This document shows, piece after piece, positions 1 through 64,000 of a stretch of DNA of 64,000 bases. Origin of the DNA: Maricaulis maris MCS10 (GTDB lineage Bacteria > Pseudomonadota > Alphaproteobacteria > Caulobacterales > Maricaulaceae); the NCBI RefSeq assembly GCF_000014745.1, contig NC_008347.1, positions 186,001-250,000 on the forward strand, read 5' to 3'. Within the stretch, counting starts at the first letter, position 1; the number at the start of each line of letters is the position of its first letter. The position numbers and the translations under genes were made by a program. Below the pieces are notes generated by a model that was given only the letters and a program-made list of their open reading frames with translations, ran no database searches and was not told the origin of the DNA.

Positions 1-1463
1 CCGCATCATTTTTAAACGCAGATGGTTCCGGCAGTAGCGATAGTACGGAGCCCCGCGTTCTCTATTGGCAGGCGCCGATGGATCCAAGTTTTAGAAGCGA
101 CACCCCGGGAAAATCACCGATGGGTATGGATCTGATTCCCGTCTATGAGGGTGAAGAAGCCGACCCCGATGGCGCGGTTTTGATTTCGCCAGCTGTTGAG
201 AACAATATCGGCGTTCGCACAGCGCAGGTTGCCCGCGCAGATTTTTATCACACCGTTTCAAGCGTTGGATATGTGCGACCTGATGAAGACCAAACGTCCG
301 TAGTTGATGTGCGCGCGGAAGGTTGGATTGAAGTACTGCCCGTTGCAGCAGTCGGGGATGTCGTTAGTGCCGGCGATTTGCTTTTCCGCATGTACTCGCC
401 GGAGATCGCAACCGCTCAAGCAGAATATCTGCAAGCGCTCCGGATCGGCCGAGACACGTTAACGTCCGCTTCGCGATCACGATTGATGGCCCTTGGTGTA
501 ACGCGCGATCAAATCAGCCGCATCGCCCGAACCGGAAATGCCGGTGAACTCGTCGAAGTGCGGGCCGGTCAGGATGGCGTGGTGATCGCTGTTGCCGTGC
601 GCGAAGGATCCCATGTGCGCCCGGGGACACAACTCATGACGATTTCCGACCTTTCATCGGTATGGATCCTCGTGGATGTGTTTGAAGACGACGCCCTCAT
701 GGTTTCACCGGGTCAAGATGTTCATATCCGATCGACGTCGGATCCGAGCCGAACTTGGCATGGTGAGGTCGAATACGTTTATCCAACCGTTGATCCGCAA
801 AGCCGTAGCGTACCTGTTCGCATCCGCTCGTCGAACGCTGATGGCGCGTTGCGCCCAGAGACCTACGTCAATGTCGCCATCGATACTGAACCTCATGTAC
901 AGGCTTTGACCATTCCACGCGAAGCTGTCATCCGGGGCGGCCAATCAGACCGCGTAATTATTGCTGAAGGAGAGGGGCGATACCGGCCTGCACGAGTTGA
1001 AACCGGGATGGAATCAGATGGGCGGATTGAGATCCTTGCCGGGCTCGCCGAAGGCGAACGCATCGTCGTTTCCAGTCAATTTTTGATCGATTCTGAAGCC
1101 AGCCTTCAGGGCGCTGCATTGCGGATGAGCCCACCTGGAGCAGTCGATGAAGACGCCGGCATTCAACTGGACCAAGCACAAGGACAGGGTGTCATCGTTA
1201 GCCTGATGGCCGGCCACGGAATGATCGACCTTGAGCATGACCCGATCGATGAACTGGGCTGGCCCGCCATGTCCATGTCATTTTTGGCACTGGAGGGTGT
1301 CGATCTGAGTGATTTCACCGTTGGGCAAGCCGTCACTTTCGAACTTCAACGCAATGAAGAAGGCGAGTGGCGCATATCCGCCATAATGGCACGGGATATG
1401 GATATGTCGCCGACCCCGAGTGAACCTGAGCAGGGCGATCACGCCGGACATGGGGGTCACTGA
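1..1463 (+). CDS. cusB: CusB-like RND efflux periplasmic adaptor, 5' truncated by window edge
   Basis: Periplasmic membrane-fusion subunit of a heavy-metal (Cu/Ag) RND pump; it would link the inner-membrane pump CusA to an outer-membrane channel. The frame is open from the first bases of the window, and a heavy-metal-binding domain (RVLYWQAPMDPSF... SPMGMDLIPVY) begins upstream of the first in-frame ATG at 78. That ATG is therefore internal and the true start lies outside the window. After it come the HlyD-type hairpin and lipoyl regions. Around residues 370-440 (counted from that ATG) there is an extra CusF-like domain with a PAMSMSF motif, then a His-rich tail ending DHAGHGGH. The stop is 2 bases before cusA, so they are cotranscribed. 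The adaptor family is clear; copper/silver specificity is inferred from context. Confidence 0.9.
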   Translation, partial: ASFLNADGSGSSDSTEPRVLYWQAPMDPSFRSDTPGKSPMGMDLIPVYEGEEADPDGAVLISPAVENNIGVRTAQVARADFYHTVSSVGYVRPDEDQTSVVDVRAEGWIEVLPVAAVGDVVSAGDLLFRMYSPEIATAQAEYLQALRIGRDTLTSASRSRLMALGVTRDQISRIARTGNAGELVEVRAGQDGVVIAVAVREGSHVRPGTQLMTISDLSSVWILVDVFEDDALMVSPGQDVHIRSTSDPSRTWHGEVEYVYPTVDPQSRSVPVRIRSSNADGALRPETYVNVAIDTEPHVQALTIPREAVIRGGQSDRVIIAEGEGRYRPARVETGMESDGRIEILAGLAEGERIVVSSQFLIDSEASLQGAALRMSPPGAVDEDAGIQLDQAQGQGVIVSLMAGHGMIDLEHDPIDELGWPAMSMSFLALEGVDLSDFTVGQAVTFELQRNEEGEWRISAIMARDMDMSPTPSEPEQGDHAGHGGH

Positions 1464-1465
1464 TC

Positions 1466-4400
1466 ATGATTGCTTCAATCATCCGCTGGTCGATCGGCAA
1501 TCGTCTAATCGTCCTCATCATGGCGGTCTTGTTGGCTGTATTTGGAGCCTTCTCGCTTAGCCGCACGCCGCTTGATGCCATCCCCGACCTGTCCGATGTT
1601 CAGGTCATCATCAAAACGACCTATCCTGGACAGGCGCCCCAAGTCGTTGAAGATCAGGTCACCTACCCACTGACAACCGCGATGTTGGCGGTCCCGGGCG
1701 CGGTAACCGTTCGAGGCTATTCTTTCTTCAACGACAGTTATGTTTACATCATCTTCGAGGATGGGACCGACCTATACTGGGCGCGGTCGCGCGTCTTGGA
1801 ATATCTCTCTCAGGTCGCCCCCACCCTGCCAGAGGGGGCATCTCCAGCCTTGGGCCCTGATGCAACCGGGGTTGGTTGGATTTATCAATATGCGCTTGTA
1901 GACCGTACCGGTCAGCACGACCTGTCCGAGCTGCGTTCGCTACAAGACTGGTTCCTCAAATTCGAGCTTCAAACGATTGAGGGCGTTTCCGAAGTCGCGA
2001 CAATCGGCGGAATGGTGCGGCAATACCAGGTTGTCGCCGATCCCGACCGTTTGCGAGCTTACAATATTCCACTTTCTCACCTTCGCATGGCGATACAACG
2101 CGGCAATCAGGAGACCGGCGGTCGCGTCATAGAAATGGCCGAAGCGGAATACATGGTCCGAGCGTCTGGCTATATCCAAGGCATCGAGGATCTCGAGGCT
2201 ATCCCGGTGAGCGTGACTGAGAACGGTACGCCCATCTTGCTATCGGATGTCGCCGACATTCAAATCGGTCCTGAGCTGAGGCGCGGCATCGGTGAACTCA
2301 ATGGTGAGGGCGAAGCGGTGGGCGGCGTCATCATCATGCGTTATGGCGAGAACGCGCTGGCTACAATCGAACGTGTTGAAGAACGCATTCACGAGCTTGA
2401 AGAATCTCTGCCTGAGGGTGTTGAGATTGTCACCACCTATAATCGCGCCGGTTTGATCGAGCGCGCCGTGCACTCCCTGCAAGAAAAGCTCATCGAGGAA
2501 TTCCTTGTCGTTGCGCTGATCTGCGCGATCTTTCTCTTCCACCTGCGCTCATCGCTCGTGATCGTGCTCAGCTTGCCGCTGGGCGTGCTGGCAGCCTTCA
2601 TCATCATGAACGCGCAAGGGATCAACGCCAACATCATGTCATTGGGCGGAATTGCGATTGCGATTGGCGCCATGGTCGACGCGGCCATCGTGATGATCGA
2701 GAACTTACACAAACATATCGAAAAAGAGGAGATAACGCCGGAAAACCGATGGCGGATTGTGGCTGAAGCATCGGTGGAGGTTGGACCAGCGCTCTTCTTC
2801 TCCCTCCTGATCATCACGTTCAGCTTCGTGCCTATCTTTGCCTTGGAGGCACAAGAGGGACGTCTCTTCCATCCATTGGCGTTCACCAAAACCTATGCGA
2901 TGGCCGCCGCGGCGGGGCTCTCGGTTACGCTGGTTCCGGTGCTAATGGGCTTCTTCATTCGCGGCAAGATTACGCCTGAGCACAAGAACCCGATCAATCG
3001 AGTTTTGATGGCGGCGTATCGCCCCTTTATTAACGTTGTATTGGCACGTCCTTGGGTCATGGTCGGCATGGCTGTCCTTGTTATGGCCAGTGCGGCTGTG
3101 CCGCTATCGCGCATGGGCAGCGAATTCATGCCGGACCTGGACGAGGGGGACTTGCTATACATGCCCAGCGCATATCCGGCGGTTTCCGTGGGTAAGATCG
3201 CCGAAGTGGTTCAACAAACCAACCGGCTCATTGCGACGGTGCCTGAAGTCCTCACCGTGTATGGCAAGGCAGGACGGGCAGATACAGCGACTGATCCAGC
3301 TCCCTTGACGATGATTGAGACGACGATCCAGCTCCGCCCGCGCGACGAATGGCGCCCCGGTATAACGATGGATGACATACGCGCCGAACTTGACCAGCTG
3401 GTCGACGTGCCATCGCTCACAGATGTGTGGATCATGCCGATCCGCAACCGCATCGACATGCTAGCGACCGGTATTAAGACCCCTGTTGGGATCAAGGTTG
3501 CCGGTCCGGATCTTGATGTGATCGCGGAGATTGGGGAACAGATCGAGGGCGTAATCGAGACTGTCCCGGGGACCGCTTCTGTATACGCTGAACGCGTAAC
3601 CGGTGGGCGGTTTGTGGATATCGATGTTGATCGTCTTGAAGCGGCGCGTTTCGGTCTCAATGTTGCCGACGTACACGATGTTGTTCGCACCGCAATCGGC
3701 GGAATGACCATAACGGAGAGCGTTGAGGGGCTAGAACGATATCCAGTCAATTTGCGATATCCGCGCGACTACCGCGGGTCCATCGATGAACTCAGATCTC
3801 TCCCCATTGTCACGCCGTCCGGCGCACAAATTCCGTTGTCGCGGATCGCGACAATTGATGTGTCTAGCGGCCCTGGCGTCATTCGCAGCGAAAATGCCCG
3901 CCTAAACGGTTGGATTTATGTCGATATTGCCGATGTTGATATTGGCAGTTATGTGGCCGATGCACAGGCTGCGGTCCAGGAGCATATTGATTTGCCGGCG
4001 GGATATTCGATCAGCTGGTCGGGCCAGTATGAGTACATGGAGCGAGCGAAGGCCAAGCTAAGTATCGTGGTTCCAGTCACTCTCGTGATCATTGTTTTGC
4101 TGCTCTTCTTCAACTTCGGGCGACTCATCCCAGTTCTCCTAATCATGGTCACCTTGCCGCTATCGCTCGTTGGCGGACTGTGGCTGCTTGATCTACTCGG
4201 CTACAACATGTCCGTGGCCGTCGGTGTCGGGTTCATTGCGTTAGCCGGCGTTGCCGTCGAAATCGGCGTTTTGATGATTGTGTATCTCGAACAGGCCCTT
4301 GCTCGACGAAAGGCGCTAGCGCGAGATGAAGGCCGTGCCATGACGGTTATGGACTTAAGAGAAGCCATCGTTGAAGGCGCGGTTATGCGTGTGCGGCCCA

Positions 4401-4636
4401 TTATGATGACCGTGGCGGTGATCGTCGCCGGCCTCTTGCCGATTATGTTCGGTACGGGAACGGGCTCGGAGGTCATGCGCCGAATTGCAGCGCCTATGGT
4501 TGGCGGAATGACGAGTGCGACGATCCTGACGCTCTTGGTAATTCCTGCTGCCTTCCTGCTTTGGCAAAGGGCTGTCCTAACAACCAGCAAGCCAGAACCG
4601 GATGATACTCAGATTGAGGGAGCGCCTGCTGAATGA
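1466..4636 (+). CDS. cusA: CusA-like heavy-metal efflux RND pump
   Basis: Inner-membrane proton-driven pump (HME-RND family), 1056 residues, the usual length for CusA/CzcA. It shows two repeats of transmembrane bundles with large periplasmic loops. The TM4 proton-relay segment GAMVDAAIVMIEN carries the expected acidic residue. The periplasmic clefts contain DPAPLTMIETT and NRIDMLATGIK, which in the copper/silver branch carry the methionines of the metal path; this favours monovalent metal over Zn/Co/Ni export. The ATG follows cusB by 2 bases, and the stop overlaps the start of the MerR-type regulator in an ATGA arrangement, so all three form an operon. Substrate is inferred from motif similarity and neighbours. 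Confidence 0.93.
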   Translation: MIASIIRWSIGNRLIVLIMAVLLAVFGAFSLSRTPLDAIPDLSDVQVIIKTTYPGQAPQVVEDQVTYPLTTAMLAVPGAVTVRGYSFFNDSYVYIIFEDGTDLYWARSRVLEYLSQVAPTLPEGASPALGPDATGVGWIYQYALVDRTGQHDLSELRSLQDWFLKFELQTIEGVSEVATIGGMVRQYQVVADPDRLRAYNIPLSHLRMAIQRGNQETGGRVIEMAEAEYMVRASGYIQGIEDLEAIPVSVTENGTPILLSDVADIQIGPELRRGIGELNGEGEAVGGVIIMRYGENALATIERVEERIHELEESLPEGVEIVTTYNRAGLIERAVHSLQEKLIEEFLVVALICAIFLFHLRSSLVIVLSLPLGVLAAFIIMNAQGINANIMSLGGIAIAIGAMVDAAIVMIENLHKHIEKEEITPENRWRIVAEASVEVGPALFFSLLIITFSFVPIFALEAQEGRLFHPLAFTKTYAMAAAAGLSVTLVPVLMGFFIRGKITPEHKNPINRVLMAAYRPFINVVLARPWVMVGMAVLVMASAAVPLSRMGSEFMPDLDEGDLLYMPSAYPAVSVGKIAEVVQQTNRLIATVPEVLTVYGKAGRADTATDPAPLTMIETTIQLRPRDEWRPGITMDDIRAELDQLVDVPSLTDVWIMPIRNRIDMLATGIKTPVGIKVAGPDLDVIAEIGEQIEGVIETVPGTASVYAERVTGGRFVDIDVDRLEAARFGLNVADVHDVVRTAIGGMTITESVEGLERYPVNLRYPRDYRGSIDELRSLPIVTPSGAQIPLSRIATIDVSSGPGVIRSENARLNGWIYVDIADVDIGSYVADAQAAVQEHIDLPAGYSISWSGQYEYMERAKAKLSIVVPVTLVIIVLLLFFNFGRLIPVLLIMVTLPLSLVGGLWLLDLLGYNMSVAVGVGFIALAGVAVEIGVLMIVYLEQALARRKALARDEGRAMTVMDLREAIVEGAVMRVRPIMMTVAVIVAGLLPIMFGTGTGSEVMRRIAAPMVGGMTSATILTLLVIPAAFLLWQRAVLTTSKPEPDDTQIEGAPAE

Positions 4637-5043
4637 ATGTGAACCAGGCAGCGAAACTAACCGGCCTTCCGTCCAAGACCCTCCGCTATTACGAGGAGGT
4701 TGGCCTAGTTTCGCCTGCCCGGGCCGCAAACGGATATCGCGTCTTTGAAGAGCGCGATATTCAAAAGCTCGCGTTTATAGCCAATGCCCGCTCCCTTGGT
4801 TTTTCTCTGGAGGAGTGCCGTCGCCTCCTATCTCTTTACGAAGACCCTTCACGTTCAAGCGCCCAGGTAAAATCAATCGCCCAGGCACAGCTCAAGATAT
4901 TGGACGTCAAGCTCCGTGAACTTTTGGCTATGCGGCGCGAATTGCGTCGTTTGATCAGTGGGTGCAACGGCGATGACCGGCCCGATTGCCCCATCGTGGA
5001 AGGTTTAGCTCAGCGCTTTATGGCAATGCCTGATGAGGGGTGA
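4633..5043 (+). CDS. cueR: CueR/HmrR-type MerR-family copper regulator
   Basis: A 136-residue MerR-family activator. The N-terminal winged helix (NQAAKLTGLPSKTLRYYEE, residues 4-22) is canonical. A dimerisation helix follows, then the C-terminal metal loop CNGDDRPDCPI with cysteines at 111 and 119, the spacing used by CueR for Cu+/Ag+ sensing. A serine near position 76 replaces the cysteine found in divalent-metal sensors. It overlaps the cusA stop by 4 bases and sits directly upstream of the P-type ATPase gene, whose promoter carries a matching palindromic spacer. It is expected to activate that promoter, and perhaps its own operon, in response to Cu+. Confidence 0.9.
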   Translation: MNVNQAAKLTGLPSKTLRYYEEVGLVSPARAANGYRVFEERDIQKLAFIANARSLGFSLEECRRLLSLYEDPSRSSAQVKSIAQAQLKILDVKLRELLAMRRELRRLISGCNGDDRPDCPIVEGLAQRFMAMPDEG

Positions 5044-5053
5044 ATAAACGGTA

Positions 5054-5086
5054 TTGACCTTCCAGTGACTGGAAGCCGGATCATGC
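5054..5086 (+). promoter_or_regulatory. CueR-type operator/promoter of the copper ATPase gene
   Basis: TTGACC at 5054-5059 acts as the -35. It is followed by a perfect 7-bp inverted repeat CTTCCAG-TGA-CTGGAAG (5059-5075) inside an elongated spacer, and a weak -10-like element around 5079-5086. This is the layout of MerR/CueR-activated copper promoters, in which the regulator untwists the long spacer. It lies between the CueR-like gene and the ATPase gene. Confidence 0.85.
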
Positions 5087-5113
5087 GTCGAAATTTCGTC
5101 TATGGAGACCCGT

Positions 5114-7519
5114 ATGACAACCTCAGACAAAGAATCTGGTTCTTGCTGTAAAGGCGAGGCGCCCGCCCACACGTGTTGCGGCGGCGCTCAAGGCCATGCC
5201 CATCATGACCACCACGGAGTAAGCGTGAAGGATCCGGTTTGCGGCATGGACGTCGATCCAAACGCTAACAAGCCGACGGCTGATCATGAGGGAGCGACCT
5301 ATCATTTCTGCTCGGTCTCTTGCCATGACAAATTTGTCGTTGACCCGGGCCATTATCTCTCCGGAGCACACAAGCAATCCTACGAAAACATGCCAGAGGG
5401 CACTCAATATACTTGCCCGATGCATCCGGAAATTGTCGAAGATGAACCGGGCGATTGTCCAATTTGTGGCATGGCGCTGGAGCCGATGGGCGTGCCCACC
5501 GGCGAGGAAGGGCCAAACCCCGAATTGGTTGATTTTCGGCGACGGTTCTGGATTGGCGCCGTCCTAACACTGCCCTTGCTCCTATTGTCTATGGGCCCGT
5601 TCGTCGGCCTAGGCTTTATGCGTGACGCCATTGGTGAAGGGATCGCCGGATGGGCCGAGCTGGTTCTGGCAACACCCGTCATTCTTTGGGCGGGGTGGCC
5701 GTTTTTCGAGCGCGGCGCCAAATCTGTCATCTCGCGAAATCTCAACATGTTTACCCTCATCGGGATGGGGGTTGGCGCGGCCTACATCTTCTCCGTTGTC
5801 GCGGTCATCGCACCGAGTGTTTTCCCCGAGGGTTTCAGGGATGAAAGCGGACATGTCGGCGTCTATTTTGAGGCGGGCGCTGTGATTGTCGTCCTCGTAC
5901 TCTTAGGTCAACTGATGGAATTGAGCGCTCGGGAACGCACGGGCTCGGCCATTCGCGCGCTGCTCGATTTGGCTGCGAAAACAGCTCGCGTCATTCGGCC
6001 TGACGAAAGTGAAGAAGAAATCCCGCTCGAGGACGTCGTGGTTGGAGACCGTCTGCGCGTTCGTCCAGGCGAAAAAGTTCCGGTTGACGGAGAGGTCGTT
6101 GACGGCCGCTCGTCGGTTGATGAATCCATGATTTCTGGCGAACCGGTCCCGGTAGAAAAAACCCCCGGAGACGCTGTCACCGGTGCCACTATCAATGGCA
6201 CGGGTAGTTTGATCATTGAAGCCAAGCGCGTCGGTGCAGATACGATGCTAAGCCAGATCGTCGAGATGGTTGCCAACGCCCAGCGAAGCCGCGCACCCAT
6301 CCAAAAACTCGCTGATGTGATCTCTGGTCGATTTGTGCCCGCCGTCATCCTGATCGCAATCATTTCTTTCGTGTCTTGGTCGATTTGGGGTCCACCTCCG
6401 GCGATGGCGTATGCTCTGGTATCCGCGGTCGCGGTCTTGATCATTGCCTGCCCCTGTGCGTTGGGTCTTGCCACCCCGATGTCAATTATGACGGCTACGG
6501 GCCGTGGCGCGCAGGCTGGCGTACTGATTAAAAACGCCGAAGCGCTTGAGCGTTTCGCGAAGGTCGACACACTGATTGTCGATAAGACCGGCACGCTCAC
6601 CGAGGGCAAGCCCAAACTCGTCGCTGTCATTGCAAATGAAGGCCACACGGAGGACGAGATACTACGCCTGGCCGCTAGTCTTGAACGCGGGTCGGAACAC
6701 CCGCTGGCTGAAGCCATCGTTGATGGTGCAGAGGCGAGGGGACTGGAGCTTTCCAAGACCGAAGCCTTTGAGGCCATTACTGGCAAGGGCGTGATCGGCC
6801 GTGTGGACGGCCACGCTGTGTCGCTCGGCAATGCGCGCCTACTCGACGAACTGTCCCTGAGCGCGGAAAAGCTCGGTGAGCTAGCCGATGAACGCCGTGA
6901 AAACGGCGAGACCGTGATGTTTATTGTGATCAATGCCGTTGTCGTGGGTCTTGTGTGCGTTGCCGACCCGGTTAAGGAAACCACGCCGCAGGCGCTAAAA
7001 GCGCTTCACAAACTCGGCTTTAAGATCGTGATGGCGACCGGTGATAACGCCAAGACGGCGCGCGCTGTTGCCGCGCGCTTAGGCATCGATGAAATTCGAG
7101 CCGATGTTCTGCCGGAGGACAAAGCCCGGATAATTCAAGACTATCAAAAGCAAGGCCGCCGCGTGGCCATGGCGGGCGATGGCGTGAACGATGCTCCTGC
7201 CTTGGCGCAAGCTGATGTTGGCATTGCCATGGGAACGGGCGCCGACGTCGCAATCGAGAGCGCGGGCTTTACGCTTGTAAAGGGTGATCTCAATGGAATT
7301 GTCCGAGCCCGGCGCCTTGCAACCGCGACCATGCGCAATATCAAGCAGAACCTGTTTTTCGCCCTCATTTATAACGCCGCGGGCGTGCCGGTTGCCGCGG
7401 GAATACTCTATCCGGTTTTGGGTGTTTTGATCTCGCCAATCTTTGCGGCGGCGGCGATGAGCCTTTCATCAGTCTCCGTGATTTCCAATTCGCTTCGACT
7501 GCGGTCGGTCAAGCTTTAA
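5114..7519 (+). CDS. copA: Cu+-exporting P1B-type ATPase
   Basis: Inner-membrane ATPase exporting Cu+ to the periplasm. I chose the ATG at 5114 because GGAG lies 8 bases upstream; an in-frame ATG at 5102 has no such site. The Cys/His-rich N-terminus is followed by a YHS domain (DPVCGMDV..., about 40-80) and a heavy-metal-binding domain (YTCPMHPE...CPICGM, about 100-122), in place of the usual GMxCxxC HMA domains. The core shows the CPC channel motif (about 446), DKTGTLT phosphorylation loop (about 490), TGDN and [10 protein letters not shown]. The last membrane helices carry LIYN and MSLSS, the P1B-1 (Cu+/Ag+) signature. CueR-type control is suggested by the operator just upstream. Confidence 0.93.
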
Positions 7520-7544
7520 TCATCCAATCGGCCGGAGGGCGAAA

Positions 7545-8876
7545 ATGGACAAGAGTTACAAGAAAAACTCACTCAGCTTGCTAGGCGCGGTCGCCATGGG
7601 TACCGGCGTCATGATCGGCGCCGGCATCTTTGCGCTAACCGGCCAGATCGCGGAACTGGCCGGAAGCGCATTTGTTTGGGTGTTCGTGCTCGCCGCGATT
7701 GCCACCGGTTTTAGCGCCTACTCCTATGTAAAGCTTGCCAATGCCTTCCCCTCGGCTGGTGGGATCGCGATGTTCCTCGAAAAGGCCTACGGACGGTCAG
7801 CCGCAACGGCGACGGCTGGATTGTTGATGGCGTTTTCGATGGTCATCAATGAGAGCCTCGTCGCGCGGACTTTTGGTACCTATACTGCTCAGTTATTTGG
7901 CTGGTCCGATCACGCCTTCATCGTTCCCGTGTTGGGTGTGGGGCTAATCATTTTGGCCTTTGCAATCAATTTATCCGGCAATCGCTATGTTAGTTTCTTT
8001 TCGGTCTTTCTCGCGCTCGTAAAGGTGGTTGGGATCGCCGCTTTGGCCTTCGCTGGCTTTTGGGCTGCGCAAAGTTTGACGCCTCATGAAATGCCCGCTC
8101 CCGCCGGGGTTACATCAGTAAGCTTTCTGGCCGCCTTGGCCTTGGGGGTCCTTGCTTTCAAGGGCTTCACAACGATCACCAATAGCGGTTCGGAGATCGT
8201 AAATCCTCATCGCAATGTTGGTCGGGCGATCATCTGGTCGATCGTGATCTGCGTGATTGTATATGTCTTCGTGGCTTTGGCTGTCGGATCCAGTTTGCCG
8301 ATCGACATGATAGTGGCGGCGAAAGATTTTGCCTTGGCCGAGGCGGCTCGTCCGACATTTGGCGATACGGGGCGCATCGTAACAATTTTGCTGGCCATGC
8401 TAGCGACCGCATCCGGACTCGTAGCAAGTGTTTTTGCGGTTTCTCGCATGCTTGGCATGCTCACGGACATGCAATTGATCCCGCACAGCCATTTTGGAAT
8501 GCCTGGTCGAATTCAAACTCACATGCTGGTTTACACTGTCGCTTTGGCTGCAGTGTTGACAGTGCTTTTTGATCTCTCGCGGATCGCTGCACTTGGTGCG
8601 ATGCTTTATTTGGTTATGGATCTGGCCGTGCATTTTGGCGTGCTACGGCATTTGAGAAAACGAGTCGGGGCCAACCGCGTTATTTTGGTCGCCGCGATCG
8701 CTTTTGATCTCATAATTCTTCTTGGTTTGACGGTTTTGAAGTTGGAGCGAGATCCGGCGATTGTTGGCATTGCGACACTCGTGATCGCCGCTGTGTTCTT
8801 GTTTGAGAGCTTTTACCTTCGCCCACGTCGAAATAAGAACCCTAGCGAACAATCTACTGGACACGATCACCAATAG
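7545..8876 (+). CDS. APC-superfamily amino acid/polyamine permease
   Basis: A 443-residue integral membrane protein with about 12 hydrophobic segments. The N-terminus LLGAVAMGTGVMIGAGIFALTG contains the GxGIGAGIF-type motif of the amino acid-polyamine-organocation superfamily. A GGAGG site precedes the ATG. It starts 25 bases after the copper ATPase stop and may be cotranscribed with it. Relatives are often found in metal-resistance islands, but the substrate is unknown and nothing here shows metal transport. The C-terminus is short and charged, ending in histidines. Confidence 0.8.
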   Translation: MDKSYKKNSLSLLGAVAMGTGVMIGAGIFALTGQIAELAGSAFVWVFVLAAIATGFSAYSYVKLANAFPSAGGIAMFLEKAYGRSAATATAGLLMAFSMVINESLVARTFGTYTAQLFGWSDHAFIVPVLGVGLIILAFAINLSGNRYVSFFSVFLALVKVVGIAALAFAGFWAAQSLTPHEMPAPAGVTSVSFLAALALGVLAFKGFTTITNSGSEIVNPHRNVGRAIIWSIVICVIVYVFVALAVGSSLPIDMIVAAKDFALAEAARPTFGDTGRIVTILLAMLATASGLVASVFAVSRMLGMLTDMQLIPHSHFGMPGRIQTHMLVYTVALAAVLTVLFDLSRIAALGAMLYLVMDLAVHFGVLRHLRKRVGANRVILVAAIAFDLIILLGLTVLKLERDPAIVGIATLVIAAVFLFESFYLRPRRNKNPSEQSTGHDHQ

Positions 8877-8941
8877 TTTATTGAATTCGATAAATTTTCC
8901 TACACCGACTGAGTGTGCGTCAACCTGCCACGCCCGATCGA

Positions 8942-8969
8942 TGAGGGCCAAACCTTTCCAATCCGTAAT
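8942..8969 (+). promoter_or_regulatory. Putative ECF-type promoter (regulon motif) for pseudoazurin
   Basis: TGAGGG at 8942-8947, 16-bp spacer, CGTAAT at 8964-8969. The same two blocks with the same spacing recur ten more times in this window upstream of other genes. The start codon is 46 bases downstream. Confidence 0.75.
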
Positions 8970-9008
8970 CCCTGTATTGAACGAACAATTTGCAAAGCCA
9001 ATACAGGG
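8970..9008 (+). promoter_or_regulatory. Inverted repeat in the pseudoazurin leader
   Basis: Perfect 10-bp inverted repeat CCCTGTATTG (8970-8979) and CAATACAGGG (8999-9008) separated by 19 bases. It begins one base after the putative -10 and ends 7 bases before the ATG at 9016, so it would sequester the G-rich ribosome-binding region in the mRNA, or act as a regulator site on DNA. Confidence 0.6.
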
Positions 9009-9015
9009 GCTAGTT

Positions 9016-9471
9016 ATGAAAAAGATTGCGTACGCTGCCGTCCTTGCCGGCGTAATGGGACTAACCGGAGCGGGTGCAGCTTGGGCTGAAGATTACGAGG
9101 TCCATATGCTCAATCGTGGCGCTGAAGGCGCCATGGTGTTTGAGCCGGCTTTCCTCGAACTCCAACCCGGTGACACGGTCACCTTCCTGCCAACAAATCC
9201 GAGCCACAATGCGGAAACGATTTCCAGCATGTTGCCTGAGGGTGCGGAACCATTTCGAGGCGCACTCAACCAGGCCGTGACCGTAACCTTTGACGAAGAA
9301 GGCCTCTACGGCATCAAGTGCGCGCCTCACTATGCTGCCGGCATGATCGTCTTGATCGAAGTCGGCGATGGCGAAGTCGTCAACGGCGAGGCCGCCCGCG
9401 CTGCCCGGCATCCAGGTTTGGCGCGTCGGCGTATGAGCGCACTTTTCGACCAACTCGATGCTACTCAATAA
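9016..9471 (+). CDS. Pseudoazurin (periplasmic type I blue copper protein)
   Basis: A 151-residue cupredoxin carrying electrons in the periplasm. The signal peptide MKKIAYAAVLAGVMGLTGAGAAWAE is clear, which sets the start at 9016 rather than at further upstream starts in the same frame. Type I copper ligands fit H64, C102, H105 and M110 in the motif KCAPHYAAGM. The usual pseudoazurin C-terminal region is present. Downstream are a porin, a diheme cytochrome c and a Rieske protein, so it probably shuttles electrons within that set. Upstream lie the repeated promoter motif and a leader hairpin, suggesting metal-responsive expression. Family confidence is high; its redox partners are inferred. 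Confidence 0.92.
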   Translation: MKKIAYAAVLAGVMGLTGAGAAWAEDYEVHMLNRGAEGAMVFEPAFLELQPGDTVTFLPTNPSHNAETISSMLPEGAEPFRGALNQAVTVTFDEEGLYGIKCAPHYAAGMIVLIEVGDGEVVNGEAARAARHPGLARRRMSALFDQLDATQ

Positions 9472-9487
9472 CACGATGGAAAGGCCG

Positions 9488-9513
9488 CCAGGAGGGCCTT
9501 CCAGCCCTCCTGG
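9488..9513 (+). terminator. GC-rich hairpin between pseudoazurin and porin genes
   Basis: Perfect 9-bp stem CCAGGAGGG / CCCTCCTGG with an 8-base loop, 17 bases after the pseudoazurin stop. There is no T run, so it is more likely an attenuator, partial terminator or mRNA-end stabiliser than a full intrinsic terminator. Confidence 0.5.
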
Positions 9514-9530
9514 CCGCAAGTGAGGGACAC

Positions 9531-10826
9531 ATGACTCGGACTAAAACACTTTCCTACCAACCGGCCCGTTGGGTCCTCAATTTGGGCATTGCGAGCTTCC
9601 TGCTCGTGGGCGCTGCAACACAGGCCTTCGGGCAGGATGCATCAGCTGCGGAGCGAACCGCCAGTGGCCAGGGCTATCTTCCAATCCTCTCGGGCGCAGA
9701 CCGGTCTGCGGAAACGTCATGGCATTTGGCGGGCTATGCTGATGCGTCTTTCGTTTTCACCGATCAGGACGGCGGCGATAGCTCATCGCAATTCACCCGC
9801 GTTCGATTTAATCCTGCCTTCCATTTCCAATATCAGGATTTGATCCTGTTCGAAGCGGAAGCCGAGATTGAGAACACAGACGAGGGCACTGAATTTACAC
9901 TCGAATACGCGCAGGCCAACATCTTGGCTCACCCCAACGCGGTGGTGGTTCTAGGTCAATTCCTGAGCCCTGTAGGCCAGTTCCAAGAACGCCTCCACCC
10001 ATCCTGGATTAATCGGATGGCGGATGCGCCGGCGGGCTTTGGTCATGACGGCGTACAACCCGGCTCTGACATGGGTGTAATGGTTCGCGGTGGCTTCAAT
10101 CTCGAGCCGGGGCTTTTGACCTATTCAGTCGCGCTCGGCAACGGTCCCCGCGTTAGTCACGAAGGGGGCCTCGCATTGGAGGCCTTCAATACCGACGACA
10201 ATGACGACAAGGCGATTTCGGGCCGTGTGGGTTTCTTGCCGATGCCCGGACTTGAAATTGGTGCTTCGTTCCTGAGTGGACGGGTGTCCGGTGTCGAGGC
10301 CGAAGAAGAAGAGGGCGGTCACGCTGATGCCAAGCCGTTCGACAAACTCGGTTCGGAAACCGAGGAAGACGATCACGGGCTGGAGCTCTCTGACGCTGAT
10401 GTGGCGTTGTGGGGCTTTGACGTCGCTTACACCGGTGGCGCCTGGGATCTACGAGCCGAATACCTCAACTCAACTCGTGACCCGATCAATACCGGGTTTG
10501 AAGGCGCGGAGGGAATCGCGACCCTGCCGGAGCTAGAAAGCACGGCTTGGTATGTCCAAGCCGCCTACCGTCTTTCCGGCACGGCTGAGCAACCTTGGCT
10601 CGGACGCGTCGAACCGACCATGCGCTATGGCGAGTACGAAGTAGAGGGCCTCGACGAGTTGGCTGAAGAGGCTGCGGAGCAGCGCTGGGATGTCGGTGTG
10701 AACTATTGGCTCGCGCCATCCATCGTCACCCGCGGTGTTGTTCAGCAACGCGAATTTACAGCCAGACATGATGACGACGTACAGGAGGAGACACGCGTAC
10801 TGCTTCAATTCTCGTATGGCTTCTAA
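9531..10826 (+). CDS. Outer-membrane porin, phosphate-selective porin O/P-like
   Basis: A 431-residue protein with a signal peptide ending near AATQAFGQD, then alternating beta-strand pattern (YADASFVFTDQD, LGQFLSPVGQF, RPGLEIGASFLSG-like strands) and a C-terminal strand ending in F, typical of outer-membrane barrels. GAGGG lies a few bases before the chosen ATG; upstream in-frame starts would cross the hairpin and are unlikely. An acidic/His insertion (EAEEEEGGHAD) falls in a loop around residue 250. Relatives occur next to metal-resistance and respiratory genes. It may admit anions or a copper complex, but no substrate can be read from the sequence. Confidence 0.75.
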   Translation: MTRTKTLSYQPARWVLNLGIASFLLVGAATQAFGQDASAAERTASGQGYLPILSGADRSAETSWHLAGYADASFVFTDQDGGDSSSQFTRVRFNPAFHFQYQDLILFEAEAEIENTDEGTEFTLEYAQANILAHPNAVVVLGQFLSPVGQFQERLHPSWINRMADAPAGFGHDGVQPGSDMGVMVRGGFNLEPGLLTYSVALGNGPRVSHEGGLALEAFNTDDNDDKAISGRVGFLPMPGLEIGASFLSGRVSGVEAEEEEGGHADAKPFDKLGSETEEDDHGLELSDADVALWGFDVAYTGGAWDLRAEYLNSTRDPINTGFEGAEGIATLPELESTAWYVQAAYRLSGTAEQPWLGRVEPTMRYGEYEVEGLDELAEEAAEQRWDVGVNYWLAPSIVTRGVVQQREFTARHDDDVQEETRVLLQFSYGF

Positions 10827-10844
10827 TCAAGGAGGGATTTTTAA

Positions 10845-11507
10845 ATGGTACGAGCGGAACTATTGCTCGGCGTAGCAGCGGTCTTCGTGACCGCTGCTGT
10901 CGTCGCTCAGGAGGACACGGCAGAAATGCCGGCGCCTCAGTCGGAGAGCCGTTACGATTTTTCAGCTGATCAGGTTGGACGCGGCGCGCAAGCGTGGGTC
11001 GACACTTGCGGTCGGTGTCATAATATCCGATCGCCTGGAGAACTTACGCCAGATCTGTGGGATGTCTCGGTGACGCACATGCGAGTGAGAGCGAACATTC
11101 CTCAGGATGTTGCCGAAGATATTCGCGCCTTCTTGATGTCGAGTTCGGCAAGCCTGACCGAGCCGGAGAACGATCTCTCGATACCGACGAGTTTCGGTTA
11201 TGACTTGTCCCGTGCCGATCTTGCGAATGGACAGGACGTCTACGAGCAAACTTGCATCGCGTGTCACGGCGAGAGCGGTGGTGGCGCGTTTGAGGGCATG
11301 CCGTCTCTTTCTGGTCCGGACGGGCGCCTCGCACAGTCTGATGAGGTTCTCTTAGAGCGCATGATCAATGGCTTTCAAAGCCAGGGCTCCTTCATGGCAA
11401 TGCCCTCAATGGGCGGCAATCCGGATCTGACCGATCAGGATATGGCGGACACCTTGGTCTACCTCAGATCCCTGCTGGAGGCCCCGGCCCCGGAGGAGGT
11501 GGAGTGA
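10845..11507 (+). CDS. Diheme cytochrome c
   Basis: A 220-residue exported cytochrome with a signal peptide (MVRAELLLGVAAVFVTAAVVAQ) and two haem-attachment motifs, CGRCH at 55-59 and CIACH at 137-141, each opening a class I cytochrome domain. A distal methionine is plausible in the second domain (SFMAMPSMGG). A GGAGG sits 9 bases before the ATG. It starts 18 bases after the porin gene and precedes the Rieske protein, so it could accept electrons from the Rieske cluster or pseudoazurin. The acidic proline-rich tail is unremarkable. Function as an electron carrier is firm; the terminal acceptor is unknown. Confidence 0.9.
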   Translation: MVRAELLLGVAAVFVTAAVVAQEDTAEMPAPQSESRYDFSADQVGRGAQAWVDTCGRCHNIRSPGELTPDLWDVSVTHMRVRANIPQDVAEDIRAFLMSSSASLTEPENDLSIPTSFGYDLSRADLANGQDVYEQTCIACHGESGGGAFEGMPSLSGPDGRLAQSDEVLLERMINGFQSQGSFMAMPSMGGNPDLTDQDMADTLVYLRSLLEAPAPEEVE

Positions 11508-11613
11508 GTGACGTACATTGGCTGAAGGGTTTTCATCTTCACGATCACCAATGTAAGAGCGGGGCGCGCAAGTGCGGGCCCCGCACCTCCTCCCGCAAAT
11601 TACGGAGGTTAAT

Positions 11614-12141
11614 ATGGCCGAACAAAAAACGCGCCGAGACTTCATTTATATCGCAGCAACCGGCGGTACCGTGGTTGGAATCGGGTTGTCAGCTTGGCCA
11701 TTTCTCGACAGCTTCAATCCGGCAGCGGATACGCTCGCAGCCGGCACTACGGAAGTAGACGTGTCAGCACTAGAACCGGGTGAACGCGTAACTGTGGCTT
11801 GGCGGGAGCGCCCCGTCTTCATCGAGCGACGCACGCCTCAAACTTTGGCCCTTGCGCGCGCAGATGACGATGATCCCAATCTGATCGACCCTGAAATTGA
11901 TGCCGACCGAGTTAAAGATGAGGAGTGGCTGGTCGTAATCGGTGTCTGCACACATTTGGGATGTGTACCTCTTGGTCAGTCCGCTGGCGATAATCGTGGC
12001 CGGTTTGGTGGTTGGTATTGCCCCTGTCACGGCTCGGTATACGACGTTTCTGGCCGTGTTCGACGTGGTCCGGCACCAACAAACCTAGAAATTCCACCAT
12101 ATCAGTTTACGGCGCCGTTGCGTATCCGCATCGGAGATTGA
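11614..12141 (+). CDS. Rieske [2Fe-2S] protein, PetA-like, without cytochrome b or c1 neighbours
   Basis: A 175-residue protein with a twin-arginine start (KTRRDFIYIAATGG), a membrane anchor and both Rieske boxes, CTHLGC (112-117) and CPCHG (136-140), so cluster ligands and the disulfide pair are complete. ACGGAGG precedes the ATG at 11614. In bc1 complexes petA is followed by petB and petC; here none is present, and the next frame is a ppk2 remnant. It may be a spare Rieske subunit induced under metal stress, which damages Fe-S clusters, or part of a separate chain with the cytochrome c and pseudoazurin. Both roles are inference. Confidence 0.9.
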   Translation: MAEQKTRRDFIYIAATGGTVVGIGLSAWPFLDSFNPAADTLAAGTTEVDVSALEPGERVTVAWRERPVFIERRTPQTLALARADDDDPNLIDPEIDADRVKDEEWLVVIGVCTHLGCVPLGQSAGDNRGRFGGWYCPCHGSVYDVSGRVRRGPAPTNLEIPPYQFTAPLRIRIGD

Positions 12142-12145
12142 GATC

Positions 12146-12487
12146 GTGATGACCATGGTTCGGCGAGAACACCGCACTGCGCTGAGCGCGCTCGAAATCT
12201 GGCCCGACTACGCTCAGGCGCGAAATGACACGCTCGCCCGCTACGCGCGCGAACACTCGCCTTGGTTGGTTGCGAACGCGGACGACAAACCTAGAGCAGG
12301 GCTCGATCTCATGCGCCTTATCCTGTCGCAAGTTCCGTGTCCGCTTATCGATGAGCATCGCCGCCCGGTCGATGCATCCCGTGTCGGATATTTTTCGACC
12401 GCGAACGAAGCGACAGCTCTCACTTGCACAGCTAATCAATCTCATCAAAGACGAGGTCAATATGAACGCCCAGCGCACAATTCATAA
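12146..12487 (+). pseudogene. ppk2: C-terminal remnant of polyphosphate kinase 2
   Basis: An open frame of 113 codons whose first 80 residues match the end of PPK2 kinases: LEIWPDYAQARNDTLARYA, APW/SPWLVANADDKPRAGLDLMR and LILSQVPCP correspond to the conserved W-DYS-ARDEM...PW-V--DDK-RARLN segment. The N-terminal two thirds, including Walker A and B, are absent; upstream is the Rieske gene. The frame overlaps the phosphoketolase start by 26 bases. It looks like the tail of a gene lost when the Rieske segment was joined to the phosphoketolase segment. An expressed small protein cannot be excluded but would lack kinase motifs. Confidence 0.65.
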
Positions 12488-14900
12488 ACGTCATCACGTC
12501 GAAGCTCGCGCTCGGGACTTTCGGACCCATGATGCAGATTTCGCGCAATGGGCAGCGGGGTATGGGGTAATCGAGCACGAACCGGCGACACAGTGCCGTG
12601 TGCACGCGCTCGCAGATGAGCTGGTCGCGACGGGCCGATACGGATCTCGTACCGACGTTTTCGCGCTCTTCCGGGCCGCCGACATGATATCAAGCGCAGG
12701 AATGTGGTTGGTCGCTCACATGACCTATGCGCAGAGCGTGTACCTCGACGGCCGCCCTCTCGATTCCCAGGAGTTTAAGTCCAATCCGGAAGGCCACACC
12801 GGCGGCGCGCTTAATATGGTGCCCGCTTACACCGGATACCTTCTCGCAAACTCGTTGTCCGGTGAGACCCGGTCTTGGGTAATGGGGCAGGGGCACTGCG
12901 TTGCAGCGATTGATGCGGTCAACGTGCTTGTCAACAATCTTTCCGAGGCTCAAGCCAGCCACTACGGTCTCAGTGACGAACAGCTCTCCAAACTCGTGAC
13001 AGACTTCTATTCCTGTGAGATTGGGGCCGATGGGCGCCCCTTGTCGCCGCTTGGAAGTCATGTCAATGCCACGACAGCGGGTGGGATGATTGAGGGCGGA
13101 TATTTAGGCTTTGCTGAATTGCTTTATCCCCACATGCCTCTGCCCGACGAAAAGCTCGTTGCCTTCTTAAGCGACGGGGCGTTTGAAGAGCAACGCGGTT
13201 CTGATTGGGCGCCTCGATGGTGGCGGGCAGAAGATACCGGCTTGGTCGCCCCGATTATGATTGCGAATGGCCGACGGATCGATCAACGCTCGAGTATGGC
13301 CCAGGACGGAGGAACAGATTGGTTTGCGGAGCACTTAAAACTAAACGGCTTTGACCCGATCAGTTTGGATGGCCGAGATCCCGCATCATTCGCTTGGGGA
13401 GTCTTGCAAATCGAGTCGCGTTTAAGTGCCTGCTCGGAGGCGATCAAGCGGGGTGAGGCCGAATACCCTGTACCCCTTCACTATGGTGTTGCCGAGACTG
13501 TCAAAGGCTTCGGGTTTCCCGGAGCCGGAACTAATCGAGCGCATAATCTGCCTTTGGGCGCAAATCCACGCGACGACGAGACCGCTCGCGAGTTATTCAA
13601 TACAGCGGCTCGAAAATTGTACGTCCCACTTGAAGAGCTAAACGCCGCTGCAAACGCGCTCAACAATCACAAGGAGGTGGCGCGCCCTAAAGAACGTGAC
13701 CACCCGATGGTAGCGCGCGAACCGATTGAACCTAGGTATCCGAATCCACGCTGGGACCGGACCAACAAGCCCTCATCTCCTATGGAGGCGATCGATGCGT
13801 ATGCCGCAGAGCTGTTTGCCCTAAACAAAGATGTACGCATCCGGGTCGGTAATCCGGACGAAATGCGGTCCAATCGAATGAACGCCACATTGGATCTGCT
13901 CAAGCACCGTGTGACCGCGCCTGAGCCAGGTATCGCTGAAGCCGTTGATGGAGGCGTGATCACAGCCTTGAATGAGGAGGCTGTTATATGTGCAGCCCTG
14001 GCAAATAAGGGTGGGATATCGCTCGCTGTCTCCTATGAAGCGTTCGCGGTGAAAATGCTTGGGGCTATTCGTCAGGATCTGATTTTCACGCGCCATTTAA
14101 AAGAGTCCGGCAAATCTCGCTTCTGGCTCAGCATGCCGCTGATCACGTCTTCGCACACGTGGGAGAACGGAAAAAACGAGCTTTCCCATCAAGACACCAC
14201 ACTCTCAGAAGCGCTCTTGGGCGAAATGTCAGATACTTGTCGTGTCCAATTTCCCGCTGATTGGAATAGTGCTCTCGCCATGATCGACGCGGTTTACAAA
14301 TCACGTGGCGAGTTTTGGAATATCGTGTGCCCGAAGCGGGCTGTGTCTTCGGTTTTTTCGCGACAAGAAGCGGAGCGTTTGTGCGCCGACGGCGCGATCC
14401 GTGTGAGCGGCTCGGGGCAAGAATCTCTTATTTTAGCAGCGATCGGCGCATATCAACTGGAACAAACGCTCAAAGCGGCTGAGCGCCTGGAGCGCTCTGG
14501 TATGTCCCATAGCATTGTCTATATCGCTGAACCGGGACGTTTCCGCTTCCCCAGAGATGAGATCGAGGCGGAGGCTTGCGTATCCCAAGCCCTGGTCGAA
14601 GAGCTATTTCCTCCTCACGCTCAGGCTCGTGTCTTTGCGGTTCATACCCGCGCTGAGGCGATGTCGGGATGTTTAAGGCCGCTCGATACTGGAGCGCGCC
14701 GATCCGCTTTTCTCGGATTTCGGAACCGCGGTGGCACGTTCGATGTTAGCGGGATGTTGTTTGCCAACGGCATGACCTGGGCGCACATCGTAGAACGGGC
14801 ATGTCATGTAAGTGGAAAACGAGTTGAGACGTGCCTTTCAAAAGCCGAGCTTGAAATCGTTCGCGGCGTTCGGGCACCGACAATGGAGTTTTGGAAGTAG
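12462..14900 (+). CDS. xfp: Phosphoketolase family protein (divergent xylulose-5-P/fructose-6-P phosphoketolase)
   Basis: A thiamine-diphosphate enzyme of 812 residues, the normal family length, expected to split a ketose phosphate with phosphate to give acetyl phosphate and an aldose phosphate. GAGGT lies just before the ATG at 12462. Recognisable blocks include SNPEGHTGGALNMVPAY, GSHVNATTAGGMIEGGYLG, SDGAFEEQRGSDW and ENGKNELSHQDTTL. Several differ from the classical forms (GQGHCVAA instead of GPGHGGP-, SDGAFEEQRG instead of GDGEAETG), so this is a divergent subfamily and the substrate may differ. Acetate kinase is encoded nearby on the opposite strand and would use the acetyl phosphate. 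No obvious copy of the repeated promoter motif precedes it. Confidence 0.85.
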   Translation: MNAQRTIHKRHHVEARARDFRTHDADFAQWAAGYGVIEHEPATQCRVHALADELVATGRYGSRTDVFALFRAADMISSAGMWLVAHMTYAQSVYLDGRPLDSQEFKSNPEGHTGGALNMVPAYTGYLLANSLSGETRSWVMGQGHCVAAIDAVNVLVNNLSEAQASHYGLSDEQLSKLVTDFYSCEIGADGRPLSPLGSHVNATTAGGMIEGGYLGFAELLYPHMPLPDEKLVAFLSDGAFEEQRGSDWAPRWWRAEDTGLVAPIMIANGRRIDQRSSMAQDGGTDWFAEHLKLNGFDPISLDGRDPASFAWGVLQIESRLSACSEAIKRGEAEYPVPLHYGVAETVKGFGFPGAGTNRAHNLPLGANPRDDETARELFNTAARKLYVPLEELNAAANALNNHKEVARPKERDHPMVAREPIEPRYPNPRWDRTNKPSSPMEAIDAYAAELFALNKDVRIRVGNPDEMRSNRMNATLDLLKHRVTAPEPGIAEAVDGGVITALNEEAVICAALANKGGISLAVSYEAFAVKMLGAIRQDLIFTRHLKESGKSRFWLSMPLITSSHTWENGKNELSHQDTTLSEALLGEMSDTCRVQFPADWNSALAMIDAVYKSRGEFWNIVCPKRAVSSVFSRQEAERLCADGAIRVSGSGQESLILAAIGAYQLEQTLKAAERLERSGMSHSIVYIAEPGRFRFPRDEIEAEACVSQALVEELFPPHAQARVFAVHTRAEAMSGCLRPLDTGARRSAFLGFRNRGGTFDVSGMLFANGMTWAHIVERACHVSGKRVETCLSKAELEIVRGVRAPTMEFWK

Positions 14901-14902
14901 TT

Positions 14903-14930
14903 TAAGGGATGGGAGGCGCCGGCGCGTAAT
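14903..14930 (+). promoter_or_regulatory. Putative ECF-type promoter (regulon motif) for the PII-like gene
   Basis: TAAGGG at 14903-14908, 16-bp spacer, CGTAAT at 14925-14930, with GCGCGTAAT context as in other copies. It is directly after the phosphoketolase stop and 32 bases before the next start codon. One mismatch to the usual first block. Confidence 0.65.
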
Positions 14931-14962
14931 CTCCATGAGCATGTCTTTCACGGAGATCTCCG

Positions 14963-15271
14963 ATGGCAATGAAGAACCTGACAGCAATTATCAGCCCAGA
15001 GATGGTCGAACCTGTAGAGGAACGGCTACGCCGATTAAGTGTGCCCGGCCTGAGTGTTTCGCACACGAAAGGGTATGGCGCGTACAAGAATTTCTATCAA
15101 CGCGATTTAATGACGACGAAGGCTCGGCTTCAGCTTTTTCTCGCTGAAGAACACGTTGCAGATGTGGTGGATGCTATACGTGATGTTATGGGACCTGCCG
15201 CGGAGGACGGGGGCATCCTAGCCGTATCGCCCGTTGACGGGTTTTATCACCTTTCTGACCAAACGGCGTAG
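14963..15271 (+). CDS. PII-like small regulatory protein
   Basis: A 102-residue protein with the ferredoxin-like PII fold pattern: an initial strand (MKNLTAIISPEMVEPVEERL), a GYGAYKNFY region at the T-loop position, and a C-terminal ILAVSPVDGFYHL strand resembling the GKIFV-P-D--V-IR end of PII. Stand-alone members of this type sit beside metal efflux pumps and carbon-metabolism genes and may bind a nucleotide or metal, but the ligand here is unknown. The ATG directly abuts a perfect 12-bp palindrome CGGAGATCTCCG (14951-14962) that contains the ribosome-binding site, and a copy of the regulon promoter lies upstream. Confidence 0.7.
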   Translation: MAMKNLTAIISPEMVEPVEERLRRLSVPGLSVSHTKGYGAYKNFYQRDLMTTKARLQLFLAEEHVADVVDAIRDVMGPAAEDGGILAVSPVDGFYHLSDQTA

Positions 15272-15365
15272 CGCACCGCGAGACTGAACCTGTCAAACAA
15301 AAGAGTGTGGTTGCATCGAGAGGTGCGGTCCCGATCGCGGCGCCTCAAGGCTTTGTTTTAAGATA

Positions 15366-16553
15366 TCAAATATTGGGTAACGTAGAGCGCAGGCCACTCA
15401 CATGCCGCGCAATCACCGCGTTCTCATCGCACCGAACTGCAAAAACTTTTGTGCCCTTAGCGCCTTCGAGATGCGGAGCTTTGTTCCCCGATTTTTTTAA
15501 ATTGCGCATGTCGAGCCCGAAATGAGTAAGTCGCTGGCAAATACGCTCCCGAATCTCTGTGCTGCCGGCACCGATACCCCCTGTAAACACTATTCCGTCC
15601 AGCCCACCTAACGGCACGGTCAAGCCGGCGATGTGCTTCGCGGTATGATAACAAAAGTAGTCTACCGCATCGCGTGCTGAAGGCTGTTCGGCGACGCGCT
15701 CGATGAGTTCATGCATATCGCCAGACAGACCCGAAAGTCCGCTCAATCCAGCATTCTCATTGAGCAATTTTCGAAGCGCGCAGACGGTCATGTCTAAATT
15801 CTCCGCAACATAGAGCGCGGCGCCAAAATCAATGTCGCCGGACCGGGTCGCCATCGGTAGACCGGAGACGGGCGTTAGCCCCATAGTCGTGTCCACGCTT
15901 TGACCGTTGAGAATGGCTGTGGCGGAGGCTCCTGACCCCAAATGCGCGACGATAAGCCGTGAAGGCAATTGCTCTGGCCCCTGGGACTGAAACCAATCCA
16001 AAACATATTCGCAGGACAGGCCGTGAAAACCGTAGCGCCTTACTGGATGCGACACGAAATCTCTGGGCAATCCTGTGTCTTGGGCGAGGTCCGGCAAGTT
16101 ATGATGAAAATGGGTATCGAACACGGCATATTGCGGCAACTTGCCCAGGCGGACGGCGGCCGCATCGAGCGCCTCGAGACTGGCGGGCATATGTAGAGGC
16201 GCAAAGCGGGCGGCACGCTCGAGCTGCGAGCGTGCCGTTGGCCCGATCAACACAGGTTGGCTAAAAAACCCGCCATCATGGACGAATCTGTGTCCGACCA
16301 CCTCAACGTCGTCGAGCCAATGCTCGCTGTCTAACAGGTAGAGAAGGTGGTGAACGGCCTGATGGTGCGTTTCCAGTTTGTATCGCCAGTTTTCTGCCGT
16401 ATTGGCATCTTTCGCTCGGAACTTTATGCGCGCTTCGTTGTGGCCAATCTTCCCGCATGAGATCCTTACGCGTTCGGTTACCCGATTTCCAACCACATCA
16501 TGGACGGCGAGGCGAACGCTCGAGGAACCGCAATTGATCGTCAAAACACGCAT
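15366..16553 (-). CDS. ackA: Acetate kinase
   Basis: A 395-residue ASKHA-fold kinase converting acetyl phosphate and ADP to acetate and ATP. Motifs are NCGSSSVRLAV at the N-terminus, VGHRFVHDG, FDTHFHHNLP, RYGFHGLS, VAHLGSGASA and FTGGIGAGS, all in the usual order. It is the last gene of a minus-strand operon. Its start overlaps the prs stop in a TAATG arrangement, so translation is coupled. Together with the phosphoketolase on the opposite strand it gives an ATP-yielding route from pentose phosphates to acetate. Confidence 0.93.
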   Translation of the reverse strand: MRVLTINCGSSSVRLAVHDVVGNRVTERVRISCGKIGHNEARIKFRAKDANTAENWRYKLETHHQAVHHLLYLLDSEHWLDDVEVVGHRFVHDGGFFSQPVLIGPTARSQLERAARFAPLHMPASLEALDAAAVRLGKLPQYAVFDTHFHHNLPDLAQDTGLPRDFVSHPVRRYGFHGLSCEYVLDWFQSQGPEQLPSRLIVAHLGSGASATAILNGQSVDTTMGLTPVSGLPMATRSGDIDFGAALYVAENLDMTVCALRKLLNENAGLSGLSGLSGDMHELIERVAEQPSARDAVDYFCYHTAKHIAGLTVPLGGLDGIVFTGGIGAGSTEIRERICQRLTHFGLDMRNLKKSGNKAPHLEGAKGTKVFAVRCDENAVIARHVSGLRSTLPNI

Positions 16554-17470
16554 TATTTGGGTGCGTCCGCGTTCGACGAAAGTTCGACCAGTAAATCGCT
16601 ACACCCTGCGGCAACCAAAGGCGCAACGGAGATTTCGTTTGTTGGGTGGCGGACAGTGTCACAAGTAAGGATGTGCCGGGCCCCTGCCTCATGAAGTGCC
16701 AGGAACGCGTCGTCGGCAAAAATAGCGTGAACCCCGATACAAACTGGTGGCGGCAGGCCTGCCTTTTGAAGATTACCAACCGTCTCGATCATCGTGCGGG
16801 CGGTAGAAATGATATCATCAACCAAAATAGGAATACGATCTTGCCATACCTCGACTTTGGGTAGGGAAATCTCGACATCACGATCACCGTGGCGGGTTTT
16901 GTGCAGGACGGTGAACGGCACACCCGCGGTTTGGGCTACAGCACTCACCCATTGTTCGCTCTCGCTGTCGGGTCCGACAATTAAGGCTCCGGGAACGTGC
17001 TCGGCGATCCATGCCGCGATCGTATCGGCAGCGTGGAGCACGCGGTTGGGGATGTCGTAAACCTCCGATAAATCGTGGTAGCGGTGAAGATGCGGGTCAA
17101 TTGTGACAAGGCCGTCAAACCACGCGCTCAGGCTTTTCGCGAAATAGGTAGAAGAGACCGCCTCGCCTGGCTGAAACCGGTTATCCTGACGCATATAGGC
17201 TAAGTATGGTGCGATCAGCACGACACGGCGCGCCCCGAGTTCTCTGGCCGTTGCCGCCGCGAAGACGAGCGGTAGGAATTTCTTGTCCGGTCGATCCAGG
17301 CTGCAAACTAAGACCACTTCGCGGTTTGCTACTGGCGTGTCGAACCGTAGATAAGTCTCGTCATCCGGGAAGGCCTTTGAGAAGAGATGGCCGGTTTCCG
17401 CTGACAATTCCTCTGCGATGCGGCGGGCAATTTGAGCGCTGTCATCAAACGCAAATACTAGCGGGGGCAT
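16553..17470 (-). CDS. prs: Ribose-phosphate pyrophosphokinase-like protein
   Basis: A 305-residue phosphoribosyltransferase-fold protein of the PRPP synthase family. The PRPP loop ILVDDIISTARTMIE is present, as are the DNRFQPGEA(V) and HLHRYHDL segments of the ATP and ribose-5-phosphate sites. It is a divergent, archaeal-like branch rather than the housekeeping form. It overlaps the phosphorylase gene upstream by 13 bases and ackA downstream. PRPP synthases normally make PRPP from ribose-5-phosphate and ATP. Beside an AMP/thymidine phosphorylase, a role in processing ribose phosphates released from nucleotides is plausible, perhaps in reverse, but not shown. Confidence 0.85.
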   Translation of the reverse strand: MPPLVFAFDDSAQIARRIAEELSAETGHLFSKAFPDDETYLRFDTPVANREVVLVCSLDRPDKKFLPLVFAAATARELGARRVVLIAPYLAYMRQDNRFQPGEAVSSTYFAKSLSAWFDGLVTIDPHLHRYHDLSEVYDIPNRVLHAADTIAAWIAEHVPGALIVGPDSESEQWVSAVAQTAGVPFTVLHKTRHGDRDVEISLPKVEVWQDRIPILVDDIISTARTMIETVGNLQKAGLPPPVCIGVHAIFADDAFLALHEAGARHILTCDTVRHPTNEISVAPLVAAGCSDLLVELSSNADAPK

Positions 17471-19017
17471 TGTTCTTCCTCGATCTCGATGATTTCAGGT
17501 TGGCTCGCGAGGTAGTCGTGAGCGTAAGAGAGTTCACCGAGTGACTGGGAATGCAGCGAGTAAAGCGGTTGTCCTTTAACCATTTGGCTTCCCAGTTTCG
17601 CGTGCAACACGATGCCGGCGGCCTTCGACGCTGGCGCACCCGCCAGCTTAGCCGCCTTGGCGAGTCGTCGATTATCGATCCGTCCGACGACACCATCGCG
17701 CGGTGATTGAATGACTTGATAGTGAGGCGCCGTCGGCGGCTCACGAAACCCGCCCTGGGCTTCGCATATTGCTTCAAATGCACGCCATGCCCTGCCATTG
17801 ACCAATAGTTCGGTCGCGAGCTCTGCTCCACGGCCTGCCGGCGCTGCCTGGCCCATTTCTAGAAGCTCGCCGGCAAGCAGAGTCGCTTGAACGGTTAGGT
17901 CTGGAACGTTGTGTCCCTCATTGTTGAGAACGGCCAGCACATCCCACGCCTCCAATGCCGGCCCAATACCACGTCCAACCGGTTGCGAGCCATCCGTCCG
18001 CATAATCTTCAAGTTGAGACCAAGATTGGAGCCTACGCGCGCGAAGAGCCCCTCTAGTCTTGCTGCCGCTTCTTCAGTTCGCACTTTGGCGGTCGGGCCG
18101 ACGGGCATATCGATCACCAAATGAGTAGCGCCCGCCGCGATTTTCTTCGACAAGACCGAGGCGACTAACTGGCCATCGCTGTCGATGTCGAGCGCGCGTT
18201 CTATTCGGATCAAGGTGTCGTCCACGGGGCTCAACGCAACCGCACCACCCCAAACGATACATCCGCCCACCGTCTCAACGACGCGCCGCATGGCCGAAAC
18301 ATCAAGCTCTACCGGCGCGAGAGTCTCCATTGTATCGGCGGTGCCCGCTGGTGACGTAATCGCCCGCGAGGATGTTTTGGGCATGGTCAAGCCAGCGGCC
18401 ACGCAGATAGCGACAACAATTGGTGTCGTGCGATTGCCCGGTAACCCGCCAACGCAATGCTTGTCCACGATCGGTGCGCGTCCCCAGTCTAAACGCTGGC
18501 CGACATTGACCATCGAGAGTGTGAGATCACGGATTTCCTCGAAGCTCTGTTCGTGGGCAGCACTGGCGGTGAGAAATGCAGAAAGATGAATATCAGAAAA
18601 CCGGCCTGCTGCGATGTCTCCGACGATTGCGTCCAGATTATTCTGGTCCAACGGCTCGCCAAAAATCTTGGCTCTAACAGCGCTCAATGACAAAAGCGGC
18701 GCAGGGTGAATAAGTCGAACTGGGTCGCCCTCGTTCAATTGCAATCTTAGCCAAGCGGTTTCAGACAGACCGATCTGACCCGGCGACAACAGATCGGTTA
18801 CAACCAGATTTAGGGTCGCAATGATCGCTTTGTTTGACGGACCGCTTACCTTTATACGCGCGTGGTTATTGAACCCTTCCGCTCGGCAAATGTGACAGTC
18901 GGCACGCATATAGATAACGGCGTGCTCATGCGTATCGATCCCTAACCTTCGAGCTGTGAGCGTGTTTTTCTCGCTCAACTCTGCCGGCATTGCACTGATG
19001 TCAATCATTTTCGTCAT
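17458..19017 (-). CDS. Thymidine/AMP phosphorylase, long form
   Basis: A 519-residue pyrimidine-nucleoside-phosphorylase family enzyme. The catalytic core shows VDKHCVGGLPGN (phosphate loop) and SPAGTADTMETLAPVELD. The N-terminal extension of about 90 residues before the core is a feature of AMP phosphorylases (DeoA of archaea) and of the bacterial long thymidine phosphorylases; ordinary bacterial DeoA has about 440 residues. It would phosphorolyse a (deoxy)nucleoside or nucleoside monophosphate to base and ribose-1-phosphate or ribose-1,5-bisphosphate. It overlaps its neighbours by 13 bases (prs) and 4 bases (MBL nuclease), in a tightly coupled operon. Which substrate it uses cannot be decided from sequence alone. 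Confidence 0.85.
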   Translation of the reverse strand: MTKMIDISAMPAELSEKNTLTARRLGIDTHEHAVIYMRADCHICRAEGFNNHARIKVSGPSNKAIIATLNLVVTDLLSPGQIGLSETAWLRLQLNEGDPVRLIHPAPLLSLSAVRAKIFGEPLDQNNLDAIVGDIAAGRFSDIHLSAFLTASAAHEQSFEEIRDLTLSMVNVGQRLDWGRAPIVDKHCVGGLPGNRTTPIVVAICVAAGLTMPKTSSRAITSPAGTADTMETLAPVELDVSAMRRVVETVGGCIVWGGAVALSPVDDTLIRIERALDIDSDGQLVASVLSKKIAAGATHLVIDMPVGPTAKVRTEEAAARLEGLFARVGSNLGLNLKIMRTDGSQPVGRGIGPALEAWDVLAVLNNEGHNVPDLTVQATLLAGELLEMGQAAPAGRGAELATELLVNGRAWRAFEAICEAQGGFREPPTAPHYQVIQSPRDGVVGRIDNRRLAKAAKLAGAPASKAAGIVLHAKLGSQMVKGQPLYSLHSQSLGELSYAHDYLASQPEIIEIEEEQCPR

Positions 19018-20365
19018 GACAACTCGACCTTCTCATCCAGCACGGGCGCGTGGCACGGCCAGCTCAATTCTTGCTCGATACGAGCTTTCAGCGACGCCGT
19101 TGCGACAGGTTCACCATGTGTGATGAAGGTCATCTCCGGCGCAGATCCAAACTGGCTCAACCATGCGATGATTTCATCAGCATCGGCGTGAGCAGAGAGC
19201 GAATCGAGATTATGAACGCTTGCTCGAACGGGCAGGTTTTGCCCGTGGATTTTAACGCTCTGTGCGCCATCCACGATCGCGCGTCCTCGCGTGCCTGCAG
19301 CCTGAAAGCCTGTGAACAAAAGTGCATTTCGAGGGTCTGACACGTAGTTCTTGATGTGATGTACGACACGCCCGCCGGTCGCCATTCCACTCGCGGAGAT
19401 GATGATTTTGGGCATCCGGTTGGTGGTCAGGGCTTTTGAATCTTCTGTCGAGCGCACATAGGTCGCGACATCACAGGCTTGGCGGCACTCGGCCGCGCTA
19501 AGGCGATGCCCGTCAATATGCTCGCAAAAAAGCTCGCTGGCATTGATGGCCATCGGACTGTCCAAGAAAATTGGCAGATCCGGTATGCGTTTGTCGCGCT
19601 TGAGCTGACTGAGGTGGTAGAGCAGAGATTGAGCGCGCCCAACCGCAAAGGCAGGCACAATAATCGTGCCGCCACGCTTGGCGGTTATCGACACGATCTC
19701 GGCGAGGAGATCTTCAACCTCAATGTCTTTGTGTTTTCGGTTTCCGTACGTAGACTCAACGATTAGATAATCCGCGTGGGTGACGGTTTCTGGCCTCAAC
19801 ATCGTCGCACTATTGGGTCGCCCTAGATCGCCGGAGAAGACTGCTGTTTTTCCATTGGGTAGGTCCAGCTCGATGACAGCTGCGCCAAGGATATGGCCAG
19901 CAGGATGAAACCTGGCCGCGAAGCCGTGGCCGAGTTCTTGAAAATCGCCAAAGTCCAAACCCTTGAATAATGCTAGGGCATCTTCGGCATCTGCACGGGT
20001 GTAAAGTGGCTTGGCCGGGCGATGGCGAGACGTGCCGTGTCTATTCGCAAACTCCGCATCTTTTTCCTGCAAGAACCCACTATCCGGTAGTAGGATACGA
20101 CAGAGGTCGACTGTTGCTCGTGTCGCATACACCGGTCCAGCAAAACCGGATTTTGTCAAAACGGGTAGGTAGCCGGAATGATCGATATGAGCGTGGGTGA
20201 GAAGCACCCCTCTTAGTTCCGACGGATTGATCGCCGGATGTCGCCAATTTCTCTCTCTTAACGACCGATGACCTTGGAAGAGCCCGCAATCAATCAACCA
20301 TTTGTGCGTTCCAAGATCGAGGCGGTATTTGGATCCGGTCACTGTTCCTGCCGCGCCTAAGAACC

Positions 20366-20381
<16 letters not shown>
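19014..20381 (-). CDS. MBL-fold/beta-CASP nuclease
   Basis: A 455-residue metallo-beta-lactamase fold protein with the beta-CASP insertion, like CPSF73/Ysh1-type RNA exonucleases. Visible motifs are LLTHAHIDHSGYLP (zinc ligands), HPAGHILGAAVIEL, VESTYGNRKH and the late KIHGQNLPVRASVHNLDSLSAHAD and FITHGEP. Family members cut RNA in the cytoplasm. It overlaps the phosphorylase gene by 4 bases and ftsH by 16 bases. In this operon an RNase would supply nucleotides to the phosphorylase, an inference from order only. Confidence 0.88.
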
Positions 20382-22189
<1,808 letters not shown>

Positions 22190-22208
22190 CGGGCCCTCCT
22201 CCATCCTG

Positions 22209-22236
22209 CTTACGCACGAATTTTCGCGACCCCTCG
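22209..22236 (-). promoter_or_regulatory. Putative ECF-type promoter (regulon motif) for the ftsH operon
   Basis: On the minus strand: CGAGGG (22236-22231), 16-bp spacer, CGTAAG (22214-22209). Two mismatches to the consensus but exact spacing, 19 bases before the ftsH start. It is back to back with the copy at 22284-22311. Confidence 0.6.
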
Positions 22237-22283
22237 CGTTACCGACTAACCTGTTGCGAGTTCGAGCAATGGCGAGCGTTTCG

Positions 22284-22311
22284 TGAGGGAAAGACTCCCG
22301 CCAGGCGTAAA
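22284..22311 (+). promoter_or_regulatory. Putative ECF-type promoter (regulon motif) for the DUF2933 operon
   Basis: TGAGGG at 22284-22289, 16-bp spacer, CGTAAA at 22306-22311, 44 bases before the ATG at 22356. Divergent partner of the minus-strand copy upstream of ftsH. Confidence 0.72.
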
Positions 22312-22355
22312 CAGAGTGATTTATGGACGTTCAACGACACCTGCGAGCTTGATCA

Positions 22356-22544
22356 ATGACTGAACCCTCGCCGAAATCCCCGCCGCGTCTGGCTTGGCTG
22401 GCGCTAGGCCTTTTTGCTGCTGTTGGCGGTTTCTTGCTGCTCTTTGAACACCGCGCCCATATCACCAGCGATTGGGTTTTGCTTGGACTGCTCGCGCTGT
22501 GCGTATTCGGGCACGGGCTCATGCATGGTCATCATCGCCACTAA
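22356..22544 (+). CDS. Small DUF2933-type membrane protein
   Basis: A 62-residue protein with two hydrophobic helices (RLAWLALGLFAAVGGFLLLF and WVLLGLLALCVFGHGLM) and a His-rich C-terminus HGLMHGHHRH. This matches the layout of DUF2933 proteins, which are found in copper and other metal resistance clusters before an isoprenylcysteine-methyltransferase-like gene, as here. The His tail may bind metal at the membrane. A regulon promoter copy lies just upstream. The molecular function is unknown. Confidence 0.75.
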   Translation: MTEPSPKSPPRLAWLALGLFAAVGGFLLLFEHRAHITSDWVLLGLLALCVFGHGLMHGHHRH

Positions 22545-22560
22545 AGTAGAGACAAACACG

Positions 22561-23205
22561 ATGACGCAGTCGGATTATGGTCTTTGGTCTCTGGTCGCGC
22601 TGAATTCAGCCGTTTTTATTTTGTTCGCTGCGAGCTTCTCGAGGCCGCGCTCTTGGCGCGATTGGCGGTCTTTTGGAGCATTTAGCGCCTTTTTGATCGC
22701 GCTTTTCACCGAAATGTATGGCTTTCCCCTCACGCTTTACGCCCTGTCTGGTTGGCTTCAATCGGCCTATCCCGAGATCAATTGGTTCAGTCATGAAGCG
22801 GGCCATCTACCCGAAATGCTCTTTGGGTGGCAAGGCAATCCGCATTTCGGTCCCTTTCACCTCATAAGCGCCCTATTTATTGGTGGCGGCTTTTGGCTGA
22901 TCGCGAGCGCCTGGCGTGTCCTTTACACCGCTCAATCGAGTGGTGAATTAGCGCAAACTGGCCCCTACGCTCGTGTTCGCCATCCTCAATACATTGGCTT
23001 CGTGCTCATTTTGACCGGCTTTCTCTTTCAATGGCCAACACTGCTCACACTGGTCATGTACCCTGTCCTCATATGGATGTACGTTCGGCTTGCCTTGATT
23101 GAAGAGCAAGAAACCCGAGCCGCGCACGGTGAGGATTTTGATCGCTACGCGGCGCGTGTTCCTCGGTTTGTTCCATCCCTGTCGACGCCAACCAGGCCGT
23201 CATGA
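22561..23205 (+). CDS. Isoprenylcysteine carboxyl methyltransferase (ICMT/PEMT)-like membrane protein
   Basis: A 214-residue membrane protein with about five hydrophobic helices. The C-terminal motif TGPYARVRHPQYIGF with EEQETRAAHGEDFDRYAARVPRF is the SAM-binding signature of ICMT/PEMT-type methyltransferases. The start at 22561 follows the DUF2933 stop by 16 bases. Bacteria do not make prenylated CaaX proteins, so the substrate may be a lipid or small molecule. These genes often accompany DUF2933 in metal-resistance loci. It overlaps the next gene by 4 bases. Confidence 0.8.
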   Translation: MTQSDYGLWSLVALNSAVFILFAASFSRPRSWRDWRSFGAFSAFLIALFTEMYGFPLTLYALSGWLQSAYPEINWFSHEAGHLPEMLFGWQGNPHFGPFHLISALFIGGGFWLIASAWRVLYTAQSSGELAQTGPYARVRHPQYIGFVLILTGFLFQWPTLLTLVMYPVLIWMYVRLALIEEQETRAAHGEDFDRYAARVPRFVPSLSTPTRPS

Positions 23206-23894
23206 GCGTGCAACAAAATCGATCGGTTATTCTGCTCACTAACGAACAAGAAAAACCACATTTTGAAATATTTTTGAGGCGGCAAAACCCAGCATTGGAG
23301 GTGGTTTTTTGCGATACGTTGGAGTCGTTGAGCAGCGAAGTAGATCGACGATCTGGACATGTGCGTCTCATTGCTTTCCTCACGGACCTAATCGTCCCTA
23401 AACCAATCCTCGAACAGCTCGTGTTGACGCCCTACAATATCCATCCCGGGCCTCCGGAATATCCGGGCTCTCATCCAGAAAGCTTCGCAATATGGAATGA
23501 AGCGCAGCGCTACGGCGTAACAGCGCATGAAATGAAAGAACGCGTCGATGAGGGTCCAATCGTACTGCTAGACACCTTCGATATGCCTTCATTACCCGTT
23601 CGCGGCGATCTTGCTGACCGCACCTATGCCCACGCAGTGAATCTATTTTCCGTTTTGGGTACCCATTGCGCTGTAAATGATAACGATTTGCCGCGCCTAC
23701 CAGTGCACTGGTCCGGGATTAAACGGACGAACGCGGATTTTCATCGACTGTGTATGCAGCCTGCCGGGTTGTTGCCCGCTGATCAGGATCGATTGGTCCG
23801 CGCGTGCGCAGAAGATGTCATCGCCCCACGGCTCTCTGAACGGCATCACGATTCGGATCTCTTGGCATTCCAAACTGATATGTTGCTTTTTTGA
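23202..23894 (+). CDS. Stand-alone formyltransferase-domain protein
   Basis: A 230-residue protein related to the catalytic domain of methionyl-tRNA formyltransferase and other 10-formyl-THF enzymes. The segment TPYNIHPGPPEYPGSHPESFA supplies the conserved Asn and His (N-x-H), and VDEGPIVLLD supplies the conserved Asp of the D-x-G-x-I motif. The tRNA-binding C-terminal domain is absent, so it is not the housekeeping Fmt. It overlaps the ICMT-like gene by 4 bases and belongs to a metal-responsive operon by its promoter. It could formylate an amino group on a small molecule or protein. The substrate is unknown. Confidence 0.72.
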   Translation: MSVQQNRSVILLTNEQEKPHFEIFLRRQNPALEVVFCDTLESLSSEVDRRSGHVRLIAFLTDLIVPKPILEQLVLTPYNIHPGPPEYPGSHPESFAIWNEAQRYGVTAHEMKERVDEGPIVLLDTFDMPSLPVRGDLADRTYAHAVNLFSVLGTHCAVNDNDLPRLPVHWSGIKRTNADFHRLCMQPAGLLPADQDRLVRACAEDVIAPRLSERHHDSDLLAFQTDMLLF

Positions 23895-23919
23895 GGGGTG
23901 CGGCGGTTTGACGCGTAAT
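23892..23919 (+). promoter_or_regulatory. Putative ECF-type promoter (regulon motif) for the DUF2231-cnrYXH operon
   Basis: TGAGGG at 23892-23897 (overlapping the stop of the preceding gene), 16-bp spacer, CGTAAT at 23914-23919. The genes that follow are closely packed as far as the ECF sigma gene, so the sigma factor could drive its own operon from here. Confidence 0.72.
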
Positions 23920-23952
23920 TCTCCCACATCACATCTGATGGGAGTTCATCGC

Positions 23953-24801
23953 GTGTCTTTTCGAATTGCTATTATTGGCCTGATTGGGTTGTTCATTATT
24001 GGTTTGGATAGTTCGAGCGCTTTTGCCCACCCCCCTGCCGAGCATGAGCCAGTAGCGGCCTCTCAAGAAACGGAAACCGCTCCGGAAAACGTTGAGCAAA
24101 CGGATCATCACGATGATCCGAACACGCCGTCTCATGATCATGCACCGGCGCCATCATCGATGTCCGAGCAATCCGATCACGCTCATGATGAATCCGCGCC
24201 CTATCACACCGACGCCGAAAGCGCTGCCCAAGCGCACGATCATGGCACTAGCGAGGACGGAATGCTCGATCCATGCGCTAGCGGAGATGACCATCATGGC
24301 GACGCATCCGCTCAATCCGAAGGGCATAGCCATTGGGGTGATGATGGGCCGAAAACGCCGTTCGAACGCGCGCTCGCTAAACTCGGCGTGTTTCATGCCG
24401 TCGCTGTGCATTTTCCGATCGCGCTCATCCTCGCCGCGGCGTTTGCACAGGCGTTGAATATAGCGCGCGATGAGCAGGCCTATTCCGACATTGTCCGCTT
24501 CCTGGTTTGGACCGGAGCGTTTGGTGGATTGGTCGCCGGGTTTTTCGGTTGGGCGCACGCCGGACCGATGGCAAGCGGTGAAGCTGGCGTGATGTTAACA
24601 CACCGCTGGCTCGGATCCGCGTTGGCGTTGGGCCTCTTCGCCGTTGCGGCGGCTGTCGAGTGGCGTCGGCGAAACCCTAGTGCCGTACCCTCTATGGTTC
24701 TCAACATTAGCCTTTTCGGCACGGCCGCGGCCGTAGCCCTAAACGGCTTTTTGGGCGGGTCATTGGCGCATGGCGGCCTTCGGCATTTGATGGGAGGTTA
24801 G
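23953..24801 (+). CDS. His-rich DUF2231-type membrane protein
   Basis: A 282-residue exported membrane protein. I prefer the GTG at 23953, with GGAG 8 bases before it; an ATG at 23938 has no ribosome-binding site. After the signal peptide (IAIIGLIGLFIIGLDSSSAFA) comes a region of about 110 residues packed with His, Asp and Glu (for example TDHHDDPNTPSHDHAPA). Four hydrophobic helices of the DUF2231 type follow (FHAVAVHFPIALILAAAFA, with an HFP motif). The periplasmic His region probably binds metal ions, while DUF2231 function is unknown. It heads an operon that runs through an acyltransferase to the CnrYXH-like genes. Confidence 0.78.
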   Translation: MSFRIAIIGLIGLFIIGLDSSSAFAHPPAEHEPVAASQETETAPENVEQTDHHDDPNTPSHDHAPAPSSMSEQSDHAHDESAPYHTDAESAAQAHDHGTSEDGMLDPCASGDDHHGDASAQSEGHSHWGDDGPKTPFERALAKLGVFHAVAVHFPIALILAAAFAQALNIARDEQAYSDIVRFLVWTGAFGGLVAGFFGWAHAGPMASGEAGVMLTHRWLGSALALGLFAVAAAVEWRRRNPSAVPSMVLNISLFGTAAAVALNGFLGGSLAHGGLRHLMGG

Positions 24802-24804
24802 TGC

Positions 24805-25920
24805 GTGAAGACCTACCCACAAAACCTTCCTAGCCTGACTCGCATGCGCTTTTTCGCGGCGTTATGGGTCGTGTTTTACCATTGGCGAGAGCCCTGGGTG
24901 ATCGACATTGATGCGACCTCGCAGATATTCGCTATGGGTCGGTTTGGTGTGGATCTGTTTTTTATTCTCTCAGGATTCGTGCTCACTCACGTCTATGTGG
25001 CAGCCCGCGAAGAGGGCCGATTTAATTTCGGCCGCTTCATCATCGCACGATTTGCGCGCATTTATCCGCTTCATATTGCTACCCTCGCTTTTTTGGGCCT
25101 TGTCGCGATCGGTGCCGCGCAATTAGGCGTCCCGTTTGAGCAAGACCGCTTCCCGCTGCAAGATCTGCCAGCTCATCTCTTGATGGTGCATGCTTGGGGC
25201 TTTGCTCCGAATTTTGGATGGAACGGGCCCTCTTGGTCGATCAGTGCGGAGTGGTTCGCCTATCTCGCTTTCCCAGCTTATCTCATGGTGGCTGTTGCGC
25301 TAAAAAACCGTCCTTTGATCCTGCTTACCTTAGCTGTGGCGCTATTTTTTGTACTCGATCAGGTCCACCTGCGTTTCTTTGGCGAGACGTTACCGATGGC
25401 GACGGAACGGTATGGTGTCATCCGGATAATCCCAGAATTCCTCATTGGGGTAGGGCTGTATCGCCTCGGCCAGAAGTGGCAGCTGCCTAAACCGATAGCT
25501 AGGGCTAGCTTGGCGGTTGTTGTGGCCCTTTACCTGTTTGGCTCACATATCGCAGTCGACGACCGTGTTCTTGCGCTGTTGGGCGCACCGTTGATCTTCT
25601 TACTCGCAGAGCTCGATCGTCGCGCCGTGACGAAAACCAACCATGGCTTTTTCGTGTATCTTGGAGATGTCTCCTACGCCATTTACATGATCCACGTGCC
25701 GTTCTTCATGGTGTCATTCAATCTGCTTCAAGATGTCTTGGGTGTGATCGATGAAACAATGTCGACAAGCCTGTTTGCTGCGTTGCTGGTGATCATGATT
25801 GGGGCATCGGCTGTTACTTACCAAATCATTGAAAAACCCGCACGCACCGGCATTCGCGCCTTGGGCGACCGCCTTTTGAAAACACCAACTAAATCTTCGA
25901 TTGAGGGGAAACGACTATGA
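24805..25920 (+). CDS. Acyltransferase 3 (OafA/YrhL-like)
   Basis: A 371-residue integral membrane acyltransferase with about ten helices, starting at GTG 24805 four bases after the previous stop, with GGAGG upstream. It contains the N-terminal LTRMRFFAALWVVFYHW, GVDLFFILSGFVL and GPSWSISAEWFAYLAFP blocks of family 3. Members O-acylate cell-surface polysaccharides or lipids from the cytoplasmic side. This is one of three such genes (one broken) in the island, so surface modification may be part of the metal response. The stop overlaps the next start (ATGA). Confidence 0.88.
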   Translation: MKTYPQNLPSLTRMRFFAALWVVFYHWREPWVIDIDATSQIFAMGRFGVDLFFILSGFVLTHVYVAAREEGRFNFGRFIIARFARIYPLHIATLAFLGLVAIGAAQLGVPFEQDRFPLQDLPAHLLMVHAWGFAPNFGWNGPSWSISAEWFAYLAFPAYLMVAVALKNRPLILLTLAVALFFVLDQVHLRFFGETLPMATERYGVIRIIPEFLIGVGLYRLGQKWQLPKPIARASLAVVVALYLFGSHIAVDDRVLALLGAPLIFLLAELDRRAVTKTNHGFFVYLGDVSYAIYMIHVPFFMVSFNLLQDVLGVIDETMSTSLFAALLVIMIGASAVTYQIIEKPARTGIRALGDRLLKTPTKSSIEGKRL

Positions 25921-26366
25921 AGAAATTTTCAGCCGCATCGCTCGCGATTGCAATGACCCTAGCCGTCACTTCGAACGCTTGGGCGGACGATAATGAAGAC
26001 ATCATGGAAGTCCTGGAAGGCTATTCCGGTGGTCTGGCGCAAGAAAACGTTGCCATTGCGGAGAATTATGTCCTGCAGGCTGGAACCGAGTTTACGATTT
26101 TTGAAGGCTCGGGCCAGGACGTTGGCTGGGCTAATTATCGCGATCATCATCTGGCACCGGAATTTGCCGCTGAGCACGTGACCTTTCATGTTTATGATTG
26201 GTCCAACTACACCATCGAAGTCGATGAGACACTTGCATTCGCAACCTTCGATATTCGTATGGAGTACGAAGTGCGAGGCGAGGCCCGTGAGCGCGATGCG
26301 CACGGGACTGCTTTGTTGGTGCGGTCCGATGACGGCTGGAAAATCCGGCATCTACACACCTCTTAA
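25917..26366 (+). CDS. Exported SnoaL/NTF2-like protein (DUF4440 type)
   Basis: A 149-residue protein with a signal peptide (MKKFSAASLAIAMTLAVTSNAWAD) followed by a small alpha+beta barrel pattern ending in the DDGWKIRHLHTS strand typical of SnoaL-like/DUF4440 folds. The ATG overlaps the acyltransferase stop. Such domains bind small ligands or act as minor enzymes; no catalytic residue can be assigned. In this operon it lies directly before the anti-sigma/metal sensor genes, so a periplasmic role in metal stress is likely. Confidence 0.7.
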   Translation: MKKFSAASLAIAMTLAVTSNAWADDNEDIMEVLEGYSGGLAQENVAIAENYVLQAGTEFTIFEGSGQDVGWANYRDHHLAPEFAAEHVTFHVYDWSNYTIEVDETLAFATFDIRMEYEVRGEARERDAHGTALLVRSDDGWKIRHLHTS

Positions 26367-26388
26367 GGGGAGTGAAAGGAGTATGACT

Positions 26389-26706
26389 ATGAAAGACCGA
26401 GAGCTTGATAAACTGCTAGAGGCGGTCTCGCGGCCGCCGGAGATGGACCAAAGAGCCTTTCGCGATGCGGTCTGGGCAAAAATTGACACTCGCGAAAGCT
26501 GGGTTGATCGAGTTCGCAACGCTTTGCGACCTTTAATGCCTGCGGTCGCGTTGCGCTCGGCACCAGCGGCTTTAGCGTTAGTAGTGGGCGGCTTGTCGGG
26601 TGCGGCAATGGCGCAGTCGGACCCCCATGATGATCTGGCCATATTTGATACCAATTCATCCTACTCGATTGTCGCGATGATCGCGCCATCTAAGGATAAG
26701 CATTGA
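26389..26706 (+). CDS. CnrY-like putative membrane anti-sigma factor
   Basis: A 105-residue protein. The N-terminal 55 residues are charged and cytosolic in character (MKDRELDKLLEAVSRPPEMD), then there is a single hydrophobic helix (APAALALVVGGLSGAAMA) and a periplasmic tail of about 25 residues. AAGGAG has better spacing to the ATG at 26389 than to the one at 26383. Size, topology and position before a CnrX-like sensor and an ECF sigma factor copy the cnrYXH arrangement, where CnrY holds the sigma factor at the membrane. I see no strong sequence match, so the assignment rests on context. Confidence 0.65.
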   Translation: MKDRELDKLLEAVSRPPEMDQRAFRDAVWAKIDTRESWVDRVRNALRPLMPAVALRSAPAALALVVGGLSGAAMAQSDPHDDLAIFDTNSSYSIVAMIAPSKDKH

Positions 26707-27140
26707 TGCTGCGCGCCGGCATCGTCGCCTCCGTTCTTGGCGTTGTAGGCGGCTTCCTCGGTGTTTGGTTGGGCATCGCTGTCTTTGACGACAGCGATCA
26801 CGCGGCCACGAATCTTCATGCGATCGTGCATGACGAACTTCATTTGTCGTCTCAGCAAGAGGTGGCTATTGAAAGCCTTGAGACCGCGTTCGCAATCGTC
26901 CGCGAGAGCTATGAAGCGGAAATGGAGGAAGCGCGGCGCGAAATTGGCGCAGCGCTTTTGCGCGATCAGGCGCTTTCGGACGATGTGGCGCGGGCTGCTG
27001 AGGATTTTCATACGGCTATGGGGGGGCTACAGATGGAGACCCTCAATCACATCCTATCCATGCGTGCCGAACTCGACCCCGATCAAGTGCAAGAGTTTGA
27101 TCTGAGGCTTGCGCAGGCCTTTCATGCCGAAACCGAATGA
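26706..27140 (+). CDS. CnrX-like periplasmic metal sensor
   Basis: A 144-residue protein with one N-terminal membrane helix and a helical periplasmic domain of the heavy-metal-sensor (CnrX/Spy-like) type. Counted from the ATG at 26706, H38, H42, E59, H115 and M119 reproduce both the identity and the spacing of the CnrX metal ligands as I know them (H42, H46, E63, H119, M123: HxxxH, Glu 17 residues on, and HxxxM 73 residues on). CnrX senses Co/Ni in Cupriavidus; the neighbours here are copper genes, so the metal is open. The start overlaps the previous stop (TGATG) and the end overlaps the sigma gene by 17 bases. Confidence 0.82.
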   Translation: MLRAGIVASVLGVVGGFLGVWLGIAVFDDSDHAATNLHAIVHDELHLSSQQEVAIESLETAFAIVRESYEAEMEEARREIGAALLRDQALSDDVARAAEDFHTAMGGLQMETLNHILSMRAELDPDQVQEFDLRLAQAFHAETE

Positions 27141-27690
27141 GTTGACGGATAGCGAGCGTGAAGATGCTCGCCTGGCTCTTGACGCGCAAGCAGGAAGCCA
27201 TGCCGCGTTCAATCGCCTGATGGACAAACATCAAGGAACCGTCTTACGGTTTTTGATGGGCCATATTCGCAATTCAGATGACGCCCATGATGTCGCGCAG
27301 GACACCTTCGTGGCTGTTTTCAAAAATCTTCACCGGTTCGATTTGGGTCGCCCATTTCTCGCCTGGCTTTTTGTCATCGCGCGGAATAAGGCCCGCGACC
27401 ACCATCGTCGCCGAAAAACTCTAAATTGGGTTGGTCTTGAGAGTGAACGAGACGATTTCGTAGCAGAGGCACCGGATCCGGAAGCCACTGCTTTGAGCTC
27501 GGGCGAATTATCCAGAGCGCAGGACGTCATCAGCAAAATGCCCGAGGGGCTGCGCACACCGTTATTGCTTTCCGTTGTGGATGACCTGCCTTTGGCTCAG
27601 ATCGGTGAAATCATGGGCGTGTCTGAGAAGGCGGTTGAGGTGCGGATTTATCGGGCGCGCAAGCTGCTCAAAGAGCATTTTTCCACGTGA
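27124..27690 (+). CDS. ECF sigma factor, CnrH-like
   Basis: A 188-residue sigma-70 family factor with region 2 (DAHDVAQDTFVAVFKNLHRFD) binding the -10 element and core polymerase, and region 4 (LAQIGEIMGVSEKAVEVRIYRARKLLK) binding the -35 element. The ATG at 27124 lies inside the end of the sensor gene, giving translational coupling; a TTG at 27141 is the alternative. Encoded with an anti-sigma-like and a periplasmic sensor protein, it should be released on metal binding. It is the only ECF sigma seen in the window and the best candidate to read the repeated TGAGGG-N16-CGTAAT motif, one copy of which starts at its own stop codon. Confidence 0.9.
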   Translation: MPKPNELTDSEREDARLALDAQAGSHAAFNRLMDKHQGTVLRFLMGHIRNSDDAHDVAQDTFVAVFKNLHRFDLGRPFLAWLFVIARNKARDHHRRRKTLNWVGLESERDDFVAEAPDPEATALSSGELSRAQDVISKMPEGLRTPLLLSVVDDLPLAQIGEIMGVSEKAVEVRIYRARKLLKEHFST

Positions 27691-27715
27691 GGGATGTGCC
27701 CGCGGCTTACGTAAA
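27688..27715 (+). promoter_or_regulatory. Putative ECF-type promoter (regulon motif) for copAB
   Basis: TGAGGG at 27688-27693, its TGA being the stop of the sigma gene, then a 16-bp spacer and CGTAAA at 27710-27715. The copper oxidase gene starts 117 bases downstream, the longest leader among the copies. Confidence 0.7.
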
Positions 27716-27832
27716 CCTACCAACGAAGAGGTTTGTGCCCGGGTGTGCGTGCGCTTTGTCCCCGCCACGGATTCCCTAGATCCGGCACTTCCGGGTACAA
27801 ACGCCCTGCGCATCTGATGCAGGTGGAGGATA

Positions 27833-29746
27833 ATGCGAATGATATCTCGGCGATTGTTTTTGGGCGCGTCTGCAGCGGTAGGCGGCGCCGCGACGACCGG
27901 CCTACTACCAGCTTGGGCACAATCCGCTGGCGCTGCAAATCTTAATGGCTTGAGAGCGCTGTCCGGTCAAATTTTCGACCTCACGATTGGTCACGCGAAT
28001 GCACTGATTGACGGGCAGGCGGGAGATGCGATCACAGTCAATGATCAATTGCCCGCCCCGTTACTTCGGTGGCGTGAAGGCGATGAGATCACTTTGCGTG
28101 TTCATAATACGCTCAGTGAAGACACATCTATCCATTGGCACGGACTGTTATTGCCGTTTCAGATGGACGGTGTGCCCGGTGTGACGTTTCCGGGTATCCG
28201 CCCAGGTGAGACATTCACCTATCGCTTTCCGATCCGACAGGCGGGCACCTACTGGTATCACAGCCATTCTGGACTTCAGGAACAAATGGGCCATTACGGG
28301 CCAATTATCATTGAACCGGCTCGACCGGATCCAGTGGCCTATGACCGCGAATATGTTGTCGTCCTCTCCGACTATACGTTCGAGGGGCCTCATCGTGTTT
28401 TCGAGAAGCTCATGAAAATGAGCGACACTTACAACTTCCAACAACGCACACTGTCAGATTTCGTTGAGTCGTCCCGTCAAAATGGACTGCTTTCCGCGCT
28501 CCGCGATCGCACCATGTGGGGTCAGATGCGCATGAGTCCGACCGACATATCCGACGTCACGGCCGCCACACTTGAATATCTCGTCAATGGTCATGGTCCC
28601 GCGGACAATTGGACGGGTCTCTTTACACCTGGAGAGCGCGTGCGATTGCGCTTCATCAACGCTTCGGCGATGACGATCTTCAACGTGCGCTTCCCAGATC
28701 TGCCGATGACAATCGTTCAAGCGGACGGCCTGAATGTTCAACCTGTTGAGATAGACGAATTCCAGATTGGAGTCGCTGAAACTTACGATGTCATCGTGCA
28801 GCCGCAGGACGATCGTGCCTACACGCTGATGTGCGAGTCGATCGATCGTAGCGGGTTCGCCCGCGCAACTTTGGCACCGCGCACCGGTATGGTGGCAGCA
28901 GTACCGCCGCTTCGGCCGCGACCAACCCTGACGATGCAAGACATGGGCATGGACCACGGCGCTATGGGACATGAAGGTATGGACCACGGTAGGCCTTCGT
29001 CGCCGAGCGCCGATCATGCTGCGATGGGTCACACACCATCGTCAGGTTCACCGAATACCAGCGGCCACTCTGGCCACATGGATCATGCGTCGATGGGTCA
29101 TGACGCTCAACCGGTTAATGAGACCCACATGTCACCGATGCCAATAAGTGGACAGCAACGCCACGACCACCCGCGGGGCCCGGGCGTTGCGAATGTCGCG
29201 ATGCAACCGACATCAAGGCTTGGTGAACCGGGCGCGGGGCTTACCGATGTTGATCATCGGGTGCTGGTTTACACCGATCTAAAAAGTCTTGAACGAAATC
29301 CGGATACCCGTCCGCCGGGGCGAGAAGTCGAGGTTCATCTCACTTCCAATATGGAACGCTATATGTGGTCGTTTGACGGGCGCCGCTGGAGTGAAGTGGT
29401 CGATCCCATCCAGTTTTACCAAGGCGAACGCGTACGCTTGACGATGGTCAACGACACTATGATGCCGCATCCGATCCATCTTCACGGTATGTTTTTCGAT
29501 GTCGTAAACGGCGAAAGCGCCCACAAACCGCGTAAACACACCATCACCGTTAAGCCCGGTGAAAAACTCTCTGTGGACGTCACCCCCGAAGACGTCGGTG
29601 ATTGGGCCTTCCACTGTCATCTTCTCTACCACATGCACGCTGGCATGTTCCAAGTGGTTTCAGTCCTCCCAGAAGAAACGGGACATTCAATGCATGATCC
29701 TCAAAACGGCCAGCACCAAGGTCATAACCCGCATGGAGATCATTGA
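27833..29746 (+). CDS. CopA/PcoA-type multicopper oxidase (periplasmic copper resistance)
   Basis: A 637-residue periplasmic multicopper oxidase that detoxifies Cu(I). A twin-arginine signal (SRRLFLGASAAVGG) is present. Copper-site motifs are IHWHG, WYHSHSG, HPIHLHG and HCHLLYHMHAGM, giving type 1, 2 and 3 sites. A Met/His-rich stretch at about 365-430 (MDHGAMGHEGMDHG and related repeats) is the extra Cu(I)-binding region of this family. The name CopA here is distinct from the ATPase at 5.1 kb, so no symbol is given. GGTGGAGG precedes the ATG. The stop overlaps the copB start (TGATG). Expression probably depends on the motif at 27688. Confidence 0.95.
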   Translation: MRMISRRLFLGASAAVGGAATTGLLPAWAQSAGAANLNGLRALSGQIFDLTIGHANALIDGQAGDAITVNDQLPAPLLRWREGDEITLRVHNTLSEDTSIHWHGLLLPFQMDGVPGVTFPGIRPGETFTYRFPIRQAGTYWYHSHSGLQEQMGHYGPIIIEPARPDPVAYDREYVVVLSDYTFEGPHRVFEKLMKMSDTYNFQQRTLSDFVESSRQNGLLSALRDRTMWGQMRMSPTDISDVTAATLEYLVNGHGPADNWTGLFTPGERVRLRFINASAMTIFNVRFPDLPMTIVQADGLNVQPVEIDEFQIGVAETYDVIVQPQDDRAYTLMCESIDRSGFARATLAPRTGMVAAVPPLRPRPTLTMQDMGMDHGAMGHEGMDHGRPSSPSADHAAMGHTPSSGSPNTSGHSGHMDHASMGHDAQPVNETHMSPMPISGQQRHDHPRGPGVANVAMQPTSRLGEPGAGLTDVDHRVLVYTDLKSLERNPDTRPPGREVEVHLTSNMERYMWSFDGRRWSEVVDPIQFYQGERVRLTMVNDTMMPHPIHLHGMFFDVVNGESAHKPRKHTITVKPGEKLSVDVTPEDVGDWAFHCHLLYHMHAGMFQVVSVLPEETGHSMHDPQNGQHQGHNPHGDH

Positions 29747-30528
29747 TGAGACCTCTGCTGGGAGTTGCTGCCTCTTTACTTATGTTGTTTTCACTGACCC
29801 CGCTCGCGAAGGCGCAAAACCAAGCTGACGCCTATTATCCGCCGGCAGAAATGGAAGCCGCTCGCGAAGCATTGCGCGAGGGCGCTGGAGGCCAACGTCT
29901 ATTTTTCTTGCAAACCGATCGATTGGAGTATCAATCGCGCCGGGATGATGAAGAAATAGCGCTCTGGGATGTAAATGCCTGGTATGGTGGCCGCATCAAT
30001 CGCGTTTGGGTGAAAAGCGAAGCCGAATACGAGCTTGAAGCCGGCGCTTTTGAGGAGGCTGAGCTCCAGGTTCTATTTAGTCGGGCGATCACGCCGTACT
30101 TCGACTTCCAAGCGGGTATCCGCCAGGACTTTGAACCGGACCCAATGCGTACTCATGCCGTTTTAGGTATCCAAGGCCTCGCCCCTTATTGGTTCGAGGT
30201 CGATGGCGCTGTGTTTCTCAGCGATGAGGGTGAGCTAACGGGGCAGCTCGAGACGGAATATGAGCTCTTGCTAACACAAAGGCTCATTCTTCAACCGCGC
30301 GCCGAGATCAGCTGGTCGGCAGAGGACATTCCAGAGTTGGAAATCGGAAGTGGTTTGAACAATGCCGAGATCGGGCTGCGGTTGCGTTATGAGCTGCGCA
30401 GAGAGTTTGCACCTTATCTTGGCGTGGAATGGTCACGCAGTTTCGGCAGTACGGCCGACTATGTGACAGCGGCCGGCGGCCGTACGGAAGACACCGCTTT
30501 GGTAGCGGGGTTGCGAATTTGGTTTTGA
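29746..30528 (+). CDS. copB: Copper resistance protein B (outer membrane)
   Basis: A 260-residue outer-membrane beta-barrel protein with a signal peptide (LLGVAASLLMLFSLTPLAKAQ) and the typical CopB/PcoB segments RLFFLQTDRLEYQSR, AWYGGRINRVWVKSEAE, FDFQAGIRQDFEPDPMRTHAVLGIQGLAPYWFE and a C-terminal LVAGLRIWF strand. It lacks the long His/Met-rich N-terminal repeat seen in some CopB proteins. It is translationally coupled to the oxidase gene and is thought to bind or route copper at the outer membrane. Confidence 0.93.
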   Translation: MRPLLGVAASLLMLFSLTPLAKAQNQADAYYPPAEMEAAREALREGAGGQRLFFLQTDRLEYQSRRDDEEIALWDVNAWYGGRINRVWVKSEAEYELEAGAFEEAELQVLFSRAITPYFDFQAGIRQDFEPDPMRTHAVLGIQGLAPYWFEVDGAVFLSDEGELTGQLETEYELLLTQRLILQPRAEISWSAEDIPELEIGSGLNNAEIGLRLRYELRREFAPYLGVEWSRSFGSTADYVTAAGGRTEDTALVAGLRIWF

Positions 30529-30568
30529 GTGTGGGGCACTCCCCACTTGGTAGATTAAGGAGAATGAC

Positions 30569-30916
30569 ATGAAAAAAATGCTGGTTGTAAGTCTCGGCGC
30601 GGTGAGTCTCGCCCTGGTCGGCGGATCTGCTTTTGCCCAGGATCATAGTCATGGTGGTCACGACCACGATGCCGCGTCGCAAATGCCGACGATGGAAGAG
30701 TGCCAGGCGATGCACGACGAGATGATGGGCGACAGTTCGGACCATCACGACGAGGCATCTCGCCGAGCGATGATGGAAAACATGGACGAAGCCAAGCGTA
30801 CACGCATGCAGCAATGCCACGAAATGATGCAATCAATGCATGGTCACGGTCAGGACGAAGATCAAGCCGCTCAAGGTCACGATCATCAAACGGCCGATAC
30901 CGGTCACCGGCATTGA
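30569..30916 (+). CDS. Small His/Met-rich periplasmic metal-binding protein
   Basis: A 115-residue protein with a signal peptide ending at GSAFAQD. The mature part is about one third His, Met, Asp and Glu, with HSHGGHDHD at the start, MxxxM and HxxM spacings in the centre (ECQAMHDEMMG, QQCHEMMQSMHGHG) and an HRH end. Two cysteines may add to metal binding. AAGGAG precedes the ATG, 40 bases after copB. It probably sequesters copper in the periplasm. No named family is certain. A strong hairpin follows. Confidence 0.75.
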   Translation: MKKMLVVSLGAVSLALVGGSAFAQDHSHGGHDHDAASQMPTMEECQAMHDEMMGDSSDHHDEASRRAMMENMDEAKRTRMQQCHEMMQSMHGHGQDEDQAAQGHDHQTADTGHRH

Positions 30917-30930
30917 TTTGAGCGGATGGC

Positions 30931-30961
30931 TTAGACGGAGAGACTAGGGCTCTCCGTCTAA
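30931..30961 (+). terminator. Transcription terminator-like hairpin after the copAB cluster
   Basis: Perfect 12-bp stem TTAGACGGAGAG / CTCTCCGTCTAA with a 7-base loop, 15 bases after the stop codon. A T-rich tail is missing, but its position and strength suit transcript end formation. Confidence 0.7.
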
Positions 30962-31217
30962 TCCCGACGCTATAACAATGAATATGCGTCCGAAACACTC
31001 CGCCGCCATCGACCTTCGTTCGGTGCGGCGCGACGCGAAATCGGTCGGAATCAGTGTGGATATTGGTTTTTGTGCCGACTTGCTCAACGGAGCCCTCCGA
31101 GACACAAGAACCGCTACCAAACTGGCCTGATCGCAACAACAATCCGATTGGATATGTCATCGCGGATTGCCATGACTTAGGCAGTGCAGGATAGCGCTCG
31201 CTCGAAGGGACAAAATC

Positions 31218-31973
31218 ATGACAAGTTTTTTGCGGTGGACGATCCGAGTTCACAAATGGATTGCTTTGATCGTCGGGATCCAGATCATATTGTGGGTCGC
31301 GGGCGGCGTCGTAATGACCGTCTTGTCTATAGAAAGCGTGCGCGGCGAACATAACATAGCCGTATCAGCTCCCTTCGCGATCCAGCCGGCGAATTTAATA
31401 TCGCCGCAATCGGCGATCGACGTTTTGGAACTTGATGAGGGCGTTTTGGAAGTTCGCCTTCAGACTTGGCAAGATCAGCCTGTCTACAATGTTTTCCGCT
31501 TGGACGGGTCCAGTTCCCTCGTGGACGCGCGCACCGGCGAGCGTATAACTCCGATCTCTGAAGAAACTGCGGTTGCAGTCGCCCTAAGCGACTATGCCGG
31601 TGACCCGCAAATCGAAGTCGTAGAGTTTTTCGCTGAACCGACCTGGGAATATCGCCGGCCCGGTTCAGCGTGGCGGATCAGCTTCGCCGATGGGGAAGGC
31701 ACGCGAATTTACGTTTCACCAGACACCGGCCTGGTTACAGCGCGCAGAAACGATCGATGGCGCTTTTTCGATTTCTTCTGGATGCTCCACATCATGGACT
31801 ATGAGGAGCGGGAAGATTTTAACACCTTCCACCTTCAAGCTTTCGCGGTGCTGGCGCTCATATCGGTTTTGGCCGGCTTTGTTCTTCTTATTATTCGAAT
31901 GCAAAGGCTGGTTCGTGTTGAGATGGCAAAGCGCAAGCTGAAACGCTCTACCCCTCAGTCTACGCAATCATAG
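31218..31973 (+). CDS. PepSY-domain membrane protein
   Basis: A 251-residue protein with an N-terminal helix (WTIRVHKWIALIVGIQIILWVAGGVVM), a periplasmic region holding PepSY-like elements (RISFADGEGTRIYVSPDTGLV) and a C-terminal helix. The motif FFWMLHIMDY is typical of the short PepSY_TM proteins near copper and iron genes. These may reduce metal or regulate proteases; the function is not known. The 256 bases upstream hold only the hairpin described, with no second copy of the regulon motif found. Confidence 0.75.
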   Translation: MTSFLRWTIRVHKWIALIVGIQIILWVAGGVVMTVLSIESVRGEHNIAVSAPFAIQPANLISPQSAIDVLELDEGVLEVRLQTWQDQPVYNVFRLDGSSSLVDARTGERITPISEETAVAVALSDYAGDPQIEVVEFFAEPTWEYRRPGSAWRISFADGEGTRIYVSPDTGLVTARRNDRWRFFDFFWMLHIMDYEEREDFNTFHLQAFAVLALISVLAGFVLLIIRMQRLVRVEMAKRKLKRSTPQSTQS

Positions 31974-32212
31974 CGACGTGGAGCCGATTGATAATGTCGC
32001 GCAGGGACCGGATCAATTGTGACGCCAGCGCGAAACCAATGGTTGGTTGAATTCGGCCGCTTGGAAGTGCGTCAGACTTGGCCTAATTGGGCGTGACTAA
32101 GCGGCTGAGTACCACTGAGTGTTTGAGGGGGAATGAAACTATGGCTTCGCCGTGGGACGCTATTCTCCCCAACGCACGCCATTGTGATAACAGCGCTTAA
32201 GTGTAGACATAC

Positions 32213-32527
32213 ATGACGAACTTCGCAGATATGAAACCCGTCGCCGAAAAAGTGGCTGACGTTATGAAAACGCTCGCACATGCCAATCGTCTATTAGCGT
32301 TGTGTGCGATGATGGAATGCGAGCGCTCGGTCGGCGAACTTGCAGGCAGCCTCAATATGCGCGCCCAGGCCATGTCACAGCAATTAGCGATATTGAGGAA
32401 CAAGGGTTTGGTCAGAACTCGCCGTGACGGACAAACCGTCTACTACTCGCTCGCGAGCGAAGAAATACGCTCCCTGATGAACTCATTATATGCGACCTAT
32501 TGCACACCGCCGTCCGAGCACCAATGA
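32213..32527 (+). CDS. ArsR/SmtB-family transcriptional regulator
   Basis: A 104-residue winged-helix repressor. The helix-turn-helix SVGELAGSLNMRAQAMSQQLAILRNKGLVRTRRDGQTVYYSL is canonical. The ELCVC metal motif on helix 3 is missing; possible sensing cysteines are C34, C39 and one near the C-terminus (ATYCTPP), a pattern more like thiol or persulfide sensors than zinc sensors. The palindromes upstream of the DUF2892/MMPL operon 1.7 kb away are a candidate target. The 239 bases between this gene and the PepSY gene contain nothing else I recognise. Confidence 0.88.
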   Translation: MTNFADMKPVAEKVADVMKTLAHANRLLALCAMMECERSVGELAGSLNMRAQAMSQQLAILRNKGLVRTRRDGQTVYYSLASEEIRSLMNSLYATYCTPPSEHQ

Positions 32528-32618
32528 ACGTTCCCAGATCAGGAACAATATCCTCCGACCCAAATCTTGCACGTTTTGAACCGTTCTTGGTGCGTGCCGA
32601 TGATGCTGGCGGCAATAT

Positions 32619-33194
32619 CTAAAACTTCAGAGCGCCCAGACATGCCCACATCACTTTTCCGTCCCTGTCGTGTGTTGACCAGTGATCAGCCCGAATTTGA
32701 AATCTTCGGCTTGCCTCTTGTGGACGAATAACAACTACGCTTTCGCGATGCGTTGCTAGAAATCCATACTTAAACGCTCCGCTCGCGTCGAGATTTCGAT
32801 AATCGTCCACGAGATCACCATCAAAAACATCCAACACAGATCGATCTAGGAGAGCATGGGCGCGAATGCCCGAGGCTTCTTGAAACCCCAAAGAGACACA
32901 CCGGATACATCCATCATTTGTTACGCCCAGCCCAATAGCCGCCGTGCGCGCAAGAAATGAGACTACGTCGTGCCAAGGTTCCAGTTCGTCGATCAACTCG
33001 AGGGTTCGGATTATTTTCGCTTGCATCGATGAACTGGGGAAGCTGCCGGCGCTTTCCCATCGCGAAACTTGTGGCTGGGTAACACCCAGGGACGCTGCCA
33101 ATGTCGATTGTGTGCAGTTTTTTCGAATGCGGTAATTTCTAAGCCGGTCCGCCCAGAGCGTTTGTCTTTCACCATTCGAATTTGGCGTCAGCAT
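32619..33194 (-). CDS. XRE-family HTH protein with PAS-like C-terminal domain
   Basis: A 191-residue regulator. The N-terminal Cro/CI-type HTH (NCTQSTLAASLGVTQPQVSRWES, about 27-50) is followed by a region of about 110 residues with a PAS-like pattern (AIGLGVTNDGCIRCVSLGFQEASG). The ligand and targets are unknown. It is transcribed alone, convergent with the ArsR gene with 91 bases between them. Base composition is like that of the island genes. Confidence 0.7.
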   Translation of the reverse strand: MLTPNSNGERQTLWADRLRNYRIRKNCTQSTLAASLGVTQPQVSRWESAGSFPSSSMQAKIIRTLELIDELEPWHDVVSFLARTAAIGLGVTNDGCIRCVSLGFQEASGIRAHALLDRSVLDVFDGDLVDDYRNLDASGAFKYGFLATHRESVVVIRPQEASRRFQIRADHWSTHDRDGKVMWACLGALKF

Positions 33195-33706
33195 AGCCTG
33201 CCTTTCTCATATCAGACTCCGCGAACCAACACACTGTGGGCTTTTTGATCAGAGCAAGGCGTTTACGCTGGTGTCGGCTGTTCCCCTCATGCAGCTGCAG
33301 TGGCGCGGACCACATGTATATGAGAACGAGCTCGCGTGGATCCAGAATTTGACTACCTCATTCAGGTCGATCATCGCCATCGTTGCCGGGCAGTATTAGA
33401 TGAATGCAAGCCTATTGTCCGTTTGGCGCCGCGATCCGCGCTTCAACTCGTGTATGACGCGGCAGTCGTCCCTCCTCGCCGGTCGAAATCGGGGCTGTCG
33501 ATGCGGAAGAAGCGCTCAATAATGGTAACGACCTATCCCGTTACTTCGCCGTGACTGCTAGGCCGCACCGTCCAGGGCGCAATGAAACTCTCAAATCCTT
33601 GACCTGGATTAACGAGCCAGGTCCCCGGTGCCTCCCGCGGTGAAAACCAGGTCATCGAATTTTTGGGAAAGATCTCTGAATTGAATGCGCCGATGGCACG
33701 TTCTGA
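33195..33706. other. Intergenic stretch with no convincing gene
   Basis: The only sizeable open frame is 33336-33554 (+, 72 codons), with no good ribosome-binding site and no recognised family; I do not call it. No repeat or promoter motif was identified. Confidence 0.5.
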
Positions 33707-33976
33707 TTATCGATTGAATATTCGGCTGATCGGCACGATGAGCACGGCGATATACCAACCGTATCCATAAGCGCCGATGGCGCCAAAGAGCACGCCTTGA
33801 GGCGTGAGCCACTCAAACCCGGGGAGGAGCGGGGCCCACGCCTCATGCATCCGAAAGATGTCCGGTACGAGAAGGCCGAACAGGATGCAAAGCACATATG
33901 TGACGAGCAGAAAACTCGAGAGCGTTAGACCGAGAGGAATGACGCGGACCATCGCAAGGGGGGGGGACTTGTCCAT
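33707..33976 (-). CDS. Small DUF5676-type membrane protein
   Basis: An 89-residue protein with two long hydrophobic helices (LTLSSFLLVTYVLCILFGLL and VLFGAIGAYGYGWYIAVLIV) and the intervening RMHEAWAPLLPGFEWLT segment characteristic of DUF5676. The family is of unknown function and occurs near copper and mercury resistance genes. GGAGG lies upstream, and a perfect copy of the regulon promoter ends 29 bases before the start codon, which supports a metal-responsive role. Confidence 0.75.
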   Translation of the reverse strand: MDKSPPLAMVRVIPLGLTLSSFLLVTYVLCILFGLLVPDIFRMHEAWAPLLPGFEWLTPQGVLFGAIGAYGYGWYIAVLIVPISRIFNR

Positions 33977-34005
33977 TTCTATTTCCTCCCGGTCGTAACA
34001 ATTCG

Positions 34006-34033
34006 ATTACGCAGCGCTCAGCCCCTCCCCTCA
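34006..34033 (-). promoter_or_regulatory. Putative ECF-type promoter (regulon motif) for the DUF5676 gene
   Basis: Minus strand: TGAGGG (34033-34028), 16-bp spacer, CGTAAT (34011-34006). Exact consensus and spacing. Confidence 0.75.
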
Positions 34034-34209
34034 GAAAAAGTGACCCCTTGGCAGTCGCTATTCGATCCGGCCAGCGTCTAGCCGATTAGATTGAGGGGTA
34101 AGAGAGCGGTCGTCGTAAGTCCCTTGCGCATCACTCTTGGTGTTCGGCTCCACCAGTCGTGCCCAATGGGCGCGCTAGAAGAAATGGGGTGCCGAGAAAC
34201 ACGTCATTT

Positions 34210-34256
34210 GCAATATTGCATATTTGCGTTTATATGCACATAATATTGCGCAATAT
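34210..34256 (+). promoter_or_regulatory. Pair of A/T-rich palindromes, probable repressor operators
   Basis: GCAATATTGC (34210-34219) and ATATTGCGCAATAT (34243-34256) are perfect palindromes sharing the half-site GCAATAT. They lie 10 and 47 bases before the DUF2892 start codon, in an otherwise A/T-rich stretch. This layout suits an ArsR/BigR-like repressor. Confidence 0.65.
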
Positions 34257-34265
34257 GGAGCCGTC

Positions 34266-34469
34266 ATGGCTATCGATCAATGGGTGTTTCGCTTCGCCGG
34301 CATCTTCGTCATTGCCAGTCTAGGACTCGGCCTTTGGGTGCATCCGTTTTGGTTCGCGTTTACCGCATTTGTTGGTGTGAACATGTTCCAAGCTTCGTTT
34401 TCGGGCTTTTGCCCGCTCGCGAAAATTCTTCGGTGGGCTGGAATGAAGCCGGGCGCGGCCTTCCACTAA
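34266..34469 (+). CDS. DUF2892 (YgaP transmembrane-like) protein
   Basis: A 67-residue membrane protein: IDQWVFRFAGIFVIASLGLGLWV, a second helix, then FSGFCPLAKILRWAGMKPG, which is the conserved end of DUF2892 (TGFCP motif variant). The ATG at 34266 has GGAG upstream; an in-frame upstream start would run through the palindromic operator. DUF2892 proteins often occur with rhodanese or sulfide genes; here the partner is an MMPL exporter. Function is unknown. Confidence 0.78.
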   Translation: MAIDQWVFRFAGIFVIASLGLGLWVHPFWFAFTAFVGVNMFQASFSGFCPLAKILRWAGMKPGAAFH

Positions 34470-34487
34470 ACTCCCCAAACTGAAAGC

Positions 34488-37142
34488 GTGTCACTTATGA
34501 CTGCCATTACTGATGCCGCCATTCGTCGCCCCCGGTTCGTGCTTTGGCTGGCTGGTCTATTGAGTGTTTTCTGGATTGTGTTGGTTGCTGTTCCGAGCGT
34601 GTTTGATGTTCCAACGCTCAATGGTTTGCGCATCGACACCGACCCAGAAAATATGTTGGCCGAAGACGAGCCTGTTCGAGCCTTTCACAATGAGATGATG
34701 GCGGAGTTCGGCCTCTATGATTTCATAGTGGTCGGCGTGGTTGAGGAGACGCATCCCAACGGCGTTTTCAACGCACAGACGCTCGGCGATGTTCTCGAGC
34801 TAGCCCGATTCGCCGAAACCATCCGATGGGGTAACGAAAGCGCACCAGAAGGCGTTATCGCCTCGGAGATCTTAGCCCCAAACCGAGTTGATGTTGTCGA
34901 ACAGGCGGGTCTTGGCGCAGTGCGCTTCGATTGGTTGATGGCGGAGGCACCAGCTAATGATGCTGAAGCAATAGCAGTTCGAGATCGCGCGCTGAGCATC
35001 CCCACACTATCTGACACACTGGTTTCTGGTGATGGCCGCGCTATGGCGCTCTACATCCCTATTCGAGAAAAGAACGATAGCTACCGGGTGGCATCTCGGC
35101 TTCGCGAACACATTGAAGCTGCTTCGAGTCCTGCCGAGTTTCATATCACCGGCCTACCGATCGCCCAGGATCAATTCGGCGTGGAGATGTTTAAGCAAAT
35201 GGCCATTTCCGCACCTGCGGCGATGGTGCTTATTCTTGTTTTGATGTGGCTCTTTTTTCGCAATCTGAGCCTTGTTCTGGCACCGATGGTCGTCGCGATG
35301 GTGTCAGTTGTCGGTGCGATGGGTCTGCTGATCGCAACAGGGCAGACCGTGCACATTATGAGCTCGATGATCCCGATTTTCGTGATGCCAATCGCGGTAC
35401 TTGATGCGGTGCACATCCTCTCAGATTTTTATGACCGATATCCGCATATCAAGAATCGAAGGAAGACGCTCAACGTGGTCATGTCAGAGCTCTGGCGACC
35501 TATGTTGTTCACAACCCTGACCACATGCGCCGGTTTTCTCTCACTTGCGTTGACGCCAATCCCCCCGGTTCAGGTTTTTGGTCTGTTCGTCGCTTTCGGC
35601 GTGTTTTTGGCGTGGCTTTTCACGGTCACTCTTATCCCCGCCTACATCATGTGTATGCCTGAACGGGCTTTTGCGAAATTCGGCAATGCCGGTCCTCAAA
35701 CAAACGAAAAGACGGTCGGCAGCACATCCTTTCTCGACCGTATGCTGCAACCCTTGGGCCGCTTCGTCGTGCGCCGATCATGGCGTGTGGCAGTGATTTT
35801 CATCCTTGCGATCGGTGTAGCGATCGTCGGATTGAGCCGGATTGAAATTAATGACAATCCGGTCAAATGGTTCGCGGAAGATCATGATATTCGGGTCGCC
35901 GACCGGGCGCTTAATGCGCGCTTTGGAGGCACCTATATGGCTTACCTAACGCTTGCACCGTCGAGCGAGTTAACCGCTGCTGCGGCGCGCGAAGATGTTC
36001 TTGAGCGGCTCGCCGCATTGCCCGGACCAGAAGCGGCGGCATTTGCAGCCCAACTTCCATCGGCTCGGTCGGAGGCTTCATCCTTTACTGGCTTTCTTGA
36101 CACGCTCGCAGCGCTCGCTGACAGGCGTGCCGCTGAACCTGGAGCAAATTGGCTAGCGTGGGACGACATAGCCCTGGTCATTGCGCAGACACGCAGTACA
36201 GCTGACGTGTTCAAACGCCCAGAAATGCTGACCTATCTAGAAGGCCTGCAGGCTCACCTGACCGATCTCGACCAGGTCGGAAACACAATTGCCCTTCCAG
36301 ATATTGTTAAAACGATCCATCGCGAGCTCTTCGAGAGCGATCCACAAGCCTATCGCGTGCCCGACACCCAACGAGCCATCGCTCAAACACTACTTTCTTT
36401 CCAGAACAGCCACCGGCCTCAAGACCTCTTTCGACTCGTCACGCCAGACTATCGGCGTGCCAATGTCTGGGTGCAACTTACCAGCGGTGACAATCAGGAC
36501 ATGACGGCTGTTCTGCGCGCGGTTGATCACTACCTCGAGGACAACCCCCCGCCGCTTGCGGTTGATCATGAATGGTTCGGGCTCACTTACATCAACGTTA
36601 TCTGGCAGGAAAAAATGGTCACCGGCATGGCCTATGCGCTGCTAGGTGGATTTGCGGCGGTATTGATCTTGATGACCGCTTTGTTTCGGTCATTCGCCTG
36701 GGGCGTGCTGAGCATGATCCCGTTGACCGTTACGATCGCGCTGATCTATGGCGTGATTGGATTGGTTGGCAAAGACTACGATATGCCGATCGCTGTCCTG
36801 TCTTCGTTGAGTCTAGGTTTGGCGGTCGACTATGCGATCCATTTTGCGGTTCGCAGTCGTCAGATATATGATGACGTAGGAGATTGGACTGAAACGGCTC
36901 GCCTTGCTTTTGGTGAACCGGCGCGCGCCATCGTACGCAACGTTATTGTCATCGGCGCCGGTTTTTTACCACTTCTTCTCTCCCCGCTCGTTCCCTATCA
37001 AATTGTTGGCGTGTTCATCTCCGCAATCTTGGTATCTGCCGGACTAGCCTCACTCTTGGGGTTGCCCGCGCTTATCACGCTCTTCCAAGCCAGGCTGTTT
37101 AAACACACCGCTTCGAACCCTGACACAGGAGGTCCCGCATGA
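34488..37142 (+). CDS. MMPL/RND-superfamily exporter
   Basis: An 884-residue membrane protein with the RND topology: an N-terminal helix, a periplasmic domain, a bundle of helices, and a repeat of this. It belongs to the MMPL/hydrophobe-exporter branch (PIFVMPIAVLDAVHILSDFYDR and SLGLAVDYAIHFAVRSRQ are the TM4 and TM10 motifs with acidic residues). It begins with GTG 34488 or ATG 34497. Paired with a LolA-like protein and a beta-barrel protein, it may move lipids or hydrophobic compounds to the outer membrane. It overlaps the next gene by 4 bases. Confidence 0.88.
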   Translation: MSLMTAITDAAIRRPRFVLWLAGLLSVFWIVLVAVPSVFDVPTLNGLRIDTDPENMLAEDEPVRAFHNEMMAEFGLYDFIVVGVVEETHPNGVFNAQTLGDVLELARFAETIRWGNESAPEGVIASEILAPNRVDVVEQAGLGAVRFDWLMAEAPANDAEAIAVRDRALSIPTLSDTLVSGDGRAMALYIPIREKNDSYRVASRLREHIEAASSPAEFHITGLPIAQDQFGVEMFKQMAISAPAAMVLILVLMWLFFRNLSLVLAPMVVAMVSVVGAMGLLIATGQTVHIMSSMIPIFVMPIAVLDAVHILSDFYDRYPHIKNRRKTLNVVMSELWRPMLFTTLTTCAGFLSLALTPIPPVQVFGLFVAFGVFLAWLFTVTLIPAYIMCMPERAFAKFGNAGPQTNEKTVGSTSFLDRMLQPLGRFVVRRSWRVAVIFILAIGVAIVGLSRIEINDNPVKWFAEDHDIRVADRALNARFGGTYMAYLTLAPSSELTAAAAREDVLERLAALPGPEAAAFAAQLPSARSEASSFTGFLDTLAALADRRAAEPGANWLAWDDIALVIAQTRSTADVFKRPEMLTYLEGLQAHLTDLDQVGNTIALPDIVKTIHRELFESDPQAYRVPDTQRAIAQTLLSFQNSHRPQDLFRLVTPDYRRANVWVQLTSGDNQDMTAVLRAVDHYLEDNPPPLAVDHEWFGLTYINVIWQEKMVTGMAYALLGGFAAVLILMTALFRSFAWGVLSMIPLTVTIALIYGVIGLVGKDYDMPIAVLSSLSLGLAVDYAIHFAVRSRQIYDDVGDWTETARLAFGEPARAIVRNVIVIGAGFLPLLLSPLVPYQIVGVFISAILVSAGLASLLGLPALITLFQARLFKHTASNPDTGGPA

Positions 37143-37945
37143 ACGCGTTGACCAAAATATTGATAGCCGGCGCAGCGATCCTCGGTGTTCCGACAGCCGC
37201 AGCCGCACAGGAAATAGATGTGGAAACCATCGTCCACAACGCCAGCGCTCAAGCCTACTATCAAGGTGAAAATGGGCGAGCTCGCGCGCGAATGACGATC
37301 GTGGATTCGCAGGACCGTGACCGCATCCGGGAATTTACAATTTTGCGAACTGATGTCGGCAACGAAGACAATGGCGATCAAAAATTCTTTGTGCTGTTTT
37401 CTCGGCCGGCCGACGTAAATGGGACTTCGTTCTTGGTGTGGAAGAACACACAAAGCGATGATGATCGGTGGCTCTACTTACCCGCATTGGATCTTGTGCG
37501 TCGCATTGCAGCGTCGGATGAGCGTACCAGTTTCGTCGGTTCGCACTTTTTTTATGAAGATATCTCCGGTCGCTCGCCGGTGGAAGATGACCATGAATTG
37601 GTCGAGACAACGGATCTTTATTTTGTCGTCGAAAGCCGCCCTAGAGACCCAGGTGCTGCAGAGTTCGTTCGCTACCGCTCCTATATCCACCGAGAGAGTT
37701 TTGTTCCGGTCCGTATCGACTATTACGATGCCGATGACACTGTTTATCGATCCTATAATGCGCTCGAAGTCGAAACGCATGATGGATACCCCACAGTCAT
37801 CGCCTCTGAAATTGTAGACTCGCGGACCGGCGGTAGAACGCTTTTGCGGTTCGAAGATGTTTCGTACGATATCGACTTGCCGGAAGGCGTCTTTCAAGAG
37901 CGCTATCTTCGTAATCCACCTCGAGCGCTCTTGGGGCAGCAATAA
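37139..37945 (+). CDS. Outer-membrane lipoprotein-sorting-like (LolA-fold) protein
   Basis: A 268-residue exported protein with a signal peptide (MNALTKILIAGAAILGVPTAAAAQ) and the LolA-like half-barrel pattern typical of proteins paired with MMPL exporters (DRWLYLPALDLVRRIAASDERTSF, then SHFFYEDI). It may carry a lipophilic cargo from the exporter across the periplasm. Its start overlaps the exporter stop (ATGA) and its stop overlaps the next start (TAATG), so the operon is tightly coupled. Confidence 0.82.
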   Translation: MNALTKILIAGAAILGVPTAAAAQEIDVETIVHNASAQAYYQGENGRARARMTIVDSQDRDRIREFTILRTDVGNEDNGDQKFFVLFSRPADVNGTSFLVWKNTQSDDDRWLYLPALDLVRRIAASDERTSFVGSHFFYEDISGRSPVEDDHELVETTDLYFVVESRPRDPGAAEFVRYRSYIHRESFVPVRIDYYDADDTVYRSYNALEVETHDGYPTVIASEIVDSRTGGRTLLRFEDVSYDIDLPEGVFQERYLRNPPRALLGQQ

Positions 37946-39372
37946 TGCGACATATCGCTGTGATCCTTTGCGTGACGGTTTTTCTTGTTCTGCTTGGCGG
38001 GGCAGAGGCGCAGCTACCGTCGTTGCCAACAGGCTTGTCGCCCTCACAACAAGACGCCCCCGACGACACCGATCCCCCCGAACTGCCCTCGGGTTTGTTT
38101 GGTAGTGATGAAATCGGTCAATCGAGCGCAAACGAGATTGATAGCGAGATCTCTACGCAAGGCTTAATCACCGGTCTTACCGGGTTTGTCGATTGGAGAG
38201 TTGGTTCGCGCTTTAGAACCAATCCCAATCATGGCACGACATTATTGCATGAGCTTCGCGGGCAGGTGCGCGGTGATTGGTCAACGGCCGACAGTACGAT
38301 GTCGTTTGCCGTTGATCTAATTCTGGACGATTTAGTCGATAGTAGATCTATCGACCTCAATGCCGGCGAAGGCTTCGTCGATATCCGAGAAGCCAATATA
38401 TTACTGCGACCGGCTGGGAATTTGGATCTGAAGCTTGGCCGTCAGACCCTGACGTGGGGGACGGGCGACCTCATTTTCCTCAATGATCTATTCCCGAAAG
38501 ATTATGTTTCGTTTTTTAACGGGCGCGATGAGGAATACCTCAAAGCGCCTTCGGACGTGGTGCGCGCGTCATTATTCTTCAATGTCATCAACATTGACGT
38601 CATCTACGTGCCTCAGTTCGATCCGGATCGTTTTTTCACGGGTGAGCGCCTTAGCTACTACAATCCCAATTTGGACGCGATCGTTGGCCCCAACGCCGTC
38701 ATAACTCCAACAATCCCTGATCGATGGTTTCAAGACGATGAGATGGCGGTGCGCGTTTACCGGCAACTCGGCGCGTTTGAGCTTGCCGGATATGCGTATC
38801 GCGGCTTTTGGAAAAGTCCAGCCGGCCAAAGCGCATCGAGCATACCAATATTCCCCGAACTGAGTGTCTATGGCGCAAGCGCGCGAGGTCCAGTGCTCGG
38901 TGGAATCGCTTCTGCTGAAGTCGCCTATTATGACAGCCTGAATGACGAAGCCGGTCGCTCTCCCCAAATACCCAATAGTCAACTTAGGTGGTTGGTGGGT
39001 TTCGAGCGCGAGGCCGGCTCGAACAGGATGATTGGCGTGCAGTACTACCAGGAACGGCGCATGCAATTTGACAGCTGGGCTAATAATCAATCTGCGCCAA
39101 CGCGATCAGAGGACGAGACGCGACACTTAGTGAGCGCCCGCATTACCCAACTGGCTGCGAACCAGAATTTGACGCTCAGCGCCATCGCATTTTGGAGCCC
39201 AAATCAGGACGACCTGTATCTTCGGGCGACCGCGCAGTTCAAGCTCAACGATATTTGGCGTATTGATGGCGGCGTCAACGCGTTCGCAGGGCCTCGCGAT
39301 GATGGATTTTTCAGCCAGTTTCGAGACAATTCGAATATCTACGTCGGCGTGCGACGATCCTTCGCTACCTAA
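37945..39372 (+). CDS. DUF1302-like outer-membrane beta-barrel protein
   Basis: A 475-residue exported protein with a signal peptide (VILCVTVFLVLLGGAEAQ), a Pro/Asp-rich linker, then beta-barrel strands. The segment ILLRPAGNLDLKLGRQTLTWGTGDLIFLNDLFP is characteristic of DUF1302-type outer-membrane proteins that accompany MMPL exporters. It would complete a trans-envelope pathway with the two genes before it. The C-terminal strand ends in the expected aromatic/polar pattern. It overlaps the minus-strand zinc-ribbon gene by 4 bases. Confidence 0.8.
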   Translation: MRHIAVILCVTVFLVLLGGAEAQLPSLPTGLSPSQQDAPDDTDPPELPSGLFGSDEIGQSSANEIDSEISTQGLITGLTGFVDWRVGSRFRTNPNHGTTLLHELRGQVRGDWSTADSTMSFAVDLILDDLVDSRSIDLNAGEGFVDIREANILLRPAGNLDLKLGRQTLTWGTGDLIFLNDLFPKDYVSFFNGRDEEYLKAPSDVVRASLFFNVINIDVIYVPQFDPDRFFTGERLSYYNPNLDAIVGPNAVITPTIPDRWFQDDEMAVRVYRQLGAFELAGYAYRGFWKSPAGQSASSIPIFPELSVYGASARGPVLGGIASAEVAYYDSLNDEAGRSPQIPNSQLRWLVGFEREAGSNRMIGVQYYQERRMQFDSWANNQSAPTRSEDETRHLVSARITQLAANQNLTLSAIAFWSPNQDDLYLRATAQFKLNDIWRIDGGVNAFAGPRDDGFFSQFRDNSNIYVGVRRSFAT

Positions 39373-39575
39373 GTGGGATCGCTGCCTTGCGCGACTACCA
39401 AGGTGTGATTGATGTCCTTCCGGCTGCCGCAATGGCTGCACGCTGCGACAATTTTTCGGCCGGACTTTGACGGTCGACTAGAGCTCTTCACGTCGGGGCG
39501 ATGGGTTGTAAACACGGTCTCCCAACCGCAGTGCCCACAAACAGCTTGGATGAATCGCATCGGCCTCAAAGTCAT
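39369..39575 (-). CDS. Small double-CxxC zinc-ribbon protein
   Basis: A 68-residue protein with two CxxC knuckles, CGHCGW (about 13-18) and CSHCGS (about 46-51), separated by a basic linker, as in rubredoxin-like zinc ribbons. An ATG at 39560 is an alternative start. Short, but two features support it as real: the paired CxxC motifs, and a regulon promoter copy on the same strand at 39621-39648. It could bind zinc or copper, or be part of a regulator; I do not recognise the family. Confidence 0.62.
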   Translation of the reverse strand: MTLRPMRFIQAVCGHCGWETVFTTHRPDVKSSSRPSKSGRKIVAACSHCGSRKDINHTLVVAQGSDPT

Positions 39576-39583
39576 CGCCCACA

Positions 39584-39619
39584 GGTCTTTATGGCGCCGG
39601 TGTTTGGCGCATAAAGACC
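39584..39619 (-). repeat. Inverted repeat in the zinc-ribbon gene leader
   Basis: GGTCTTTATGGCGCC (39584-39598) pairs with GGCGCATAAAGACC (39606-39619), with one bulged base and a 7-base loop. It spans the predicted transcription start and leader of the zinc-ribbon gene, so it may be an mRNA hairpin or a regulator site. Confidence 0.55.
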
Positions 39620-39620
39620 G

Positions 39621-39648
39621 ATTACGCTCCCCATACAGGTTTCCCTCG
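39621..39648 (-). promoter_or_regulatory. Putative ECF-type promoter (regulon motif) for the zinc-ribbon gene
   Basis: Minus strand: CGAGGG (39648-39643), 16-bp spacer, CGTAAT (39626-39621). One mismatch in the first block. Confidence 0.66.
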
Positions 39649-39720
39649 AATTTTCACTGCTCTTCCTACCGGCCAGCAATTCTGAACGCGTCGATGCGCG
39701 AGCTACCTAACGCTCGTGTA

Positions 39721-40590
39721 CTATCGGCGACGGAACGGAGCCAATATCTGAGCACCATAATCGGCCGGATAATCCTCATCGTTTTCAATTCCCAGATCCG
39801 CTGATGAAAACGTTCGGCTCGGGTCGAATGAGGCTGTCCCCAAAATCCAATCCCAAACCATCGTGAACAGTCCAAAATTGACATCTCCCTCACGACTAGA
39901 ATTTAGGTGATGAAAACGATGGGCCGGCGCCAATGCCAGGATGTATTTGAGCGGTCCGACTCGCACATCGGCATTTGAATGCTGCAAGATCAGCTGCAAC
40001 GCGATTGCGACAATCAGCAACCAGGCGATTTGTTGGGGCATTCCCAACAAGACGAGGGGAGTAAAGCCACAAAGACCTTCAATCAATTGGTGGACGGGGT
40101 GCTTCATTAATCCATTGAAGCCGTACATCCGTTTCACGCTGTGATGAACCGCATGAAAGCGCCATAGCCAGTCGATCCGGTGGCTGGCGAAATGGGCCAA
40201 TGTTATCCCACAATCGACAATTCCTATCGCAAACAAGAGCTGAGCCCAAAGCGGCCAAGCCTCTGGCCAAATGCCAAAATTTGGAATTGCTTCAACAAGG
40301 AACGGCAACGCGAATACCAGTGAGAAGTTTGCGCTTTCATTGACTAGAAAGTGAGCGATGTCACGGAGACGGTCGTCATGGCTGAGATTCCAGTCCGGAT
40401 TGTATGGAATAATCTTTTCTGCCGTAAATGAGAGAAGGACGGCGCCGAGGATGAGCACGGCGAGCCAGATGTGACTTGAGCCATTCTCCACAGCGATGAT
40501 CGCTAAAGCGTTTCCGCCAATCAAAATCACAGGGACGAGTCCCAGTCGAAAAATCCATTCAAAGGCGACTTTGTTCATTGCTCTGCTCAA
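39721..40590 (-). CDS. Sterol desaturase/fatty acid hydroxylase family membrane protein
   Basis: A 289-residue membrane protein with histidine clusters HFASH, HAVHH, NGLMKHP and HRFHH, the di-iron site of the FA_hydroxylase family. The ATG at 40578 is an alternative start. Substrates in this family are lipids, carotenoids or sterols. It stands alone on the minus strand after the AraC gene, with about 260 bases between them holding no confident gene. A link to metal resistance would be through lipid modification, and is not shown by the sequence. Confidence 0.85.
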   Translation of the reverse strand: MSRAMNKVAFEWIFRLGLVPVILIGGNALAIIAVENGSSHIWLAVLILGAVLLSFTAEKIIPYNPDWNLSHDDRLRDIAHFLVNESANFSLVFALPFLVEAIPNFGIWPEAWPLWAQLLFAIGIVDCGITLAHFASHRIDWLWRFHAVHHSVKRMYGFNGLMKHPVHQLIEGLCGFTPLVLLGMPQQIAWLLIVAIALQLILQHSNADVRVGPLKYILALAPAHRFHHLNSSREGDVNFGLFTMVWDWILGTASFDPSRTFSSADLGIENDEDYPADYGAQILAPFRRR

Positions 40591-40852
40591 TCTGCGTGAC
40601 GCGGCAATAAAGCAGATCCATCACCTTCGAGCTTGAACGTTTCGCGGATTGTCAGTACGCGCCCGGTGTTTTTGCAGGTCGTTTTCGCCCTCAAACATTT
40701 TTGTGGGCCAGCTAATCTGAATCGCCAGCCCGGCACGGAACCGGTGAAGTTCGTATAGTTCGCACCGTTTTGTGCGTACGGGCGCTCTCTACACAACCCA
40801 CCTGAAAGACCAATTAGACGCCGATCTAAATACCAAGTGGGTTGATGATCGC

Positions 40853-41524
40853 TCAACGGGTAGGGCGTAGCGCACTCAACGAAATACCAAACATCCGCCT
40901 CATCGTTCTCGCTAAATGCGCCGAGTCGGAGAAGCCCGCCGAGAGGGCTGCTTGTGTATGATCTTCTCCGCTCAAAACACGGCGCACAGATTGGTTGAGC
41001 CGCGTCCAAAGCACCCACTGGCGAAACGGCAAGCCCATGTCTCGACGAAACAGATGAGAAAAATGCGCTCGGGAAATCCCAAGGCGTTCGGATGCATCTC
41101 GCGCAGAAAATCCCGGCGGCAGCGCAGCATCAGGACACTCTAATATTGATCGGAACCGAGCCGGCAACCTGGCCCCGGGTCGTCGCTCAAGCTGTCCAAC
41201 GACACTCTCAGCCGTGATGTGCCCATGCGTTTCCTCGAGCTGAGTCCAGACACCGGCTAACACGCTAGGCTCCAGGAAGATGAGATCGTTTATCGCTGAC
41301 GCTGATTGTATTTGGTGCGGTACACCGCTCGGAATTGCCCTGACGCTGGCTGCTGACGATAGTCTCTCTCCATCTGGCCCCAAGATCGCAACCCTCTGAG
41401 AGAATACCAATTGGGTCGCGTAGTGCGCATGTCGTCTGCTGTCGCCGATCGGCCCCCGGTAGTGCGCCCATCCCAGCTCAATACGCAGGTGACCAGTCCA
41501 ATTATGTTGCTTAGGAGCGTGCAT
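40853..41524 (-). CDS. AraC-family transcriptional regulator
   Basis: A 223-residue regulator with an N-terminal cupin-like sensing part (RRHAHYATQLVF...GVPHQI) and a C-terminal double HTH of the AraC type (ASERLGISRAHFSHLFRRDMGLPFRQWVLWTRL and AALSAGFSDSAHLARTMRRMFG). Effector and target are unknown. It is divergent from the acyltransferase gene at 41654, with about 130 bases between them that also contain the regulon promoter for that gene. Confidence 0.88.
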   Translation of the reverse strand: MHAPKQHNWTGHLRIELGWAHYRGPIGDSRRHAHYATQLVFSQRVAILGPDGERLSSAASVRAIPSGVPHQIQSASAINDLIFLEPSVLAGVWTQLEETHGHITAESVVGQLERRPGARLPARFRSILECPDAALPPGFSARDASERLGISRAHFSHLFRRDMGLPFRQWVLWTRLNQSVRRVLSGEDHTQAALSAGFSDSAHLARTMRRMFGISLSALRPTR

Positions 41525-41588
41525 GGCGCAAAATAACTTGAGTAAAACAGTCGGATTTAATCGTTTGGTTGGTTCTGGGAACTAACTT

Positions 41589-41616
41589 TGAGGGAAGCGT
41601 CCCTTTGTCGCGTAAT
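41589..41616 (+). promoter_or_regulatory. Putative ECF-type promoter (regulon motif) for the acyltransferase
   Basis: TGAGGG at 41589-41594, 16-bp spacer, CGTAAT at 41611-41616. It rules out start codons upstream of about 41620 for the following gene. Confidence 0.73.
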
Positions 41617-41653
41617 CACAAGAGGCGACCGGAGGAGGGGCGACATTCAAACG

Positions 41654-42745
41654 GTGAAAACAATCGGTCAAGCCTATTCAGGGCGAGACAACAGACTCAC
41701 TCCCATCCGTTTCGTGCTTGCTACAGCGGTATTGGTGGAGCATGCGATCATTGTTACCCAAGGCCCGCTCCCACCCCCTCCTCTGGCGGTGAATGGGTGG
41801 TCGCTCAGCTATGCGGCGGTCAATGCTTTCTTTATCCTGAGCGGGTTTTTGATAGCGGACAGCCTCGAGCGACGGGCAGATATTTTTACCTATACAGCGT
41901 CTCGCGCGCTGCGGATCTTGCCCGCACTGGTTTTCCTGTCCTTAGCTGCTGTATTCATCTTTGGGCCATACTTCACCGAGATGACGATGGCGGAATATTG
42001 GGCTAGCGGACAAACGTGGATGTTTCCGGTCCAGGTACTTGGTTTTCTGGACACCTCGCAAGGCCCGGCTGGAATTTTTACTCAATTGCCTTGGGCCGGC
42101 GAATTCTCAGCCACGCTGTGGACTCTTCGATACGAGATGATCGCCTATGTCGCCGCCGCGATCATTTTCTTTTCGCCAATTCCCTGGAACAAGCACACGC
42201 ACCTCGTCCTTTTCGTGGTGACAGCGAGCGCATACTTGGCGCTAAGCCTGCTTTGGAGTGATGCTCCGGCCCTCATCATGAGTTCAGCGCGCCTGTCCGC
42301 GGCCTTTACCTTGGGCATGGTCGTACACGGCTGGCGGCACTCGGTTCCCGTCGTGCCCTGGCCGGCGCTCGTAGCGCTGCCGCTTTGGCTGTTGGCGGGT
42401 GACGCCCCTTGGGCTGAGCCGCTGCTAAACATCGCTTTAGGAGCAATAATTTTCTGGTTTGCATTTGCCAGAATGGGGGGGCTACCGACCTGGTCGAAAA
42501 TTCCCGACTGGTCCTATGGGATTTACATTTGGCACTATCCAATCATGCAGGCCGTTTTGTACTTTAACTTAGAAGCCGACCCTCTTCTCATCGGCGCCAT
42601 CTCCTTGCCGGTTTCATTTTTGATCGCAGCCTTGTCATGGTCGTTTATCGAAAAGCCGAGTCTCCGGTTGAAAGGCCGCGCTGGAGAGGGGCTGCGGGCG
42701 ATGTTTGGGCGCAAAACAAAGCGCCTGTCATCCGCCGATCCGTGA
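41654..42745 (+). CDS. Acyltransferase 3 family membrane protein
   Basis: A 363-residue membrane acyltransferase (LTPIRFVLATAVLVEHA, AVNAFFILSGFLIADSL, WSYGIYIWHYPIMQAV, SWSFIEKPSL). The frame is open further upstream, but the promoter motif at 41589-41616 makes GTG 41654 the best start, with GGAGGAGGGG about 13 bases before it. It is not closely similar to the acyltransferase at 24.8 kb, but it is clearly homologous along its second half to the broken gene at 45930-46604. It probably acylates a surface glycan or lipid. Confidence 0.83.
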   Translation: MKTIGQAYSGRDNRLTPIRFVLATAVLVEHAIIVTQGPLPPPPLAVNGWSLSYAAVNAFFILSGFLIADSLERRADIFTYTASRALRILPALVFLSLAAVFIFGPYFTEMTMAEYWASGQTWMFPVQVLGFLDTSQGPAGIFTQLPWAGEFSATLWTLRYEMIAYVAAAIIFFSPIPWNKHTHLVLFVVTASAYLALSLLWSDAPALIMSSARLSAAFTLGMVVHGWRHSVPVVPWPALVALPLWLLAGDAPWAEPLLNIALGAIIFWFAFARMGGLPTWSKIPDWSYGIYIWHYPIMQAVLYFNLEADPLLIGAISLPVSFLIAALSWSFIEKPSLRLKGRAGEGLRAMFGRKTKRLSSADP

Positions 42746-42771
42746 CACTTTTTGGAAGCGTTGCCGATAGA

Positions 42772-42799
42772 TGAGGGTATCGGGAGTTTCGAGCGTAAT
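42772..42799 (+). promoter_or_regulatory. Putative ECF-type promoter (regulon motif) for the DUF411 gene
   Basis: TGAGGG at 42772-42777, 16-bp spacer, CGTAAT at 42794-42799, 53 bases before the ATG at 42853. Confidence 0.74.
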
Positions 42800-42852
42800 T
42801 ATTTTGGATGGAGCCTTGCGATTGTAGTCAAGGTTAGCCGACGGAGAAAAAG

Positions 42853-43317
42853 ATGATCGACCGCCGCAGTCTTCTACTTCAATCCATTGGCGCGATAGGG
42901 CTCGCTTCTATCGCTGCTCCGGCTGTCTTCGCGGACAACTCAATCGTGGTTTACAAATCGCGGACATGTGGATGCTGCAACGCATGGATCGACCATCTAG
43001 AAGCGGCTGGTTTTTCGGTTCAGGCTCGCAATTTGGCAGACGTGACCGCGATTAAGACGCGCTACAATGTGCCCCAAGAAATGTGGTCTTGCCACACCGC
43101 GATTGTGAACGACTTCGTCATAGAGGGACACGTTCCCGCTCAAGATATCCGTCGACTTCTAGAGCAACGCCCTCAAATTGTTGGTTTGGCGGTTCCAGGC
43201 ATGCCGGCCGGGTCCCCCGGTATGGAAGTTGATGGCTATAGAGAGGCTTATGATGTCTGGGCTTTTGGCGACGGCCAACTTGAAGCCTTCGCCCGGTACA
43301 GCCAGCAGCAATTGTAA
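42853..43317 (+). CDS. DUF411 metal-binding protein
   Basis: A 154-residue exported protein with a twin-arginine-like start (DRRSLLLQSIGAIG) and a thioredoxin-like DUF411 domain. The motif SRTCGCCNAW has cysteines at 39, 41 and 42, and MWSCHTAIV adds a conserved Cys-His, which together form the probable metal site. DUF411 proteins are common in copper and silver resistance loci and are thought to bind copper in the periplasm. GGAGAA precedes the ATG. A regulon promoter lies upstream. Confidence 0.88.
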   Translation: MIDRRSLLLQSIGAIGLASIAAPAVFADNSIVVYKSRTCGCCNAWIDHLEAAGFSVQARNLADVTAIKTRYNVPQEMWSCHTAIVNDFVIEGHVPAQDIRRLLEQRPQIVGLAVPGMPAGSPGMEVDGYREAYDVWAFGDGQLEAFARYSQQQL

Positions 43318-43349
43318 TCGGCCTGACCGCGTCGAGGGGAAGAAAAATC

Positions 43350-43727
43350 ATGAGGGGTGCAACCTCTATCGACAAACATGTAGGCGCTCGGCTGCGCCTT
43401 CGTCGGAGTATTCTTGACTTGAGCCAATCTGATTTGGGCGGCCAGCTTGGTGTCACTTTTCAGCAAATTCAATAGTATGAGCGCGGCACCAATCGCCTCG
43501 GCGCGAGCCGCCTTTTCAACGCAGCTCGCGTTCTTCAGGTGGAGGTCGCGTATTTCTTTGACGGCTTGGACGGTGACCCAGAAGGCTGTTCCCCGATCAG
43601 TGTCAACGACACCGTATACGAGTTTATTGCCAGTCCAGATGGTCTGGAGTTGGCAAAGGCATTTTCTTCCATTTCGCGCCGCGATGTCCGACGGCGCCTG
43701 ATTGAGTTGATCCGAACCCTTGCGTGA
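43350..43727 (+). pseudogene. XRE/Cro-type HTH regulator interrupted by one amber codon
   Basis: Reading from the ATG at 43350 gives a Cro/CI-type HTH of the kind common in alphaproteobacteria (VGARLRLRRSILDLSQSDLG, QLGVTFQQIQ). A TAG follows at 43473-43475, exactly where this family has QKYE: the next residues are YERGTNRLGASRLFNAARVL and the frame then stays open to a natural stop at 43727 (126 codons in all). A single A-to-T change (AAG to TAG) explains it. GGGGAAG precedes the ATG. The rest of the frame is undamaged, so inactivation is recent, or the codon is suppressed. Confidence 0.82.
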
Positions 43728-43885
43728 CCATGTGCGAAAGCTAATCCATCATCACGCCTAATCGTCCAATTACCCAAGAAGCGAATGAACGCCTCACGAC
43801 CAAATCAGCACTAGATCCGCAAAGAAGTTCGGAGCGATTGTCTTCGACGATTACGTTGCGGCGATTAAGTATGGAGAGCACGAAT

Positions 43886-44719
43886 ATGGAATTGCACGCA
43901 TCAAAACACCGAAACTCCAGTAGAACCGCGACAAATCGCGGTCGTTTGTGGGCGGCTAGTGCGCTCTCAGCATTGCTGTTCGGTGCGCCGGCATTTGCAC
44001 ACAAGACATTTCTAGCTTCCGAACGTCACCTCTGGGGATCCGGCGATACCGTCGAAGTGGAACTGACAAGCGCACTAGAGTTCCCAAACATCGAATATGG
44101 CCCAACACTGGATCGTATTTCGTTCACGTCCGTCCTTGTAGCAAACACGCAGGTCCAAAACGTCGCGTTCGAGGAAGGGCAGACGGCTCTGACCGTGTCG
44201 TTTGAAGCCGCGGAAAGCGGTTTTTCGGTTGTCGCCATGAGCACCCATCCTCGCTCTGGCGAAATCAGTCCGGAAGGTGCGGCAGCCTATTTTGATGAGA
44301 TCGACGCCGAACTCGCCGTGCGACAGGCCTTCGAAGACTTGCCTGGATCACCGCCCCTGAACCGGAGCTACTCCAAGCACACGAAAGTGTTTTTGTGCGT
44401 CGATACGTGCGAGCGTGGCCAAGAAGCGCGTCAAACCCCGCTCGGCCAAGCTCTAGAGTTTGTTGGTGTTGCAGATGAAGCACGGTCCTTCGCATTGGTT
44501 CGGCATGGCGAAGCGGTCGCAAACCAGCGCGTAACAATCTATTCGGATAGGGGTGAGCACACCGCTGCTGTCACTGACGAGCGGGGCGTCGTTCGCGTGG
44601 ACCCATCATTTTCCGGCGTTGTCTTGCTGTCGGCTATTTGGATTACGGCACCTGACGAGCCGTCAGGCGTTTATCATAGTGATCAGGCCACGCTGACCGT
44701 TTTAATTCCGACGAGTTGA
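43886..44719 (+). CDS. DUF4198-type exported protein
   Basis: A 277-residue protein. I chose the ATG at 43886, with GGAG about 10 bases upstream; an ATG at 43871 is the alternative. After a signal peptide (AASALSALLFGAPAFA) the mature chain begins with His (HKTFLASERHLW), which is characteristic of DUF4198 and resembles copper-binding N-termini. A beta-sandwich-like domain follows, with one cysteine pair (LCVDTCERG). Such proteins occur beside nickel, cobalt and copper transport genes. No regulon motif was found upstream. The substrate is unknown. Confidence 0.78.
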   Translation: MELHASKHRNSSRTATNRGRLWAASALSALLFGAPAFAHKTFLASERHLWGSGDTVEVELTSALEFPNIEYGPTLDRISFTSVLVANTQVQNVAFEEGQTALTVSFEAAESGFSVVAMSTHPRSGEISPEGAAAYFDEIDAELAVRQAFEDLPGSPPLNRSYSKHTKVFLCVDTCERGQEARQTPLGQALEFVGVADEARSFALVRHGEAVANQRVTIYSDRGEHTAAVTDERGVVRVDPSFSGVVLLSAIWITAPDEPSGVYHSDQATLTVLIPTS

Positions 44720-44780
44720 CTCGGCACCGACGAACTGAAAGCTATGAGTGAGAAATATCGATTTCTGGTGATCAGGCCCT

Positions 44781-45158
44781 ATGCGTTTATGGTGTGCAAT
44801 AATTCTGACGGTGCTAATTGGGCTTTCCAGCCCAATGGATTCGCACGCCATCGACCAACATGAAAACGATGATCATGACGCTTTTGGTCTCATCTTGGCT
44901 TTCGCGGAAGACGAAGGCGCTCATATTGAACGAGTTGGCTTCAACCATCACGAGGATGGCCACGAGCATGAGGGTGCGAAGAGCGAGGACAGCCACCACA
45001 CTGGTCACATTCATCTCGGATACGATCATTCGACGATGCTACCGATCACCGGACAGCAGTTGTTGGTCGCGGAAACTCCTATTCGCTTCGGCATAGCCAA
45101 TCAGCGCGCTCCTTCCGGTCGGCATTGTCAGACAAACTTCGGCTTGAGCGCGAAGTAG
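44781..45158 (+). pseudogene. Exported His-rich protein, C-terminus replaced by IS sequence
   Basis: An open frame of 125 codons with a signal peptide (MRLWCAIILTVLIGLSSPMDSHA) and a His-rich middle (FNHHEDGHEHEGAKSEDSHHTGHIHLGYDHS). Its last 11-13 codons lie inside the IS6-type element (from about 45121), so the natural C-terminus has been lost or replaced. The remaining part could still be exported and bind metal. It starts 61 bases after the DUF4198 gene and may be in its operon. Confidence 0.7.
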
Positions 45159-45922
45159 CGGTTTTGTAGCCTCCGCCGATGCGTAACCCGTTCAAATATT
45201 TCAAAACCTCGCCAGAGATTATCCGCCTTGCGGTGATGATGTACATCCGCTTTCCGCTCTCGCTTCGAAACGTGGAAGATCTGCTTCACGAACGGGGCAT
45301 CGATATCACCCACGAAACCGTGCGTTTTTGGTGGAACCGGTTCGGCCCGCTGTTCGCCAGTTCGATCCGCAAACGCCGCGTGGCGAATGGCTCTTACTCG
45401 AACTGGGCCTGGCACCTCGACGAGGTTTTCGTGAAGATCAATGGTGAGCTTCATTATCTCTGGCGGGCTGTTGATCACGAAGGTGAAGTGCTCGAAGCGT
45501 ATGTGACGAAGCGCCGTGATCGCAAGGCAGCGTTGAGATTTCTGCGCAAGGCGATTAAGCGATACGGCCGTCCCGAGGCGATCGTTACCGACAAGTTGCA
45601 GTCCTATAAATCCGCGTTTCGCGAGCTTGGAATGAGCCGTCGCCAAGAGACGGGGAGGTGGCTCAATAACCGAGCCGAAAACTCGCATGTACCCTTCCGG
45701 CGCCGCGAGCGGGTGATGGGCAAATTTCGAAGTTTCGAGACTCTGCAGAAATTCGTTTCAACCCACTCTTCGGTCCACAATCATTTCAGCCACGAACGCC
45801 ATTTGAGCCGTCGAGAAATCTTCAAGGAAAACCGTTCTGCCGCCCTGGCCGAATGGCGTCAACTCGCGGCTTGATCGGGGCGCGATCCGTGACATTCGAG
45901 ACCGGTTCGCTTTAGTCTGACA
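45126..45922 (+). mobile_element. IS6-family insertion sequence
   Basis: About 0.8 kb, the usual IS6 size, containing one transposase gene. The ends have imperfect inverted repeats: TGTCAGACAAAC at 45126 on the left and, reading inward from the right end at 45922, TGTCAGACTAAAG. The right end continues into GTCTGACACCACC, the same sequence seen at the end of the decayed copy at 47784. Flanking 8-mers (GTCGGCAT and CCACCCGA) do not match, so there is no target duplication, as expected after recombination or deletion. Confidence 0.82.
45179..45874 (+). CDS. IS6-family transposase
   Basis: A 231-residue DDE transposase. The HTH part (SLRNVEDLLHERGIDITHETVRFW) is followed by the catalytic residues in WHLDEVFVKI (first Asp), IVTDKLQSY (second Asp) and NNRAENSH (Glu). 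Length and motifs are full, with no frameshift, so the element may be active. The next remnant of the same family lies 1.3 kb downstream. Confidence 0.93.
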   Translation: MRNPFKYFKTSPEIIRLAVMMYIRFPLSLRNVEDLLHERGIDITHETVRFWWNRFGPLFASSIRKRRVANGSYSNWAWHLDEVFVKINGELHYLWRAVDHEGEVLEAYVTKRRDRKAALRFLRKAIKRYGRPEAIVTDKLQSYKSAFRELGMSRRQETGRWLNNRAENSHVPFRRRERVMGKFRSFETLQKFVSTHSSVHNHFSHERHLSRREIFKENRSAALAEWRQLAA

Positions 45923-45929
45923 CCACCCG

Positions 45930-46604
45930 AGCCAGGGTCCCGCAGGCATCTTTTCGGAAAATCCTTGGGCGGGCGAGTTCTCGGCGACTCTCTGGACCTT
46001 GCGCTATGAGGTGCTGGCCTATGCCGGTGCTGCGCTGATTTTCTTCTCTCCGCTGCCTTGGGGGCGGGGCGCTAAACTTTTCCTTTTTGTCGGAGTGACC
46101 GCCGCTTATTTGGTCGTCCGGTCCTTCTGGCCCGATGCGCCGGCCATGATCGAGAGCGGCCTGCGTCTGGCGTCGGCGTTCACTCTGGGCATGCTGGTTC
46201 ATGTTTGGCGTGAAAAGATTCCGGTTCTTCCTTGGCCGACCCTAATTGTATTGCCGGTCTGGATTGCGTTGGGCAGTCATCCCTTGGCAGAGGTATTTCT
46301 CAACCTCACACTGGCGTCCATATTGTTTGCGGTCGCCTTTGCAGGGCTGGGGCGCTGGCCGACCGGCGCCCGCCTGCCCGACTGGTCCTATGGTATTTAT
46401 ATCTGGCATTATCCGGTCATGCAGGTGGTGCTGTACTGGTATCCAGCGGCGGACCCGCTGGAGGTCGCCATTTATTCAATTCCCGTTACGCTTTTGATTT
46501 CCGCCGCGTCCTGGTCCTGGATCGAGAAGCCCAGCTTGGCGGGCAAGGCTGGATTGGGCCGCTGGTTGGAGCTGGCTTTCAAGGGGATGCGGCCATCCCC
46601 CTGA
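45930..46604 (+). pseudogene. 3' half of an acyltransferase gene cut by the IS element
   Basis: The frame is open from the IS end. Its first residues, SQGPAGIF and WAGEFSATLWTLRYEV, align with residues in the middle of the intact acyltransferase at 41654-42745, and the match runs to the natural C-terminus (WSYGIYIWHYPVMQVV, SWSWIEKPSL). The 5' half and promoter are missing. A TTG at 45999 could start a shorter product but that would lack the N-terminal active-site region. The segment looks richer in G+C than the intact paralogue, suggesting a different source. Confidence 0.85.
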
Positions 46605-46615
46605 GGCCGGCATGG

Positions 46616-46942
46616 TCAGTGGTGTGATAATTCGGCGTCAGCGATCTGGAACCCGTCCGCCGTATTCACGACGGTAATCATCAGGTGTGCACCTGGCCGG
46701 AAGAGATCGAAATCCACGGTCTCAGCTACAGAGAAGCGCATCGTCATGGCCGACATGCCCAGCTCGGTGAGAGCTTCATGACTGACGACAGCAGTGCGCC
46801 CATCAGCGTCTGCTGTCCGCACTTCCGCTGCAACCGTTGAGCTGGCCTCGGTTTGCGCGTGATGGTTTCCATCGTGGCCAGGCTGATCATGGTGGTCGAC
46901 TGTGGTGAAAAACAGGGCAGACGCGGCAATAAGCGTGATCAT
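46616..46942 (-). CDS. CusF-like periplasmic copper-binding protein
   Basis: A 108-residue protein. The ATG at 46942 gives a short signal peptide (MITLIAASALFFTT), then a His-rich stretch (DHHDQPGHDGNHHAQ) and a CusF-type OB-fold core with HEALTELGMSAMTMRFSV, in which the Met pair AMTM and an upstream His are the copper ligands. The Trp that stacks on Cu(I) in CusF (NWPAMTM) is replaced here. It lies on the strand opposite the acyltransferase remnant, and a perfect regulon promoter copy ends 36 bases upstream. Confidence 0.82.
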   Translation of the reverse strand: MITLIAASALFFTTVDHHDQPGHDGNHHAQTEASSTVAAEVRTADADGRTAVVSHEALTELGMSAMTMRFSVAETVDFDLFRPGAHLMITVVNTADGFQIADAELSHH

Positions 46943-46978
46943 GGGGTCTCTTTTCCGGGTTGACGAAGGGACGGCAGC

Positions 46979-47006
46979 ATTACGCGCCAACTGGCGTCGC
47001 CCCTCA
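46979..47006 (-). promoter_or_regulatory. Putative ECF-type promoter (regulon motif) for the CusF-like gene
   Basis: Minus strand: TGAGGG (47006-47001), 16-bp spacer, CGTAAT (46984-46979). Exact consensus. It lies beyond the IS junction, so the regulon extends to both sides of it. Confidence 0.75.
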
Positions 47007-47138
47007 CGTAGGTCATGTTAAACTGAACACGGCTTGAGCGGGCTTTCCGGATTTCGTTGTCTTTTTCGACGTGTAATCCGTAGCGGAGCACTCTCGGAGG
47101 AGGCTCGCCATTAGTCGGCCAGCTGGCAGATTTACGGA

Positions 47139-47784
47139 ATGGGCAAGGGCCCGTTTCGCAATCTCAAGCCGCCACTCAGGAGTCTGTGCGGTTCTGGTGG
47201 AATGTGTTCGGCCCGATGTTCTCGGCACAGATCCGCAAGCGGCGGGTGGTCAGTCAGAAATTCTCGAATTGGGCGTGGCATATCGAAGCGGATTTCGTCG
47301 CAATCAAAGGCGCTACATGACCTCTGGCGCGTGGTCGACCACAAAGGTGAAGTTCTGGCGGCCTTTGTCAGCAAGCGCCGGGATCGCACGGCAGCATTGA
47401 AAATTTGCGCAAAGCGATGAAGCGATAGGGCATTCCCGATGTCGTCGTGACCAACCGGCTACGCTCCTATTGGGCAGCGAGGAAAGAAATCGGCGATGTT
47501 GGCCGCCCGGACACTGGCCGCTGGCTCAACAACCGGACGGAAAACTCGCACCTGCTCTTCAGCCGAGAAGAGAGAGCGATGGGCAAGTTTCGCAGCTTTG
47601 AGGTGCTCCAGAAATTCATCTCAGCCCGGTCCTCCGTCTACAACCACTTAATTACGAACGCCACATAAACCGCAGAGACGCATTCAAGGCGAACCGATCC
47701 TCGGCTCTAGTTGAATGGCGCCAACTCGCCCCCTGAGTTACGGGTGAAGGTCGAATCTGGAGACTGGTTGGCGTTTGTCTGACA
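47139..47784 (+). mobile_element. Decayed IS6-family element with frameshifted transposase
   Basis: In several frames it encodes pieces of an IS6 transposase: ESVRFWWNVFGPMF, NWAWHIEADFVAIKG, KRRDRTAALKICAKR, TGRWLNNRTENSHL and KFRSFEVLQKF, in the correct order with deletions and frameshifts. The left end and part of the HTH are missing. The right end GTCTGACACCACC (47777-47789) is identical to that of the intact element. It cannot make a functional transposase. It marks the border between the metal island and the uronate genes. Confidence 0.88.
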
Positions 47785-47840
47785 CCACCGCCACATATCT
47801 TTTGGAAATAGTAAGACAAACCAGCACCGCGCAAACTCCG

Positions 47841-49253
47841 CTATGTTTCCGCGCTTTCACGTATATGGGTGTTTAAGTGCTCGATTGCGGTCTCGCTGGC
47901 AGACCAGTGTTCGCGGAAGAGTCCGCTTTCGCCGAACAGGGCGCTTGCGATTCCCGTGTGCCCGGCGCTTTGCCATGTGCGAGCCAGTTGATCTCGCATC
48001 GGGTCATCGACTTCACCTGACGTGCCGCGCACATACAGGATCCAGCTGGCCAGCGCCTGCAGGATGGCTGGGCAGTCGCGTCCTGTCTCCTGGCGGGCTG
48101 ACAAGGTGTCGAGCCAGCGTTGCGGGATTTTTTGTGATCCGTCCATTGCGATCTGGATCAGGCGATGGGGCAGCGCCGGATTGGAAAAGCGGGCTTCCAG
48201 CTCGTCGGCGTAGTGACGCAGGTCCTGACCAGGTGCCGGGTTGAAGCTGGTGGCGGCCTCCTCTCGCATCAGGCGGCTGGCGAGGCGGCCCACCTGCGGG
48301 TCAGCAATCGCCTCGGACACGAGACTCAGGCCCCTTGCCAGTCCGAGATAGGCAAGCGCGGAGTGGGCACCATTGAGCATGCGTAGTTTGGCCGTCTCGT
48401 AGGGCGCGACATCATTGACCAGCTGGGCGCCATGCTGCTCCCATCCTGGCCGGGACTCGACGAAGCTGTCCTCGATGATCCATTGGCTGAACGGTTCGGT
48501 GAATACGGCACCGGAATCCTCCACGCCGGATGTCTCGCTTAGCGCTCTGCGGTCTGCATCCGTGGTCGCCGGCACGATCCTGTCGACCATGGATGACGGG
48601 AAGCTGCAATTGTGTCGCGTCCAGTCCGCGAGTGCCGGATCGTACAGCTCCAGGAAGTCGTTGAGCGAGCGGGCGAGGCTCTTGCCATTGTTTGCCATGT
48701 TATCGCAGCTCAACAGGGTGAGACCGCCAGCGGACTCTCTCCAACGCCCGCGAAGGCCGGCGGCAAGATAGCCATATATTGTTGTCGGGCCCCGATGGGA
48801 GAGGTCGGCCGCGACAGCCGGAGCGTTCATGTCGAGCCCACCACCGGTGGATTGGTGGTAGGCTTTCTCGGTCACTGTCAGCGTGACAACCCGTGTGGCG
48901 GCTGAGGCGAGCGCGGCGACGACGGCCGCGGGGTTTTCCGGCGCGACCAGGACATTGGCGATCGCGCCAATCACCCGAACTTCCGGGGCGGCCTCGCTTT
49001 TCGTGCTGACCGAGTACAGGCCGTCCTGGGGAATGAGCTGGTCGTGGACGGAGCGGGTGCGCAATGAAACGCCCAGGATGCGCCAGTTGCGTTCTCCAGC
49101 ATTCATCGCAGCATCGGTGTAAACCGCCTGATGGGCGCGATGGAATGCGCCAACTCCCAGGTGAACGATGCCGCAAGCCTGTTGCGACGGAACATAGTCG
49201 GGCCGCCGCACGAGGGATGGTAGATGGTCGAGTGTGGAATGGTTGAGTTTCAT
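47841..49253 (-). CDS. uxuB: Mannitol dehydrogenase family: fructuronate (possibly tagaturonate) reductase
   Basis: A 470-residue long-chain polyol dehydrogenase, expected to reduce D-fructuronate to D-mannonate, or tagaturonate to altronate, with NADH. It has the N-terminal GIVHLGVGAFHRAHQAVYTD Rossmann segment, LSCDNMANNG and SSMVDRIVPATT, and the catalytic KLRMLNGAHSALAYLG block. In this cluster the downstream dehydratase is the altronate type (UxaA) and no mannonate dehydratase is seen, so activity on tagaturonate is a fair inference. A LacI-type operator lies 6 bases before its start codon. Confidence 0.85.
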   Translation of the reverse strand: MKLNHSTLDHLPSLVRRPDYVPSQQACGIVHLGVGAFHRAHQAVYTDAAMNAGERNWRILGVSLRTRSVHDQLIPQDGLYSVSTKSEAAPEVRVIGAIANVLVAPENPAAVVAALASAATRVVTLTVTEKAYHQSTGGGLDMNAPAVAADLSHRGPTTIYGYLAAGLRGRWRESAGGLTLLSCDNMANNGKSLARSLNDFLELYDPALADWTRHNCSFPSSMVDRIVPATTDADRRALSETSGVEDSGAVFTEPFSQWIIEDSFVESRPGWEQHGAQLVNDVAPYETAKLRMLNGAHSALAYLGLARGLSLVSEAIADPQVGRLASRLMREEAATSFNPAPGQDLRHYADELEARFSNPALPHRLIQIAMDGSQKIPQRWLDTLSARQETGRDCPAILQALASWILYVRGTSGEVDDPMRDQLARTWQSAGHTGIASALFGESGLFREHWSASETAIEHLNTHIRESAET

Positions 49254-49259
49254 TGAGAA

Positions 49260-49274
49260 ATGACACCGGTTACC
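49260..49274 (-). promoter_or_regulatory. LacI-type operator site 1 (uxuB leader)
   Basis: ATGACACCGGTTACC on the plus strand, identical to the site at 58858 and to the reverse complement of the site at 57582. It lies between the uxuB promoter and its start codon. Confidence 0.8.
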
Positions 49275-49407
49275 TGCGTTAACATAACCAATGCTTGGCG
49301 GCCCGCAATGGGTCCGGACACGGCGAGGCAGCTTGCATGTGCGCCGATGTGGACTTGCGGGCGATGTGTGGTGTTGCGGTGCAGCAAGGAAAGTTTGAAA
49401 AAGAAAT

Positions 49408-49422
49408 TGCCACCGGTGTCAT
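49408..49422. promoter_or_regulatory. LacI-type operator site 2 (uxuB/TonB receptor intergenic region)
   Basis: TGCCACCGGTGTCAT, reverse orientation; the core ACCGGTGTCAT is identical to the other sites. Confidence 0.75.
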
Positions 49423-49507
49423 TGTTGTGCAGCATGACCCCGATCCAAACTGGTCCGGTCGTGTTCAGTTTCAGCGTTCATTGGAACTGGATCGATCGAG
49501 ACAAAAA

Positions 49508-49522
49508 TGCTACCGGTGTCAT
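49508..49522 (+). promoter_or_regulatory. LacI-type operator site 3 (TonB receptor promoter)
   Basis: TGCTACCGGTGTCAT, exactly 100 bases from site 2 and 74 bases before the receptor start codon. Three sites in this 342-base divergent region would allow looping. Confidence 0.77.
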
Positions 49523-49595
49523 AGCGAGTCGCCTGGCATTGCTTCGGGGTCGAAATATCACACGCGGACCGTAAAACGGCCGCTGCGGGGAGGAA

Positions 49596-52355
49596 ATGAT
49601 GAGACGTTCAAATATGCCGACGGGCAAGCTGCGCCTTCTGGCGGGTTGTGCCACCGCCAGCCTGGTGCTCGGGACAGCGCTAGGCTCTGCCGCGCAGGCG
49701 CAAGACAATGATGTGATTGTTGTCCAGGGGTTCCGGAGCAGCTTGGCTCAGGCGCTGGATGTGAAACGCGATTCAAACGGTGTGGTCGATGCGATCGTCG
49801 CGGAAGATATTGCGGCTTTTCCGGATCTGAACCTGGCTGAATCAATCCAGCGCATTCCAGGCATCTCGATCAATCGTGTCGCCGGTGAGGGGCGTCAGAT
49901 TACGGTTCGTGGTCTTGGCGCTGATTTCACCCGCGTTCGCATCAACGGGATGGAAGCCCTGTCCACCACAGGTGGATCGGATGCTTCGGGCGGTTCCAAC
50001 CGTGGTCGTGGTTTCGACTTCAATACATTCGCATCTGACCTCTTCAACCAGATCCGCGTCACCAAGACGACGTCGGCGTCGATGGAGGAGGGTTCACTCG
50101 GTGCCACCGTCGACCTGCGCACTGCGCGCCCGTTCGACTATGGTGAGGGTCTGACTGCCGCGTTCTCCGGTCAGCTTGGCTATAACAGCCTGTCCGAGGA
50201 AACGAGCCCGCGCATGGCCGGCCTGATGTCGTGGGTCAATCCCGACGAGACTTTCGGTGCCAATCTTTCGATCGCCTTCTCGGACCGCACAATCATTGAA
50301 GAGGGCTTCTCGACCGTTCGCTGGCAGGATGGCAATTTCCGTTCCGTCAACGGCGCCACGTGCCCGGCCGGTCCGGACTGTGCCAGCATCGACACCAACT
50401 CCCGAGTCTATCACCCGCGTATTCCGCGCTATGGTCGTCTGACCAATGAGCAGGAACGTCTCGGGATCACCGGCGGGCTGCAGTTCCGACCGAGCGAAAG
50501 CACGACGGTGTCACTCGACGCGCTGTACTCCAGCTTCGATGCGACCCGAACGGAAAACTTCCTCGAAGTCTTTTTCCGCAGCCAGGAAGGTCAGATCGAC
50601 GTCAATACAGTGACGCTCGACACCGGCCTGAACATCATGGACTCGGGCACGTTCGATATCAGCGCCAATGCGAACGGGACACACCCGATCCGCTCAGAAG
50701 GCCGGTATGATGAACTGTCGACCGAGTTCACGCAGCTCACGTTGAATGTCGATCACGACTTCTCTGATCGGCTGCGCGGCAACTTCCTCGCCGGCACGGT
50801 GACGTCCGATTTCAACAATCCTGTGCAGACAACGATCTTGTTTGATGCGGTTGGTGATGTGACTGGCTATTCCTACGATTTCCGCGACAACATCAATACG
50901 CCGGCCATCGACTTCGGATCTCTCGACGTGACGGATCCCAGCCAGTTCGCCTTCACCGAAGTCCGTGATCGCCCGCAATCGGTGAGCAACAGCTTCGATA
51001 CCTTCTCGGCCAGCCTTGAATTCGATGCCAACGAAACCTGGACATTGTCCGGTGGGTTGAACTTCAAGCAGTATGATTTCGAGAGCCGTGAAGCGCGTCG
51101 CGAAAGCACGAACGGGTCAATCGTTTGCGCCCTCCCGGGTGTTTCCTGCCCAGCCGGTGCAACCGGTTTGCCGATCACTTCGGGTCTGTTCACGACCTTG
51201 ACCGGCTTTGGCAATGATCTGGGCATGCCCGTTGGAAATGACACGGCGTGGATTGTTCCGAACGTTCAGGCCGCTGCGACCGCCGCCGGTATCTACAATA
51301 TTCCGGGCACGGTCCGGTCGGGCAATCAGCGCGCGGTGAGTGAGGAAGACCTTGGTGCCTTCTTCCAGGCCGACTTCAACGCCCAGCTTGGTGATATCCC
51401 GGTGCGCGGTGATGTCGGCATCCGCTATGTCGAGACGACGACCTCGGCGACCGGTCTGGTCAGCGGTACGGAAGTCACCGTCGAGCGAAGCTATGAAGAC
51501 ACACTTCCCTCGCTCAACCTGACCTTCGAGATGTCGGAGGACTTCCTGGTCCGCTTCGGTGTTGCCAAGGTAATGGCGCGTCCGTCCCTGGGTAATCTAA
51601 CGCCTGGCGGCTCGTTGGACAGTTTCAATGGACCTCCCTTCCGTTACAATGCGGGCAACCCGGGTCTCGACCCTTATCGTGCGACCACCTATGACGCGTC
51701 GTTCGAGTGGTATTTCGACAACGAAGCCCTCTTCGCTGTCAGCCTCTTCTACAAGGATGTGTCGAGCTTCTTCACTTCCTCCCAGTCGGTCGAAGTTGCG
51801 TACAGCCAGTCTGGTCTGCCCGCCAACCTTCCGCCGGCGTCGAGCCCGCTGTTCAACCTGATCCAGGCCGGTGGTGACCCGCTTGTCGAGATCAGCCAAG
51901 TCTCAAATGGTGGCAGTGCCTCTGTTCAGGGCTTCGAAGTGGCCTACCAACAGCCCTTCACCTTCCTGCCAGAGCCGTTCCACAACTTCGGCTTCCAGGG
52001 CAACTACACCTATGTTGACAGTGACGAAATCATCGGCTTCTCGCCGAATGCCTACAACGCCACTCTCTACTATGAGAATGAGCGGTTCTCGGCACGGATC
52101 TCTTCGGCCTATCGTGATGCCTATGTCACGCGACGGGCAAGCTCGAGCACGGGCCGGGACGAGCGGGGCGTGGACTCCAGCTTCAACCTCGACTTTGCCT
52201 CGTCCTACATGGTCAATGACATGATCGATCTCACCTTCGAGGCGATCAATCTGACCGACGAATTCGAGCAGCAGATCTATGATGTCGGCAGTCTGCCGAA
52301 CGTCTATCACCACACAGGAACCGAGTTCCTGTTTGGTATTCGCGCCACTTTCTGA
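49596..52355 (+). CDS. TonB-dependent outer-membrane receptor
   Basis: A 919-residue receptor for active uptake across the outer membrane. A signal peptide (LRLLAGCATASLVLGTALG) is followed by a plug domain (VDAIVAEDIAAFPDLNLAES, GISINRVAGEGRQITVRGLG) and a 22-strand-type barrel ending in FLFGIRATF. The ATG at 49599 is an equally good start, given GGGGAGG upstream. Its position, with LacI operators in front, points to oligo-uronate or pectin-derived substrates rather than iron. A strong terminator follows. Confidence 0.93.
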   Translation: MMRRSNMPTGKLRLLAGCATASLVLGTALGSAAQAQDNDVIVVQGFRSSLAQALDVKRDSNGVVDAIVAEDIAAFPDLNLAESIQRIPGISINRVAGEGRQITVRGLGADFTRVRINGMEALSTTGGSDASGGSNRGRGFDFNTFASDLFNQIRVTKTTSASMEEGSLGATVDLRTARPFDYGEGLTAAFSGQLGYNSLSEETSPRMAGLMSWVNPDETFGANLSIAFSDRTIIEEGFSTVRWQDGNFRSVNGATCPAGPDCASIDTNSRVYHPRIPRYGRLTNEQERLGITGGLQFRPSESTTVSLDALYSSFDATRTENFLEVFFRSQEGQIDVNTVTLDTGLNIMDSGTFDISANANGTHPIRSEGRYDELSTEFTQLTLNVDHDFSDRLRGNFLAGTVTSDFNNPVQTTILFDAVGDVTGYSYDFRDNINTPAIDFGSLDVTDPSQFAFTEVRDRPQSVSNSFDTFSASLEFDANETWTLSGGLNFKQYDFESREARRESTNGSIVCALPGVSCPAGATGLPITSGLFTTLTGFGNDLGMPVGNDTAWIVPNVQAAATAAGIYNIPGTVRSGNQRAVSEEDLGAFFQADFNAQLGDIPVRGDVGIRYVETTTSATGLVSGTEVTVERSYEDTLPSLNLTFEMSEDFLVRFGVAKVMARPSLGNLTPGGSLDSFNGPPFRYNAGNPGLDPYRATTYDASFEWYFDNEALFAVSLFYKDVSSFFTSSQSVEVAYSQSGLPANLPPASSPLFNLIQAGGDPLVEISQVSNGGSASVQGFEVAYQQPFTFLPEPFHNFGFQGNYTYVDSDEIIGFSPNAYNATLYYENERFSARISSAYRDAYVTRRASSSTGRDERGVDSSFNLDFASSYMVNDMIDLTFEAINLTDEFEQQIYDVGSLPNVYHHTGTEFLFGIRATF

Positions 52356-52381
52356 TCGGCGGGAGTATCCGAACTCAGTAC

Positions 52382-52420
52382 GGCCCGGCGCAGTTTCGAC
52401 TGCGCCGGGCCTTGTTGTTT
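52382..52420 (+). terminator. Rho-independent terminator after the TonB receptor gene
   Basis: Perfect 12-bp stem GGCCCGGCGCAG / CTGCGCCGGGCC, 6-base loop, followed by TTGTTGTTT. It ends just before the ribosome-binding site of the next gene. Confidence 0.9.
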
Positions 52421-52435
52421 GCGGCGGAGGTTGGA

Positions 52436-53410
52436 ATGGGGAAATGGTTGTTTTCGGCGCTGGCCGTGATCTCGGTGGCTTTTGTTGGTCCATCCGCAGC
52501 CGCGCAACATCGGGAGCCGGAAGCACAGTTTGTCATCTGGGGACACCAGAGCGCGCCAGGCACTGCTGAGATAGAATCCTGCCTCGAAGAGCTGATCATA
52601 GAGCGATCCGGGACGCCCGATCGAATTCGCGACCGCTATGCCGTCGGCATCACGCGACCACGCTTGCTTGTCTTCCAGCCTGAACATCCGAACGGCGCAG
52701 CGCTGCTCATGCTACCGGGGGGCGGCTATCAGCGTGTGGTGATCGACAAGGAGGGGATCGAGAGCGCGGAGCGGTTCAATCGGGCCGGCGTGACCGTGTT
52801 TATCCTGCTCTACCGTTTGCCCGCTGAAGGGCATGAGCAGGGGCATAATGTTCCATTGCAGGATGCCCAAAGGGCCCTGCGCTTGATCCGGTATGGCGCC
52901 GTTGACCCGAACATCGATCCGGAGCGGGTTGGTGTCATTGGATTCTCGGCTGGCGGCCATCTGGCGGGAACGCTGGCGACCCGCTTTGATGCCGGTGTTC
53001 ACGCCCAGCGCGATGACGTCGATGAAATCTCGGCGCGCCCGGATTTTGCCGTGTTGGTCTATCCGGTCACCCGAATGAGTGGGCCGGCCGTCCATGCGGG
53101 ATCGCGGGACCGGTTGATCGGCGCTCAACCGGATGCCGCCACCGTGGCAGTTCATGATCTGGTTGCAGCAGCCCGGTCCGACGCTCCGCCCCTTTTTCTG
53201 CTCCATGCCATGGACGATGTGGCGGTGCCGGTCGAGAATTCACTCGACGTGTTTGCTGCCAATCGTGCACTTGGCGTACCGGTCGAAATGCATGTGTTCG
53301 CTGAAGGCGGGCACGGTTTCGGCATCCGCTTCGCCGAAGGCTTGCCTGTCGGCGCCTGGCCGGACTTGGTGCTGGCCTGGATGGCGCGTGGTGGTTTCCT
53401 GACCGACTAG
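52436..53410 (+). CDS. Secreted alpha/beta-hydrolase (acetyl-esterase-like)
   Basis: A 324-residue hydrolase with a signal peptide (WLFSALAVISVAFVGPSAAAQ). The oxyanion region MLPGGGYQ, nucleophile elbow GFSAGGHLAG and a late GGHGFG with catalytic His give a complete triad (the Asp probably in DDVAVP). It resembles BD-FAE/acetylxylan-esterase-type hydrolases, which remove acetyl groups from plant or algal polysaccharides; a pectin or alginate deacetylase role fits the locus. GGAGG precedes the ATG at 52436; upstream starts would overlap the terminator. Confidence 0.82.
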   Translation: MGKWLFSALAVISVAFVGPSAAAQHREPEAQFVIWGHQSAPGTAEIESCLEELIIERSGTPDRIRDRYAVGITRPRLLVFQPEHPNGAALLMLPGGGYQRVVIDKEGIESAERFNRAGVTVFILLYRLPAEGHEQGHNVPLQDAQRALRLIRYGAVDPNIDPERVGVIGFSAGGHLAGTLATRFDAGVHAQRDDVDEISARPDFAVLVYPVTRMSGPAVHAGSRDRLIGAQPDAATVAVHDLVAAARSDAPPLFLLHAMDDVAVPVENSLDVFAANRALGVPVEMHVFAEGGHGFGIRFAEGLPVGAWPDLVLAWMARGGFLTD

Positions 53411-53413
53411 CCG

Positions 53414-54973
53414 TCAGGTTCCCGGTTGGACGTAGGGTACGCTGGCAAACAGTTCCCGCTCGGCACCGCGCGGGTCATTCTCCATCCGCGGCGGCCAGTC
53501 AAAGATCATCGTCTCGCGGTTTGGCAGCGTATAGCGCGACCAGTCCGGCAGGGCGGCATGGTGCGGCGTGCCGGTGCGGGCGAGGGCAATGAAGGCTTCG
53601 CTCATCAGCGCCGCCATGTTGCGGGCCGTCTCGCCATTGCCGGGCAAGGCGCCTTCGACAGCCGTATTGTCGAAGACCAGCGGAATGTCGAAAGTGTGCG
53701 GGGCGTAGGGATTGCCGAAGTCGAGCTGGTAGACCCAGGTCGGTGTGTCGACCTTGGCCCGTTCCTCGGCTTCAATGACCGCGCCGCGCCAGGAGCGGGC
53801 GGCGGTGGTTGCGGCGTAGAAAATCTCCTCCGCCGAACGCTCAGGATAGAGTTCGCGATAGCGGGCAATCACCGTTTCCGGCCGGATATCCACCCGCATG
53901 TTCGGGATCAGCAATTCCTGCAGGTCATCCCAGTCGAGGTTTTCGTATTGCGGGCCGCGCAGGAAGGCGCGGGTCTCGTCACGGGTATTGCCGATGATCA
54001 TCGGGATGTGGCGCGATTGCGGGGCCACGTCCGGGTAGAAGGGGTGGCGGGGCAGGACGACATCATCGCGCACCGGGCCGAAATAGACGCGGCCATAGGG
54101 CAGCACCGGATCATCGACGCCCAATCCCTCGACCAGTGCCTCCATCGGCAGGTCGAGCACATCATGGGCGTGCGCGTCGTCCAGGCCCAAACCGGCCAGA
54201 TAGGCGCGGGCCCGGGCGGTCGCATTGGCCGGACCGGACGCGGTGACCTGCTGGCCGCTCATGGTGGCGGCGCTGTGGAACAGGCCGTCGGCGACCGGGG
54301 TGGCCATCAGGCTGGCGATCTTGGCGCCGCCGCCGGACTGGCCGAACACCATGACACGGCCCGGATCGCCGCCAAAGCGGGCGGCATTGTCGCGCACCCA
54401 TTCCAATGCCAGCACAAGATCCAGCTGACCGGCATTGCCCGAGGACGCAAAATCCGGCCCGAGCAGGCGTTGCAGGTAGAGATAGCCAAAGGCGTTGAGC
54501 CGATGATTGACCGTCACCACCACCACATCGCCGCGCTGGCACAGCCGTGTGCCGTCATAGAGCGGTGAGGAGCCGGATCCCGCCGCATAGGCGCCGCCGT
54601 GGAAATAAACCATCACCGGTCGAGCCGCATCGCCTTCCAGGCCGGGCGTCCACACATTCAGGAAGAGGCAATCTTCCGACTGGTTGGCTTCATTGCGGCC
54701 CTGCGGCGAGGCGCTGCCATAGCCGGTTGCGTCGAGCGTGTCGGTCCAGGCATCCGGACGGGCCGGCGCTCGAAAGCGTGTGCGGGCGGTGTCGGCACCA
54801 TAGCGTACGCCCAGGAAGCGGTTGATACCGTCCTCGATCGTGCCGCGTACCGGTCCGTTGGTGGTGGTGACCACAGGGTCGCTGCGCTGGGCATAACCCG
54901 AGCCGGTTGCCAATACGCTGCCCGCGGCACCGGCGGCGGCCAGGAGGGTGCGTCGGTTGAGGTGAGGGCTCAT
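53414..54973 (-). CDS. Carboxylesterase type B, exported
   Basis: A 519-residue alpha/beta-hydrolase with a twin-arginine signal (NRRTLLAAAGAAGSVLATGSG). Characteristic blocks are EDCLFLNVWTP, VMVYFHGGAYAAGSG (oxyanion hole) and the nucleophile in VFGQSGGGAK; the usual motif is GESAGG, so the GQSGGG form is a small variation. It probably removes ester groups (methyl, acetyl or feruloyl) from uronate-containing substrates. It overlaps kdgK by 4 bases and ends 4 bases from the convergent hydrolase gene. Confidence 0.86.
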   Translation of the reverse strand: MSPHLNRRTLLAAAGAAGSVLATGSGYAQRSDPVVTTTNGPVRGTIEDGINRFLGVRYGADTARTRFRAPARPDAWTDTLDATGYGSASPQGRNEANQSEDCLFLNVWTPGLEGDAARPVMVYFHGGAYAAGSGSSPLYDGTRLCQRGDVVVVTVNHRLNAFGYLYLQRLLGPDFASSGNAGQLDLVLALEWVRDNAARFGGDPGRVMVFGQSGGGAKIASLMATPVADGLFHSAATMSGQQVTASGPANATARARAYLAGLGLDDAHAHDVLDLPMEALVEGLGVDDPVLPYGRVYFGPVRDDVVLPRHPFYPDVAPQSRHIPMIIGNTRDETRAFLRGPQYENLDWDDLQELLIPNMRVDIRPETVIARYRELYPERSAEEIFYAATTAARSWRGAVIEAEERAKVDTPTWVYQLDFGNPYAPHTFDIPLVFDNTAVEGALPGNGETARNMAALMSEAFIALARTGTPHHAALPDWSRYTLPNRETMIFDWPPRMENDPRGAERELFASVPYVQPGT

Positions 54974-56031
54974 CGGATCACTCCTGCATCATTGTCGTGG
55001 ATCGCCCGTTCGATCTCGTCCAGGCGCGCCATCGAGGCGTCGCCCGGCGTTGTCATGGCGAGGGCACCGTGCGCGGCACCGTATTCGACCGCCTCGGCGG
55101 GTGTCTTTCCGGCCATCAAGGCCCAGCAGACCCCTGAAGCAAAGGCATCGCCGCCGCCCACACGGTCGAGAATGTCCAATCCGGGCCGCTCGCGCGAGGC
55201 ATGGAATGCACCGTCGGCATGGAGGATGGCCGACCAGTCATTGGTGTTGGCGGAATGGGCGGTGCGGCAGGTAGTGGCCACCACGCGCAGATTGGGAAAA
55301 TCGGCGACGGCGCTCTCGATTGCGGCGCGTGGGTCGCCACCCGACGGGGCGCTGCCGAGACCCTCGGCCCCGAACAAGACGTCGACATGGGGCGCGATCG
55401 CGCGATTGAGATCGCGGGCCGCCGCGGAGCCACCCCGTGAGGCCCACAGCGAGGCCCGGTAATTGAGATCAAAGGAGACGACCGCGCCATGCGCACGGGC
55501 GGCCCTGATGGCCTCGACAGTCACCTCGGCGGTGGTCTCGCTCAGCGCTGCAAAGATGCCGCCGGTGTGGAACCAGCGCACGCCTTGTGTCCCGAACACC
55601 TTGTCCCAGTCGACCTCGCCCGGCCTGATGCCGGAGGCGGCGCTGTGACCACGATCGGAAACCCCGCGTGCGGAACGGAGCCCGAAGCCGCGCTCGACAA
55701 AATTGAGACCGACCCGGCTTTCCCGTCCAATGCCATCGAAATCCCGCCACAGAATGTGCGAGGTGTCGACGCCGCCCTGGCTGATGCAGTCCTCGACCAA
55801 CCAGCCGACATCATTCCTGGGAAGGGCCGTGACAATGGTCGACGACAGGCCGAAGCACTTGCTGGCGGCGCGGGCCAGATTGTACTCGCCGCCCCCCTCC
55901 CAGACCTGGAACTGGCGGGTATTGCGGACGCGACCCTCGCCCGGGTCGAGGCGCAACATGACTTCACCGAGAGCGGCGATGTCCCAGCGCGTTGATCCGG
56001 CGGGTTTGATGGGCAGGAAGCTGTGGGTCAT
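54970..56031 (-). CDS. kdgK: 2-keto-3-deoxygluconate kinase-like PfkB sugar kinase
   Basis: A 353-residue ribokinase-family enzyme phosphorylating KDG to KDPG. ALGEVMLRLDP at the N-terminus, FDLNYRASLW in the centre (as in KdgK) and the catalytic DRVGGGDAFASGVCWAL near the C-terminus are typical. It is placed between uxaA and the carboxylesterase; the gap to uxaA is 10 bases. The KDPG aldolase that must follow is not in this window. Confidence 0.88.
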   Translation of the reverse strand: MTHSFLPIKPAGSTRWDIAALGEVMLRLDPGEGRVRNTRQFQVWEGGGEYNLARAASKCFGLSSTIVTALPRNDVGWLVEDCISQGGVDTSHILWRDFDGIGRESRVGLNFVERGFGLRSARGVSDRGHSAASGIRPGEVDWDKVFGTQGVRWFHTGGIFAALSETTAEVTVEAIRAARAHGAVVSFDLNYRASLWASRGGSAAARDLNRAIAPHVDVLFGAEGLGSAPSGGDPRAAIESAVADFPNLRVVATTCRTAHSANTNDWSAILHADGAFHASRERPGLDILDRVGGGDAFASGVCWALMAGKTPAEAVEYGAAHGALAMTTPGDASMARLDEIERAIHDNDAGVIR

Positions 56032-56041
56032 GGGGTCCGCG

Positions 56042-57553
56042 TCAGAGCGTTACGCCGCCCTTCCACAGGGCGATCTGGCGTTCATCATAGAGTTCGTTGC
56101 GGGCGCGCTTGCCGCCGGCGACGTCGAGGATGGCGTGCCACAGGCGATCTGTGGCCGCATCGATCGGCTCGCCGTCGAGGATTGGACCGGCATCGAAATC
56201 GATCCAGTTCGGCTTGCGCTCGGCCAGGTCCGACCGGGTCGCAAGTTTTAACGTGGGTACCATGGTGCCCAGCGGCGTACCCCGACCTGTCGTGAACAGG
56301 ATGAGAGTGGCTCCGGCTGCAGCCATCGCTGTGGTCGAGACGGCGTCATTTCCGGGCGCTTCAAGCAAGCTCAGGCCGGCGCGGCGCAAACGGTCGCCAT
56401 AGCCAAGAACGTCGGTCACCGGTGCGCTGCCGGCTTTTTGAACCCCGCCCAGAGACTTCTCCTCGAGCGTGGTGATCCCGCCCTCGATATTGCCCGGTGA
56501 GGGGTTGGCATGCACCGCTTCGCCATGGCCGATGAAGTAGCGTTTGAAGCGGTTCATCATCGCGCCGATCGCGCCGTGGACTTCGCTGGAGACCGCTCGC
56601 TCCATCAGGATGTGCTCGGCGCCGAACATTTCGGGCACCTCGGTCAGGATGGTGCTGCCACCGGCACTGTCCAGCCTGTCCGTGATGCGCCCGAGCAGCG
56701 GATTGGCGGTGAGACCGGAGAAGGCGTCCGAGCCTCCGCATTTCAGGCCGATGACAAGGTCAGAAACGGGGCAGGGCTCACGACGGTCCTCGGTTGCCAT
56801 ATGGTTGGCGATCTCCACGACAGCCGAGATGCCGGCGTCCAGCTCGTCGCCGGCGTCCTGGCAGGCAAAGGCGCGGACGCGCAGCGGGTCGGCGTCCGGC
56901 ATGGCGTCAAGCAGGGCACGATACTGGTTGGACTCACATCCCAGGCCGACGAGCAAGACGCCACCGGCATTCGGGTTCTGGGCAAGGCCGGCCAGGATGG
57001 CGCGGGTGTTGGCGAGGTCATCGCCAAGCTGCGAGCAACCAAAGGGATGGGTTATGGCATGGACGCCATCAACCTGACCGCGGACCTGGTTGGCGGCCAT
57101 GCGGGCAATGCGTTCGACGGTGCGATTGACGCAGCCCACCATGGCGATCACCCAGATTTCATTCCGGATCCCAACGCGCCCGTCAAAGCGGCGATAGCCC
57201 ATGAACGTGTCGGCTGCGGCTGGCGGGTCGCGCCTGGCTTCGGGCGTGACGCCCGTCTGGGCGTATCGCACTTCGCCGCTCAGCGTTGTGTCCAGGTTAT
57301 GGCTGTGGACATGGGCGCCGGCGGCGATGTCGTGGCGGGCCCGACCGATGACGGCACCGTACTTGATGACCGGGCTGCCCGCTTCGATGGCCGTCAGCGC
57401 GAATTTGTGGCCAAGCGGAATGTCGTCGACCAGGCACGGCATGTCCGGTCCGGGGCGCCTGCCGGCCGGCAAGGCTGCAATTGCGACGCCCACCCGGTCG
57501 TCGGGATGGACGACCAGGCCTTTTGCGGCGGCTATTTTCTCGGCGACACTCAT
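56042..57553 (-). CDS. uxaA: Altronate dehydratase
   Basis: A 503-residue UxaA-type dehydratase giving 2-keto-3-deoxygluconate from altronate. The N-terminal SAF-like domain (VHPDDRVGVAIAAL, SHNLDT) is followed by the large domain with LGCESNQY and GLKCGGSDAFSGLTANP, whose cysteines bind the metal centre. I chose the ATG at 57553 over a TTG at 57580; the latter is nearly in contact with the LacI operator at 57582-57596, which then lies 29 bases before the start. It leads a minus-strand operon with kdgK and the carboxylesterase. Confidence 0.9.
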   Translation of the reverse strand: MSVAEKIAAAKGLVVHPDDRVGVAIAALPAGRRPGPDMPCLVDDIPLGHKFALTAIEAGSPVIKYGAVIGRARHDIAAGAHVHSHNLDTTLSGEVRYAQTGVTPEARRDPPAAADTFMGYRRFDGRVGIRNEIWVIAMVGCVNRTVERIARMAANQVRGQVDGVHAITHPFGCSQLGDDLANTRAILAGLAQNPNAGGVLLVGLGCESNQYRALLDAMPDADPLRVRAFACQDAGDELDAGISAVVEIANHMATEDRREPCPVSDLVIGLKCGGSDAFSGLTANPLLGRITDRLDSAGGSTILTEVPEMFGAEHILMERAVSSEVHGAIGAMMNRFKRYFIGHGEAVHANPSPGNIEGGITTLEEKSLGGVQKAGSAPVTDVLGYGDRLRRAGLSLLEAPGNDAVSTTAMAAAGATLILFTTGRGTPLGTMVPTLKLATRSDLAERKPNWIDFDAGPILDGEPIDAATDRLWHAILDVAGGKRARNELYDERQIALWKGGVTL

Positions 57554-57581
57554 GATGTCTCTCACCCTTGCTGGTCTCAAT

Positions 57582-57596
57582 GGTAACCGGTGTCAT
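57582..57596 (-). promoter_or_regulatory. LacI-type operator site 4 (uxaA promoter)
   Basis: GGTAACCGGTGTCAT on the plus strand, the exact reverse complement of sites 1 and 5, between the divergent uxaA and LacI-family genes. Confidence 0.82.
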
Positions 57597-57714
57597 TTTT
57601 TGCGGAAAGGGAAAACTTCATGGCCGGTGAAAACATCGCTGAAGTGCATGACAAGCAAGGAGATGTCCTGTAGTGGACATTCGGTGGAATAGTGGCCGCC
57701 AGGGGATGGCGCAG

Positions 57715-58791
57715 ATGACCGACGGCGAAAAACCGGCCGAGCCGAAGGGCGAAAAAAGCCTTCGCGACGAGTTCGTGGATCGACGACCGACGATCAATGA
57801 TGTGGCTCGGCTGACCGGCGTCTCCAAGAAAACGGTGTCGCGGGTCATCAACAAGTCCCCGGCGGTCAAGGAGAACACGCGTGAGGAAATCCTGCGTGTC
57901 ATGCATGAGATCGGCTACGCGCCGGATCCGCAGGCGCGTGGATTGGCCTTCCGGCGCTCTTTCCTGATCGGCATGATCTACGACAACCCGAACCCGCAAT
58001 ATGTCGTCAACATGCAGCAGGGCCTGCTCGACGGCATGCGCGGAACCGGATTTGAGCTGGTTGTGCACCCGTGCGACCGGGCCAGTGAAACCTTCCTCGT
58101 CGACGTCCGAAACTTCGTCGAGCGCCAGAAGCTGTACGGCGTGATCCTGACCCCGTCCGTATCCGAGGATGAACGCGTGCCGCCTATCCTGCGCCAGATC
58201 GGTTGCGAGTTCATTCGTATCGCCTCGGTCTCGCTCGATGAGCCGGAGCACATGATCGTCTCGCATGACCATCTCGGCGGCGCGGCCGCCGGGCGGCACC
58301 TGGCCGGCCTGGGGCACACGCGGATCGGATTCATTTCCGGTCGCGACAGCTTCCGTTCTTCGCACGAGCGGCGTCGCGGACTGGAGGAGGCTTTGGTGGA
58401 ACGAGGTCTGACCCTGGACGAGGATCTGGTTGCTTCCGGGGCCTACACCTTCGAGTCGGGCTTTGAGTGCGCCCTGGACCTGCTGCAGCGACCAAAGAGT
58501 CCGACAGCCATCTTTGCGGCCAATGATGAAATGGCCGCCGGTGTCCTGCAGGCTGCCAGGACTCTTGATATCCGGGTTCCCGATGCGCTTTCGGTCGTGG
58601 GCTATGACAATTTCCAGCTCGCCGAGCGCTTGTGGCCGCGCCTGACAACGGTGCACACGCCGACGCGCGAGATCGGCCGGCGGGCCTCGACCAAGCTGAT
58701 CAATCCCGTGCCGGCGGTCGAGGTCGAGCGTGAGGACCCGCGCGCCCTGCCCAGTCTTGTGATCCGGGACACCACCGCGCCCCCAATCTGA
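57715..58791 (+). CDS. LacI-family transcriptional repressor of the uronate genes
   Basis: A 358-residue LacI-type regulator with an N-terminal HTH (PTINDVARLTGVSKKTVSRV) and hinge, then a periplasmic-binding-protein-like domain with SFLIGMIYDNPNPQYV and FAANDEMAAGVL. The ATG at 57715 has AGGGGA upstream; the frame is open to a GTG at 57673. It resembles UxuR/KdgR-type LacI members. Five near-identical sites in front of uxuB, the TonB receptor, uxaA and uxaC, all within 10 kb, are its expected operators; the inducer may be a uronate or KDG. Confidence 0.88.
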   Translation: MTDGEKPAEPKGEKSLRDEFVDRRPTINDVARLTGVSKKTVSRVINKSPAVKENTREEILRVMHEIGYAPDPQARGLAFRRSFLIGMIYDNPNPQYVVNMQQGLLDGMRGTGFELVVHPCDRASETFLVDVRNFVERQKLYGVILTPSVSEDERVPPILRQIGCEFIRIASVSLDEPEHMIVSHDHLGGAAAGRHLAGLGHTRIGFISGRDSFRSSHERRRGLEEALVERGLTLDEDLVASGAYTFESGFECALDLLQRPKSPTAIFAANDEMAAGVLQAARTLDIRVPDALSVVGYDNFQLAERLWPRLTTVHTPTREIGRRASTKLINPVPAVEVEREDPRALPSLVIRDTTAPPI

Positions 58792-58857
58792 CGTCGACTG
58801 GATACCAAGCGATAAAACCGACTGATTTCGCCGGCTCAACTCTGGTTGCAGTTCTCA

Positions 58858-58872
58858 ATGACACCGGTTACC
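58858..58872 (+). promoter_or_regulatory. LacI-type operator site 5 (uxaC leader)
   Basis: ATGACACCGGTTACC, identical to site 1. The ATG inside the site is in frame with uxaC, but the true start is probably 58912. Confidence 0.82.
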
Positions 58873-58911
58873 TTTGCCGACCAATCCGCCAATGACAGGT
58901 CGCTCCAGTCG

Positions 58912-60336
58912 ATGCCAACGCCGTCTTTTTTCCATGAGGATCGATTGTTTCCCGCCGAGGCGGCCGTTCGCGGTATTGCCCGGGAACTGCATGCCTCGGT
59001 GCGTGACCTGCCCATCATTTCTCCGCACGGACACACTGACCCGCGCTGGTTTGCCTCGAATGAAGCCTTCGAGAACCCGACAGCTTTGTTGCTGGCCCCG
59101 GATCATTATGTGTTCCGCATGCTCTACAGCCAGGGCATCCGGCTGGCCGATCTGGCAATCCCGGACCGGAACGGCGTGCCGGCCACGGATCCGCGGGCGG
59201 CCTGGCGCCTGTTTGCCGAAAACTTCCACCTCTTCCGTGGCACACCATCCTCGATCTGGCTGAGCCATGTCCTGGTCAAGGTCTTCGGTGTCGAGGACCG
59301 TCTGGACGGGAATACGGCTGATGCGGCCTATGACACTATTGATGCCGCCCTCAAGAGGCCGGACTTTCGGCCCCGCGCCCTGTACGACCGGTTCAATATC
59401 GAACTGATCGCCACCACGGAATCGCCGGTCGACACGCTTGATCATCACCACAGCATTGCCGCTTCGGACTGGTCCGGCAGGGTCATCACAGCCTATCGGC
59501 CCGATTGTGTGATCGATGCCGACCATGAGGATTTCCATGCCTCGTTGGAAGCCTTTGGGGACATCACCGGCGAGGATGTTTCTCGTTGGGACGGCTATCT
59601 CGCGGCTCATCGCCAGCGCCGGGTCGATTTTATGGCCGCCGGAGCAACCTCGACCGACCATGGCCATCCGACAGCCCGCACCGCTGATCTCGATCGCGGT
59701 GAGGCAGAGGCCCTGTTTGATCGCATCGTCAGCCAAAAGCAAAGGGACGGCGACGCCGAGCTCTTCCGCGCCCAGATGCTGACCGAAATGGCAGCGATGA
59801 GCCTGGAGGACGGTCTGGTCATGCAGATACATCCCGGCTCGTTCCGCAATCACAACAGCCCGCTTTTCGCTTCGCATGGTCGCGACAAGGGGGCCGATAT
59901 CCCGACCCGGACCGACTATGTCGAGGCCTTGCGCCCGCTGCTCAACCGTTTTGGCAATGAGCCCGACTTCGGCTGCATCGTCTTCACGCTCGACGAGACG
60001 AGCTATGCGCGCGAACTGGCGCCGCTGGCCGGTCATTATCCCGCCCTCAAGCTGGGCCCGGCCTGGTGGTTCCACGACAGTCCGGAAGGCATGATGCGCT
60101 TTCGCGAGCAGACCACCGAGACCGCCGGCTTCTACAACACGGTCGGCTTCAACGATGACACCCGTGCCTTCCTGTCCATCCCGGCCCGTCACGATGTGGC
60201 GCGTCGGGTGGACTGCGCCTTTCTCGCCCGTCTGGTCGCCGAGCACCGGCTCGGTCTTGACGAGGCCCACGAAACCGCCCGCGACCTCGCCTACAATCTG
60301 GCGAAACGCGCCTACAAGCTCGACGCACAAAACTGA
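58912..60336 (+). CDS. uxaC: Glucuronate/galacturonate isomerase
   Basis: A 474-residue uronate isomerase (amidohydrolase fold) interconverting glucuronate and fructuronate or galacturonate and tagaturonate. It has SPHGHTDPRWFA (metal-binding H-x-H), TTESPVDTLDHH, MTEMAAMSLEDGLVMQIHPGS, and KLGPAWWFHDSPEGMMRFRE. The ATG at 58912 gives MPTPSFFHEDRLFP, the usual N-terminus; an earlier in-frame ATG lies inside the LacI operator. It is the first gene of a plus-strand operon with the isomerase and dehydrogenase genes that follow. Confidence 0.93.
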   Translation: MPTPSFFHEDRLFPAEAAVRGIARELHASVRDLPIISPHGHTDPRWFASNEAFENPTALLLAPDHYVFRMLYSQGIRLADLAIPDRNGVPATDPRAAWRLFAENFHLFRGTPSSIWLSHVLVKVFGVEDRLDGNTADAAYDTIDAALKRPDFRPRALYDRFNIELIATTESPVDTLDHHHSIAASDWSGRVITAYRPDCVIDADHEDFHASLEAFGDITGEDVSRWDGYLAAHRQRRVDFMAAGATSTDHGHPTARTADLDRGEAEALFDRIVSQKQRDGDAELFRAQMLTEMAAMSLEDGLVMQIHPGSFRNHNSPLFASHGRDKGADIPTRTDYVEALRPLLNRFGNEPDFGCIVFTLDETSYARELAPLAGHYPALKLGPAWWFHDSPEGMMRFREQTTETAGFYNTVGFNDDTRAFLSIPARHDVARRVDCAFLARLVAEHRLGLDEAHETARDLAYNLAKRAYKLDAQN

Positions 60337-60350
60337 AACAGGACAACGCC

Positions 60351-60992
60351 ATGAAAATCGCGCTCATCATCGAAAACAGCCAGGCCGCCAAGAGCGGAAT
60401 CGTCCAGGACGCCCTGACCTCCGTGGCAGAGCCGCTGGGCCATCAGGTGCACCACTACGGCATGTACACGCCCGAGGACAAAGCCTCGCTCACCTATCCG
60501 ATGAATGGCCTGCTGGCCGGCCTCCTTCTCAATTCGAAGGCGGCTGACTTTGTGGTCACCGGTTGCGGCACCGGCGTCGGATCCAACCTCGCCTGTAACG
60601 CCATGCCGGGTGTATTCTGTGGCCTCGTCGTCGATCCGACTGACGCCTTCCTGTTCGGCCAGATCAATGACGGCAATGCGATCTCTATGCCCTTTGCCAA
60701 GGGCTTTGGCTGGGCTGCCGAGCTCAATCTGCAGGATTGCTTCCGCAAGCTGTTCGAAAACGAGCGCGGCGCCGGCTATCCCAAGGAGCGCGCCGCCGTC
60801 ATGGCCAAGAATCGCGGCATTGTGGCGGAGCTCAAAGCTGCCTCATGCCACGACATGCTGACCGTGCTCAAATCCGTCGACCAGGACCTGTTGAAGGCCG
60901 CGATCGCTGGTGAGCGCTTCCAGGAGTATTTCTTCGCCAATTGTCAGGACGAGGCGATCGCCGCTTATATCCGCACCGTGCTGGCGTCCTAG
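60351..60992 (+). CDS. RpiB/LacAB-type sugar isomerase, DhuI-like
   Basis: A 213-residue protein of the RpiB/LacA/LacB family (TGCGTGVGSNLACNAMPGVFCGLV, the phosphate or substrate loop). It is longer than ribose-5-phosphate isomerase B (about 150), with an extra C-terminal helical region. Located between uxaC and kduD, it best fits the RpiB-type 4-deoxy-L-threo-5-hexosulose-uronate isomerase called DhuI, which with a DhuD/KduD dehydrogenase converts unsaturated uronates to KDG. No cupin-type KduI is found here, consistent with this replacement. A pentose phosphate role is less likely. Confidence 0.75.
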   Translation: MKIALIIENSQAAKSGIVQDALTSVAEPLGHQVHHYGMYTPEDKASLTYPMNGLLAGLLLNSKAADFVVTGCGTGVGSNLACNAMPGVFCGLVVDPTDAFLFGQINDGNAISMPFAKGFGWAAELNLQDCFRKLFENERGAGYPKERAAVMAKNRGIVAELKAASCHDMLTVLKSVDQDLLKAAIAGERFQEYFFANCQDEAIAAYIRTVLAS

Positions 60993-61030
60993 GCGCTGGC
61001 CTGGCCAACGAGTCCGAAACGGAGAGATCC

Positions 61031-61786
61031 ATGAGCCTTTCATTCAACCTCGACGGCAAGGTTGCGCTGGTGACCGGCGGCAATACCGGGCTGGGTCAGG
61101 CAATGGCCATCGCCCTGGCCCAGGCAGGAGCCGACATTGTCGTGGCCGGTCGCTCCAGTGCGGCCGAAACCGGCGAAGCGGTCGAATCCGCCGGCCGGAA
61201 ATTCTACGAAATCAAGGCCGACTTTTCTGATCCGTCCTGTGTTGAGGGTGTGGTGGCCACGACGGTCGAGCAGGCCGGCCGGATCGATATCCTGGTCAAC
61301 AATGCCGGCATCATCAAACGCAATGACGCGCTCGATTTCACCCAGGATGACTGGGACAGCGTCATGGATGTCAATATCAAGTCGGCCTTCTTCCTGTGCC
61401 AGGCGGCGGCGAAGCGTATGGTGGCTCAAGGCAGTGGCAAGATCATCAATATTGCCTCCATGCTGTCCTTCCAGGGCGGTATCCGGGTGGCGTCCTATAC
61501 CTCCTCCAAGAGTGCGATTGCCGGCCTGACCAAGCTTCTGGCCAATGAGTGGGCCGCAAAAGGCATCAATGTGAATGCCATCGCACCCGGCTATTTCGCC
61601 ACCAACAACACGGCTGCCCTGCAGGCTGATCCTGACCGTAACGAACAGATTCTCGGCCGTATCCCGGCCGGGCGCTGGGGCGACCCGTCGGATATTGGCG
61701 GCGCCGCCGTCTTCCTGTCATCCGCGGCGGCTGACTACGTCCACGGCACGGTACTGGCCGTCGATGGTGGCTGGCTCGCCCGCTAG
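61031..61786 (+). CDS. kduD: 2-deoxy-D-gluconate 3-dehydrogenase (KduD)-like SDR
   Basis: A 251-residue short-chain dehydrogenase. Visible are the TGGNTGLGQAMA dinucleotide loop, NNAG, the catalytic Ser-Tyr-Lys in IASMLSFQGG and SYTSSKSAIAG, and the APGYFATNNT segment. It resembles KduD/DhuD, which reduces the 2,5-diketo acid to KDG with NADH. GGAGAG precedes the ATG. It comes after the DhuI-like gene by 38 bases and before a strong terminator. Confidence 0.87.
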   Translation: MSLSFNLDGKVALVTGGNTGLGQAMAIALAQAGADIVVAGRSSAAETGEAVESAGRKFYEIKADFSDPSCVEGVVATTVEQAGRIDILVNNAGIIKRNDALDFTQDDWDSVMDVNIKSAFFLCQAAAKRMVAQGSGKIINIASMLSFQGGIRVASYTSSKSAIAGLTKLLANEWAAKGINVNAIAPGYFATNNTAALQADPDRNEQILGRIPAGRWGDPSDIGGAAVFLSSAAADYVHGTVLAVDGGWLAR

Positions 61787-61813
61787 TCCAACAACTCCCG
61801 AACCTTCCCTCCG

Positions 61814-61841
61814 GCCGGCCCTTCGGGGTCGGCTTTTTTTT
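61814..61841 (+). terminator. Rho-independent terminator after kduD
   Basis: GCCGGCCC-TTCG-GGGTCGGC stem (8 bp, one G-U pair) with a UUCG-type tetraloop, followed by eight T residues. A textbook intrinsic terminator. Confidence 0.93.
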
Positions 61842-61888
61842 GCGGAAAGCCCGCCTGAACTCAGACCTTATCCCCGCTGCGCACCGCT

Positions 61889-61996
61889 TTCCTTCTCCCT
61901 TGGGAGAAGGTGGCCGGAGGCCGGATGAGGGGGGGAACACCTGCACTCACCGGGATTTACCCCTCACCCTGACCCTCTCCCAAGGGAGAGGGAAAG
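61889..61996. repeat. REP-like inverted pair of intergenic palindromes
   Basis: CCTTCTCCCTTGGGAGAAGG (about 61892-61911) followed by GGTGGCCGGAGGCCGGATGA, and about 60 bases on the inverted unit CCCTCACCCTGACCCTC with TCCCAAGGGAGAGGG. This resembles the dispersed REP-like elements of Caulobacterales/Maricaulales genomes. It may pair into a long hairpin. Confidence 0.7.
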
Positions 61997-62366
61997 TGCG
62001 CGCCAGCATAAAATCCAGGAAACTTATCCTCCCCCCTTATCCGCCATGGGACACTGCCCTTGGTTTTCGGGACGGGAGGCGCGAGCTCAGTCACTTGTGC
62101 CCGGGAACGAGCGGAGCCTGTCCGCGCTTTGGATGTGACACCCCAAAGCTCCGGCAGGGCGTGCGATCAGGTCCAGGGGCACTAAACGACCGACCCTCAG
62201 TACCTGGCGCATTGGAATCGGGGGCGAGAGCGTCCGGGAAAACTCCGCGAGCGGGATGCTTGTCGAAGCCTACCGTAATTAAAACAGCGCTTTATCGGCT
62301 CCGGCTGACATCCCGCTCCCTCCCATCCTTCGGCGCATTTTGCGTGCGAAGTCGAGAAGGTGTGTC
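61997..62366. other. Intergenic stretch without a recognised gene
   Basis: About 370 bases between the REP-like pair and the stop of the TRAP permease gene. Open frames through it are short or cross the REP units. A CGTAAT at 62274 has no matching TGAGGG block upstream. I see no structured RNA or gene that I can support. Confidence 0.5.
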
Positions 62367-63647
62367 CTACCGCATCAGATTGACCAAGCCCATGGTCACC
62401 GATGGCACATAGGTCACCACCATCAGGGCGACGAAGAGGGCGCCATAGAAGGGCCAGATCGTCTTGACGGTTTCCTCGACCTTCACCTTGCCGATGGCGG
62501 CGCCAACGAAGAGGACTGATCCGACTGGCGGGGTGACCAGTCCAATACCAAGATTCAGCATCATGATGACACCGAACTGGACGGGATCCATGCCCAGTCC
62601 GACCACGATGGGCAGGAAAATGGGCGTGGTGATCACGATCAGCGGTGACATGTCCATGAAGGTGCCCAGCACGAGCAGTATCAGATTGATGATCAGCAGG
62701 ATCAGGATCGGATTGTCGGTCACCGTGGTGATCAGGTTGGCCAGTTGCGTAGGGGCTTCCAGCAGGGCCAGCATCCAGCCGAAGCCAGAGGCGGAGCCAA
62801 TGATCAACAGGACCATGGCTGTTGTCTTCACGGCCTGGATGGCGGCATCAAGGAAGGCCCGCGGGCCCATCGAGCGGTAGAGCAGGGCAGCGACGGCGAC
62901 CGTGTAAAGGACGGCGACGGCTGAGGATTCGGTCGCCGTGAACAGGCCGCCCAGGACACCGCCGACGATGATGATGGCGGTAAACAGGCCGGGCAGAGCC
63001 ATGATGAAGGCGCGCAGGAAGGCCATCCAGCCCGGGAACTCGCCCTTGGGATAACCCCGCTTCACGGCAACCAGCCAGGCCGCGACCATCAAGGTCGCGC
63101 CGGTCAGGATCCCGGGCACAATCCCGCCGACGAAAAGCTCGCCGATCGACACGCCGACACCGGCTGCGGCCGCATAGATGATCATGTTGTGCGAGGGCGG
63201 GATCAACAGGCCACACACGGCCGAGGTCGAGGTCACATTGACGGCATAATCGGCGTCATAGCCACGCTCGCGCATCATTGGCATCAAGGTTGAACCCATG
63301 GCCGACACGCTGGCGATAGCCGAACCCGAGACCGCCCCGAACAGCATCGAGGCGCCGACATCCACCTGCCCCAGGCCGCCGCGGGAACGTCCGAAAGCCG
63401 CTTCGGCGACACGCACAAGGCGCTCGGCTATGCCGGACCGGTGCATGAGCTCGCCGGCGAAGACGAAGAAGGGGATGGCCATCAGCGAGAAAATGCTCAT
63501 CCCGCCCGCCATGCGCTGGAAGACGGCGATGGCCGGCATGTCCATCATGAAGAAGGTGACCAGGGTCGCGCCAAGCAGTGAAAAGGCAACCGGAACGCCA
63601 ATGATCAACAGGAAAACGAGGACGCCGAGGAGAACTGATAATTCCAT
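62367..63647 (-). CDS. TRAP transporter large permease subunit DctM/UxuM type
   Basis: A 426-residue membrane protein with about 12 helices, the normal DctM length. Typical blocks are FSLMAIPFFVFAGELMHRSG, FGAVSGSAIASVSAMGSTLMP and GIGLVTPPVGSVLFVGAAIG. It takes up a periplasmic organic acid with Na+ or H+; in this locus a uronate or keto-deoxy sugar acid is likely. It is 3 bases after the small permease gene, both on the minus strand. Confidence 0.92.
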   Translation of the reverse strand: MELSVLLGVLVFLLIIGVPVAFSLLGATLVTFFMMDMPAIAVFQRMAGGMSIFSLMAIPFFVFAGELMHRSGIAERLVRVAEAAFGRSRGGLGQVDVGASMLFGAVSGSAIASVSAMGSTLMPMMRERGYDADYAVNVTSTSAVCGLLIPPSHNMIIYAAAAGVGVSIGELFVGGIVPGILTGATLMVAAWLVAVKRGYPKGEFPGWMAFLRAFIMALPGLFTAIIIVGGVLGGLFTATESSAVAVLYTVAVAALLYRSMGPRAFLDAAIQAVKTTAMVLLIIGSASGFGWMLALLEAPTQLANLITTVTDNPILILLIINLILLVLGTFMDMSPLIVITTPIFLPIVVGLGMDPVQFGVIMMLNLGIGLVTPPVGSVLFVGAAIGKVKVEETVKTIWPFYGALFVALMVVTYVPSVTMGLVNLMR

Positions 63648-63650
63648 GGT

Positions 63651-64000
63651 TCAGGACTCCGCGTCGCCGGCGATAGCCGGATTGAGTTGTTCAAGAAAGT
63701 TCTCCAGCGCGAACAGGGCGATCAATACGCCGCTGATCGGCAGTGGCAGATAGGCAAAGCCGCGTGAGATCCCGAGCGTCGGAATGGTGTGCTCCCAGGT
63801 CCTCATGATGAGTTCACCGCCCCAGAAAGCCATGGCCGCGCCAACCAGGGCGACGATGAGGTGGGACACAAGCTGCAGCCGGTTCGGCCATCGGCCGGGC
63901 AGGCTGTCGGCGAAGGCGGAAATCCGGATGTGGAAGCCTTCCTTGACCCCGGCCGCGGCGGCGAAGCTGACAAACCAGATCATCAGGACAAGTGAGGCCT
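63651..64000 (-). CDS. TRAP transporter small permease DctQ type, 5' truncated by window edge
   Basis: The frame is open to the last base of the window; codons before the ATG at 63983 read ASLVL, so that ATG is probably internal. Three hydrophobic helices remain (LVLMIWFVSFAAAAGVKEG, LIVALVGAAMAFWGGELI, PISGVLIALFALENFL) with EGFHIRI between the first two, a DctQ hallmark. It pairs with the large permease next to it; the substrate-binding protein should lie beyond the edge. Confidence 0.88.
   Translation of the reverse strand, partial: ASLVLMIWFVSFAAAAGVKEGFHIRISAFADSLPGRWPNRLQLVSHLIVALVGAAMAFWGGELIMRTWEHTIPTLGISRGFAYLPLPISGVLIALFALENFLEQLNPAIAGDAES

What the first reader, a model, noticed from the sequence alone, without database searches (positions are those of the whole stretch)
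8942..47006. Eleven copies of a TGAGGG-N16-CGTAAT promoter-like element define a candidate metal-stress sigma regulon
Two blocks with an invariant 16-bp gap occur at 8942, 14903, 22231(-), 22284, 23892, 27688, 34006(-), 39621(-), 41589, 42772 and 46979(-). Seven have the exact TGAGGG with CGTAAT or CGTAAA; the others keep the spacing with one or two changes. All lie in the gap (or at the stop codon) just before a gene on the same strand, 18-120 bases from its start: pseudoazurin, PII-like, ftsH operon, DUF2933 operon, DUF2231-cnrYXH operon, copper oxidase, DUF5676, zinc-ribbon, acyltransferase, DUF411, CusF-like. A CGTA-type -10 with a short fixed spacer is the geometry of ECF sigma promoters, and one CnrH-like ECF sigma gene is in the middle of the set. 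That this sigma reads the motif is inference.
Basis: partly seen in the sequence, partly recalled or inferred. Interest (0 to 1): 0.9.

Follow-up and report, generated by a model that had tools for sequence, protein, structure and literature searches.

The report
Copper-island promoter set read by sigma
A marine bacterium carries a roughly 50-kilobase copper-resistance island in which a single specialised sigma factor appears to switch on about fourteen promoters, using a promoter code that also marks the same sigma factor's neighbourhood in many other bacteria.

Summary
The motif is real and is very probably the promoter of the island's CnrH-like ECF sigma factor. TGAGGG-N16-CGTAAW has 10 exact copies in the 3.37-Mb genome, all within 49 kb; four control spacers give none. 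The looser YRAGGG-N16-CGTA gives 22 hits, 14 in that 49 kb. The decisive test did not select on the motif: in 80 named loci fetched with the sigma protein, YRAGGG-N16-CGTA occurs 259 times, other spacers from 10 to 23 give 0-7, and 78 of 80 loci have it; dereplicated, 106 times in 34 of 35 loci. The known CnrH promoters read CAAGGG/CGAGGG-N17-CGTATA, so this is a CnrH-type code with a 16-base spacer. The sensor keeps five CnrX metal ligands and the best-named targets are copper genes. It looks like a CnrYXH-type switch moved to copper, common in Alphaproteobacteria, here with an unusually large, island-confined regulon. Sigma-promoter recognition, copper as inducer and control of the metabolic operons remain untested.

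The parts
8942..8969 (+). exact motif site before pseudoazurin (9016-9471; TIGR02375 above cut-off); same-strand porin, cytochrome c, Rieske and phosphoketolase genes follow
14903..14930 (+). one-mismatch site (TAAGGG..CGTAAT) before the PII-like gene (14963-15271)
22209..22236 (-). degenerate site (CGAGGG..CGTAAG) before the ftsH - beta-CASP MBL - AMP/thymidine phosphorylase - PRPP synthetase-like - acetate kinase genes (22189-15366)
   Evidence: weakest site
22284..22311 (+). exact site, divergent to the ftsH site, before DUF2933 - PEMT/ICMT-type methyltransferase - formyltransferase-like
23892..23919 (+). exact site before DUF2231 - acyltransferase - SnoaL - Y - X - sigma; implies autoregulation of the sigma
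   Evidence: also before DUF2231 relatives in 23 of 126 loci (not dereplicated)
26386..26706 (+). Y: putative membrane anti-sigma factor in the CnrY position, low similarity (13% to CnrY)
   Evidence: no Pfam/NCBIfam match
26703..27140 (+). X: CnrX-like periplasmic metal sensor (Metal_resist PF13801) with the residues matching CnrX H42, H46, E63, H119, M123
   Evidence: NccX 4clv, E=2e-12
27124..27690 (+). H: ECF sigma factor, closest solved chain CnrH 4cxf (E=2e-21)
27688..27715 (+). exact site at the sigma stop codon, before copA (TIGR01480 above cut-off) and copB (PF05275)
   Evidence: motif precedes CopA relatives in 63 of 126 loci (not dereplicated)
34006..34033 (-). exact site before the DUF5676 gene (33976-33707)
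39621..39648 (-). one-mismatch site before a small zinc-ribbon-like gene (39575-39369; weak DUF6300 match below cut-off)
41589..41616 (+). exact site before a membrane acyltransferase (start inside the 41588-42745 frame)
   Evidence: before relatives in 16 of 126 loci
42772..42799 (+). exact site before DUF411 (42853-43317)
   Evidence: before relatives in 10 of 126 loci
46979..47006 (-). exact site before a CusF-like gene (46954-46616)
   Evidence: before relatives in 7 of 126 loci
78..7519 (+). CusB-like, CusA/CzcA-family, CueR and copper P-type ATPase genes, downstream of the tenth exact site (genome 184195-184222, outside the window) and of a TolC-like gene

Best explanation
The sites are the -35/-10 elements of promoters read by the island's own ECF sigma factor, a CnrH relative. 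Shown by sequence: the two-block code (T/C)(G/A)AGGG-N16-CGTA, its confinement to this sigma's loci, the Y-X-H operon, and the conserved metal ligands of X. Inferred by analogy with CnrYXH: without metal, membrane protein Y holds the sigma; X binds a periplasmic metal ion, most likely copper, with its His/His/Glu/His/Met site; the sigma is released and drives its own operon plus copA-copB, a Cus-type efflux operon with a Cu-ATPase, pseudoazurin, CusF, DUF411, DUF2231, DUF5676, acyltransferase and other genes. The sigma and all its recognisable promoters sit in one 49-kb low-G+C island, and hits outside it are at background level, so the regulon could travel as a unit.
For: 10 of 10 exact genomic copies in 49 kb; 0 copies for four other spacers; 14 of 22 degenerate copies in the island. 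Loci chosen by the sigma protein alone: 259 N16 hits against 0-7 for each other spacer from 10 to 23 and 12 for the reversed sequence at N16 (reversed: 3-29 over all spacers), 78 of 80 loci; dereplicated 106 hits, 34 of 35 loci, 66 of 106 within 2 kb of the sigma gene. In the family, 29 of 81 exact hits near a sigma orthologue, 0.5 expected, the rest at background. Known CnrH promoters have CAAGGG/CGAGGG-N17-CGTATA; mapped starts 24 and 25 bases before the genes (passages of PMC9045368) put +1 at the 7th base after CGTATA. Divergent site pairs: 21, against 1 convergent, in 35 representative loci. X keeps the CnrX ligands; in CnrX, Met123 is needed for signalling (passages of PMC7689651). CueR, Cu-ATPase, CopA and pseudoazurin pass curated cut-offs, CopB and CusF pass Pfam's.
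Against: No transcript or binding data. Only 15 of 38 orthologue-bearing family genomes have an exact CGTAAW hit within 30 kb of the sigma; five of the 38 are under 85% complete, and distant relatives use other -10 endings. Y matches no curated family and is 13% identical to CnrY. Copper specificity rests on neighbours; the same ligand set in CnrX senses Ni/Co, the RND pump is only placed in the CusA/CzcA family and its CusB model match is below cut-off. The cnrY -35 was read by eye: it fell below the scan threshold. One family genome (G029, 98% complete) has a site identical to one in G024 yet no sigma orthologue was detected; its site lies about 0.75 kb from a contig end.
Confidence: 0.88

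Rival explanations
1. The element is an operator for a DNA-binding regulator encoded in the island (CueR, ArsR, XRE or AraC type), not a sigma promoter.
For: The island carries CueR, ArsR and XRE and AraC genes, and one site precedes the XRE gene.
Against: The element is asymmetric, points one way towards the gene, has one strict spacer, and equals the mapped CnrH promoters minus one spacer base. It follows the sigma gene, the only criterion used to fetch the 80 loci.
Confidence: 0.05
2. Another ECF sigma of the genome reads the motif; the CnrH-like gene is a bystander.
For: Seven ECF-like matches at E<=0.001 exist in the genome, and cross-recognition between ECFs is known in general.
Against: 99 family genomes without the orthologue show only background hits (36), though 134 of 137 family genomes have some ECF match. 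The motif sits upstream of the orthologue's own operon or right after it in 67 of 80 loci.
Confidence: 0.05
3. It is a CnrYXH system for nickel/cobalt that happens to lie beside copper genes.
For: X keeps the five ligands of the Ni/Co sensor CnrX; the island's RND pump is only placed in the mixed CusA/CzcA family.
Against: In relatives the motif precedes copA (63 of 126 loci), DUF411 and cusF relatives, and six plasmid loci looked at are annotated with copper oxidase, CopB and, in all six, CopC and/or CopD beside the sigma.
Confidence: 0.1
4. The sites at 14903 and 22209 are chance look-alikes, so the PII-like gene and the ftsH-acetate kinase operon are not in the regulon.
For: Both are degenerate. 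The same metabolic module away from the sigma lacks the motif in 4 of 4 family stretches, and in pNXO2, where it lies near the sigma, its divergent promoter region also lacks it.
Against: The four degenerate island sites together are unlikely by chance (4 of 12 in 1.45% of the genome). Their positions, 32 and about 19 bases before the genes, fit promoters. A sigma-linked phosphoketolase in Hyphomonas UBA5111 has the motif 54 bases before a plausible ATG, and porin-cytochrome-Rieske-PII-like gene rows in three stretches from two genomes start with it.
Confidence: 0.4

Closest known systems
CnrYXH of Cupriavidus metallidurans pMOL28 (NccYXH is its relative)
   Same: Y-X-H order, sigma homology (32% identity in the alignment; best PDB chain 4cxf), CnrX-type sensor with the same five ligands, GAGGG- or AAGGG-type and CGTA blocks, promoters before Y and right after H
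   Different: Copper rather than Ni/Co gene neighbours, 16- rather than 17-base spacer, CGTAAW rather than CGTATA, 14 rather than two described promoters, and a poorly conserved Y
CorE of Myxococcus xanthus, the copper ECF sigma named in passages of PMC10141476 and PMC8999054
   Same: ECF sigma tied to copper genes including a multicopper oxidase and a Cu-ATPase
   Different: CorE senses copper through its own Cys-rich C-terminal domain; the island sigma has no cysteine and no such extension
RpoQ-RsqA of C. metallidurans, beside the copper- and gold-induced gig genes (passages of PMC10304878)
   Same: ECF sigma with predicted membrane anti-sigma near copper-induced genes
   Different: Described there as a sigma/anti-sigma pair without evidence for RpoQ-dependent start of gig; no CnrX-type sensor is mentioned in the passages seen

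Membership tests
CnrYXH-type metal-responsive ECF system | two-domain ECF sigma most similar to CnrH | tested here: met
   sigma2/sigma4 domains; best PDB chain CnrH, E=2e-21
CnrYXH-type metal-responsive ECF system | Y-X-H operon with overlapping genes | tested here: met
   26386-26706, 26703-27140, 27124-27690
CnrYXH-type metal-responsive ECF system | periplasmic CnrX-type sensor with the His42/His46/Glu63/His119/Met123 site (Met123 from PMC7689651 passages; the other positions recalled) | tested here: met
   all five columns invariant in 7 aligned sequences; NccX/CnrX best PDB hits
CnrYXH-type metal-responsive ECF system | membrane anti-sigma factor CnrY | tested here: inconclusive
   right position and size with a hydrophobic stretch seen by eye, but 13% identity to CnrY and no family match
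CnrYXH-type metal-responsive ECF system | promoters with a (G/A)AGGG -35 and CGTA -10, as at the mapped cnrY and cnrC starts | tested here: met
   same blocks, spacer 16 instead of 17
CnrYXH-type metal-responsive ECF system | induction by Ni/Co and control of a Ni/Co RND pump | not testable with these tools
   the best-named targets are copper genes; inducer unknown
CorE-type copper ECF (former ECF44) | Cys-rich C-terminal domain and CxC linker motif | tested here: not met
   no cysteine in the 188-aa sigma

The most novel reading that the evidence does not exclude
A CnrH-type sigma has become the master switch of a portable copper-survival regulon: sigma, sensor and about 14 promoters travel in one island, and copper would induce not only detoxification but also an energy bypass (pseudoazurin-cytochrome-Rieske electron carriers, phosphoketolase with acetate kinase, AMP phosphorylase with PRPP synthetase, FtsH) that keeps ATP and nucleotides flowing while copper damages respiration and glycolysis.
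Probability: 0.4. Interest if true: 0.78.

Novelty: new variant of a known kind. Interest (0 to 1): 0.62.

Why it matters
It gives a sharp, testable promoter code for a widespread copper-linked sigma family, and with it a way to assign genes of unknown function (DUF2231, DUF411, DUF5676, DUF2933, a membrane acyltransferase) to copper stress across many Alphaproteobacteria. The same sensor ligands and nearly the same promoter stand beside nickel genes in one lineage and copper genes in another, which makes the question of how metal choice evolves in one periplasmic sensor directly testable. The island also looks like a regulon that carries its own transcription code, which would explain how a many-operon response can be acquired in one transfer.

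Tried and rejected
Reversed-sequence controls were weaker than hoped: for the exact pattern they give 22 hits in 137 genomes (summed by hand) against 57.5 per wrong spacer, so I relied on wrong-spacer controls. The scan of 40 family stretches (114 hits at 10.5 bits or more, against 10 in the reversed sequences) is not motif-blind: L104 and L122 were chosen for their motif hits and the G024 stretch was shifted to include hits; the 80-locus set is blind and carries the argument. That set is the best 80 of 550 confirmed relatives, itself from a capped list. The metabolic module is not generally under the motif: 4 of 4 sigma-unlinked family stretches and one Sphingomonas plasmid lack it. In one search the BLAST-projected start of the Hyphomonas phosphoketolase lay 20 bases upstream of the site's end, because my query start is early; the sequence gives an ATG 54 bases downstream of the site. 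G000 is not named; it is a Maricaulis relative, because contigs of M. alexandrii and M. maris DSM 4734 have the lengths of contigs of same-genus genomes G062 and G063. The ECF classification paper (10.1093/nar/gkaa1229) and the original cnr promoter paper are not held, so a group-level motif may already be in print there. Rhodius 2013 (outline, abstract, passages) shows promoter models of 29 ECF subgroups in a figure that is not held. Ten paper searches, several with capped listings, showed no copper-linked CnrYXH system in what was listed; eleven papers were seen as passages, none as whole text.
Full report
What was checked. The window is bases 186001-250000 of a single-contig genome of 3,368,780 bases. 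All eleven sites of the finding exist, with one shifted coordinate (22209-22236 rather than 22231) and eight rather than seven exact copies. Two further window sites (33262 minus, exact; 34092 plus, one mismatch) and one exact site 1.8 kb outside the window (184195, before a small gene, a TolC-like gene, CusB-like, CusA/CzcA-family, CueR and Cu-ATPase genes) were missed.

Chance. Exact TGAGGG-N16-CGTAAW occurs 10 times in the genome, every time between 184195 and 233006; with one mismatch allowed there are 21 hits, 13 in the island and 8 scattered, against 12 for the reversed pattern. With spacers 18, 19, 20 and 21 together the exact form occurs 0 times. YRAGGG-N16-CGTA occurs 22 times, 14 in that 1.45% of the genome and 8 elsewhere; the reversed pattern gives 11. 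Base composition predicts about 0.5-0.7 exact copies genome-wide (G+C 0.57 or an assumed 0.627). With my gene starts all 13 window sites lie between genes, in a stretch where 9.1% is intergenic; with longest-frame starts three would lie wholly and one partly inside the 5' part of their own gene's frame.

Link to the sigma. The middle of the set is a Y-X-H operon. The sigma's best solved relative is CnrH and the sensor's are NccX/CnrX. In 137 genomes of the family, 38 including this one have an orthologue by a clear score gap (about 95-411 bits against 65 or less). Exact motif hits number 81: 29, in 15 genomes, lie within 30 kb of an orthologue (0.5 expected); 16 off-locus hits in the 38 and 36 in the other 99 together equal the wrong-spacer background of 57.5 per spacer. 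In the other 23 orthologue genomes no hit of this exact form lies near the sigma; looser forms do in most stretches scanned. In 80 named loci fetched by a sigma alignment and not by the motif (Maricaulis, Marinicauda, Hyphobacterium, Caulobacter, Hyphomonas, Sphingobium, Sphingomonas, Novosphingobium and others, with three bins labelled Verrucomicrobiales or Verrucomicrobiia), YRAGGG-N16-CGTA gives 259 hits and every other spacer from 10 to 23 gives 0-7; the reversed sequences give 12 at N16 and 3-29 over all spacers; 78 of 80 loci have at least one hit, and the two misses are contigs of 3.9 and 3.2 kb. Reduced to 35 loci with under 75% sigma identity: 106 hits, 34 of 35 loci, other spacers 0-4. 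A motif lies before the Y-X-H operon or just after the sigma gene in 67 of 80 loci. Representative loci hold 0-6 sites, the island 7 in the same 20-kb span and 14 in 49 kb.

Equality with CnrH promoters. Upstream of cnrY and cnrC on pMOL28 the same blocks stand 17 bases apart: CAAGGG-N17-CGTATA (read by eye; below the scan threshold) and CGAGGG-N17-CGTATA. PMC9045368 (passages) gives transcript starts 24 and 25 bases before these genes; with 30 and 31 bases between CGTATA and the start codons, +1 is the 7th base after CGTATA in both. This makes the island motif a CnrH-type promoter, the strongest reason to read it as sigma-dependent. A Caulobacter plasmid locus uses 17 (L129).

Sensor and metal. 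X aligns with CnrX at 30% identity, with the columns of CnrX His42, His46, Glu63, His119 and Met123 invariant in all seven sequences. PMC7689651 (passages) states that Met123 is required for signalling; the other ligand numbers are recalled. The metal is inferred from the targets: CueR, Cu-ATPase, multicopper oxidase CopA and pseudoazurin pass curated cut-offs; CopB, CusF and DUF411 match Pfam. In 126 loci (46 family and plasmid stretches plus the 80; some are the same locus twice, and not all are motif-blind) 379 motif hits were found. With only island proteins as queries, 160 could be tied to a downstream relative and 219 could not: CopA 63 loci, DUF2231 23, acyltransferase 16, DUF411 10, CusF 7, PepSY 7, porin 6, Cu-ATPase 5, others 4 or fewer. 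So several of the same gene families carry the motif elsewhere.

The metabolic operons. Two degenerate sites precede the PII-like gene and the ftsH-MBL-phosphorylase-PRPP synthetase-acetate kinase operon, and the pseudoazurin promoter reads towards a phosphoketolase. In favour: the four degenerate island sites are jointly unlikely by chance; a sigma-linked phosphoketolase in Hyphomonas UBA5111 has the motif 54 bases before a plausible ATG; and porin-cytochrome-Rieske-PII-like gene rows start with it in L108, L111 and L183, of which L108 and L183 are the same genome. Against: the module away from the sigma lacks the motif in 4 of 4 stretches, and in the sigma-linked plasmid pNXO2 as well. I hold this part at somewhat under even odds.

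Island. G+C is 0.53-0.58 over the island and 0.60-0.66 to its right (eight of nine 3-kb bins from 235001 to 262000), while the left flank is also low (0.57-0.60). A serine recombinase gene (Resolvase/Recombinase) lies just left of it (L022 9006-10691), and DDE_Tnp_IS240 transposases lie at genome 183430-184128 and window 45179-45874. No tRNA was found in the window or in the two flanking stretches searched. Mobility is therefore plausible, not shown.

Verdict. It is a new variant of the CnrYXH kind. Passages seen name CorE as the copper ECF sigma, and ten paper searches listed no copper-linked CnrYXH system. The main ECF classification paper could not be read, so absence from print is not established.

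Noticed in passing
window 15366-22204; L211, L213: FtsH, beta-CASP MBL, archaeal-type AMP/thymidine phosphorylase, PRPP synthetase-like and acetate kinase lie in one row; relatives of the phosphorylase lie on 164 plasmid records, and sphingomonad copper loci lie beside an MBL-phosphorylase-PRPP module (pNXO2) or an F-type ATPase/acetate kinase cluster.
   Followed up: partly
L104 (G029:C3) 19224 and L095 (G024:C4) 18149: An identical 28-base exact site in two related genomes, although no sigma orthologue was detected in G029; the site lies about 0.75 kb from the contig end.
   Followed up: partly
window 24805-25920, 41588-42745, 45999-46604: Three membrane acyltransferase genes or fragments in the island (the third named by eye); relatives of the second follow the motif in 16 of 126 loci. 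Their role in copper stress is unknown.
   Followed up: partly
35 representative loci: The base before CGTA is G in 90 of 106 sites and the second base after GAGGG is T in 60 of 106, so the full element may be TGAGGGAT-N13-GCGTAWT.
   Followed up: no
L129 (Caulobacter sp. FWC26 plasmid) and L125 (pMOL28): These sigma loci show a 17-base spacer while nearly all other loci looked at use 16; spacer length may track sigma sub-groups.
   Followed up: no
G008:C2 17523 and 109278 (stretches L103 and L096): One family genome carries two orthologues of the sigma on one contig, each with its own exact motif about 1.3 kb away.
   Followed up: no
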